The notes below the pieces were generated by a model, which made no database searches, was not told where the DNA came from, and saw only the letters and a list, made by a program, of their open reading frames with translations. A stretch of 37,908 nt of DNA, taken from the NCBI GenBank assembly GCA_004212975.1, contig SHBF01000007.1:1-37908 (forward strand). The letters are read 5' to 3'. The translations under genes were made by a program, and so were the position numbers. Below, piece by piece: positions 1 through 37,908 of this stretch. The stretch comes from SAR86 cluster bacterium. GTDB lineage: Bacteria; Pseudomonadota; Gammaproteobacteria; Magnimaribacterales; D2472. Numbering within the stretch: position 1 is the stretch's first letter; each line of letters starts with the position of its first letter.

Positions 1-8
1 ATTGCCAT

Positions 9-683
9 ATGAATCAATTTAAAAGTTCTTGGGAATTTGCATTTTCAAATTGGAAATATTTTTTAGCTTTAGGTTTGCCCATAATAGTCATAGAAAGTTT
101 GTCAGCCTTTTTAATAATGCCTCTAGGAGGAATGACTCAACCAGAAGATTTCTTAGGATTTTTTGAATCAAATGGGTTAATAATCGGACTAGTTACCATC
201 ACCGGTTTAGTCTTGCAAATTTCTCTTATTGGAGGGCTTTGGGTAAGCTATATGGCAATTGACTCCAATCAAGATATAAATCCAATTAATGCATTACAAG
301 CTGGTCTTGCAAAATTTTTTCCGATCGCCGGAGCATATATATTGGTCGCTATTGCATCAGCTTTTGGCTTCCTTTTGTTAATACTTCCAGGCATTTACTT
401 AACTGCAAGATTTTCTTTATATGCAGCTCATATTATGTTTGAAGATAGCAAAGTTTTTGAATCGATAGGTGCTTCATGGGAAAAAACTGATGAACATGGA
501 TCTAAGTTATTTATGTTTACCTTAGTTTTTGTTCTTTTAATATTATTTTCAGTTTTAATTGTTAGTAATATTGTGCCTGCCGGTTATGCTCAAGCAGTTA
601 TAAATTCTTTAATTGAATATATGATGACCATTCCACTAGGTTATATATATTTCACACTTTATAAGTCTATTAAAACTAACTAG
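9..683 (+). CDS. YciC-like (UPF0259-type) multi-pass inner-membrane protein
   Basis: A 224-residue, very hydrophobic protein with about five or six predicted membrane segments (roughly residues 17-38, 53-80, 103-133, 166-190 and 195-218). The stretch LLLILPGIYLTARFSLYAA followed by a short acidic turn and a Gly-Ala-Ser-Trp helix resembles the conserved core of the YciC/UPF0259 and related membrane families, whose function is unknown. No enzymatic motif is visible. The ATG lies only eight bases from the window edge with no stop codon before it, so the true start could be further upstream. It is followed on the same strand by a tRNA gene with its own promoter. Family assignment is by pattern only. 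Confidence 0.7.
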   Translation: MNQFKSSWEFAFSNWKYFLALGLPIIVIESLSAFLIMPLGGMTQPEDFLGFFESNGLIIGLVTITGLVLQISLIGGLWVSYMAIDSNQDINPINALQAGLAKFFPIAGAYILVAIASAFGFLLLILPGIYLTARFSLYAAHIMFEDSKVFESIGASWEKTDEHGSKLFMFTLVFVLLILFSVLIVSNIVPAGYAQAVINSLIEYMMTIPLGYIYFTLYKSIKTN

Positions 684-688
684 ATTAA

Positions 689-717
689 TTGTCCAAATCT
701 TAATTCAAAGGTAGAAT
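689..717 (+). promoter_or_regulatory. Promoter of the tRNA-Ile gene
   Basis: A -35 box TTGTCC (689-694) and a -10 box TAGAAT (712-717) are separated by 17 bases. Transcription would start near 724, about eight bases before the mature tRNA 5' end at 732. The match to sigma-70 consensus is good (4/6 and 5/6). Confidence 0.6.
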
Positions 718-731
718 GCTCATTCGTTATA

Positions 732-810
732 GGGCCTGTAGCTCAGTTTTGGTTAGAGCGTTCGACTGATAATCGAGAGGTCGGAAGTTCGAGTCTTCCC
801 AGGCCCACCA
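732..810 (+). tRNA. tRNA-Ile, anticodon GAT
   Basis: A full cloverleaf can be drawn. The acceptor stem GGGCCTG pairs with CAGGCCC, the D arm is GCTC/GAGC, the anticodon stem closes loop CTGATAA with anticodon GAT, and the T arm GGAAG/CTTCC encloses TTCGAGT. The discriminator base is A (807) and CCA is encoded (808-810). The gene stands alone here with no flanking rRNA, although tRNA-Ile(GAT) often sits in the 16S-23S spacer. A short T run follows the CCA, but there is no hairpin terminator. Confidence 0.96.
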
Positions 811-863
811 TATTTTTAAAAAGATTTTCAAATATTAGCTTGGGTAATAAGATTTATTATGAT

Positions 864-921
864 TATAATAAATGTAAAGCCAGACGCATGAGCGTTATGA
901 CTGTAAATACAAATTTATAAT
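864..921 (+). promoter_or_regulatory. Two -10 boxes upstream of the small membrane protein/desaturase operon
   Basis: Two perfect TATAAT hexamers occur at 864-869 and 916-921. The upstream one has only a weak -35 (TTGGGT, 840-845, spacer 18). It would give a leader of about 58 bases containing a small ACGC-ATGA-GCGT hairpin near 884-895. The downstream one ends 12 bases before the ATG at 934 and would give a leader of about six bases. Which is used cannot be told from sequence. Confidence 0.4.
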
Positions 922-933
922 TATTTTTCAAAA

Positions 934-1137
934 ATGAAGGAATTAGTTGAATCATTATCAGTTCATATAGAAAATTGGGGCATGGTCTGGTTTGGATTAA
1001 TTTTTTTAGGAAGCATCTTTAACGAATTTTCGCTTTTTAATGCATTAATTATTTCAGTGCTTAATATAAATTTGTTTCCATATCTATTAGGTTTAATATT
1101 TGGTCTAGTAGCAAAATATAGAGGTAGTTGGATATGA
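934..1137 (+). CDS. Small hydrophobic membrane protein, unknown function
   Basis: A 67-residue protein with two likely membrane segments (about residues 15-29 and 35-60) and a basic C-terminal tail (AKYRGSWI). I do not recognise a family. Its stop codon overlaps the next start codon as ATGA (1134-1137), so it is probably translated together with the desaturase and may assist it in the membrane. That role is an inference from coupling only. There is no clear Shine-Dalgarno sequence before its ATG. Confidence 0.6.
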   Translation: MKELVESLSVHIENWGMVWFGLIFLGSIFNEFSLFNALIISVLNINLFPYLLGLIFGLVAKYRGSWI

Positions 1138-2036
1138 GATTTGATAGTTCAAATATACCTGCAGAATTTTCTTTTGAAAAAGAAAAAGAAGTTGCAAGGA
1201 AATTCGCTCAAAGATTTCAATGGGAAATGATGCTAATTGGAATTGGCCAAGCATTAGTTTGGTTATCAACATGGTTTTTGGTAATCAATAATTATATTTC
1301 TTTGTTTGTAGGATTTATTCTTGCTTCTATATGCGCTTGTCTTGCTTATTTACCCTCGCATGAAGCTCAACATGGAAATTATTCTCGTGGTAATAAAAAA
1401 AAGAGGTGGCTTGACACATTAATCGGTCATGTATCCCTAATAACATTGATGTATCCATATCCAATAATGCAGGCAACTCATATGAAGCACCATGCAAATA
1501 CAAATAACCCTGAAAAAGATTTTGATCACGGTATTGTGAGCTGCAAAAATCCATGGGAGGTGTTTTTGTACACCCTCCAGGGCCCAGACAAAGCATATAA
1601 GGAATATTATGATGTTCACAAAGGTGATAAAAATTTTGTAAATAAATTTAGCCGTGGATTACTTGTAAGCTGGGTACAAAAATCTGTTCAATTGGTCCTC
1701 GTTGTTATCTTTCCGCTTGAAACCCTATTTTTGTGGTTCTTACCGAGGAAGATTGGTACTTTTTACACAGCCCTAAATTTCTCATGGTATCCTCATCAAG
1801 GTCTTGAGGTAGGCAGATATAAGGATTCAAAATTTTATATGTTCAAATACATACCAAGATATTTAACTCATTCAATGCAATTACATTTTGTGCATCATCT
1901 TCATCCAAATATTGGCCATCATGATGAGCCAAAAGCAATTATAGAATTGAAACCATTTTTAATAGCTAGAGGGGTTCCTGGTGCGGAAGAAATACCTGAC
2001 AGAATTACCTACAATCCTCTAATAAAATTTAATTAA
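1134..2036 (+). CDS. Membrane di-iron fatty acid desaturase/hydroxylase family protein
   Basis: An integral-membrane di-iron oxygenase of the fatty-acid desaturase superfamily, 300 residues. The three histidine boxes are present in order: HEAQH (about residues 76-80), HMKHH (116-120) and HFVHHLH (251-257), with hydrophobic segments between them (about 32-70, 98-112 and 180-205). Such enzymes use O2 and electrons from a ferredoxin- or cytochrome-type donor to desaturate or hydroxylate an acyl chain or a carotenoid. The substrate cannot be read from sequence. A TTG at 1128 is in frame, but the ATG at 1134 is preferred because GAGG (1121-1124) lies nine bases upstream and the ATGA overlap couples it to the preceding gene. 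Its 3' end overlaps the convergent FKBP gene by eight bases. Confidence 0.85.
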   Translation: MRFDSSNIPAEFSFEKEKEVARKFAQRFQWEMMLIGIGQALVWLSTWFLVINNYISLFVGFILASICACLAYLPSHEAQHGNYSRGNKKKRWLDTLIGHVSLITLMYPYPIMQATHMKHHANTNNPEKDFDHGIVSCKNPWEVFLYTLQGPDKAYKEYYDVHKGDKNFVNKFSRGLLVSWVQKSVQLVLVVIFPLETLFLWFLPRKIGTFYTALNFSWYPHQGLEVGRYKDSKFYMFKYIPRYLTHSMQLHFVHHLHPNIGHHDEPKAIIELKPFLIARGVPGAEEIPDRITYNPLIKFN

Positions 2037-2484
2037 CTGCGATTAGTTCTATATCAAATATAAGAATAGAATTTGAAGGTATCCCTGGTCTTCCCTCCTC
2101 TCCATAGGCCATAGTAGGATCTATAAATGCTCTCCATTTGTCTCCTTCCTTCATTAATGAAATTATTTTTTGACACCCTATGATTAATTTAGATAATTCG
2201 ATTGTTAATGGTTCAGAATCCAAAGAACTCCAAAAAACCTCACCATTAGTGAGTGTTCCATGAAAGTGAGCAGAAATAATTTGATCTGAGCTTGGTGATA
2301 ATCCATCAGGACTTCCCTCTTTTAATACAAGATATTGGAGTCCTGATTCAATTTCATTAACTCTATTATCAGATTTATTATCGATGAAGAATTGTAAATT
2401 TTCTATTTGTTTAATATTTGGGCTATCTTGAACACAAGCTGACAAAATTATTAGAAGGCTTGATACAAAAAATATTTTATTCAT
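2029..2484 (-). CDS. FKBP-type peptidyl-prolyl cis-trans isomerase lipoprotein
   Basis: A 151-residue exported protein. The N-terminus is a lipoprotein signal with lipobox LSAC (Cys17). Residues about 48-151 form an FKBP domain: a [10 protein letters not shown] strand typical of Mip/FkpA, a [12 protein letters not shown] segment, a [19 protein letters not shown] flap region, and the [22 protein letters not shown] end. It should catalyse proline isomerisation and act as a periplasmic folding helper. The N-terminal dimerisation domain of Mip is absent. Its start overlaps the tyrS stop as ATGA (2481-2484), so it is translated after tyrS. Some active-site aromatic positions differ from classical FKBPs, so isomerase activity is likely but not certain. 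Confidence 0.85.
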
Positions 2485-3668
2485 ACCTTAATTTTTAGAA
2501 ACTTTCTTTTTCCAACTTGATAAATATTTTCTGTGCCTTTATCTATTTCAAATTTTGAATCCGAAACTTTTTCTGAATTAATCTTTATTCCTCCTTGTTG
2601 AATTAATCTATTTCCCTCTGAAACGCTATCGATCATTCCTGATTCTTTCAATAGATTAACCAACAAAATAGAATCTTCCTCAATATCTATTGTTTTAGAT
2701 TCAATTTCATCAGGTATATTGCCTTTTTGAAATCTATTTAAAAATATTTCCCTACATTTTTCACCATCTCCTTGTTTATGAAATCTGTCTACAAGTTCTT
2801 CAGCTAATATGAATTTGATATCTCTTGGATTTTTACCGTTTTTCATTTCATCTTTTAAACTAGAAATATCATCCTCGGGAATAAAACTAAGCAAATCAAA
2901 CCATCGCCACATTAATTCGTCAGAAATGGACATAATTTTCCCAAACATTTCGTTCGGCTCCTCATCAATTGCAATATAGTTATCTAGAGATTTAGACATT
3001 TTGTTTGCCCCATCTAGACCCTCTAATATTGGAACAGTAATTACAACTTGAGGTTCCTGGTCGTAGTCTCTTTGTAATTCTCTTCCAACAAGAAGATTAA
3101 ACTTTTGGTCAGTTCCTCCACATTCCACATCTGCTTTTAAAGCTACAGAATCATATCCTTGAACAAGAGGATATAGGAACTCGTGAATAGCAATACTCTT
3201 ATTTGATGTAAAACGCTTATTAAAGTCATCTCTTTCTAGCATTCTTGCAACATTATATTTTGAAGCGAGTTGAATTAATCCATTTGCACCTAAGTCATCA
3301 CACCACTCTGAATTGAATTTAACCTCGGTAAGTTCCTTTTTTAATATTTTAAAAACTTGCTTTTCATATGTCTTAGCGTTTTTAACAAGATCTTCTGAAT
3401 TAAGAATTGGTCTTGTCTTATTTGTACCTGATGGATCCCCAATTCTCCCCGTGAAGTCTCCTATTAAAAATATTACTTTGTGACCCAAATCTTGGAAATG
3501 TCTTAACTTATTAAGCAAGACTGTGTGACCAAAATGAAGGTCTGGAGCTGTTGGGTCAAATCCAGCTTTTACAATAAGTTGCCTTCCTGATTCAAACTTC
3601 TTTTGTAGGTCTTCCTCCGTAAGAATTTCATCAGAGCCCCTTTTAATGAGCTTTAGTTCTTCCTTCAT
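2481..3668 (-). CDS. tyrS: Tyrosyl-tRNA synthetase
   Basis: Charges tRNA-Tyr with tyrosine. The class I signature HFGHT is at residues 45-49 and KMSKS at 223-227, with the tyrosine-pocket region [19 protein letters not shown] before it. An S4 RNA-binding domain fills about residues 330-395. Length (395) and motif style fit the TyrZ-like branch of bacterial TyrS. A GTG at 3707 would add 13 residues, but the ATG at 3668 matches the family N-terminus and sits six bases behind a TATGAT box. Next to an M23 peptidase and anmK this gene is in its usual gammaproteobacterial neighbourhood, except that here it points away and putA lies between. Confidence 0.97.
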
Positions 3669-3674
3669 ATTACT

Positions 3675-3680
3675 ATCATA
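3675..3680 (-). promoter_or_regulatory. -10 box of tyrS, predicted leaderless
   Basis: TATGAT (5/6 match to TATAAT) on the minus strand ends six bases before the tyrS ATG, so transcription should begin at or next to the start codon. No convincing -35 and no Shine-Dalgarno sequence are visible. Confidence 0.45.
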
Positions 3681-3711
3681 GTATTTTTGGAAGATTATTA
3701 GAATCACAAAG

Positions 3712-3739
3712 TTGCTACTTAGTGCTTAAACATTAAAAT
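3712..3739 (+). promoter_or_regulatory. putA promoter, predicted leaderless
   Basis: TTGCTA (3712-3717) and TAAAAT (3734-3739) are spaced by 16 bases. The -10 ends seven bases before the putA ATG at 3747, which puts the expected transcription start on the start codon. Confidence 0.55.
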
Positions 3740-3746
3740 AGTTGCT

Positions 3747-6700
3747 ATGCTTGAGGCAAAAAATAAATTTATTTGTGAAGAAAAGCTTTTATTAAGTTTG
3801 TCGGATGAAACTAAGTTCTTAGAAGATAAAGAGATATCTAAAAATGCTCAAAAAATAATTGAGTTATGTAGAAAAAACAAGGTGGATAGAACTAAGCTTG
3901 ATGCATTTTTAAATGAGTATGGCCTGGATAACAAAGAAGGTGTTGCTTTAATGTGTCTTGCTGAATCTGTGTTAAGAATTCCTGACAAAAAAACAAGAGA
4001 TCTTATTATTTCTGAAAAATTATCTGAAGGAAAATGGATAGATCATTTAAATCAAGCTAATAACATCTTTGTAAACGCATCCACATGGGGATTGCTGCTT
4101 GCTGGAAAAATTGTACAAACTCCCTCAAAGTGGTCAGAAAATCCAAATAACTTTTTATCAGAACTTGTATCAAAATCTGGTGAGATGCCAATAAGAAATG
4201 CTGTACTTGCGGCCATGCAAATTCTTAGCCAAGAATTTGTAATTGGAAGAAATTTTAAAGACATCAATAAAATGTCTGGCTTAGAAAAAGATGTATTTTC
4301 TTTTGATATGCTTGGTGAAGCAGCAAGAACTCCGCAACAAGCAGATGATTATTTTGAATCATATAAAAGCGCTATAGATGAAGTTGGAAAAATTAATACT
4401 GCAAGAAATTTGTCTAATGGAGTATCAATAAAAATCTCAGCACTTCATCCAAGATATGAAATGAGAAAAATTAATCAAATAGAATCTGAATTATTACCAA
4501 AATTAAAAGAACTAGTTAATTATGCTCAATCAAAAGATGTTGAAATAACGATTGATGCGGAAGAACAAGATAGGCTTTCTTTAAGTCTACATATTATTGA
4601 AAAACTTGCATATGAAAAAAATATCAGAGACTGGCCAGAGTTTGGAATTGCACTTCAGGCGTATGGAAAAAGATCATTTGATGTCATTCGTTGGTTAAAT
4701 GGAATTTTAGATAAAAGAGATGGTATGCATCTTAGATTAGTTAAAGGAGCATACTGGGATTATGAAATTAAACATGCTCAGGTTTCAGGCTATGAAGGAT
4801 ATCCAGTCTTCTCAAAAAAATCACTTACCGACATTGCATATCTTGCTTGTGCAAAAGAAATATTCAAAAACAAAAAAATATTTCCAAAATTTGCCACGCA
4901 TAATGCACATACTATCTCTTCAATTCATCATATTGGAAAAGATTGTAATTATGAATTTCAAAGATTATATGGAATGGGTGAACTTTTGTATAAAAGTGCA
5001 TCTAAAGTTCTGGGAATTAAAAATAATCCCTCCGTTTATGCTCCGATTGGAAGCTATAAGGATTTATTACCCTATTTAGTAAGAAGATTGCTTGAGAATG
5101 GGGCAAATAGCTCATTCATAAATAGGCTGCTAGATCCTGATACTAATTCTAAATGGTTAGCTGAAAATCCATATATAAGAGTTAAAAGTGAAAAAAAAGA
5201 AATTCCATTACCAAATCAAATATTTATTAATAGACAAAATTCATCTGGTATGGACATATCAGAGAGTGAGAACTTAGAAAATCTAAAGAATAGACTCATC
5301 GATTTTGATGATAAATTAATTGATGCCAAATCAATTTACGAAGGAAGAGAAGAAGATAATAAAAATGTTGAAAAAATATTCTCAATTTCATCTAAAAAAG
5401 AAATTGGAACAGTAGTTTTTGATAATCCTAAAAACATAAAACAGTCGCTTACCAAAAGTTTAAAAACAACTTGGTCAAACACAAGCCCTAATGAAAGATC
5501 AGAGATTCTAAATAAAATTGCTAACAATATAGAAGAAGAACCTTACGAGTTAATATATTTTCTTATTAATGAAGCTGGCAAAACTATTCAGAATGCAATC
5601 GATGAAATTAGAGAAGCTGTAGACTTTTTGAGGTATTACTCAAATCAAATTCTTAAAATATCTGATGCTAGCGATCTTGAAGGACCAACTGGTGAAGAAA
5701 ATTTAATTACATACACATCAAAAGGAAGATTCTTGTGTATAAGTCCATGGAACTTTCCTGTTGCAATACTTATAGGTCAGATCTCTGCTGCTCTTGCATG
5801 CGGAAACAAAGTCATTGTAAAACCGTCTGAACATACCTCAATACTTGGATATCTAGTTGTAAAAAAATTTCATGAGCTTGGTATACCAAAAGATGCTTTG
5901 GAATTAATACTTGGTGATGGAAGTTATGGTGAAACATTGACAAAAATTACCCCACTGCATGGAGTAGCTTTTACAGGCTCATTGAAAACTGCAAAAAGTA
6001 TTCAAGCTAATCTTTTAGAGAGTCAAAAACAAATAGTTCCATTAATCGCTGAAACAGGTGGAATTAATGCAATGATTGTTGATTCAAGTGCATTATTAGA
6101 ACAAGTAACAGATGATGTTATAAGGTCTGCATTTGATAGTGCTGGACAAAGGTGCTCAGCATTAAGAGTACTTTGTATACAAGAAGAAATTTATGATGAT
6201 CTAGTTACTATGATTAAAGGTAACATTTCAACTCAAGCTATAGGTGATCCAAATAATTTTGATATAGATATAGGGCCGATAATAAATAATAAAGCGTTAG
6301 AAAATTTAAATAATTACATAACAAAATGTAAACAAAAAGGAATGGAGATATTTCAGTTTGAAGGCAAAGAATCAAATACGCATATCAATCCAACTATAAT
6401 CAATATTAATAGCATTTCTGATATAGAAGATGAGCAATTTGGGCCAATTCTTCATATTCTTAAATATAAATCTAATGAGATTGATCAATTGATAGCTGAA
6501 ATAAATGATAGTGGTTATGGATTAACGATGGGTATTCATACCAGGATAGAATCAAGAGCAGATTATTTTGGCTCAATGTCTAACGTTGGCAATATATACA
6601 TAAATAGGGATATGGTTGGCGCAGTTGTAGGCTCTCAACCTTTTGGAGGAGTTGGATTATCTGGGAGTGGTTTTAAAGCAGGTGGACCAAACTATCTTTT

Positions 6701-6788
6701 ACAATTCCTAAACGAAAAAGTGGTATCAAAAAATTCTGTTGCTTTTGGTGGGAATACTGAATTACTAAATCTTCAAGAAGACATATGA
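3747..6788 (+). CDS. putA: Bifunctional proline dehydrogenase / P5C dehydrogenase (PutA)
   Basis: Oxidises proline to glutamate in two steps. Residues about 180-460 are the FAD-dependent proline dehydrogenase barrel, with GVSIKISALHPRYE, DAEEQDR, RLVKGAYWDYEIK and ENGANSSFINR. Residues about 550-995 are the NAD-dependent aldehyde dehydrogenase: PWNFPVAI, FTGS, the base Glu in AETGG (Glu769) and the nucleophile Cys803 in SAGQRCSALR. At 1013 residues it lacks the N-terminal ribbon-helix-helix DNA-binding domain and the C-terminal extension of E. coli PutA (about 1320), so it should be a short, non-regulatory form. Its stop overlaps the peptidase start as ATGA. No proline transporter gene is nearby. 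Confidence 0.97.
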   Translation: MLEAKNKFICEEKLLLSLSDETKFLEDKEISKNAQKIIELCRKNKVDRTKLDAFLNEYGLDNKEGVALMCLAESVLRIPDKKTRDLIISEKLSEGKWIDHLNQANNIFVNASTWGLLLAGKIVQTPSKWSENPNNFLSELVSKSGEMPIRNAVLAAMQILSQEFVIGRNFKDINKMSGLEKDVFSFDMLGEAARTPQQADDYFESYKSAIDEVGKINTARNLSNGVSIKISALHPRYEMRKINQIESELLPKLKELVNYAQSKDVEITIDAEEQDRLSLSLHIIEKLAYEKNIRDWPEFGIALQAYGKRSFDVIRWLNGILDKRDGMHLRLVKGAYWDYEIKHAQVSGYEGYPVFSKKSLTDIAYLACAKEIFKNKKIFPKFATHNAHTISSIHHIGKDCNYEFQRLYGMGELLYKSASKVLGIKNNPSVYAPIGSYKDLLPYLVRRLLENGANSSFINRLLDPDTNSKWLAENPYIRVKSEKKEIPLPNQIFINRQNSSGMDISESENLENLKNRLIDFDDKLIDAKSIYEGREEDNKNVEKIFSISSKKEIGTVVFDNPKNIKQSLTKSLKTTWSNTSPNERSEILNKIANNIEEEPYELIYFLINEAGKTIQNAIDEIREAVDFLRYYSNQILKISDASDLEGPTGEENLITYTSKGRFLCISPWNFPVAILIGQISAALACGNKVIVKPSEHTSILGYLVVKKFHELGIPKDALELILGDGSYGETLTKITPLHGVAFTGSLKTAKSIQANLLESQKQIVPLIAETGGINAMIVDSSALLEQVTDDVIRSAFDSAGQRCSALRVLCIQEEIYDDLVTMIKGNISTQAIGDPNNFDIDIGPIINNKALENLNNYITKCKQKGMEIFQFEGKESNTHINPTIININSISDIEDEQFGPILHILKYKSNEIDQLIAEINDSGYGLTMGIHTRIESRADYFGSMSNVGNIYINRDMVGAVVGSQPFGGVGLSGSGFKAGGPNYLLQFLNEKVVSKNSVAFGGNTELLNLQEDI

Positions 6789-8029
6789 TTGGATTTAAAA
6801 AAACTCCAATCAGGCTTGTATTGATAATATTTTTAATATCTGTTGTCTCAATAATCCTTATTTATGTTGATTCCCTTGATAATGAACCATTAGCTATTGA
6901 AGAAATTACAATTTCAAGAGATCTTAGTGAAGGTCTAACGCCTATCAAGAGCAAGCAGATTCATACAGTAAGAAAGGGAGATAGCCTTTCTGTAATATTT
7001 GAAGACAAACAAGTCCCATTAAATACAGCCTACAAAATTTTTGATTTTGACAAAAATAATCTTTTATCAAGCATTATTCCAGGCGACATTATGGAATTTA
7101 ATTACATGGGTAATGATTTACTGAGTATAGAAATAATTAAGGATGACGTTAACTCAATACTTATTAAAACTGAAGATGAGATATCCATTATGAATATTAA
7201 AAAAGAAGCACAAACTATTACATCTTTTGGATTTGGTGAGATAAGAGATTCATTCTATAAAAGTGCAAAAGATGTAGGTATTCCTGATAGCATAATTATG
7301 GATTTTGCGTATATCTTTGGATGGGACATAGACTTTATCTTTGATGTGAGAAAGGGTGACAAATTTTCAGTGATCTATGAAACTGAATTTTCAGAGGGTG
7401 AAAAAATTTCAAGTGGAGATATTGTTTTTGCAGAGTTTACAAATAGAGAAAAAAAGTACATTGCTCAAAGGTTTTTTGACGATGTTCAAGGTAAGCAGTA
7501 TTTTAACGAAAATGGAGAAAACGTTAAGAAAGCTTTTCTCAGAGCTCCTCTAGATTTTGCTTATATCAGCTCTCATTTTAATACTAATAGGATGCATCCA
7601 ATTCTGCATAAAATAAAAGCTCATAACGGTGTCGACTATGCTGCTAAAAGAAATACTCCGGTAAAAGCATCTGGAGATGGCGTAATCTCTTTCATAGGAA
7701 GACAAAGCGGATATGGAAGAACTGTTGAGATAAAACATGGTGGAAATATTAAAACTCTTTATGCTCATCTTGAAAGATTTAACACAAAATTAAAAGTTGG
7801 AAGTAAAGTAAAACAAGGAGAAATAATTGCCTTTGTTGGTGATTCTGGTCAAGCTACTGGACCTCACCTTCACTTTGAGTTTTGGCAAGGAGAAATAAGA
7901 TCAGATCCAGTTAAAGTAAAACTTCCCTCTGCAAAGCCAGTAAATAATGCACAAAGAAATGAATTTGAAGATTTATTGGCATTAAATTTAAACAAACTAA
8001 ATGAGTATAATCTTCCAAAGTATGAATAA
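6785..8029 (+). CDS. mepM: Membrane-anchored M23 peptidoglycan DD-endopeptidase (MepM-like)
   Basis: A murein hydrolase with an N-terminal membrane anchor (about residues 10-28), a LysM/OapA-like domain (HTVRKGDSLSVIFEDKQVP, about 60-105), a central helical/strand region, and a C-terminal M23 (LytM) domain (about 250-385). All zinc and catalytic residues are visible: His280 and Asp284 in HNGVD, His328 in YAHL, and His361/His363 in HLHF. It should cut peptide cross-links in the periplasm to allow wall growth. Position before anmK matches the gammaproteobacterial tyrS-peptidase-anmK-erpA cluster. The start overlaps the putA stop by four bases. The exact orthology to MepM is inferred from architecture and context. 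Confidence 0.88.
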   Translation: MIGFKKTPIRLVLIIFLISVVSIILIYVDSLDNEPLAIEEITISRDLSEGLTPIKSKQIHTVRKGDSLSVIFEDKQVPLNTAYKIFDFDKNNLLSSIIPGDIMEFNYMGNDLLSIEIIKDDVNSILIKTEDEISIMNIKKEAQTITSFGFGEIRDSFYKSAKDVGIPDSIIMDFAYIFGWDIDFIFDVRKGDKFSVIYETEFSEGEKISSGDIVFAEFTNREKKYIAQRFFDDVQGKQYFNENGENVKKAFLRAPLDFAYISSHFNTNRMHPILHKIKAHNGVDYAAKRNTPVKASGDGVISFIGRQSGYGRTVEIKHGGNIKTLYAHLERFNTKLKVGSKVKQGEIIAFVGDSGQATGPHLHFEFWQGEIRSDPVKVKLPSAKPVNNAQRNEFEDLLALNLNKLNEYNLPKYE

Positions 8030-9041
8030 TTATTTTATTGGTATCATGACAGGAACAAGTGCTGACGCACTTGACGGATGCATTGTCTCTTTTGATGAAG
8101 GTTTTAAATTTGTCGAGTCAGCATCGATTTCACTTGATGACGATTATAAAAAAAACTATGAAGCATGCATAAAGGCAGGATATAAAACATCAAGCGAATC
8201 AAATGTGCTTGCTGAAATAGAACAAACTCTTAATAGACAAACTGTAAAACTTATAAAAACTTTAATTTATAAATCAAATATAGATGTTTCTAAAATCTCT
8301 TTAATAGGATTTTCAGGACAAACAGTTTTTCATACCAATGAAAGGAGCTATCAAATCGGTGATCCTTTGTTTATAGCAAAAGAAACTAAAATTAATGTTT
8401 GTTCAGATTTTAGGAACTTTGATATAAAGCATGGAGGTATTGGTGCCCCTTTAATACCAGCATTTCACAATTATCTCTTTTCTGAAGATAACAAAAGTAA
8501 AATCATTTTCAATATTGGTGGAATTGCAAATGGTACATTTTTAAATGACGGTGAAATTGTATTAGCTTCTGATGTCGGGCCCGGAAATTGTTTGATTGAT
8601 TTCGTTATGGCTGAAAGATTTAATAAGCCCTTTGATGATAAAGGCGATGAGGCCTCAAGAGGTGAAATCAATCAGGAATTGTTAAATGAGTTGAGAAGCT
8701 CTTGTAATGACATGCAATACCCAAGAGCTGATGATAAGCAAAGTTATTACGAATTAATAAACGATTCCTTTTATGAAATACAATCAAACTCAGTTCTTAA
8801 AACTTTGACTGAATTTACAGCAGAAAAAATCGTGGAATTTTATGAATTTTGTAAAGAGCCTGATGAAGTAATTATTCATGGTGGAGGAACAAAGAATTTA
8901 TTTTTGATGAATTTGATTAAAAGTAAAATTTCTGGAACTTTAAAAACCACCGAAGACAAAATACCATCTAAGTTTGTTGAAGCAGCTGGTTTTGCTTATC
9001 TTGCTTGTCTAAATAAAGGTGAGGTGTTTTTGGCTAAATAG
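8022..9041 (+). CDS. anmK: Anhydro-N-acetylmuramic acid kinase
   Basis: Phosphorylates and hydrolyses 1,6-anhydroMurNAc during cell-wall recycling. Family motifs are the N-terminal phosphate loop GIMTGTSADALD, GFSGQTVFH, the catalytic SDFRNFDIKHGGIGAPLIP block, NIGGIAN, DVGPGNCLID and HGGGTKN. Length (339) is slightly below E. coli AnmK. The first loop has Ala in place of the usual Gly after the conserved Asp (SADALD against SLDGVD). An ATG at 8001 would add seven residues inside the peptidase gene. The ATG at 8022 gives the usual short N-terminus and overlaps the upstream stop by eight bases. The 3' end overlaps the convergent erpA by eight bases. Confidence 0.93.
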   Translation: MNNYFIGIMTGTSADALDGCIVSFDEGFKFVESASISLDDDYKKNYEACIKAGYKTSSESNVLAEIEQTLNRQTVKLIKTLIYKSNIDVSKISLIGFSGQTVFHTNERSYQIGDPLFIAKETKINVCSDFRNFDIKHGGIGAPLIPAFHNYLFSEDNKSKIIFNIGGIANGTFLNDGEIVLASDVGPGNCLIDFVMAERFNKPFDDKGDEASRGEINQELLNELRSSCNDMQYPRADDKQSYYELINDSFYEIQSNSVLKTLTEFTAEKIVEFYEFCKEPDEVIIHGGGTKNLFLMNLIKSKISGTLKTTEDKIPSKFVEAAGFAYLACLNKGEVFLAK

Positions 9042-9378
9042 TAAATGACTCACCGCATCCACATGTCGTTTTTGCGTTTGGATTATTAATTACAAACTTA
9101 GAGCCAGATAAGTCTTCTACAAAGTCTAGTGTTGAACCAAACAGATATGGATATGACATTGAATCAAGTAAAACTGAAAAATTGTCAAATTCAATTACAT
9201 CATCATCAAAAGCTACATCAGAGTCAAATTTAAAACCGTATTGAAATCCTGAGCAGCCTCCACCAGTAACATATACCCTGAATCTTGTTCCTAGATCTTC
9301 ATTAGTGCTCATTACATTATTTATTCTGGCTAAAGCACTATCAGTAAGAGATAAAGATTTATTTTCAGTTTTTTCCAT
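9034..9378 (-). CDS. erpA: A-type iron-sulfur carrier protein ErpA
   Basis: Carries and delivers Fe-S clusters to apoproteins. The HesB/IscA fold is clear at 114 residues, with the three ligand cysteines Cys42 (GGGCSGFQYGF), Cys106 and Cys108 (TTCGCGESF). ErpA rather than IscA or SufA is favoured by the position beside anmK and the absence of other isc/suf genes. In some A-type carriers aspartate replaces Cys residues, but here all three are kept. It is transcribed divergently from hemG; no clear -10 is positioned at its start codon. Confidence 0.92.
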   Translation of the reverse strand: MEKTENKSLSLTDSALARINNVMSTNEDLGTRFRVYVTGGGCSGFQYGFKFDSDVAFDDDVIEFDNFSVLLDSMSYPYLFGSTLDFVEDLSGSKFVINNPNAKTTCGCGESFTI

Positions 9379-9450
9379 AACAATTAATTAAAATTGAATA
9401 ACAGTATAAAATATAATTATGCTTAAATGCTTTTTTTTCAAGGTATTCAA

Positions 9451-9456
9451 TATAAT
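9451..9456 (+). promoter_or_regulatory. -10 box of hemG, predicted leaderless
   Basis: A perfect TATAAT ends seven bases before the hemG ATG (9464), which places the expected transcript start at the start codon. No good -35 is present at 16-18 bases, and there is no Shine-Dalgarno sequence. Confidence 0.5.
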
Positions 9457-9463
9457 TTAATTA

Positions 9464-9976
9464 ATGAAAAAATCCCTAATTACCTATTCGACCGTTGATG
9501 GTCAAACTAAAGAGATTTGTGAAAAAATTTCAGAATTATCAAATAATTCTTTTATTGATATTCTTCCGATAAATAAAGTAGGTAGTATAGATGCCTACGA
9601 AAAAGTAGTAATTGGCGCAAGTATTAGGTATGGCAATTATAGAAAAGATGTTTTTCAATTTATTAATAAAAATATTGAGAAATTAGAGCTTAAAGAAAAT
9701 GCATTTTTTTCAGTAAATGTTGTTGCGAGAAAGAAAGAAAAAAACTCTCCTGAGACAAATCCGTATGTAATTAAATTTTTAGATAAGATAGATTGGGTTC
9801 CAAAAAAAATTGGGGTATTTGCAGGAAAAATAGATTACCCTAGTTACAAATTTTTTGATAAATATGCAATAAAATTTATTATGTGGATCACCAATGGTCC
9901 AACAGATACATCTAAAACCTTTGAATTCACCGATTGGAAAAAGGTTGAAGAGTTTACAAAAGATTTAAATTTATGA
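9464..9976 (+). CDS. hemG: Menaquinone/ubiquinone-dependent protoporphyrinogen IX oxidase (HemG)
   Basis: A flavodoxin-fold enzyme that oxidises protoporphyrinogen IX to protoporphyrin IX and passes electrons to the respiratory quinone. It keeps the FMN-binding start STVDGQTKEIC, the strongly conserved VVIGASIRYGNY, SVNVVARKKEK and AGKIDYPSYKFFDKYAIKFIMW (the HemG-specific insertion), and a final TDTSK-TDW block. Length 170 is close to E. coli HemG (181). It overlaps hemL by four bases (ATGA), so two heme-pathway enzymes are translated together. This identifies the organism as a HemG user rather than a HemY or HemJ user. Confidence 0.93.
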   Translation: MKKSLITYSTVDGQTKEICEKISELSNNSFIDILPINKVGSIDAYEKVVIGASIRYGNYRKDVFQFINKNIEKLELKENAFFSVNVVARKKEKNSPETNPYVIKFLDKIDWVPKKIGVFAGKIDYPSYKFFDKYAIKFIMWITNGPTDTSKTFEFTDWKKVEEFTKDLNL

Positions 9977-11262
9977 ATAAAATAAGTAAATCAATTGAGC
10001 TTTATAAAGAAGCAAAGCTTCATATGCCTGGTGGCGTAAATTCACCTGTAAGAGCCTTTAAAAATATAAAAGGAAATCCTATTTTCTTTAAAAAAGCTAA
10101 AGGGCCATATCTAATAGACGCAGATAATAATAAGTATATTGACTATATCGGCTCATGGGGCCCTATGATTTTAGGACATTCAAATCCAAAGATTATTAAA
10201 GCCGTTTCTAGACAGTTAGAGCTTGGAACCAGTTATGGGGCTCCAACAAGTATTGAATCTGATACAGCAAAGTTAATTAAGAAATGCTTCCCTTCTATCC
10301 AAAAGATTCGAATGGTTAATTCGGGTACTGAAGCAACTATGAGTGCTATTAGACTTGCGAGGGGATATACTAATAAAACTAAAATTATTAAATTTGACGG
10401 TTGTTACCATGGTCATGTAGATTCGCTTTTAATTAAAGCTGGATCGGGCGTCAGCACATTTGGTTTACCTGATTCTCCTGGTATTCCAAATGAATTAGCA
10501 AAGAAAACTTTAAGCTGTGAATTTAATAATAAAGATAGTTTCTTAAAAATCTTTAATAAAGTAAAAAATGATCTTGCTGCAGTGATTGTTGAACCAATTG
10601 CTGGAAATATGGGATTTGTTCCTGGCGATAAATCATTTTTAAAGTTATTAAGAAAAAAAACCTCTGAAAATAATTCTTTGTTGATTTTTGATGAAGTTAT
10701 GACAGGTTTTAGAGTGTCTCTAGGTGGAGCTCAAGAATTATATGGAATTAAACCTGACTTAACTACGCTAGGAAAAGTAATTGGAGGTGGACTTCCAGTG
10801 GGAGCTTTTGGTGGAAAAAAGAAAGTTATGGATTGTCTTGCACCTAATGGACCGGTTTATCAGGCAGGCACTCTTTCCGGAAATCCCTTGGCGATGGCAG
10901 CAGGATCAACTTTAATTAAACTTTTAGTAGATAAGAATCCATATAAAGATCTTGAAAGAAAAGCTAAAAATCTCTTAGAGGGTATGAAAGAAATTTTTGA
11001 TAGATATGATATCCCATTCTCTACAAATCAGATTGGTGGCATGTTTGGGTTCTTTTTTTCAGAAGAATTACCAAGCAATGTTGTGGATGTAGAAAATACT
11101 AATGACAAACAATTTAAGAAGTTTCTAAATAAATGTATAGATAATGGAATTTACTTTGCTCCATCAAAGTTTGAGGCTGGTTTTATTTCAACAAAACATA
11201 CTAAAACTGAAATAAGTAATACAATAAAAATTGTAGAAAAGATTTTAAAAGAAGGAATATAG
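9973..11262 (+). CDS. hemL: Glutamate-1-semialdehyde 2,1-aminomutase
   Basis: Converts glutamate-1-semialdehyde to 5-aminolevulinate, the committed precursor of heme. It is a class III aminotransferase fold of 429 residues with HMPGGVNSPVRAF at the start, the phosphate-binding NSGTEATMSAIRLAR, CYHGHVDS, DEVMTGFR and the PLP lysine Lys268 in TTLGKVIGGGLPVGAFGG. The PGGVNSPVR and FGG features separate GsaM from other aminotransferases. The gene is coupled to hemG upstream and is followed after one base by the adenosine kinase gene, which has its own Shine-Dalgarno sequence inside the hemL end. Confidence 0.97.
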   Translation: MNKISKSIELYKEAKLHMPGGVNSPVRAFKNIKGNPIFFKKAKGPYLIDADNNKYIDYIGSWGPMILGHSNPKIIKAVSRQLELGTSYGAPTSIESDTAKLIKKCFPSIQKIRMVNSGTEATMSAIRLARGYTNKTKIIKFDGCYHGHVDSLLIKAGSGVSTFGLPDSPGIPNELAKKTLSCEFNNKDSFLKIFNKVKNDLAAVIVEPIAGNMGFVPGDKSFLKLLRKKTSENNSLLIFDEVMTGFRVSLGGAQELYGIKPDLTTLGKVIGGGLPVGAFGGKKKVMDCLAPNGPVYQAGTLSGNPLAMAAGSTLIKLLVDKNPYKDLERKAKNLLEGMKEIFDRYDIPFSTNQIGGMFGFFFSEELPSNVVDVENTNDKQFKKFLNKCIDNGIYFAPSKFEAGFISTKHTKTEISNTIKIVEKILKEGI

Positions 11263-11263
11263 A

Positions 11264-12265
11264 ATGAAATATGATATCAGTGCTCTTGGAAATGCTCTTG
11301 TAGATACTCAATATATGGTCGATCATGATTTTTTAGATGAAATAGGTCTTGAGGCTGATTCAATGACTTTAGCTTCTGCTGAAGAACATAGTCCAATAAT
11401 TGATAAACTTCAGTCCATGGGAGTCGAGTCAGTATCAGATTGTGGTGGTTCAGCAACAAATTCATTGGTAGCAGCATCATATTATGGTTCTAAATGTCAT
11501 CATGTTTGTAGAGTTGCAAATGATGAGGACGGAAAAAAATATCTTGAAAGTCTTCAAAAAGCTGGAGTTCAGCATATTGGTTACAGCAAAGAAGATTCTG
11601 AGATGCATACTGGGAAATGTTTAATATTTGTTACTCCTGATGCAAAAAGAACAATGAGTAGCATGTTGGGTATAAGTGCTTACCTTGGTTCTAAAGATAT
11701 TAATTATGATGCGATAAATAATTCAAAAATTTTTTACATAGAAGGTTATATGGTAACTAGCGATGAAAATTTTAGTGCCGTCACTTCTGTTCTGAATCAT
11801 GTAAAAAATGAAAATACTAAAAAAGCACTATCCTTATCGGATGCAGGCATCGTTTTAGGATTTAGAGATAAGTTTGCTGAAATAGAATCTTATGGGATTG
11901 ATATGATATTTTGTAATGATGATGAAGCAACTGCGTTCGCTGGCAAAGAAAATTTAGATGATGCTATAAAATTTTTTAAAGAACAGTCATATATGATTGC
12001 TATTACAAAAGGAGCAGAAGGAAGTGTTGTCATAAATAATGGTCAAGAAATATTTTCTCCTGCTATGCCAATTACACCAGTGGATACGAATGGTGCAGGT
12101 GATATGTATGCTGGTTCTTTTATGCATGCTTATTTGAATGGCCTTGATTTATCTGAATGTGCAGAGTTCTCTAACTTTGCTTCATCAAAGATAGTTGAGA
12201 CATTTGGGCCTAGGCTCACCCCTGAAGGATACAAAGAAGTTTTAAATAAATTGAAAAAAAACTAG
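11264..12265 (+). CDS. PfkB-family sugar/nucleoside kinase, probably adenosine kinase
   Basis: A 333-residue ribokinase-fold kinase. The N-terminal substrate region GGSATNSLVAASYYG and the C-terminal ATP/anion-hole signature DTNGAGDMYAGSF (274-286, catalytic Asp280) are both present. The ALGNALVD start and the overall length match the bacterial adenosine-kinase-like group (PfkB), which phosphorylates adenosine or a related nucleoside. Other sugars cannot be excluded. AAGGA at 11252-11256, seven bases before the ATG, is one of the clear Shine-Dalgarno sequences in this window, as expected for a gene inside an operon. It follows hemL directly and ends about 54 bases before dksA. Confidence 0.85.
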   Translation: MKYDISALGNALVDTQYMVDHDFLDEIGLEADSMTLASAEEHSPIIDKLQSMGVESVSDCGGSATNSLVAASYYGSKCHHVCRVANDEDGKKYLESLQKAGVQHIGYSKEDSEMHTGKCLIFVTPDAKRTMSSMLGISAYLGSKDINYDAINNSKIFYIEGYMVTSDENFSAVTSVLNHVKNENTKKALSLSDAGIVLGFRDKFAEIESYGIDMIFCNDDEATAFAGKENLDDAIKFFKEQSYMIAITKGAEGSVVINNGQEIFSPAMPITPVDTNGAGDMYAGSFMHAYLNGLDLSECAEFSNFASSKIVETFGPRLTPEGYKEVLNKLKKN

Positions 12266-12319
12266 CATATTTAGCTCGTATCTGATATTTTTCCACCCTG
12301 AAATTTTTTTCATAAATCT

Positions 12320-12889
12320 ATGCCAGTAAACAAAGTGACTAAATCTAAAAAGAAGCCTGCAAAGAAAGTAGCTGCTAACTCTAGTGCAAAAAAATCAGCA
12401 CCAAAAAAAGTTTCAAGAATAAAAAAAACAACTCAGTCAAAAGTAGCAAAGACTAAAATTACAGGAACTGTTGCCAACAATAAATCTAAAATTGCGCCTT
12501 ATAAAGCAAAAAAAAATGAAAAATACATGAGCGCTGCAATGAAAAGACACTTCATTGCTGTTTTACTTCTTTGGAAAGAGCATCTCAAAGAAGAAATGCA
12601 AAAAACTTTTGATCATCTTAAGACTAAAGGTGAAACCTATGCCGATCCAGTGGATAGAGCGTCTCAAGAAGAAGAATTTGCATTTGAACTTAGAACAAGA
12701 GATAGAGAAAGAAAATTAACTAATAAGATTGCTATATCTATTGAAAAAATTAAACAAGACGATTACGGATGGTGTGAATCTTGTGGTGATGAGATTGGCA
12801 TTAAAAGATTAGAAGCCAGGCCAACAGCTACACACTGTATCCATTGCAAAACTTTAGATGAAATTAAAGAGAAACAGCTTAGCGGATAA
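12320..12889 (+). CDS. dksA: RNA polymerase-binding transcription factor DksA with a basic N-terminal tail
   Basis: Binds the secondary channel of RNA polymerase and, with ppGpp, controls rRNA and amino-acid promoters. The core (residues about 67-189) aligns along its length with E. coli DksA: coiled coil with tip DPVDRAS (Asp109, Asp112 and Ala114 match the functional tip residues), EFAFELRTRDRERKL, and the four-cysteine zinc finger (Cys152, Cys155, Cys173, Cys176). The first about 66 residues are an extra Lys/Ala/Ser-rich tail with repeated KK and AKK motifs, resembling histone H1-like tails. It makes the protein 189 residues against 151. The ATG at 12320 is the upstream-most; a later start (Met70) would remove the tail. 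Confidence 0.94.
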   Translation: MPVNKVTKSKKKPAKKVAANSSAKKSAPKKVSRIKKTTQSKVAKTKITGTVANNKSKIAPYKAKKNEKYMSAAMKRHFIAVLLLWKEHLKEEMQKTFDHLKTKGETYADPVDRASQEEEFAFELRTRDRERKLTNKIAISIEKIKQDDYGWCESCGDEIGIKRLEARPTATHCIHCKTLDEIKEKQLSG

Positions 12890-12916
12890 TCTTCAAGCTA
12901 TTATCAAAAATCTACT

Positions 12917-14149
12917 TTGATAAATAATAAAAAAATAAGTAAATTTGCAATCTCAATTATTGAGGATCTTCAAAAAAATAAATTTCAAGGTTATCTAGTT
13001 GGCGGTTGTGTAAGAGATCTTTTGTGCGGTCTTGATCCAAAAGATTTTGATATAGCAACAGATGCCACTCCTGAACAAGTTAGAAAAATATTTAAAGCCT
13101 CAAGGATAATTGGAAGAAGATTCAAATTAGTTCATGTCTTCAACAGATCAGAGCTAATTGAAGTAGCTACCTTTAGATCTGGTGAAATTAACAGTAATGA
13201 TGGTGAATTAGTTAAAGACCAATCTGGAAAAATTATAAGAGATAATATTTGGGGCAATCTTGATCAAGACACATATCGAAGAGACTTTACTGTAAATGCT
13301 CTTTACTATTGCCCAAAAACAAAGAAAATCATCGGTCATAAAGATGGCATGAGTGATATTCACAAAAAAAGTATTGTCTCAATAGGAGATCCTAAAAAAA
13401 GATTTTCTGAAGATCCTGTGAGAAGTTTGAGAGCTATAAGATTTAGCAATAAACTAAAATTTAAAATTGATACAAAGATCAAGGATGCTATCTATGAAAA
13501 AGGTCATCTTTTATCAAGCATATCTAATGCAAGAATATTTGATGAATTTTGCAAAATGTTTCTTAATGGGATGGCTGAAAAAAACTTCAACAAGCTCAAT
13601 TCATTTGGGCTAAGTAAATTTTTAATAACAACTGAACCTGATCAAAATGAATATACAAGCAAGTTAATAACAGAAGCTTTGCGAAATACTGATAAAAGAA
13701 TGATAAATAATCAATCTGTAACTCCTGGATTTTTATTAGCAGCACTTCTTTGGCCACAACTCATAGAAAAATGTTCAACAAAGGGGGAAATTAATCTTAG
13801 AAAATTTTTTAGATCGATGGATCCAATTTTAAGGAGCCAGCAAAGAATTACAGCAATTCCAAGAAAATTTCATTCTTATATTAAGGATATTTGGGTTTTA
13901 CAATTAAAACTTCATAGCAGAATTGGTAAACAACCATATAAAACACTAAAACATCCAAGATTTAGAGCTGCATATGATTTCATGTTAATTAGAGAAAAAT
14001 CTTCGGGTGAAACTAAGAGTCTTGGTAAATGGTGGACAAATTTTCAAAAAAATGACGAAAATCTAAAAAAATCTCTTTTAAGTTCTCTTACAGAAAAAAG
14101 CCAACAAGAATCATTTAAAACATTTGGTTTCTCACAAGAGTTAAGATAA
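12917..14149 (+). CDS. pcnB: Poly(A) polymerase I
   Basis: Adds poly(A) tails to RNA and promotes decay. It is a class II nucleotidyltransferase: GYLVGGCVRDLL, the catalytic pair in DFDIATDATP (Asp43/Asp45), GRRFKLVHV, and the RRDFTVNALYY block. The PcnB-type GRRF motif and the C-terminal HPRFRAAYDFMLIRE separate it from CCA-adding enzyme. It is 410 residues, shorter than E. coli PcnB mainly at the ends. The only usable start in the open frame is TTG at 12917; upstream codons run back to the dksA stop without ATG or GTG. A TATTAT at 12899-12904 could be its -10. dksA-pcnB proximity is normal for gammaproteobacteria. Confidence 0.92.
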   Translation: MINNKKISKFAISIIEDLQKNKFQGYLVGGCVRDLLCGLDPKDFDIATDATPEQVRKIFKASRIIGRRFKLVHVFNRSELIEVATFRSGEINSNDGELVKDQSGKIIRDNIWGNLDQDTYRRDFTVNALYYCPKTKKIIGHKDGMSDIHKKSIVSIGDPKKRFSEDPVRSLRAIRFSNKLKFKIDTKIKDAIYEKGHLLSSISNARIFDEFCKMFLNGMAEKNFNKLNSFGLSKFLITTEPDQNEYTSKLITEALRNTDKRMINNQSVTPGFLLAALLWPQLIEKCSTKGEINLRKFFRSMDPILRSQQRITAIPRKFHSYIKDIWVLQLKLHSRIGKQPYKTLKHPRFRAAYDFMLIREKSSGETKSLGKWWTNFQKNDENLKKSLLSSLTEKSQQESFKTFGFSQELR

Positions 14150-14169
14150 TCTATATACTTAAATATAAT
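14141..14169 (+). promoter_or_regulatory. Promoter of the deoxynucleoside kinase gene, predicted leaderless
   Basis: TTAAGA (14141-14146, overlapping the end of pcnB) and a perfect TATAAT (14164-14169) are spaced by 17 bases. The -10 ends seven bases before the ATG at 14177. Confidence 0.55.
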
Positions 14170-14176
14170 TATTTTA

Positions 14177-14842
14177 ATGAAGCCGGCTTTAAACGAAACA
14201 CCTTTACCAAAATATATTGCTATTGAAGGACCGATTGGTGTTGGAAAAACCACTCTCGCAAATAAAATTGCTGAAACATTCAATTACGATGCATTTCTAG
14301 AACAACCTGCAGAAAATCCATTTCTTAAAAACTTCTACAGAAATCCTAGTCAATCAGCATTAGCCACACAACTTTTTTTTCTTTTTCAAAGAATGCAACA
14401 AATACAAGATCTCAAACAAAGAAGTTTGTTTGAAAATGTACGTGTAGCAGATTTTTTAATAGAAAAAGATAGGTTATTTGCAGAGGTAACGCTATCAAAC
14501 GAAGAAATGAATCTTTATGACAAGGTTTACGAGCATATAACGCTTGATGCCCCTACTCCGGACTTAGTTATATATTTACAGGCACCGATTGAAATCTTAA
14601 AAGAAAGAATTACTAAAAGAGGTAATATAAATGAGCAGTACTTAACTTTGGATTATCTTGAAAGATTAAATGATGCATACTCTCGTTTTTTTCTTGACTA
14701 TAAAGATGCTCCTTTGCTAATTATTAATGCAGCTGATATCAACCTTGAATCTAATGAAAAAGATTATGAGACACTTATAACAATGATAATGTCTAATCCA
14801 AAAGGAAAGAATTTTGTGAATCCACAGCCTTCAATAATTTAG
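14177..14842 (+). CDS. Deoxynucleoside kinase family protein
   Basis: A 221-residue P-loop kinase of the deoxynucleoside kinase / deoxyadenosine-deoxyguanosine kinase family. The Walker A motif is [11 protein letters not shown] (18-28). The [13 protein letters not shown] and [10 protein letters not shown] helices and the lid [20 protein letters not shown] are typical. It should use ATP to phosphorylate a deoxynucleoside in salvage. In many related genomes pcnB is followed by folK, and a gene of this family often lies beside folK; here folK is missing and the kinase directly follows pcnB. The in-frame start at 14177 is supported by the promoter spacing. Substrate specificity is not readable. 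Confidence 0.85.
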
Positions 14843-14846
14843 TTTA

Positions 14847-16769
14847 ATGTCAACGAATTCAATTCAAGCAATTGCGTCTAATCCTTATATCAAAGATCTT
14901 GATGAATATAGAAAGTTATATGATGAATCAATAAATAATCCAAAAGATTTTTTTAAAAAAATGGCTACTGAAAATCTTTCATGGATAAAAGATTTTGATG
15001 AAGTTCATAACAGCAAGTTTGCAAATACAGAATGGTTTAAAAATGGAAAGATAAACGTTAGCGAAAATTGTCTAGATAGGCATCTAGAGGACAGATCTGA
15101 AAAAACTGCTTTGATTTGGGAAGGAGATGAGCCTGGAGACTCTAAATCATATTCTTTTAAAGAGTTACATGAAGAAGTTTGTAAGTTTTCAAATGTATTA
15201 AAGAATCTTGAAATTACTAAAGGTTCAAGGGTTTGTATTTATATGCCTATGATTCCTGAGGCTGCATTTGCAATGTTAGCTTGCACAAGAATCGGAGCTA
15301 TTCATTCAGTCGTTTTTGGTGGTTTTTCACCAGAATCTCTAAAAGATAGGATTTTAGATGCTGACTGCGAGATAGTAATCACAGCTGACGAGGGTGTTCG
15401 AGGAGGAAAAAAAGTTCCTTTAAAAGCGAATGTCGATGAGGCTTTAGAAAAATGTCCAAATGTAAAGAATACAATTGTTATCAAAAGAACAGGCAATCAA
15501 GTAAATTGGGTTGCCGATAGAGACTTATGTTATGAAGATCTTTCAAAAGATGTTGATTTGACATGCGAACCTGAACCGATGAATTCAGAAGACCCTCTAT
15601 TTATTCTCTATACGTCTGGGTCTACAGGAAAACCTAAAGGCGTTCTTCACACAACAGCAGGTTATCTTCTTGGCGCACATATGAGTTTCAAATATTTGTT
15701 TGGTATAAATGAATCTGATGTTTATTGGTGTACAGCCGATGTTGGTTGGATTACTGGACACACTTATATCTTGTACGGTCCTTTATCAAACGGAACAACA
15801 ACAATAATGTTTGAAGGCGTCCCAACTTATCCAAGCTCATCGAGATGTTGGGAGGTATGTGATAAATATAATGTAAATGTTTTTTACACAGCTCCAACAG
15901 CCATAAGAGCCTTAATGTCTCAAGGTGATGAACCCGTTCTTAAAACTAAAAGAGACACTCTTAGAGTTCTTGGAACAGTAGGAGAACCAATTAATCCCGA
16001 AGCTTGGGATTGGTACTATAAAGTTGTAGGGAATGGCTCGTGCGATGTTATTGATACTTGGTGGCAAACAGAAACAGGTTCAGTTTTAATATCGCCAATA
16101 TCAGGTGTTACTCCGGTAAAACCTGGATCAGCAACATTGCCATTTTTTGGAGTAAAGCCAGCAATTTATGATGAAGAAGGCCAAGCATTAGAAGGTGCAG
16201 CCTCAGGTAATTTAGTTATTGAATCCTCCTGGCCTAGTCAAATTAGAAGCGTCTATGGTGATCATGAAAGAATGATATCAACTTACTTTAAAACATATGA
16301 AGATATTTATTTTACTGGTGACGGAGCAAGACGAGATGAAGATGGGTATTTTTGGATAACAGGTAGAGTTGATGATGTTCTAAATGTATCTGGCCACAGG
16401 CTTGGAACAGCAGAGATTGAAAGTGCTTTAGTACTCCATGATTCTGTTGCGGAGGCAGCGGTGGTAGGATTTCAACATCCGATTAAAGGACAAGGTATTT
16501 ATGCATTTGTTACCTTAATGAAAGGTGAAGATTTTAATGATGCTCTTGAGCAGGAACTAACAAAATTTGTTTCAAAAGAGATAGGTCCTATTGCAAAACC
16601 TGACCTTATACAAAATGCTCCTGGTCTTCCTAAAACAAGATCTGGAAAAATTATGAGAAGAATATTAAGAAAAATTGCTGAAGGTGATTTCGATAATCTT
16701 GGAGACACAACCACTCTTGCAGAGCCTGCTGTTGTTGCATCTTTGCTTGAAAATAGCAAAAAACTATGA
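14847..16769 (+). CDS. acs: Acetyl-CoA synthetase
   Basis: Activates acetate to acetyl-CoA through acetyl-AMP. It is an ANL-superfamily enzyme of 640 residues, full length for the family. Visible motifs are the P-loop [44 protein letters not shown] (acetate-pocket Trp), the hinge region [34 protein letters not shown], and [11 protein letters not shown] with Lys601, the lysine that protein acetyltransferases modify in this family. Regulation by acetylation is therefore possible. It starts four bases after the deoxynucleoside kinase stop and overlaps the following lipoprotein gene as ATGA. Confidence 0.97.
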
Positions 16770-17092
16770 AGAGATTGATTCCGGTTTTAATTCTATTTGG
16801 CTGCAATATTAATCAGAATTATGACAAATCATTGTTGCCTGATGCAGATCCTTCATTATTGAGCAAAGTTAATTCAAGAGGGTTGATAACATGCATGCAA
16901 ATACCTGTTCCTCAGCCGCCAATACCAATAAACAAAGATCATAAAATACCGCAAACAGAAGTTTACGATTCTAATGATTGTATAGACAGTGAAATGGCTA
17001 AAGTAGAATCAAAAAAAATTAATAGTGAAAGGAAAGAAAAGAAAGAATTCAATCTTGAGATTGATCTAAAAGATCAAAATGATAAAGAATAA
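16766..17092 (+). CDS. Small putative lipoprotein, unknown function
   Basis: A 108-residue protein with a short basic-hydrophobic start [13 protein letters not shown]. Cys13 after LFG is a near-match to a lipobox, so it may be a lipoprotein. The middle is proline-rich ([16 protein letters not shown]) and contains two more cysteines. The last about 35 residues are almost all Lys, Glu, Asp and Asn, and probably disordered. I recognise no family. It is ATGA-coupled to acs, and its last 19 bases overlap the convergent metallo-beta-lactamase gene, which may explain the odd charged tail. Confidence 0.6.
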
Positions 17093-17877
17093 TTGCCCTT
17101 ATTCTTATTTAATCTTCCCTCTTCTTCAAGTTTAATTAAATGCGCTAACAAGCTCATCTTAGCAATGGGATGAAGCATTTCAGGCACATCATCATATACT
17201 GATAGCAACAGTTCATCGATATTTGAATTATTTTTATTTTCAATGCATCTAATAACCTTAGACTCTCTTGAAAGCCTATGTCGAATAATTGACTGAATTG
17301 TTTTTGAAGGTTCCTCCATATAATTACCATGCCCAGGAGCAAAGTAATCAATGTCATAATTTTCGAGCAATTTTAAAGAGTCGATATATTCAGTCATGTT
17401 TCCATCGGGAGGAGCTATTACAACAGTTGATCCATCCATAATATGGTCGCCTGTTAATAGACATTTAATATCCTTCATATAAAAACATAAATGATTGGAT
17501 GCATGACCAGGAGTATGAATAGTCTCAAGGGAATATTCGTTTGTTGAAATAGTATCACCATGATTTAAGACGGTGTCAGGAACAAATGTTTCGTCTTCCC
17601 ATTCAGAATCTCTATCAACTAATCGCCCAAACATAGGAATATTTAATTTTTTTGAAATTGGCAATGCTGCCGGTGAGTGATCCTTATGAGTATGTGTAAC
17701 CAAAATTCTTTTAATCTTATCTCCGCCTAGAAACAAAATTTTCTCTATATGTTCAGCATCATTTGGGCCAGGATCAATTAAGGTAATATCATCACTTCCA
17801 ATTAAATATGTATTTGTTCCATTACCAGTAAATACTCCGCCATTGTTTGCAGTAATTTTCTTTATTAGCTTATGCAT
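17074..17877 (-). CDS. Metallo-beta-lactamase fold hydrolase (LACTB2-like)
   Basis: A 267-residue di-metal hydrolase. The HxHxDH motif is THTHKDHSPAALP (His62, His64, Asp66, His67), with His125 in HTPGHASNH, Asp144 in TGDH and His183 in PGHG, so the full metal set is present. The THTHxDHSPAALP wording and the C-terminal winged-helix-like tail resemble the LACTB2 group, in which human LACTB2 is an endoribonuclease; other members are thioesterase-like or unknown. It directly follows the Nudix gene with a one-base overlap (TAATG), so they form one transcript. Exact substrate unknown. Confidence 0.85.
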   Translation of the reverse strand: MHKLIKKITANNGGVFTGNGTNTYLIGSDDITLIDPGPNDAEHIEKILFLGGDKIKRILVTHTHKDHSPAALPISKKLNIPMFGRLVDRDSEWEDETFVPDTVLNHGDTISTNEYSLETIHTPGHASNHLCFYMKDIKCLLTGDHIMDGSTVVIAPPDGNMTEYIDSLKLLENYDIDYFAPGHGNYMEEPSKTIQSIIRHRLSRESKVIRCIENKNNSNIDELLLSVYDDVPEMLHPIAKMSLLAHLIKLEEEGRLNKNKGNYSLSF

Positions 17878-18668
17878 TAATGATCCTCATAACCCTCATC
17901 GCCTGGATACAAAACATTCCATGTTCCATTTTCTTTGTAAAACTTCGGTAGTATAGGCTTGATATCATTTTTCGTTAAATTTTTTTGATTTTCAAGCATT
18001 TCTCTTGCAGAAGTAAAATTTGAACATAATTTTAGATTTTCTGTAGTAGGCAAAATCATCTGCATGTCACCTTCCATTGCTTTTTTTAGTGCGTTATTTG
18101 GATTTATCCATAAGCTATGAGTTAATTCCATACCATCGTGCTGAACAACTTGATTTTCAGGCAAATATGCAATAAAAAATCTTGTGTCAAAACGTTTTAT
18201 TTCAAAATCAGGCGTAATCCAATGAGATAATGGTGCAATATTTTTAACAGTTAGAATTAGCTCTTCTCTCTTACAAATTTCTAAAAAAGATATCTCATGA
18301 TTGGTTAGATCCTTTCTATATTTGTCAAACTTATTTTTATCCTTACCTTCTAAGTCTAATTTTTCTCCAGACTTTCTTTTTGCTAATAATATTCCGACCT
18401 CTTCAAAACTCTCTCTTATACAAGCAATCCAATAACTCAAACCGCTCTCGTTTAGACCAAGAATTTCAGAAGCTATAGAATCGTTATATCCATCACAGTA
18501 TGATTTCCATTCTTTTTGAAAGTCATCTTCATCAATCTTTCCACCAGGAAAAACATATAAGTTTCCAAAAGGTGACTTTTTAGATCTTTTTACCATTAAG
18601 ACCTCAATTCCCTCTTTCGAATCCCTTAAAACAAGAACAGTTGCAGCAGGAGTTAAATTTTTATTCAT
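17877..18668 (-). CDS. Nudix hydrolase with a split Nudix box (NUDT19-like)
   Basis: A 263-residue Nudix-family pyrophosphohydrolase. The start of the box is FPGGKIDEDD (about 40-49), and the REUxEExGU half is RESFEEVGILL (85-95). Between them lie about 35 extra residues including a WKSYCDGYNDSIASEI helix, the same kind of insertion as in mammalian NUDT19, a CoA diphosphatase. The substrate may therefore be CoA or an acyl-CoA, which is inference. It heads a two-gene unit with a LACTB2-like hydrolase; I recall this pairing as recurrent in proteobacteria. Its start is 32 bases from the divergent alpha/beta hydrolase. Confidence 0.82.
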   Translation of the reverse strand: MNKNLTPAATVLVLRDSKEGIEVLMVKRSKKSPFGNLYVFPGGKIDEDDFQKEWKSYCDGYNDSIASEILGLNESGLSYWIACIRESFEEVGILLAKRKSGEKLDLEGKDKNKFDKYRKDLTNHEISFLEICKREELILTVKNIAPLSHWITPDFEIKRFDTRFFIAYLPENQVVQHDGMELTHSLWINPNNALKKAMEGDMQMILPTTENLKLCSNFTSAREMLENQKNLTKNDIKPILPKFYKENGTWNVLYPGDEGYEDH

Positions 18669-18693
18669 ATATTTAATTGATATGGCTTAGAAT
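18664..18693 (+). promoter_or_regulatory. Promoter of the alpha/beta hydrolase gene, predicted leaderless
   Basis: TAGAAT (18688-18693) ends seven bases before the ATG at 18701. A possible -35 is TTCATA (18664-18669, spacer 18), which overlaps the start codon of the divergent Nudix gene. Confidence 0.45.
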
Positions 18694-18700
18694 ACTGCTT

Positions 18701-19591
18701 ATGAGAATCAGTGACAATCTAATTAAGGATATAGCAAATGCTCCTGAATGGTTTTTTGAAGCCATTAAAGTAGAGCCAAAAGAATGCGAAATTGAAAATC
18801 CAAAAGGAAATCTCTCTTATTCAAAATGGGATTGTGATTCAGAAAGTAAAAACCTGCTTATATTTATCCATGGAACTGGAGCGCATAAAAAATGGTGGTA
18901 TCCAATAGCTCCACATTTTACAGAAAATACTAATGTGATCGCAGTTGATCTTCCAGGCATGGGTGATTCGGGTTTTAGAGATAAATACAGCATCAAAGAT
19001 TTTGGTCAATGTATTATTTCAATTATTGAAAAAGAAAAATCAGCTAAGCTCATTGATAATGTCTTCATTGTTGGACATTCTCTAGGTGGTCAAGTTGCAG
19101 CATATGTCGCCTCTGAAAAAAAAGAACTTGTTTCTAGCTTAATAATGATCGATACCTTTATAAGGCCACCCGACTGGGATCCTTCGCAACATGAGGGCGG
19201 TCCTCTTAGAATGATCAAATATTATCCAGATAAAGCTACTATTTTAAAAAGGTTTAGGCTTTTACCTGAACAGGAATGTCTAAATGATTGGTTTGTAAGA
19301 TATATAGCAGAACATTCTGTTCGAAAAACTGATGAAGGATGGCGATGGAAGTTTGATGATTCTATGTTTAATAGCTTGGAAAGATTGTTTGGTTATCAAT
19401 TTTCATTTGGATGCCCTGCTCTATTTATTCATGGTGCAAATAGTTTACTCATGTTAGGTAATATCCTTGGCAACATAAAAAATATGTATTCAAATATCAT
19501 GGAATTTGAAGAAATTCCTGGTGCAGCCCATCATGTCCCTCTCGATAAACCCTTGGAAATAGTTGATATAATTAAAAATCGTTTATTTTAA
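18701..19591 (+). CDS. Alpha/beta-fold hydrolase
   Basis: A 296-residue hydrolase of the alpha/beta fold. The oxyanion segment FIHGTGAHKKWW, the DLPGMGDSG loop, the nucleophile elbow GHSLGGQ (Ser127) and the C-terminal histidine in PGAAHHVPLD are visible. The acid residue is not certain. No signal peptide is seen, so it is probably cytoplasmic. The substrate cannot be told; esterase and other C-C or C-X hydrolase activities are all compatible. A TTG at 18677 would add eight residues, but the ATG at 18701 is preferred on promoter spacing. It is followed after two bases by the paraoxonase-like gene, suggesting linked roles. Confidence 0.83.
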   Translation: MRISDNLIKDIANAPEWFFEAIKVEPKECEIENPKGNLSYSKWDCDSESKNLLIFIHGTGAHKKWWYPIAPHFTENTNVIAVDLPGMGDSGFRDKYSIKDFGQCIISIIEKEKSAKLIDNVFIVGHSLGGQVAAYVASEKKELVSSLIMIDTFIRPPDWDPSQHEGGPLRMIKYYPDKATILKRFRLLPEQECLNDWFVRYIAEHSVRKTDEGWRWKFDDSMFNSLERLFGYQFSFGCPALFIHGANSLLMLGNILGNIKNMYSNIMEFEEIPGAAHHVPLDKPLEIVDIIKNRLF

Positions 19592-19593
19592 AT

Positions 19594-20964
19594 ATGAACT
19601 ACTTCTATTTCTTTTTCTTTGTTTTTTTAGGTATTTTGGTTTGGATTAAACCATTTGCTGAATTTTTAAAAAATAGGATTCTTTCAAGCAATAACATCAA
19701 TATTATTGCAGGCATAACACTATTAATAGGTTTGATATGTGTTTATGTAGCTTTGACAGATGAATATTGGTTTGAAAGAGTATGGAGGATTGTTACTTTT
19801 TCTTTAGGAATAATTTTGATCATAAGAGGTATAGCAGCGATGTTCTTTTTTAATCAAATAAAAAAAGCTATCCCTTTTGTCTTCCTTCATTATTTTAAAT
19901 TTATGAGCATTATTTCAGTAATGTTTTTTACATTAGCGTTCTTTGTCGTTTCCTCTGACTATGTTGGACCACAAAAAGATATAAGTAATTGTAGTTCAGA
20001 TAATAAAATTAGGCTTATTTGTGGTTTTAAGAATCCTGAGGACATAGTGATAACGCCTGACAAAAAATTTCTGTTAATGTCAGAATTTGGAGGAATTGGT
20101 CCATATGAGGAACAAAAATCAGGCTACTTTGCTTTATTAGATTTAGAAACAAAAACTAAAGTCATTCCAAATATAACAATTGAAGAAAATATTTGGGGCG
20201 ATCCTAAATGTACGAGAACAATTAATAAAAAATATGGTCCTCATGGAATTGACTTAATAAAAAGAAATGACGGGCGTTATCAACTCGGGGTCATTAATCA
20301 TTATCCAGATGAAAGTATAGAAATGTTTGAGATGGTAAAAAAGGAAAATTCATGGGATATGGTTTGGAGAGGATGTATAGATGTGCCATATGAGTTTTAT
20401 TTTAATGACATTAGTTTAAGAAAAAATGGAGGCTTCTATGCGTCTCATATGTACGATAGGGAAGTAACTCTTAACGAATGGCTTTTCGTTTCAATAATAA
20501 AATCTAATACAGGATTTCTTGTCGAATGGATAGAAAATAGATTCAAAAAAATTGATGGCTCCGATGGAAGCGGTCCTAATGGTATTGCTTTGGATGAAGA
20601 CTCTAATATTATTTATATAAACTATAACCAAGGTGATTCGATAACAAAATTTGATCTCTCACTTAATAAAAAATTAGATGAAAAGTTTATTGAAGCGCCA
20701 GATAATCCTTATATAGATGGTAATGACATTTGGATTACCTCATTAGATTTTCAACCTAATGATTTTGGAGATTGTGAGTTTAAAAAAAGTTGTTCCCTAC
20801 CATTTTCTATTTATAAATTAGATAAAAATAATTTAGAAATAAAAAATGAATACGCATTTTCCAAAACTGTTTTTGGTCTTCCTACCGTTGCTGTTCCAAT
20901 AAAGGATGAAGTTTTTTTAGGATCATTCCATTCTGACAGATTGGGGATAATAGAAATTAAATAA
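19594..20964 (+). CDS. Membrane-anchored paraoxonase/arylesterase-like beta-propeller
   Basis: A 456-residue fusion. Residues 1-122 hold about four membrane segments (1-18, 36-54, 66-86, 100-122). Residues about 133-456 look like a six-bladed calcium propeller of the paraoxonase (PON) type. Segments that line up with human PON1 are PEDIVI (Glu149/Asp150), YGPHGI (His217), GVINHYPDESIEMFE (His236), FNDISL (Asn271/Asp272), GPNGIALDEDSNIIYI (Asn329), a DN pair (Asp370/Asn371) and LGSFHSDRL near the end. These correspond to the PON calcium ligands and catalytic residues. PONs hydrolyse lactones and aryl esters. The topology would place the propeller in the periplasm if the N-terminus is cytoplasmic with four crossings reversed, but sidedness is uncertain. 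Alignment was by eye. Confidence 0.75.
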   Translation: MNYFYFFFFVFLGILVWIKPFAEFLKNRILSSNNINIIAGITLLIGLICVYVALTDEYWFERVWRIVTFSLGIILIIRGIAAMFFFNQIKKAIPFVFLHYFKFMSIISVMFFTLAFFVVSSDYVGPQKDISNCSSDNKIRLICGFKNPEDIVITPDKKFLLMSEFGGIGPYEEQKSGYFALLDLETKTKVIPNITIEENIWGDPKCTRTINKKYGPHGIDLIKRNDGRYQLGVINHYPDESIEMFEMVKKENSWDMVWRGCIDVPYEFYFNDISLRKNGGFYASHMYDREVTLNEWLFVSIIKSNTGFLVEWIENRFKKIDGSDGSGPNGIALDEDSNIIYINYNQGDSITKFDLSLNKKLDEKFIEAPDNPYIDGNDIWITSLDFQPNDFGDCEFKKSCSLPFSIYKLDKNNLEIKNEYAFSKTVFGLPTVAVPIKDEVFLGSFHSDRLGIIEIK

Positions 20965-21789
20965 ATGATAAAAGAATTTAATTTCGATTCACTTGAGAAA
21001 AGTATTCCAGAAAGATCTAGTAACTCTCATAAAGGTGATTTTGGAAAAGTCATGGTTGTTGGAGGTTCCGAGGGGATGGGAGGTGCCGCAATATTATCAT
21101 CTGAAGCAAGTTTATTTTCTGGTGCTGGACTAGTTCATCTCAGCACACATCCAATAAATGTAGAGGCAAGCCTAAAAAGAAATCCAGAAGTAATGGCATA
21201 TGGCATTGATAAAAGTTTTTCTATACCTGAGAACATTGATGTTTTGCTATGCGGTCCAGGATTAAAAAATGACGAATGGTCTAAAAATGTTTTTTATGAA
21301 GTTATTTCAACAAATAATTTTGGAGTAGTAATATTGGATGCAGGTGCACTTCATTTTATTGTGAAGAACAATTTAGAGACAAGTAAAGATAAAGTTCTTA
21401 CTCCTCATCCAGGCGAAGCTGCAAAGCTTTTAGGTATTTCAAATAATGAAGTTCAAGAGGATAGAATTAATGCCGCAAAATTAATATCAAATAAATTTTC
21501 AGCTTCTGTAATTCTTAAAGGTAAAGAGACGATTATTTGTTCTCATGGTGATGAGGAATTATTTATATGTACTGAAGGTGGGCCAGAGTTATCTTCCGGA
21601 GGCACAGGTGACGTTCTTGCTGGAGTACTATCAGCCCTTATAGCCCAAAAAGTTAATATTATTGATGCTTGCAAAATTTCTGTTGCTGTTCATGCTAGAG
21701 CGGGAGAAGAATTTAGAAATAAAACAGGTGAAATTGGCTTAAATGCATCATCATTGATACCAACCATAAGAGATTTACTTAATAAATGA
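20965..21789 (+). CDS. nnrD: ADP-dependent NAD(P)H-hydrate dehydratase, stand-alone domain
   Basis: Repairs hydrated NADH/NADPH using ADP. The 274-residue protein has the ribokinase-like YjeF C-terminal domain: GDFGKVMVVGGSEGMGGA, SGAGLVHLST, LTPHPGEAAKLLG, and the nucleotide/anion-hole block LSSGGTGDVLAG. In E. coli and most bacteria this domain is fused to the NnrE epimerase domain (total about 515 residues). Here the epimerase half is absent, and no NnrE gene is in the window. It begins at the base after the previous stop codon and overlaps tsaE by four bases, within the conserved nnr-tsaE-amiC order. Confidence 0.93.
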   Translation: MIKEFNFDSLEKSIPERSSNSHKGDFGKVMVVGGSEGMGGAAILSSEASLFSGAGLVHLSTHPINVEASLKRNPEVMAYGIDKSFSIPENIDVLLCGPGLKNDEWSKNVFYEVISTNNFGVVILDAGALHFIVKNNLETSKDKVLTPHPGEAAKLLGISNNEVQEDRINAAKLISNKFSASVILKGKETIICSHGDEELFICTEGGPELSSGGTGDVLAGVLSALIAQKVNIIDACKISVAVHARAGEEFRNKTGEIGLNASSLIPTIRDLLNK

Positions 21790-22247
21790 ATAAAATTTAC
21801 TTAGAAAATGACGAATCAACCAATAAGCTTGGTGCACTAATATCAGAGAAACTTAAAGAAATTAAAAAATCTGCAATTGAGATCCATCTTGAGGGTGATC
21901 TTGGTGCTGGAAAGACATTTTTAACCAGATCGATAATATCTAATTCAGGATGGAACGGCTTGGTAAAAAGCCCAACTTATACCTTATGTGAAGAATATGA
22001 CCTTGGAGATGTGATTTTCTTACATATTGACTTGTATAGAACTGACGAACCAGAAGACATTCATATTTTCGATTTAGATAGAAAAACTCACTTAAAAAAA
22101 ATTATAATTATTGAATGGCCACAGAAGCTTGCTGTAAAAAGAAATTTTGACTTAAAAATATCTTTTGAGCATTTCGATGATGGTAGAAAAGTATCGATTA
22201 ATGATAATGACAAATTATTTTCAAGTTTAATTAAGCATTATGAATAA
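21786..22247 (+). CDS. tsaE: tRNA threonylcarbamoyladenosine biosynthesis ATPase TsaE
   Basis: Needed with TsaB, TsaC and TsaD to make t6A37 in ANN-decoding tRNAs. The 153-residue P-loop protein has Walker A GDLGAGKT (37-44), SPTYTLCEEY, the HIDLYRTDEPEDI block and IIEWPQKL, all diagnostic of TsaE. It overlaps nnrD at its start (ATGA) and amiC at its end by eight bases, so three genes are translated in series. Confidence 0.95.
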   Translation: MNKIYLENDESTNKLGALISEKLKEIKKSAIEIHLEGDLGAGKTFLTRSIISNSGWNGLVKSPTYTLCEEYDLGDVIFLHIDLYRTDEPEDIHIFDLDRKTHLKKIIIIEWPQKLAVKRNFDLKISFEHFDDGRKVSINDNDKLFSSLIKHYE

Positions 22248-23493
22248 AATTTTATCTTTTTTATTTCTTCTTTCTTCACTTGTAAACTCAAATGAAATTT
22301 CATTTTATGAAATAAAAGATTCCGATGATCAATCCTTTGAAATATCCTTTCTTTTAGACAAGGTGTCTTTTATAAAATCTTATTCTCTTGTAGATCCCTC
22401 AAGAATTGTAATAGACGTATACCAAAGTGATTTAAAGTCGGGTGTTGAGGAAAGGTATAACTACCCTATTAAGCTAGTAAGGGCTTCTTCAAAAGAGGAC
22501 TTAACAAGAATAGTTATTGATTTATATGAATATGTTAATTGGAGTAAGCCAACTCAAGAGAAAACAGATGAAGGAATATTATTAAAAGTTAATATTAAAA
22601 AAGATAAGGAGTTAAAAAATAACATCAGAGATATTGTTGTAGCTATTGATGCTGGACATGGTGGTAAATATCCTGGTGCTGTTGGAACTAATAACATTCT
22701 TGAGAAAGATGTAACCTTGCTTATATCAAAAGAATTAGAAAGATCCTTAAGAGATACTGAAGGATATAAACCTGTAATGATTAGAAAAAGTGATGAAACC
22801 GTTAGTCTTAATGATAGATATCAAAGAGCGAGAAGATATGGAGCAGACATATTTGTTTCAATTCACGCGGATGGATTTAGACTTGAATCTGTTAAAGGCG
22901 CCTCAGTTTTTATCTGGTCTGAAGAAGCCTCAAGCTCAGTTGCAAAAAATTTATCTGAAAAAAAGAGGCAACAAATTCAAGCCGACATAAAGAATTTAAA
23001 ACCCTTCGATTTTAATGAAGACTTAGCAAGAGAAATTTATCCAGAGATTTACTTGAATAAAGTTAAAGAAAGCAAACTTCTTGGAGCAAAAATTCTTGAG
23101 CAGCTTAAGAGAGATCCATTTACTAAGATACATAAAAAGGACGTTGAATTTGCAGATTTCAGGGTTTTAAAATCAGTTGATATTCCATCTGTGTTAGTCG
23201 AATCAGGATTTCTTACAAATCCAGATGATGCAGAGAGGCTTAAAGGTAAGCCAGGCAGAAGAATGATAGCAAGATCAATTTTTTTAGGAGTAAATAACTT
23301 TTTTATTGAAAACCCTATAGAAGGAACTTTAATAACTTCAGAAACTGATTTTTTGTTTTATACAATTCAAAAAGGTGATGTTTTATCAGAGATTGCTATT
23401 AGATTTGGAGTGACAGTTGATTCTATAAACAAAACTAATAATTTAGAAAATAAATCTATTTTTCCTGGCCAAATTATTAGAATAGAAATATAG
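22240..23493 (+). CDS. amiC: N-acetylmuramoyl-L-alanine amidase (AmiC/AmiB type) with AMIN and LysM domains
   Basis: Cleaves the amide between MurNAc and the stem peptide in the septal wall. Order: signal peptide (1-17), AMIN domain (about 20-118) for envelope targeting, Amidase_3 domain (about 132-352) and a C-terminal LysM (373-416, starting YTIQKGDVLSEIA). Zinc and catalytic residues are His140 (DAGHGG), Glu155, His209 (SIHAD) and Glu321 (VESGFLTN). A helical segment between about 235 and 295 matches the autoinhibitory insertion seen in EnvC/NlpD-regulated amidases. The usual next gene, mutL, is missing; the convergent priA follows four bases later. Confidence 0.94.
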   Translation: MNKILSFLFLLSSLVNSNEISFYEIKDSDDQSFEISFLLDKVSFIKSYSLVDPSRIVIDVYQSDLKSGVEERYNYPIKLVRASSKEDLTRIVIDLYEYVNWSKPTQEKTDEGILLKVNIKKDKELKNNIRDIVVAIDAGHGGKYPGAVGTNNILEKDVTLLISKELERSLRDTEGYKPVMIRKSDETVSLNDRYQRARRYGADIFVSIHADGFRLESVKGASVFIWSEEASSSVAKNLSEKKRQQIQADIKNLKPFDFNEDLAREIYPEIYLNKVKESKLLGAKILEQLKRDPFTKIHKKDVEFADFRVLKSVDIPSVLVESGFLTNPDDAERLKGKPGRRMIARSIFLGVNNFFIENPIEGTLITSETDFLFYTIQKGDVLSEIAIRFGVTVDSINKTNNLENKSIFPGQIIRIEI

Positions 23494-23497
23494 ACAC

Positions 23498-25477
23498 CTA
23501 AGACATGTCATATGGATCAATATCATAAGACCATTTAACTTTCTTTGTTTCAGTCCAAGTTTGAATTTCATAACTAAGATAATTAAGCACTCTGTTTAAA
23601 TAAGTTCTTGTGTCAGACTTGATAATCAGATGATTTCTTGTATTCCCTTTAATCTTTAAGGGTATCGATGGAAGTGGTCCAGTAACATTAATATTTTTCT
23701 TATCATTTAAGAGATTGTTTGCTTTATCTAAAAATTTGTAGCAGCTTTCTGGACTGGGTGAAGTCGCTCTTAATATTGCAACTGTTGAGTATGGAGGCAT
23801 ATTCAAAGCCTTGTTTGTTTTAAGGCATTGCTCAGAAACCAGCCTATAGTCTCCAGTTTTAATTTGTTTAAGATTTTCATCATTAGGATATCTAGTTTGA
23901 ATGATTACTTTTGCAAGATTATTATTTCTACCTGCTCTACCAGAAACCTGAATTAATTGTTGTGAGATTTTTTCAATTGCATTTATTTCTGGGCTTAATA
24001 AACCTCCATCAGCATTAAGAATTACGCATAGCGTTACTTTAGGAAAGTCATGCCCTTTAGATAGCATTTGTGTTCCCACCAATATTGCTTCTTTGCTTGT
24101 GTTAGCCTTTTCATAAATTGCTTCAATTGATCCCTTAAGTCTTGTCGAATCATAATCCATTCTAATGATTGGTACTTTTTTAAATGTGCTTCTAAGAACC
24201 TCTTCAACTCTTTCAGTGCCGGTTCCAAGAGTGTTTATTTCATTTGAATGGCAATCTGGACATGTTTTATTTACCCCATAAACGGATTCACATTGATGAC
24301 AAATTAGTCTGTTTTTTGACTTATGAAAGACTAAATTTGATTCGCATGATGAACATTTTGCAACCCAGCCACAATTATCACATTCATATAATGGAGCAAA
24401 ACCTCTTCTATTTAGAAAAATTAATACTTGCTCTCCTTTATTGATTGCTGCTTCAATGATACTCATAGTTTGAATAGCAATTCCTCCAAGTAGAGGAGAG
24501 TCACTAATATCCAAAGGAATTAATTTTGGTGGCTTTTTGCCATCTACTCTTCTCAATAAATCAAACTTTTTGAACTTTTTCTCTTTTACAAGCTTAAGGG
24601 TTTGCAGGGATGGTGTAGCAGAACCTAAAAAAACCGGTATATTTTCTATCTGAGCTCTTTTTATAGCCAAATCTCTTCCTGAAAACTTAAAACCTTCAGC
24701 TTGCTTATATGACTGATCATGCTCCTCATCAATAATGATTGCTCCTAAATTTTTTAACGGCATCAAAACTGATGATCTTGTTCCAATAGCAATTCTTATT
24801 CCGCCAAATTTAGATCTCAGCCAAATCTTTAACCTTTGGTTTGGAGTTTGTCTGGAATGATATACGCCAATATCACCATTAAAACGATCCTTAAATCTTT
24901 TTTCTAATTGTGGTATCAGATTAATTTCTGGTACTAGAATCAAAATCGATTTATTTTGAAGAATAAATTTTTCAGCCAGTTGAAGATATATTTCTGTTTT
25001 ACCAGACCCTGTAACTCCATATATTAATGAAGGACTAAATTTTTCAACTTTATTAAGTTTAGATAGATTAATGTTTTGTTCTTTTGTTAATTTTAATTTC
25101 TTGTCTTTTTCATTTAACTTATATTCAGTATTATCATCAAGGTCGATAATAATTTTATCGTTTTGTTTTCTTAAGAGCGTTGGCATGAAAGAGAAAAATA
25201 CCTCACCAATTGGATGATGATAGTAATCTGAGGCCCATGTAATTGCTTCAAATATTGATCCGTTAAAACAAGAATATTCATCGGCTATTGAGATTATTTC
25301 TTTTAAGCCTTTTAATGACTTGGGTTTAGCTATTTTCTTTACAACTATTCCAACAATTGACTTGCTTCCAAACGGAACTATTACCCTTTTACCTTTTTTG
25401 ATTACTTCTTTTGATTTATAGGTAAAACATTGTCTTAATGGCAATCCAACAGCAATATCATAGTAAAAAATATTCAT
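23498..25477 (-). CDS. priA: Primosomal replication protein PriA (helicase)
   Basis: Restarts stalled replication forks by unwinding forked DNA and loading the primosome. The 659-residue protein is shorter than E. coli PriA (732) but complete: N-terminal 3'-end-binding domain (about 1-105), Walker A GVTGSGKTEIY (154-164), Walker B DEEH (250-253), the zinc-binding insertion with paired cysteines (CDNCGWVAKCSSC, CHQCESV, CPDCHSNE), and helicase motifs VGTQMLSKGHDF and QVSGRAGR. It is divergent from an L31 gene, as in E. coli. Confidence 0.96.
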   Translation of the reverse strand: MNIFYYDIAVGLPLRQCFTYKSKEVIKKGKRVIVPFGSKSIVGIVVKKIAKPKSLKGLKEIISIADEYSCFNGSIFEAITWASDYYHHPIGEVFFSFMPTLLRKQNDKIIIDLDDNTEYKLNEKDKKLKLTKEQNINLSKLNKVEKFSPSLIYGVTGSGKTEIYLQLAEKFILQNKSILILVPEINLIPQLEKRFKDRFNGDIGVYHSRQTPNQRLKIWLRSKFGGIRIAIGTRSSVLMPLKNLGAIIIDEEHDQSYKQAEGFKFSGRDLAIKRAQIENIPVFLGSATPSLQTLKLVKEKKFKKFDLLRRVDGKKPPKLIPLDISDSPLLGGIAIQTMSIIEAAINKGEQVLIFLNRRGFAPLYECDNCGWVAKCSSCESNLVFHKSKNRLICHQCESVYGVNKTCPDCHSNEINTLGTGTERVEEVLRSTFKKVPIIRMDYDSTRLKGSIEAIYEKANTSKEAILVGTQMLSKGHDFPKVTLCVILNADGGLLSPEINAIEKISQQLIQVSGRAGRNNNLAKVIIQTRYPNDENLKQIKTGDYRLVSEQCLKTNKALNMPPYSTVAILRATSPSPESCYKFLDKANNLLNDKKNINVTGPLPSIPLKIKGNTRNHLIIKSDTRTYLNRVLNYLSYEIQTWTETKKVKWSYDIDPYDMS

Positions 25478-25483
25478 TTTTTA

Positions 25484-25489
25484 ATTGTA
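25484..25489 (-). promoter_or_regulatory. -10 box of priA, predicted leaderless
   Basis: TACAAT on the minus strand (5/6 match) ends six bases before the priA ATG. No strong -35 or Shine-Dalgarno sequence is visible. Confidence 0.4.
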
Positions 25490-25502
25490 ATGGATTTAAT
25501 TT

Positions 25503-25530
25503 TTGATATAGTTCTCATCCTAAATATATT
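25503..25530 (+). promoter_or_regulatory. Promoter of the L31 gene, predicted leaderless
   Basis: TTGATA (25503-25508, 5/6) and TATATT (25525-25530, 5/6) are spaced by 16 bases. The -10 ends five bases before the ATG at 25536, leaving essentially no leader for a ribosomal protein mRNA. Confidence 0.55.
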
Positions 25531-25535
25531 TTATT

Positions 25536-25781
25536 ATGAAAAAAGATATACATCCTGAATACCGCGAAGTTCTATTTCATGATATCAGTGTGGATGAATA
25601 TTTTTTACTTCGCTCTACTCTGAAAACAGATAAAACAAAGGAATGGGAAGGAAAGGAGTATCCATACTACACCGTTGAGGTTTCTTCCGCCTCACATCCT
25701 TTTTATACTGGTAAACAAAAGATTATTGATACCGGTGGAAGAGTTCAAAAGTTCGAAGAAAGATTTGGTAAGAAGAAATAA
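25536..25781 (+). CDS. rpmE2: Large ribosomal subunit protein bL31, type B (zinc-independent)
   Basis: An 81-residue ribosomal protein whose start [16 protein letters not shown] and centre [13 protein letters not shown] are diagnostic of type B L31. The zinc-binding CxxC cysteines of type A L31 are absent; there is no cysteine at all. In many bacteria type B is induced on zinc starvation and type A is used otherwise, but in this genome the type B gene occupies the priA-linked place that E. coli uses for its zinc-binding rpmE. It may thus be the only L31. Convergent dut begins two bases after its stop. Confidence 0.95.
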
Positions 25782-25783
25782 AT

Positions 25784-26239
25784 TTAGTCTATACCTGAAC
25801 TGCCAAAACCTTTAGTACCCCTTTCTGATTTTTCGAAATCTTCAACTATTTCAAAATTTGCTTGAACTATTGGCACTATTATCATTTGAGCAATTCGATC
25901 GCCAGAATTAATTACAAATTCGTTCTTTGATCTATTCCATGCAGGAACCATTAATTCACCTTGATAATCAGAGTCTATCAATCCAACTAAATTACCAAGC
26001 ACTATCCCGTGTTTTGAACCAAGGCCTGATCTTGGAACAACCAGAGCTGCTAATTTCTCATCCTCAAGATGCATTGCAAATCCCATTGGAATCATTTCAG
26101 TTTTTCCTGGTTTCAGTATTAATTTATCTTTTATGCATGCTCTAAGATCTAAGCCTGCAGAACCTTTAGTCTCGTATTTGGGTATAGGTATTTCATTGCC
26201 AATAAGTTTATTCAATATTTTGACTTTAACCTTTTTCAA
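25784..26239 (-). CDS. dut: dUTP diphosphatase
   Basis: Hydrolyses dUTP to dUMP and pyrophosphate, keeping uracil out of DNA and feeding thymidylate synthesis. The trimeric dUTPase motifs are all present at 151 residues: [31 protein letters not shown] (catalytic Asp89), [11 protein letters not shown] and the C-terminal P-loop-like [10 protein letters not shown]. It overlaps sixA by four bases (ATGA) and lies near the L28 gene, as in many gammaproteobacteria. coaBC, the usual partner, is not here. Confidence 0.96.
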
Positions 26240-26730
26240 TTTCTAAGTTCCTTTGGTTTAATTAATGATCTTGGTCTACATTGTTGTGAGCTTAATGAAA
26301 TCCATTCACCATCATGAGAAATTATTGCTAAATTACATGTTGTAAATCTCTCAATTGGTTTATTAGTTAATAATTCTACTAAATAATGAAGCGTAGGATT
26401 ATGTCCAACTATTAAAATATTTTTTAAGCTTTCATCTAGCTCTTTCAAGCCCTCAATAATATTAGTTGTATCACCAAAATATAGTCTGTCTGTATAGGTT
26501 GCTTTATCAATTTCAAAATTAAAACCATCAGCAGTTAAGTCAAATGTTTCTTTTGCTCTTAAAGCATTTGAACATAAAACCTTATCTATCTTTAAATCCA
26601 TATCTTTTAAAAATTTAGACATCTTCTTTGCATCACTAATGCCTCTATCTGCAAGAGGTCTTTCAAAATCGCTAAGATTTGAATTGTCCCATGAAGATTT
26701 AGCGTGTCTAAGTACATATATTTCTTTCAT
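26236..26730 (-). CDS. sixA: Histidine phosphatase, SixA family
   Basis: A 164-residue member of the histidine phosphatase (phosphoglycerate mutase-like) superfamily. The catalytic LRHAKSSW holds Arg8 and the phosphorylated His9; Arg58 (SNALRAKET) and His110 (VGHNPTLH) complete the pocket. E. coli SixA removes phosphate from histidine of the phosphotransferase protein NPr, but other members act on small phosphoesters, and no PTS gene is visible here. The RHAKSSW form is typical of SixA. A perfect TATAAT lies nine bases before its ATG. Confidence 0.88.
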
Positions 26731-26739
26731 ATTTAATTC

Positions 26740-26745
26740 ATTATA
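26740..26745 (-). promoter_or_regulatory. -10 box of sixA-dut
   Basis: Perfect TATAAT on the minus strand, ending nine bases before the sixA ATG; the predicted leader is about two or three bases. It sits beside the divergent L28 promoter. Confidence 0.45.
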
Positions 26746-26748
26746 GTA

Positions 26749-26777
26749 TTGATATGTCGGCTTCTGTTCTATAAAAT
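26749..26777 (+). promoter_or_regulatory. Promoter of the L28 gene
   Basis: TTGATA (26749-26754) and TAAAAT (26772-26777) with a 17-base spacer make the best sigma-70 match in the window. The -10 ends nine bases before the ATG at 26787, so the leader would be about three bases. Confidence 0.65.
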
Positions 26778-26786
26778 CGCGTTTCT

Positions 26787-27023
26787 ATGAGTAAAAAATG
26801 CCAAGTAACAGGAAAGATTCCTCAGACAGGAAATAACGTTTCTCACGCTAATAATAGAACTAAAAGAAAGTTCTTTCCTAATCTACATTCGCATAAATTT
26901 TGGGTTGAATCTGAAAATAGATTTGTAAATCTAAAAGTATCTGCCAAAGGTATGCGAATTATCGATAAAAAAGGTATAAGCCAAGTTCTTAAAGAAATAA
27001 GAGCCCGCGGCGAAAAAGTCTAA
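26787..27023 (+). CDS. rpmB: Large ribosomal subunit protein bL28
   Basis: A 78-residue basic ribosomal protein. It begins [21 protein letters not shown] and continues with the [18 protein letters not shown] block, both diagnostic of L28, with full family length. The usual partner rpmG (L33) does not follow: the next gene is convergent and begins seven bases after the stop. L33 must be elsewhere or absent. The mRNA is predicted to be almost leaderless. Confidence 0.97.
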
Positions 27024-27030
27024 TTAGATA

Positions 27031-28029
27031 TCATTTATATCCAACTTCTTGAGCTAATAAAACAGCTTGTTTCTGCAAAGAACCTAATTTACTGACATTA
27101 ATATTATCTTCATTGAAATCTCCCCATTCCTGAATAGACTCATGCACTTTAGCTCCAATCAATACTGGGTATTCTTTATTTGCTGAAGCATAAAAATTTT
27201 GGGCTCTATCAGATGAAAGATACTCTAAAAGAGAAATAGCGTTTTCCTTGTTTTTTGAAGTTTTAACAATCCCGGCTCCAGATATATTTACATGCACTCC
27301 TCTGTCATTCTGATTTGCCCAAAATAGATTCAAATTATCGTATTGCGGATCATCCAACAGTCTTGCTAAATAATATGTATTCACAATAGTCATCCCACAT
27401 TGTCCACTTGATACAGCTTTCAAAGCATTTGTATCGTTTGAAAAAACTTCAGTTGCTAAGTTTGAAATCCAACCAGATACAACTTCTTTTGCTTGATCGA
27501 AACCATATTCATCAATCATGCTTGCTATAAGAGATCTGTTGTAGACTTTTTTTGACGTTCTTAAACATAGTTTTCCCTTCCACTTAGGGTCAGCTAAATC
27601 TTTATATGTAGAAAAATCATCTGATGCAAATTGATCACTTGAGAATACAATTGTTCTTGCTCTTTTTGAAAGGCCAAACCATTTATTTTCAGGATCTTTA
27701 AGATATGAAGGTACATTTCTCTCTAATATTTCTGAGTCAACTTTGAAGAAAATATCTCTTTCGGCTGCTTGCCATAAGACTCCTGCATCAACTGTCATAA
27801 AAATATCTGCCATTGAATCATTGCCTTCAATATCAATTCTTTCCATAAGCTCTTGAGCATTTCCTGATAATAAATTCACTTTGATGCCTGTATCATCATA
27901 GAAGTCCTCAATGATTGGTTCTAATAGTTGTGGTTGTCTAGATGTGTAAATTGTAAGTTCTTCTATTTCATTTTCATTTGCGCATGAAATTAGTAAAAGC
28001 ACAGAAAGTAATATCGAAATTTTCTTCAT
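27031..28029 (-). CDS. Iron(III) ABC transporter substrate-binding lipoprotein (FbpA/FutA-like)
   Basis: A 332-residue type II periplasmic binding protein with lipobox LISC (Cys16). The start of the mature protein (ELTIYTSRQPQLLEPIIEDF), the SGNAQELMERI region and the NTYYLARLL segment, whose paired tyrosines are the ferric ligands in FbpA, fit the iron-binding subgroup. The open frame extends to 28101, but the ATG at 28029 is chosen because GAGG lies six bases upstream and a signal peptide follows at once. The permease and ATPase genes are not adjacent. It lies 46 bases downstream of the ubiquinone hydroxylase and may share its transcript. Confidence 0.88.
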   Translation of the reverse strand: MKKISILLSVLLLISCANENEIEELTIYTSRQPQLLEPIIEDFYDDTGIKVNLLSGNAQELMERIDIEGNDSMADIFMTVDAGVLWQAAERDIFFKVDSEILERNVPSYLKDPENKWFGLSKRARTIVFSSDQFASDDFSTYKDLADPKWKGKLCLRTSKKVYNRSLIASMIDEYGFDQAKEVVSGWISNLATEVFSNDTNALKAVSSGQCGMTIVNTYYLARLLDDPQYDNLNLFWANQNDRGVHVNISGAGIVKTSKNKENAISLLEYLSSDRAQNFYASANKEYPVLIGAKVHESIQEWGDFNEDNINVSKLGSLQKQAVLLAQEVGYK

Positions 28030-28075
28030 TTTATGCCTCATTTGATTTGAGTTACTTTTAGGTGTGCTAAATAAA

Positions 28076-29233
28076 TTATAGCTTATTCTTTCCAGCAGCA
28101 TGATTAATAAAAAACTTTTTTAAAAACTGTGCTTTATTTACTCCAGACAGTCCAAAATTTCTAAGTAGCTTTATATATAAATTTTTTGAACCAAAAAGAT
28201 TTACAAAAAAATCCATAGATTTCAGCATAAGTAGATTCATATTTTTTCTTCTAATTTCATATCTTTTAAGCGTTAAAGCTTGATCAATATGCATAGATTT
28301 TTCATATGAACTTATTATTTCTTCACATAGAGCGTCTGCATCTGCAAATCCTAAATTTATACCTTGCCCTGCTAACGGGTGTATGGAATGAGCTGCATCA
28401 CCAACAAGAACAACATGCCCTGAAATATAGTTTTCAAAATGATGACTAAAAAGCTTAAAGGTTAATATTGATGAATTAATATCAATTTTTGTTGAGAGCT
28501 TTTGTTCAAAATAAGAAATGTTGTTTTTAACATAATCTTTAATTTCAATATCACGAAGATTTTCATTATCCACAGACCAAACAATAGTATGTGTGGATTT
28601 ATCATCATTTTCAGGCAAAGGCATAATGGCAAAAATTCCTTTATCTGAGAATATTTGATGAGCTAAATATTCATCTTTAATTTCACAACTTGCTGTAAAT
28701 GTGATCGCTGTTTGATTATAGCTAGATTTTTTCTCATTTAATTTTGCTATCTTGGCTACATTTGAATTTCTTCCATCACAGCCTGCAATAAACTTTGTTT
28801 TAATTTTTTCTTGATTTGATAGTTTTAATTCTGAACAATTGTTTTCATTATCTTGAAAGATCTCCTCGATTTGATTTTCAAAAAAAACTTGGTGGTCTCT
28901 GTGGTCTTGCAGCTTTTCTTGAAGGTCATTAAAAAAAACTACATAAGATAGATTTTCTTCATTTATTTCTTTTGAAGAGAAATGAATACTTCCAGATCCA
29001 TCACCATCAAATACACTTATTTCTTTTATTGGAGCGAAAGGAACTTTTATGCCTAAATCATCTAAAAGTTTTTTCGAAAATGAATTAAGAGTTAATGTTC
29101 TTATGTTTTCGTTAATAACATTTTGACTTTTTGACCTCTCAATTATTAACGATTCTATGTTATTTTTACTGAGTCTAGATGAAATATAGTTTCCGATTAT
29201 TCCACCACCAGATATTGTAACTACCGGATTCAC
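28076..29233 (-). CDS. ubiH: Ubiquinone biosynthesis flavin hydroxylase (UbiH/UbiI/VisC/Coq6 family)
   Basis: An FAD-dependent aromatic-ring hydroxylase of 385 residues acting on a ubiquinone precursor. The dinucleotide-binding start is SGGGIIGNYISSRL (8-21), the DG motif is GCDGRNSNVA (151-160), and the second FAD motif is VGDAAHSIHPLAGQGINLGF (277-296), which is the family hallmark. Most gammaproteobacteria have pepP-ubiH-ubiI; only one hydroxylase is here, so it may carry a broader range of ring positions, or paralogues lie elsewhere. Assignment to UbiH rather than UbiI or UbiF is by position after pepP. It starts with GTG, four... that is, after a short gap behind the pepP stop. Confidence 0.88.
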   Translation of the reverse strand: MNPVVTISGGGIIGNYISSRLSKNNIESLIIERSKSQNVINENIRTLTLNSFSKKLLDDLGIKVPFAPIKEISVFDGDGSGSIHFSSKEINEENLSYVVFFNDLQEKLQDHRDHQVFFENQIEEIFQDNENNCSELKLSNQEKIKTKFIAGCDGRNSNVAKIAKLNEKKSSYNQTAITFTASCEIKDEYLAHQIFSDKGIFAIMPLPENDDKSTHTIVWSVDNENLRDIEIKDYVKNNISYFEQKLSTKIDINSSILTFKLFSHHFENYISGHVVLVGDAAHSIHPLAGQGINLGFADADALCEEIISSYEKSMHIDQALTLKRYEIRRKNMNLLMLKSMDFFVNLFGSKNLYIKLLRNFGLSGVNKAQFLKKFFINHAAGKNKL

Positions 29234-29237
29234 AGTA

Positions 29238-30533
29238 TTAAGACATTAATGATTCAATCTCAGCAGGATCAGATGGAACTTTCTTGGTTAGGTTTTCATT
29301 TCCATCTTTTGTTACCAAAATATCATCTTCTATTCTTATTCCAATACCTTTCCATTTGTCATCTACATCCATTGAACGACTAATATAAATGCCAGGTTCG
29401 ATAGTAGTTATCATGCCTGGTTTAAACTTCATAAAGTCATCTCCTTCCATATAATCTCCAGCATCATGGACATCAAGGCCTAGCCAGTGACCTATTTTAT
29501 GCATATAGAAGTCCTTAAAAGCCCCTTTTTTATGCAGGTCTTCAGGATCACCATGCAATAAACCAAGCTCCACTAAACCGTTTGTAATTATTTTTTCAGA
29601 AATTTGTTGGGGCTCCATAATATTATTGCCTTCTTTCACCTTATCAATTGCAGCATTCATTGCATCATGAACTATTTTGTATATCTCAAGTTGTTCCTTT
29701 GAAAATTTTCCGCTAATTGGGTAAGTTCTTGTAATATCAGAAGCATACATCTCATATTCACAACCAGCATCAACTAAAAGAAGTTCATTTTTATTAAGTT
29801 TCTTGTTGTTTTCAATATAATGAAGAACACAGGCATTTTCACCACCAGCAACAATTGGAGTATAGGCTGGGAATCTTCCACCTCTTTTTGAAAATTCGTA
29901 AACATACAAGCTTTCAATGCTTTGTTCAGACTCTGCATTTTTTACATTTTTCATTGCCTCAATATGAGCTTCTGCTGAAATATCACAGGCTTTCTTAATA
30001 AGACTAATTTCGTGATCATCTTTTATTAATCGAGCATTCCCTATCGTGGACGACGCATCCAAAATATTAATAGATTTACTGTGTCTATCTTTAGAGCTTG
30101 CTTCAGTAGTCCAATCTATTACTTTTTGATCAAAGCCATTTTTTTTGCCAATAGGATATAAAACTTGATCACATCCAAAAAGAATTTCAGGCATCATATT
30201 ATCTATTTCAGAATTATCATATGCCTTATCAAATAAAAATTCTTTTACAGCTCCTATTGGGCCTGCCCTATGGCCATCCCAAATTTCTTTTAATTTATCT
30301 TTAGGAGGTACAAAAATTACAGAATTTATTCCATCATCGTTATTAATTATGGCCATCAAAGAATCAGGCTCACAAAATCCGGATAAATAATAAAAATTAC
30401 TATCCTGTCTGAACGCATATGCTGAATCAGCATTTCTATACTGAGTATTGGCACCGGGAATCAATAAAACCGAATTCTTAGGTAGTGTTTCTGATAGATT
30501 GATTCTTCTGCTTTTGTAAATTGCATTATCCAT
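29238..30533 (-). CDS. pepP: Xaa-Pro aminopeptidase
   Basis: Removes an N-terminal residue that precedes proline. It is an M24 pita-bread metallopeptidase of 431 residues with an N-terminal AMP_N domain (about 1-135). The di-manganese ligands are Asp255 (DAGCEYEMYASDITR), Asp266, His349 (HKIGHWLGLDVHD), Glu379 (TIEPGIYI) and Glu402 (GIRIEDD). It heads a unit with the ubiquinone hydroxylase, the standard gammaproteobacterial arrangement, although the UPF0149 (YgfB) gene usually found upstream of it is missing. Together with PutA it could feed peptide-derived proline to catabolism. Confidence 0.96.
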   Translation of the reverse strand: MDNAIYKSRRINLSETLPKNSVLLIPGANTQYRNADSAYAFRQDSNFYYLSGFCEPDSLMAIINNDDGINSVIFVPPKDKLKEIWDGHRAGPIGAVKEFLFDKAYDNSEIDNMMPEILFGCDQVLYPIGKKNGFDQKVIDWTTEASSKDRHSKSINILDASSTIGNARLIKDDHEISLIKKACDISAEAHIEAMKNVKNAESEQSIESLYVYEFSKRGGRFPAYTPIVAGGENACVLHYIENNKKLNKNELLLVDAGCEYEMYASDITRTYPISGKFSKEQLEIYKIVHDAMNAAIDKVKEGNNIMEPQQISEKIITNGLVELGLLHGDPEDLHKKGAFKDFYMHKIGHWLGLDVHDAGDYMEGDDFMKFKPGMITTIEPGIYISRSMDVDDKWKGIGIRIEDDILVTKDGNENLTKKVPSDPAEIESLMS

Positions 30534-30539
30534 GTGTGT

Positions 30540-30567
30540 ATTTTACTTATTTAAAGTAACTTTCCAA
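30540..30567 (-). promoter_or_regulatory. pepP promoter, predicted leaderless
   Basis: On the minus strand TTGGAA (30567-30562) and TAAAAT (30545-30540) have a 16-base spacer. ACACAC then separates the -10 from ATG. The 15 bases from -10 to ATG differ by one base from those before the glutathione peroxidase gene. Confidence 0.55.
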
Positions 30568-30589
30568 TTCATTAAAGTAGAATTAAACT
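30561..30589 (+). promoter_or_regulatory. Promoter of the coiled-coil/zapA unit
   Basis: TTTCCA (30561-30566) and TAAACT (30584-30589) with a 17-base spacer; the -10 ends six bases before the ATG at 30596. The -35 overlaps the -35 of divergent pepP. A TATAAA at 30589-30594 is too close to the ATG to serve as its -10. Confidence 0.35.
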
Positions 30590-30595
30590 ATAAAA

Positions 30596-30790
30596 ATGCC
30601 TAAAAACAATGAGTTAAGTTCAAAAGATTTAGAAAAGAGGATTGATCTTTTAATTAAAAGGTTTGAAGAGCAAAAAGGAATTATTGATTCATACGTAAAA
30701 AGAGAAAGGGAATGGAAAAAAGATAAAGTTCTTCACAGAAAAGAAATATCTCGTTTGGAAAGAGATTTAAAGAAGGCCACTAATGAGTAA
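30596..30790 (+). CDS. ZapB-like small coiled-coil protein (TIGR02449-type)
   Basis: A 64-residue, highly charged protein predicted to be one continuous coiled coil (about residues 7-60), with heptad leucines and isoleucines (LEKRIDLLIKRFEEQKGII). In other gammaproteobacteria a coiled-coil protein of this size (TIGR02449) lies immediately upstream of zapA and is compared with ZapB; the position here is the same. It probably contributes to the division ring together with ZapA, which is inference from context. It overlaps zapA by eight bases. Confidence 0.82.
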   Translation: MPKNNELSSKDLEKRIDLLIKRFEEQKGIIDSYVKREREWKKDKVLHRKEISRLERDLKKATNE

Positions 30791-31049
30791 AGTTGAAACC
30801 GTAGCTCTAAGAATATTTGGAAGAGATTTAACCATCGCATGTCCACCTAAAGAAAAAGATAATTTAATAAAAGCGGCTGCCTTATTAAATGAGGAGTTAG
30901 ATAATATAAGTGACAAAAATAACGCTCTGATAATTGCAGGATTAACTCTTTCTAATAAGCTCCTAAATGATGATTCTAAATCTACTAAAAAAGAAAGTGT
31001 TGATTACTCTAAACTTATTAAAAAAATAGAGAAAGTACTTCAAAAATAA
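30783..31049 (+). CDS. zapA: Cell division protein ZapA
   Basis: Binds and cross-links FtsZ filaments at midcell. The N-terminal VALRIFGRDLTIACPPKEKD matches the conserved ZapA segment VxIxGrxyxxxcpxxe, followed by a helix with LLNEELDNISDKNNALIIAGL and a short coiled-coil end. At 88 residues it is a little shorter than E. coli ZapA (109), losing part of the C-terminal coiled coil. AGAAGG (30771-30776), six bases before the ATG, is a proper Shine-Dalgarno sequence within the preceding gene. The 6S RNA follows about 40 bases later, the standard order. Confidence 0.93.
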   Translation: MSKVETVALRIFGRDLTIACPPKEKDNLIKAAALLNEELDNISDKNNALIIAGLTLSNKLLNDDSKSTKKESVDYSKLIKKIEKVLQK

Positions 31050-31052
31050 TCT

Positions 31053-31080
31053 TTAACTTAAATCCCATCTAAACTATACT
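31053..31080 (+). promoter_or_regulatory. Promoter of the 6S RNA
   Basis: TTAACT (31053-31058) and TATACT (31075-31080), spacer 16 bases, placed directly after zapA. Transcription is expected to start near 31087, matching the start of the conserved RNA. Confidence 0.5.
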
Positions 31081-31086
31081 CTTATA

Positions 31087-31266
31087 ACATTCTGGTTCAT
31101 TAGCCAATGTGTTAATAAATTTGAACCGATACTATTAAATAGGTGATTTTCCACTGTCATTGTTGAGCATTACCATTAAGGGAAGCCTGATTTGACAAGA
31201 TGTTCACCACCTGAACTTTCGGTTCAGGTATAGCACATAGCGGTGATCTGGTTTGCTAGCCTCTGC
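31087..31266 (+). ncRNA. ssrS: 6S RNA
   Basis: The roughly 180-base interval between zapA and fau matches E. coli 6S RNA in blocks. GAACCGATACTATT corresponds to GAGCCGAUAUUU, a TTGTTGAGCAT block to GGUUGGUGAGCAU, and GGAAGCCTGA with ATGTTCACCACCTGAAC, the TTCGGTTCAGG hairpin and ATAGCGGTGATC to the 3' half. The GAAC/GTTC-type apical hairpin (CCTGAAC-TTTC-GGTTCAGG) is perfect, and ATGTG near the 5' end can pair with CACAT near the 3' end. 6S RNA mimics an open promoter and sequesters the housekeeping RNA polymerase in stationary phase. Ends are approximate. The zapA-6S-fau order is conserved in gammaproteobacteria. Confidence 0.92.
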
Positions 31267-31273
31267 AATTATT

Positions 31274-31843
31274 ATGGTGAAAAATAAAATTAGAAAATCA
31301 CTACTTAAGCAGGGGCAACTTTTTTGTCAGAATGATATCGAAGAGTTAAATTCTCAGATTCAAAAAAATGTATTTAAAGAAATAGATATCGAATCTTCTA
31401 AGAATACCCTTCTCTATTTTCAATATAAAAACGAAATACCTACAAATCTAATAATCGATGAGTTATTAAAATACTCCAATAATATATATATGCCTCGAAT
31501 AGTTTCTGAAAATGAATTGAAGTTCAATTTATTCAAAGAGGGTGAGACCTTAAAAAAAAATAAATATGGTATAGATGAACTAATGAATGAAGACTATATT
31601 AATCCTATAGTTCTTAACACTATGTTCATACCTTTTGTTGGAATAGATAAGAATGGGCATAGGCTAGGATATGGTGGTGGTTTTTTTGATAAAACACTTG
31701 AACAATTAAAGTCTCAAAAAGGCAGGCCACTTTTTGTTGGACTGGGATATGACTATCAAATCTTAGAAGAACGTTTTGGCGAGAGTCATGATATTAAATA
31801 TGATCTAGTTATTACAGAATCGCGTGTACTTTCATATGACTGA
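31274..31843 (+). CDS. fau: 5-formyltetrahydrofolate cyclo-ligase
   Basis: Converts 5-formyl-THF to 5,10-methenyl-THF using ATP, returning the storage form to one-carbon metabolism. The 189-residue protein has the basic N-terminal ATP-contact helix (KNKIRKSLLKQG), YMPRIV, and the diagnostic FIPFVGIDKNGHRLGYGGGFFD block (the GYGGGFFD part at 132-139). An in-frame TTG at 31253 lies inside the 6S RNA, so the ATG at 31274 is chosen. It starts only about eight bases after the 6S RNA and lacks a Shine-Dalgarno sequence, so it is probably read from the 6S promoter, as for E. coli ygfA. Confidence 0.93.
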   Translation: MVKNKIRKSLLKQGQLFCQNDIEELNSQIQKNVFKEIDIESSKNTLLYFQYKNEIPTNLIIDELLKYSNNIYMPRIVSENELKFNLFKEGETLKKNKYGIDELMNEDYINPIVLNTMFIPFVGIDKNGHRLGYGGGFFDKTLEQLKSQKGRPLFVGLGYDYQILEERFGESHDIKYDLVITESRVLSYD

Positions 31844-31865
31844 GCTATAAAATGTCCGCCGAAAC

Positions 31866-34148
31866 ATGAGAACAATCGCTAAATATATTCTAATTTTCTG
31901 GATTCCACTTATATCTGGTAAGACAATTATTCTTGATGGGAATTTAGATGAACCAGAGTGGGAAAGTGCATTCGTAATAGATGAGTATTATGAAGTTGTC
32001 CCTTTTACTCTCAATCCAGCAAAAGTAAAAACAACTGCAAAAATATTTTCAAATGAAGAGGGAATATATGTGGGTTTTATCAATTATCAAGAAAATTCTT
32101 CAATGATTTCAAATAAATCTTTACGAGATGAATGGAATGCGAATGCTGAACAAAACGGTGTTGGTATTGATTTTGACAGTGATGGAGCAAAAGCTTATAT
32201 GTTCATTGTTACCCTAGCAAATATTCAAAGAGATGGCATTAGACCTTTGGGTGGTTTTCCCAAATTTGATTGGGATGGGGATTGGGAAGCACAAACAAAA
32301 AAAAATGATGGTTTCTGGGTCTCAGAATTTTTAATACCTTGGAATGTTGTTCTGATGAAGCCTGAGACAAATAATAAAAGAAAAATTAATGTTACAACTT
32401 ATAGGTATCTAGCAAAAGAAAAGTTATGGCTAAATGATACAAAGACAAGTGGGTTTAGAACAAATTTTCTTTCAAATCTAAGAACAATAGAGGTAAACAA
32501 TTTTTCTAAAAGAAAGATCAATTTTTTTCCATTTATTGCAAAAACTCATAACTCAGTCACAAGCTTTAACGAAGATAAGATTGGAGCAGAAATATTTTTA
32601 AATACTGGCACAGGGAAACAAATTAATCTTACAATCAATCCAGACTTTGGTCAGGCAGAGAGTGACGAAGTTATTGTTAATTTTTCTGCACAAGAAACTT
32701 TCTATTCTGAAAAACGCGCTTTTTTTAATGAAAATCAATCTTTGTTTGATTTAAATCATTACGATAGATATAGAATTATTAATACTAGAAGAATTGGTGC
32801 AAGAAGTAGCTATTTGTGTTCATCATCATTAAATGAAGATGACTGCGTTGATTCAAGAAAAAATTACACCGATATTGACTACGCTCTTAGATATACTCAA
32901 AAAAATAATAATACAGATTTTGGAGTTTTTGTTGCTAAAGAGTCGGATGAAAGATATACAAAAGGAAAAGATTTTTACGCTATAAGATCAAAAAAGAAAA
33001 TAGATAACAGAACAATTGGTTACTTTTTAACACATGTTGAAAATAATTTTCTAAATGAAAGTGCTACAGTTAATGTAATAGATTTTGCGAATGTAAAATC
33101 TAACAAGCTAACTACCTATAACGATTTAATTTCATCTGAAAGAGAGGGTGAGTCTGGATTTGGCTTTAGATCACAATTTAATTATAAGCCAACACAGTTA
33201 TCGAGTAGATCAGGTAGTCTACTCTATTTTGATGATAGTCTAATGTTAAACGATTTTGGTTATCTCAGAAAAAATGATTGGTTTCACATAGGTCTAGGAT
33301 CTAATATCACATTAATTGACTTTAAAAAGCGTAAAGAAATTAAGGAGCTGGAACTAGGAATAGATTTTAATTACGACTCAGATACTTCAGGAAATTCAAA
33401 TCCATTTACTATTGGGCAAAAGAATGAATTTACTTTCCTAAATGCCTCAAAATTTCAGTTTACATGGGATTTAAAAACTTCTGGAAAAGATACAACTATT
33501 ACAAGAAAGAATATTGATTTTCCTTATGTAAAAAATACTGGAAGTTTCAGCTTTAACTTAGATTATGAATCACCGAGTTTTGGAATCTGGGAGTATGATT
33601 GGAGGATCGGATATGAGGATGCCGATAAATATGAGTCATTTGATTCCAACGGATATAAAAGAAGGTATGCAAAGATAGGTGGATCTTTTTATCCAGTGGA
33701 TGATTTTAAAGTAGGATTTTCAACGAGAATAAGAAACGAGAAAGAGTGGTTAAATTGGATAGAAAACAATGATCTTGCTGTTTATGATTTATCTCAAAAA
33801 ATTATTTCTATTAATATGAATTGGTATAGGGGTTCAAAGCATGAGATAAGACTAAAGAGTCAATTTGTAGCGTTACAAGCAAAAAATCCAAGAAGTTTAA
33901 TTGTTGATCAGAATGGTTACCTTAAAAACAATAATAAAGAAGTTAGTCCATTTTCTGAAGGAATTACATCATTCCAAGTAAGATATAAGTATGAGATTGC
34001 TCCTCTATCCTACATATATCTGGTATATACAAAAGGAGGAAGTGTCTTTGAAGATAATATAACTAGAGAGACTTCTAAAATCTTTAAAGATCCTTGGAAA
34101 GATCCAGACAATGAAATATTTTCTATTAAATTTAGGCTTAAATATTAA
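31866..34148 (+). CDS. DUF5916 outer-membrane protein with CBM9-like N-terminal domain
   Basis: A 760-residue exported protein. Residues 1-18 are a signal peptide; about 20-195 form a CBM9-like sandwich (IILDGNLDEPEWESA, YVGFINYQ, DWDGDWEAQT, FWVSEFLIPW). Then comes the DUF5916 signature INPDFGQAESDEVIVNFSA and ETFYSEKRAFF (about 255-290), followed by some 470 residues of alternating strands with many aromatics and a C-terminal Tyr, as expected of a beta-barrel inserted by the BAM machinery. The function of DUF5916 proteins is unknown; they are common in marine heterotrophs. A -10-like TAAAAT (31848-31853) lies 12 bases before the ATG. Confidence 0.86.
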   Translation: MRTIAKYILIFWIPLISGKTIILDGNLDEPEWESAFVIDEYYEVVPFTLNPAKVKTTAKIFSNEEGIYVGFINYQENSSMISNKSLRDEWNANAEQNGVGIDFDSDGAKAYMFIVTLANIQRDGIRPLGGFPKFDWDGDWEAQTKKNDGFWVSEFLIPWNVVLMKPETNNKRKINVTTYRYLAKEKLWLNDTKTSGFRTNFLSNLRTIEVNNFSKRKINFFPFIAKTHNSVTSFNEDKIGAEIFLNTGTGKQINLTINPDFGQAESDEVIVNFSAQETFYSEKRAFFNENQSLFDLNHYDRYRIINTRRIGARSSYLCSSSLNEDDCVDSRKNYTDIDYALRYTQKNNNTDFGVFVAKESDERYTKGKDFYAIRSKKKIDNRTIGYFLTHVENNFLNESATVNVIDFANVKSNKLTTYNDLISSEREGESGFGFRSQFNYKPTQLSSRSGSLLYFDDSLMLNDFGYLRKNDWFHIGLGSNITLIDFKKRKEIKELELGIDFNYDSDTSGNSNPFTIGQKNEFTFLNASKFQFTWDLKTSGKDTTITRKNIDFPYVKNTGSFSFNLDYESPSFGIWEYDWRIGYEDADKYESFDSNGYKRRYAKIGGSFYPVDDFKVGFSTRIRNEKEWLNWIENNDLAVYDLSQKIISINMNWYRGSKHEIRLKSQFVALQAKNPRSLIVDQNGYLKNNNKEVSPFSEGITSFQVRYKYEIAPLSYIYLVYTKGGSVFEDNITRETSKIFKDPWKDPDNEIFSIKFRLKY

Positions 34149-34150
34149 AC

Positions 34151-35644
34151 TTACTTCAAGAAATCTAAATAAGCCTTATTATTGCTCTCTTCTTTAAAGG
34201 CTGTTCCACATTTATGTAAATGTTTTAAAAGTGCGGACTTGTTTTTGTGTGTATCTTCAATTCCTATAAGGATATTTCCATACGCAGATCCAATATTTCT
34301 ATAGTGGAATAGTGAAATATTCCAATGATTTCCAAAACTCTCTAAGAACTCTAATAATGCTCCTGGCTTTTCTGGAAATTCTCCGTTAAAAATTCTTTCA
34401 TTTTTTTCAGATATATTTGATTGGCCTCCTCTGCCGCCAACCATATGTCTTAAATGATCATTTGAAATTTCATTAGAGGTGTAATCACTAAATTTATATT
34501 TAAGTTTTTTTAGTTTTGCCTTCAACTTCTCAAAGCTATTTTCAGATTGAGTTCTTATTCCTACTAATACATACGCATCTTTATTATCTGACTTTCTATA
34601 ATTAAATTCGGTGACTGGTAATTTCCCAATAGCCTTTGCAAGCTTTAAAAAACTTCCTGGTTCTTCTGGAATTTTAATGCTGAGAATTTTTTCGCGGTTT
34701 TCTCCAATTTCAGATCTTTCAACAATAAATCCAAGTTTTTGAAAATTAACATTTGCACCTGAACTCACTGCAAGTAAATTCTTATTCTTCATTCTTTTTG
34801 AGTAACTTTTTAGACCTGCTAAAGCAACAGCTCCTGATGGCTCAGACAATACTCTGGTATCTTCAAAGATATCTTTTACAGCAGCGCAGACTTCATCAAT
34901 ATTTACAGTCATTACCTCATCAACGCATTCTTTGATGACATCAAGATTGTTTTTCCCTACTTGGGAAACAGCAACTCCGTCTGCAAATAATCCAACCCTT
35001 TTTAGATAAACTCTTTTATTTTGAATTAATGCTTCTGTAAGACAAGCCGAATCATTTACTTCAACACCAATTATTTTAATTTTCTTTTTATTTTGTCTTA
35101 TCCAAGCTGATATGCCAGCCAAAAGGCCTCCTCCGCCAACTGGGACGAAGACAGCATCGTAGTCAATTTCATCCTCAAGTATTTCCCGTCCTACTGTTCC
35201 TTGCCCTGCTATAGTAAATGGATCATCAAAAGGATGTACAAAGGTATATTTATGTTTTTTATTAATCTTATCTGCATGAGCGAGAGCATCTCCTAAATTT
35301 TCGCCATGCAAAATTATTTTTGCTCCAAGCCTTTTTACTGCATTTAATTTATTTTCTGGTGCAGTTACCGGCATCACAATAGTACATTTTATTTTTAACT
35401 TCCTGCAAGCTAAAGCTACACCTTGGGCATGATTTCCTGCTGATGCAGCTATTATTCCACGAGATTTTTTATCTTCAGATAAGTTAACAATTTTATTAAA
35501 GGCTCCTCTATTCTTAAAAGAAAAAATAGGCTGAAGATCTTCTCGTTTTAAATAAATTTCATTCCCCTCTTTCATTGAAAGATTTGTGGCATAGGTAGTA
35601 GGTGAATTTATTGAAACATCATATACAGATGCTTCATTAATCAT
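34151..35644 (-). CDS. ilvA: Biosynthetic threonine dehydratase
   Basis: Deaminates threonine to 2-oxobutanoate, the first step to isoleucine. It is a PLP fold-type II enzyme with Lys44 in SFKNRGAF, the SAGNHAQG loop, and the phosphate-binding GGGGLLAG (170-177), plus two C-terminal ACT-like domains (about 320-405 and 412-497) for isoleucine/valine control, so it is the biosynthetic form. The frame is open up to a TTG at 35701, which would add 19 low-complexity residues. The ATG at 35644 fits Pseudomonas-type N-termini best, though it loses the first few aligned residues, so the start is uncertain. Divergent rpiA is the normal neighbour. Confidence 0.93.
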   Translation of the reverse strand: MINEASVYDVSINSPTTYATNLSMKEGNEIYLKREDLQPIFSFKNRGAFNKIVNLSEDKKSRGIIAASAGNHAQGVALACRKLKIKCTIVMPVTAPENKLNAVKRLGAKIILHGENLGDALAHADKINKKHKYTFVHPFDDPFTIAGQGTVGREILEDEIDYDAVFVPVGGGGLLAGISAWIRQNKKKIKIIGVEVNDSACLTEALIQNKRVYLKRVGLFADGVAVSQVGKNNLDVIKECVDEVMTVNIDEVCAAVKDIFEDTRVLSEPSGAVALAGLKSYSKRMKNKNLLAVSSGANVNFQKLGFIVERSEIGENREKILSIKIPEEPGSFLKLAKAIGKLPVTEFNYRKSDNKDAYVLVGIRTQSENSFEKLKAKLKKLKYKFSDYTSNEISNDHLRHMVGGRGGQSNISEKNERIFNGEFPEKPGALLEFLESFGNHWNISLFHYRNIGSAYGNILIGIEDTHKNKSALLKHLHKCGTAFKEESNNKAYLDFLK

Positions 35645-35728
35645 TTTAAGATACTTTTTAGAGTTCCTATAATTACCTGTTTTTTTTATTTTAAGTCTCA
35701 ATTTAAATCACGTATTAAAATTTTCTTG

Positions 35729-35735
35729 TATTATA
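35729..35735. promoter_or_regulatory. Symmetric -10 element shared by rpiA and ilvA
   Basis: TATTATA reads as TATTAT on the plus strand (35729-35734), six bases before the rpiA ATG, and as TATAAT on the minus strand (35735-35730), pointing toward ilvA. This is the layout of a bidirectional promoter. No clear -35 is seen on either side. Confidence 0.45.
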
Positions 35736-35740
35736 ACTGT

Positions 35741-36379
35741 ATGAGCGCTGCAAAGATAAGTGTTGCAAAAAAAGCAATTGATTATATTGAAAAAAAACTA
35801 TCGATAGAGACTGTTCTGGGCATTGGTACTGGTTCAACAGTGAATTACTTTATTAATGAATTAGATGCATATAAAAATCTTTTTCGAGGAGCAGTATCAA
35901 GTTCGGAAGCATCTTCACAACTTCTAAGAGAAAAGAATATTGAGGTCTTTAGTTTAAATGATGTTAATCAAATAGACTTTTACATTGATGGAGCAGACGA
36001 GGTTTCACCAAATAACTTTCTAATCAAAGGTGGCGGTGGAGCGCATACAAGAGAAAAGATAGTAGCAGCAGCGGCACAAGAATTTATATGCATTGTTGAT
36101 AAAACAAAGATGGTTGATAAGCTTGGAGCCTTCCCTCTTCCAGTCGAAGTAATTCCAGAAGCAAGAAGTTTTGTTGCAAGAAAAATTGTAGCTTTAGGTG
36201 GTAAACCAATTTATAGAGAAAATTTTATTACTGATCAAGGAAATCATATTATTGACGTAGAAGAAATAGATATCAGTGAACCTGAAGCCTTAGAGATTTT
36301 ATTAAATAATATTCCGGGTGTCGTTGATAACGGAATCTTTGCTTTTAATAAACCTGAGCTTGTGTTGGTATCTGACTAG
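35741..36379 (+). CDS. rpiA: Ribose-5-phosphate isomerase A
   Basis: Interconverts ribose 5-phosphate and ribulose 5-phosphate in the pentose phosphate pathway. The 212-residue protein has GIGTGSTVNYF (phosphate loop, 27-37), YIDGADEV (81-88) and KGGGGAHTREKIVA (96-109), which hold the catalytic Asp, Lys and Glu residues. A TTG at 35726 would add five residues, but the ATG at 35741 matches the family start and the -10 spacing. It ends three bases from the convergent peroxidase gene. Confidence 0.96.
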   Translation: MSAAKISVAKKAIDYIEKKLSIETVLGIGTGSTVNYFINELDAYKNLFRGAVSSSEASSQLLREKNIEVFSLNDVNQIDFYIDGADEVSPNNFLIKGGGGAHTREKIVAAAAQEFICIVDKTKMVDKLGAFPLPVEVIPEARSFVARKIVALGGKPIYRENFITDQGNHIIDVEEIDISEPEALEILLNNIPGVVDNGIFAFNKPELVLVSD

Positions 36380-36382
36380 AGA

Positions 36383-36907
36383 TTATAAAAGTTCTTCTAT
36401 TTTAGATAGTAATTCTGGCGAATCAGGTTTTACCCTTGATCCAAATGTAGATACTACTTTACCGTCTCTAGAAATTAAATACTTATTGAAATTCCATGCA
36501 GGTGAGACACCACTCTGGGCTATCAATTTTTTGTATAAGGGATTAGCTTTGCTACCTCTTACTTTTGAAGTTGCAAACATTGGGAAATCTACCCCATATT
36601 CAGTGGAGCAAAACTCAGCAACATCTGCTTCATCTGAATACTCTTGCATGAAGTCTCTCGATGGAACTCCAAGAACAACAAAACCTTCGTTTTTGTAATC
36701 TTCATAAAGTTTTTGAAGAGAAGAATATTGATAGGTGTATCCGCATCTACTCGCAACATTTACAACTAAAACAACTTGATCTGTATATTCACATAAGTTG
36801 ACACTTTCACTTGAATCCAAAACTCTCATTTCGGTATCAAGCAAATCTGAACATGCTTCAGAATAGAAAGAAAATAATAAAATAAAAAGAGGTGCAATCT
36901 TTTTCAT
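36383..36907 (-). CDS. Exported cysteine-type glutathione peroxidase family protein
   Basis: A 174-residue thioredoxin-fold peroxidase. The peroxidatic Cys55 is in NVASRCGYT (no selenocysteine), and the WNFNKYLI motif near residue 135 supplies the Trp/Asn of the catalytic set. The middle motif, usually a GFPxNQFGxQE sequence, is GVPSRDFMQEY here, so the Gln position is altered or shifted. Residues 1-18 are a signal peptide; Cys19 in SEAC is a poor lipobox, so periplasmic or lipid-anchored are both possible. It likely removes peroxides using a thioredoxin-like or glutathione donor. Confidence 0.87.
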   Translation of the reverse strand: MKKIAPLFILLFSFYSEACSDLLDTEMRVLDSSESVNLCEYTDQVVLVVNVASRCGYTYQYSSLQKLYEDYKNEGFVVLGVPSRDFMQEYSDEADVAEFCSTEYGVDFPMFATSKVRGSKANPLYKKLIAQSGVSPAWNFNKYLISRDGKVVSTFGSRVKPDSPELLSKIEELL

Positions 36908-36913
36908 GTGTGT

Positions 36914-36919
36914 ATTCTA
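36914..36919 (-). promoter_or_regulatory. -10 box of the glutathione peroxidase gene, predicted leaderless
   Basis: TAGAAT on the minus strand is followed by ACACAC and the ATG, a six-base gap. This is nearly identical to the pepP start region. Confidence 0.45.
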
Positions 36920-36955
36920 ACCTAAGTAATAGGAGTTATTGCAGAAAGAGAGGAG

Positions 36956-37042
36956 ATGAAAATAGTTACTAAAAAAATGATTTCTATGTTATCCCTAATT
37001 TTATTCATAAATTTACAACCTTTTAAAGATATGGAGGGCTAA
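36956..37042 (+). CDS. Possible 28-residue small hydrophobic protein
   Basis: A short frame beginning ATG after a purine-rich GAGAGGAG and ending at TAA inside the first hairpin. The peptide starts MKIVTKKMISMLSLILFIN, a basic then hydrophobic stretch like a signal or membrane anchor, and ends QPFKDMEG. The Shine-Dalgarno-like sequence abuts the ATG (spacing too short), so it may be chance. Not recognised. Confidence 0.2.
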   Translation: MKIVTKKMISMLSLILFINLQPFKDMEG

Positions 37043-37052
37043 AGCCCTCCAT
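37031..37052. repeat. Perfect 9-bp hairpin
   Basis: ATGGAGGGC (37031-37039) and GCCCTCCAT (37044-37052) form a perfect stem with a TAAA loop. No T run follows on either strand, so it is not a standard intrinsic terminator. It is part of the 293-base gap between the peroxidase and FadJ-like genes. Confidence 0.75.
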
Positions 37053-37062
37053 GATTCCAGAG

Positions 37063-37096
37063 TGTCAGCAAATAATAGGGGAGAGGAGTGCTGACA
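37063..37096. repeat. 8-bp hairpin with purine-rich loop
   Basis: TGTCAGCA (37063-37070) and TGCTGACA (37089-37096) are perfectly complementary. They enclose an 18-base loop that ends AGGGGAGAGGAG and so contains two GGA motifs. It lies 11 bases after the first hairpin. Confidence 0.7.
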
Positions 37097-37164
37097 TACA
37101 TTATTATAATTATTTATAATCAATTATCAATAGTATTTATAAAATAAATCATGTTTTTTTTATG

Positions 37165-37170
37165 TATAAT
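37165..37170 (+). promoter_or_regulatory. -10 box of the FadJ-like gene
   Basis: Perfect TATAAT, with a start expected near 37177. This gives a leader of about 24 bases that contains the Shine-Dalgarno GGAGA (37190-37194). Unlike most promoters here it leaves room for a leader. Confidence 0.45.
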
Positions 37171-37200
37171 GCTTTTTTTAACTATTTTTGGAGAAATATC

Positions 37201-37908
37201 TTGAAAGGTACAGTTTTATATGAAGTAAAGGACAATGTTGCCCTACTCACAGTTGATAATCCGCCAGTAAATCCCCTAAGCGACGGAGTCAGGACTGGTT
37301 TATACGAATCATTAACAAAAGCAGAAGAAGATGATTCAGTTTTAGGAGTTGTTTTAACAGGAAATGGTAGAGCATTTATTGCTGGAGCTGATATATCAGA
37401 ATTTGGTGGAAATGTAGAAGGTGTAAGCTTAAATGAGGTATTTCAAAAACTAGAGCATTGCAGTAAACCCGTTGTAGCTGCCATAAATGGTATAGCTCTA
37501 GGAGGCGGACTAGAAACAGCATTATGTTGTAACTACAGAATTGCAGATAAAAAAGCCTTTGTTGGCCTTCCAGAGGTTAATTTAGGCTTATTGCCAGGTG
37601 GAGGCGGCACTCAAAGGCTTCCGAGGCTTGCAGGACCATCTGAAGCACTTAAGATGATGCTTACTGGAGCACATGTTCCTGCTAAGAAGGCTTTAGATAT
37701 GGGAATAGTTGATGGTATATCTGAAGATGTAGTTAATGAATCTATAGAATTCATAAAAAATAAAGCTGACAGTAATGAAGAACATCCAAAAGTAAGAGAT
37801 TTAAACTCAAAAATGATAGAGGCTCGTGGCGATGATAAAGTTCTTCTTGAGGCTCAGGCAATGGCATCTAAGGGAAGAAAGGGTCAATTTGCTCCTGGAC
37901 AAATCATA
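37201..37908 (+). CDS. Enoyl-CoA hydratase domain of a FadJ/FadB-like multifunctional enzyme (3' end outside window)
   Basis: The frame is open to the last base (236 codons seen), so the gene is cut by the window. Residues 1-190 are a crotonase domain: oxyanion-hole segment RAFIAGADISEF, and both catalytic glutamates, Glu105 in ALGGGLETAL and Glu125 in GLPEVNLG, with LLPGGGGTQRLPR after it. The DNPPVNPLSDGVRTGL start is typical of fused hydratase/3-hydroxyacyl-CoA dehydrogenases, and the chain is already continuing past the crotonase end, so a dehydrogenase half probably follows. It acts in fatty-acid beta-oxidation. The start is TTG at 37201 behind GGAGA. An in-frame ATG at 37162 overlaps the -10 box and is less likely. 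Confidence 0.85.
   Translation, partial: MKGTVLYEVKDNVALLTVDNPPVNPLSDGVRTGLYESLTKAEEDDSVLGVVLTGNGRAFIAGADISEFGGNVEGVSLNEVFQKLEHCSKPVVAAINGIALGGGLETALCCNYRIADKKAFVGLPEVNLGLLPGGGGTQRLPRLAGPSEALKMMLTGAHVPAKKALDMGIVDGISEDVVNESIEFIKNKADSNEEHPKVRDLNSKMIEARGDDKVLLEAQAMASKGRKGQFAPGQII

Follow-up and report, generated by a model that had tools for sequence, protein, structure and literature searches.

Candidate leaderless and near-leaderless starts in a large minority of SAR86 genes that begin transcripts

Candidate -10 boxes close to start codons in the window

SAR86 is a common ocean bacterium, and the window, i.e. the whole stretch of 37,908 nucleotides analysed here, comes from a member of this gammaproteobacterial cluster. 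A preliminary description had placed -10 hexamers just before the start codons of 13 genes that begin a transcript (first genes) and had proposed that most transcripts are leaderless. All 13 hexamers were present at the positions claimed. For nine of the genes, diverged SAR86 relatives also keep a box 6-9 bases ahead of the start codon, so that nine of about 18 first genes in the window carry a conserved near box. These are listed below; the gap is the number of bases between box and start codon, and the fractions give the relatives that keep the box at the same gap ±1. Relatives were counted when at most 90% identical over 40 nt in pairwise comparison, and those below 50% protein identity or with no start codon at the corresponding alignment position were left out.

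3675..3680, minus strand: tyrS -10 TATGAT, gap 6 to ATG at 3668; kept in 3/3
3734..3739, plus strand: putA -10 TAAAAT, gap 7 to ATG at 3747; kept in 6/6
18688..18693, plus strand: alpha/beta hydrolase -10 TAGAAT, gap 7 to ATG at 18701; kept in 8/8
25484..25489, minus strand: priA -10 TACAAT, gap 6 to ATG at 25477; 4/7 by the box rule
26740..26745, minus strand: sixA-like gene -10 TATAAT, gap 9 to ATG at 26730; kept in 5/6
26749..26754, plus strand: L28 (rpmB) -35-like TTGATA, spacer 17; in 15/18 relatives shown
26772..26777, plus strand: L28 (rpmB) -10 TAAAAT, gap 9; kept in 8/8
30540..30545, minus strand: pepP -10 TAAAAT, gap 6 to ATG at 30533; kept in 7/7
30561..30566, plus strand: coiled-coil gene (upstream of zapA) -35-like TTTCCA, spacer 17; in 10/10 relatives shown
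30584..30589, plus strand: coiled-coil gene -10 TAAACT, gap 6; kept in 5/5
35729..35734, plus strand: rpiA -10 TATTAT, gap 6 to ATG at 35741; kept in 3/3

The clearest footprints, where the box is kept while the bases between box and ATG change, were those of pepP and of the alpha/beta hydrolase, the latter box lying within a divergent spacer of 32 bases. Bases between box and ATG also varied among relatives of putA. The tyrS box was visible in 8/8 same-genus relatives shown, the CAAT part of the priA box was retained in 10/10, and in most relatives the L28 box is followed by CGCG. As for gene assignments, the Pfam match to Abhydrolase_1 (2.2e-20) places the hydrolase at 18701, and a gene at 17074-17877 was rejected for this role; for rpiA, a start at TTG 35726 was rejected in favour of the ATG at 35741.

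The near box was not kept for three of the claimed genes, namely hemG (1/9 diverged relatives), the deoxynucleoside kinase (4/13) and L31 (TATATT at gap 5, 2/5), and the glutathione peroxidase gene (gpx) could be compared with a single relative. For hemG, the EM fit wrongly favours the near box (0.61), and the box of the deoxynucleoside kinase sits on non-conserved DNA directly after the pcnB stop. L31 has a conserved -10-like sequence further upstream and looks leadered.

25507..25512, plus strand: L31 -10-like TATAGT, gap 23; kept in 5/5
36914..36919, minus strand: gpx candidate -10 TAGAAT, gap 6; kept in 0/1

An automatic footprint test (45-97% protein identity) detected a conserved box at gap 4-9 in 8/13 first-gene groups and in 0/9 operon-internal groups; 12 of the 13 first-gene groups come from the window. 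Pairs of orthologs from different sampled genomes, with protein identity of 40% or more, extended this beyond the window. Among first genes (n=46), 12 boxes at gap 5-9 were shared while 3.9 were expected, whereas operon-internal pairs (n=63) shared 3 versus 2.6 expected; the 11 pairs of first genes that share a box all lie outside the window.

Distribution of gaps across SAR86 genomes

Hexamers that differ from TATAAT by at most one base and stand at gap 5-9 were counted genome-wide and compared with local dinucleotide shuffles. For SAR86 and outgroups, only ATG starts with no upstream in-frame ATG and no second ATG within 8 codons were taken; for E. coli and Deinococcus, all ATG starts. Genes with no upstream neighbour called and spacers of 20-49 bases between genes of the same strand were excluded, and L31 (missed by the gene caller) and gpx (no neighbour) are therefore absent from these counts. 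The genome of the window had such hexamers in 31/94 first genes, 15.0 being found in shuffles (0/100 as high). Of the four SAR86 families compared (f1-f4), three exceeded expectation with 0/200 shuffles as high: f1 with 68/279 versus 42.7, f3 with 38/122 versus 16.2 and f4 with 33/112 versus 18.5. No excess was detected in f2 (28/182 versus 24.8), nor in one f1 genome, G024 (6/62 versus 8.2).

The distribution in f1 was bimodal by EM, with a peak at 6, a trough at 13-18 and a broader hump at 20-34; the peak lay at 6 in f3 as well, and at 7 in f4. The comparison of first genes with shuffled and operon-internal controls, proposed in the preliminary description and run on samples, gave the predicted peak at gap 5-9 for the genome of the window and for three of four families, but also a larger second hump at gap 20-34 and no excess in f2. 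First genes therefore mostly look leadered, the hump at gap 20-34 being the larger one. EM with a free prior assigned to gap 5-9 shares of 18.5% (f1), 11.1% (f2), 25.4% (f3) and 35.5% (f4), a majority in none of the families. The pattern of near boxes in SAR86 is real, but "most transcripts" was an overstatement: judging by the upstream sequences, leaderless or near-leaderless starts appear to account for some 15-40% of first genes, a large minority.

Operon-internal genes showed no excess in f1 (34/311 versus 31.8 in shuffles), and the peak at gap 5-9 was absent from those of f2. Under the one-mismatch rule they exceeded shuffles in f4 (24/153 versus 15.9; 6/200 as high) and weakly in f3 (16/139 versus 10.9; 13/200 as high), with no excess in either family under the TANNNT rule. 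Gammaproteobacterial outgroups had no significant excess at gap 5-9, and E. coli fell below its shuffle null; Deinococcus plasmids did show an excess by this method (7/39 TANNNT versus 1.5 expected). Altogether, a -10 box 5-9 bases before the start, beyond chance and conserved, was found in f1, f3 and f4, and not in f2 or G024. The signal was stronger in smaller SAR86 genomes. Short divergent spacers had no consistent link with near boxes (p 0.03 in f1, not significant in f3 and f2, opposite in f4).

The shares given above rely on free-prior EM and local shuffles, and the relation to genome size was retested by shuffles as well. Shares from EM with one pooled SAR86 prior were rejected as largely prior-driven: the pooled fixed prior gave 13.4-18.9% even on simulated upstreams of 11 SAR86 genomes. 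Also rejected were raw operon-internal counts against a coding background, which are biased by stop codons and composition, and a strict PWM threshold, which was too insensitive.

Shine-Dalgarno sequences, -35 words and ribosomal protein S1

The preliminary description had also contrasted near-box genes lacking a Shine-Dalgarno sequence with other genes having one. In raw form this contrast is 2/80 near-box versus 64/181 genes, but it shrinks once controls carry TANNNT at the same place, to 3/128 versus 10/103 for operon-internal controls (p 0.02) and versus 2/32 for leadered genes (p 0.26), largely because the hexamer itself occupies the Shine-Dalgarno window. The absence was hence rejected as an independent argument, being mostly exclusion by the hexamer, and a missing Shine-Dalgarno sequence is weak evidence for leaderless starts. 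ATG starts were not significantly more frequent in near-box genes (79/80 versus 170/181, p 0.11). Words resembling -35 lay upstream of 21/128 called near boxes, 36/250 called far boxes and 44/562 uncalled TANNNT.

Inspection of the ribosomal protein S1 gene revealed a protein without the sixth domain in f1 and f4. We infer that these families are Suzuki and CHAB-I-7, for which a common origin has been reported. Shortening of S1 as the direct cause of the leaderless signal was rejected: the peak is strong in f3, whose S1 is full-length, and missing in G024, whose S1 is short. In E. coli, a strain without domain 6 of S1 is reported to be viable (PMC3858243).

Discussion

The explanation we consider probable, from the sequence patterns described, is that SAR86 uses ordinary sigma-70-type promoters, a large minority of which have a -10 box ending 6-9 bases before AUG. 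The predicted transcription start is then the A of AUG or a base at most about three positions upstream, so that the mRNAs would be leaderless or near-leaderless. Their translation would proceed through recognition of the start codon at the 5' end, a mode known from work on E. coli, instead of Shine-Dalgarno pairing. The other first genes would mostly keep leaders of about 13-28 bases, and about one in three of these genes has an SD-like word. The sequences themselves show conserved boxes at this spacing, bimodal gaps and the limits of spread within SAR86; start site and mode of initiation are inferred.

It is possible, though rather less to be expected, that transcription starts a few bases further upstream, giving leaders of 1-8 nt without a Shine-Dalgarno sequence, translated like leaderless mRNAs or like those with A-rich leaders. 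The gap of 9 in sixA and L28 predicts leaders of 2-3 nt, and in the fadJ-like gene the box stands at gap 12-21, varying by relative. However, with the usual distance from -10 to +1, at a gap of 6-7 the +1 position coincides with the A of ATG or adjoins it, and this is where the peaks of f1, f3 and f4 lie. Chance is refuted as the full explanation, and we give it very little credence as such, but it may hold for individual genes. AT-rich upstream DNA gives TATAAT-like words anywhere, local shuffles alone match about 15% of f1 first genes, and hemG, the deoxynucleoside kinase and L31 could be accounted for in this way. Against it stand the absence of shuffles reaching the observed counts in f1, f3 or f4, the conservation of boxes at fixed spacing, and the gammaproteobacterium G074, which at GC 29% shows no significant excess (15/58 versus 11.9; 31/200 shuffles as high). 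Wrongly called start codons, with real starts downstream and leadered mRNAs, are equally hard to credit. For several genes there are alternative candidate starts, and the choice was made by coding statistics only; yet the match of the SixA-like protein to its Pfam family begins at residue 4 and at profile position 1, the start codons of L28 and PriA fit the N-termini of their families by comparison with E. coli, and the genome-wide counts for SAR86 and outgroups took only ATG starts without nearby alternatives.

Leaderless genes are not new in bacteria. In Gammaproteobacteria this way of initiating translation has been considered rare. Zheng et al. 2011 (PMC3160421) took a -10-like signal roughly 10 bp ahead of the start codon as the mark of such genes (TA-led genes), and SAR86 resembles these genes in having such a signal near the start codon. 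The survey reports them in 15/239 gammaproteobacterial genomes, mostly Xanthomonadales and Legionellales, at a mean of 4.5% of genes (3.0-5.7); SAR86 is not named in the parts of it drawn on here. Near boxes occur in 9.1% (f1), 4.9% (f2), 10.2% (f3) and 14.9% (f4) of all called SAR86 genes, figures which come from a different method and have no null. Experimental mapping has given 18 leaderless mRNAs for E. coli, 10 for K. pneumoniae and 16 for S. Typhimurium, which has a further 17 near-leaderless ones (PMC3415461, PMC3293720). The type of mRNA would be the same in SAR86, where it is predicted only, but enterobacteria have a handful of such genes per genome and SAR86 would have a substantial share of its first genes. 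With Actinobacteria and Deinococcus-Thermus, SAR86 has the near -10 signal in common; unlike them, it is AT-rich, keeps Shine-Dalgarno-led genes, and most of its first genes look leadered. With a few percent of genes known in some gammaproteobacteria, SAR86 would be a rather strong further case.

A five-domain S1 has been reported for the leaderless-rich Deinococcus-Thermus. We can only speculate, and regard it as unlikely, that a genome-reducing SAR86 lineage is shifting from Shine-Dalgarno-led towards leaderless initiation, most deeply in the smallest genomes, and that in f1 and f4 this is accompanied by the loss from S1 of its sixth RNA-binding domain, leaving five domains as in that group. 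A cultured isolate, HIMB1674, exists; it is a member of the Magnimaribacteraceae, a family that may be f2, with its weak signal, or f3. If about one quarter of first genes are leaderless, rules for start prediction and ribosome-binding sites taken from E. coli would mislead for SAR86. In that case the four families, which are unlike in signal, genome size and S1 length, would also provide a natural comparison of how and why bacteria shift between Shine-Dalgarno-led and leaderless initiation.

Gene content of the window

The source genome comprises 39 contigs (850,626 bases) and is 74.76% complete; GC is 32%. A PriA search of genome contigs gave 28 loci, by name 24 SAR86 cluster, two Gammaproteobacteria bacterium and two distant (Faecalicoccus, Clostridia), with a top match at 100% identity. 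Family matches in the window include tyrS, putA, hemG, hemL, dksA and pcnB, as well as alpha/beta hydrolase, deoxynucleoside kinase, RpiA, glutathione peroxidase (gpx), NUDIX and L31; the gene previously called sixA is a histidine phosphatase by family match. The alpha/beta hydrolase described earlier with a gap of 7 matches the gene starting at 18701; its neighbour at 17074-17877 encodes a metallo-beta-lactamase-fold protein. A 6S RNA (31086-31258, + strand; Rfam RF00013, 54 bits) lies between zapA and the 5-formyltetrahydrofolate cyclo-ligase gene.

Conservation of the near boxes

The preliminary description placed a -10 hexamer 5-9 bases before the start codon (here a near box, this distance being the gap) in thirteen genes, which would make their mRNAs leaderless. 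All hexamers lie where it put them. Upstream DNA of SAR86 relatives was anchored at the start codon, and near-identical copies were taken out before counting. Nine boxes left a footprint; those of hemG, deoxynucleoside kinase and L31 did not, and gpx had a single relative.

Near boxes kept at the same gap, +-1, in SAR86 relatives (kept/compared)
tyrS: 3/3
putA: 6/6
alpha/beta hydrolase: 8/8
priA: 4/7
sixA: 5/6
L28: 8/8
pepP: 7/7
coiled-coil gene: 5/5
rpiA: 3/3
hemG: 1/9
deoxynucleoside kinase: 4/13
L31: 2/5
gpx: 0/1

Footprints thus back about half (9/18) of the window's transcript-first genes, counting 16 ATG-started first genes plus L31 and gpx. At pepP, TAAAAT (or TAGAAT) is constant while the bases between box and ATG are changed in most relatives, the pattern expected of selection on a promoter. 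L31 has instead a conserved TATAGT at gap 23 (5/5 relatives).

Some spacers showed further details. In SAR86 relatives, the priA-L31 spacer holds a conserved block that may be a promoter plus regulator site, and most relatives share the GC-rich CGCG at L28, which we take to resemble a stringent-type discriminator.

Features of particular spacers
25507-25523, + strand: conserved block TATAGTTCTCATCCTAA (small variants), priA-L31 spacer
26731-26786: sixA/L28 divergent spacer, 56 bases, two opposed, interleaved promoters
26778-26781: CGCG directly after the L28 -10
30534-30595: pepP/coiled-coil divergent spacer, 62 bases, two opposed, interleaved promoters

Gap distribution across SAR86

Genes were called in stretches of 11 SAR86 genomes (the source genome and ten more) from four families (f1-f4), with gammaproteobacterial outgroups, E. 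coli K-12 and two Deinococcus plasmids for comparison. Start codons were picked from coding statistics only, and genes that were divergent, or separated from an upstream neighbour on the same strand by 50 bases or more, were taken as first. The -10 position was fitted with a generic matrix and a free gap distribution (EM), with simulated nulls (eight for f1). Because EM priors reinforce themselves, we also counted genes that carry, at gap 5-9, a hexamer with at most one mismatch from TATAAT, and compared them with dinucleotide shuffles of their last 28 bases. This null is conservative, since the box's own letters are retained.

Boxes at gap 5-9: EM (share; nulls), then observed vs expected in shuffles (shuffles as high)
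f1 first: 51.5/279 (18.5%; 0.3-3.4%); 68/279 vs 42.7 (0/200)
f2 first: 20.1/182 (11.1%; 1.0-5.3%); 28/182 vs 24.8 (53/200)
f3 first: 30.9/122 (25.4%; 0.3-4.4%); 38/122 vs 16.2 (0/200)
f4 first: 39.8/112 (35.5%; 0-2.9%); 33/112 vs 18.5 (0/200); looser TANNNT, 53 vs 28.2
Outgroup G074: 3.2/58 (5.5%; 1.8-5.9%); 15/58 vs 11.9 (31/200)
Other outgroups: 1.3/30 (4.2%; 0-8.4%); 6/46 vs 7.6
E. coli: 0.3/166 (0.2%; 0.1-0.9%); 2/166 vs 5.5
Deinococcus plasmids: 4.0/39 (10.3%; 0-2.2%); TANNNT, 7/39 vs 1.5
f1 operon-internal: 2.6%; 34/311 vs 31.8
f2 operon-internal: 0.1%; 24/230 vs 22.3
f3 operon-internal: 2.1%; 16/139 vs 10.9 (13/200)
f4 operon-internal: 5.1%; 24/153 vs 15.9 (6/200)
G074 operon-internal: 5.9%

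First genes of f1, f3 and f4 exceeded their shuffles, whereas internal genes of f1 did not. For first genes, the excess was not significant in f2, whose EM excess is therefore not upheld, nor in G074, and there was none in the other outgroups or E. coli. By genome, it ranged from 20.8% (G026) to none (G024, G031). In the source genome, 31 of 94 first genes carried such a hexamer (15.0 expected); from the EM and shuffle figures, we estimate that 15-40% of its first genes would be leaderless. Six of the nine footprinted boxes are called by the free EM above 0.5, and eight are within one mismatch of TATAAT; hemG also scores above 0.5, although its box is not conserved.

The idea that most transcripts are leaderless did not hold. 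The f1 profile peaks at gap 6, dips at 13-18 and rises again in a broad hump over 20-34. This hump (35%) exceeds the 18.5% at gap 5-9, and first genes that look leadered are therefore more numerous than those that look leaderless.

The near-box excess drops as estimated genome size rises (Spearman -0.81, p 0.003; 11 genomes from only four families, sizes rounded). Small size alone is insufficient, since G074 (1.1 Mb, GC 29%) lacks a significant excess. Ramfelt et al. (2024; PMC11582366) described the isolate HIMB1674 and four SAR86 families, with a shared origin for Suzuki and CHAB-I-7; number of genomes and genome size suggest that f1 corresponds to Suzuki and f4 to CHAB-I-7.

Further signals

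Among within-family ortholog pairs with diverged upstreams, 46 first-gene pairs shared 12 boxes at gap 5-9 (3.9 expected from other positions) and 63 internal pairs shared three (2.6 expected). Words resembling a -35 accompanied near boxes (21/128) and far, leadered-type boxes (36/250) about twice as often as uncalled words (44/562; p 0.006 and 0.005, respectively); for operon-internal TANNNT the count was 10/104. As proposed earlier, near-box genes are poor in Shine-Dalgarno words (2/80 vs 64/181 far-box genes); however, controls with a hexamer at the same place also have few (10/103 and 2/32), which makes this contrast weak evidence. In one stretch, from an f2 genome (L093), 16S rRNA retains an intact anti-Shine-Dalgarno end.

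Ribosomal protein S1

S1 of f1 and f4 is about one S1 domain short (~430 of 516 model positions; genomes G001-G040, stretch L115 18700-20000). The rpsA match ends at position 428-433 in 19 of 25 f1 genomes (ORF mostly 435 aa) and at 429-430 in two of five f4 genomes; two further f4 matches reach 463-464 only across stop codons. In six f1, one f4 and one f2 genomes, nothing beyond weak matches to other frames with S1 domains was obtained; G033, a single-contig f4 genome (93% complete), is such a case, with no clear rpsA match. The match runs to 515-516 in 10 of 11 f2/f3 genomes and to 511-516 in 34/34 non-SAR86 gammaproteobacteria (two in pieces at contig ends). By our reading, S1 of G024 stops after apparent domain 5 and is followed by tRNA-Leu. 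S1 has five domains in Deinococcus-Thermus and mostly six in proteobacteria (PMC6705787), and E. coli lacking domain 6 is viable, slower growing and cold-sensitive (PMC3858243). The match between S1 length and leaderless share is imperfect, as f3 has six domains.

Predicted leaderless genes in SAR86

Of 239 gammaproteobacterial genomes surveyed by Zheng et al. (2011; PMC3160421), 15 showed leaderless signals, which marked 3.0-5.7% of genes. Our all-gene EM shares, taken without a null, are 9.1% (f1), 4.9% (f2), 10.2% (f3) and 14.9% (f4); as the methods differ, these figures are not like for like. Among the papers listed in searches of open-access literature, some judged by title, there was no prior report of leaderless genes in SAR86, and the words "leaderless", "transcript" and "translation" are absent from the main text of PMC11582366. 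As far as these searches go, SAR86 is a new and comparatively strong case of predicted leaderless genes in bacteria.
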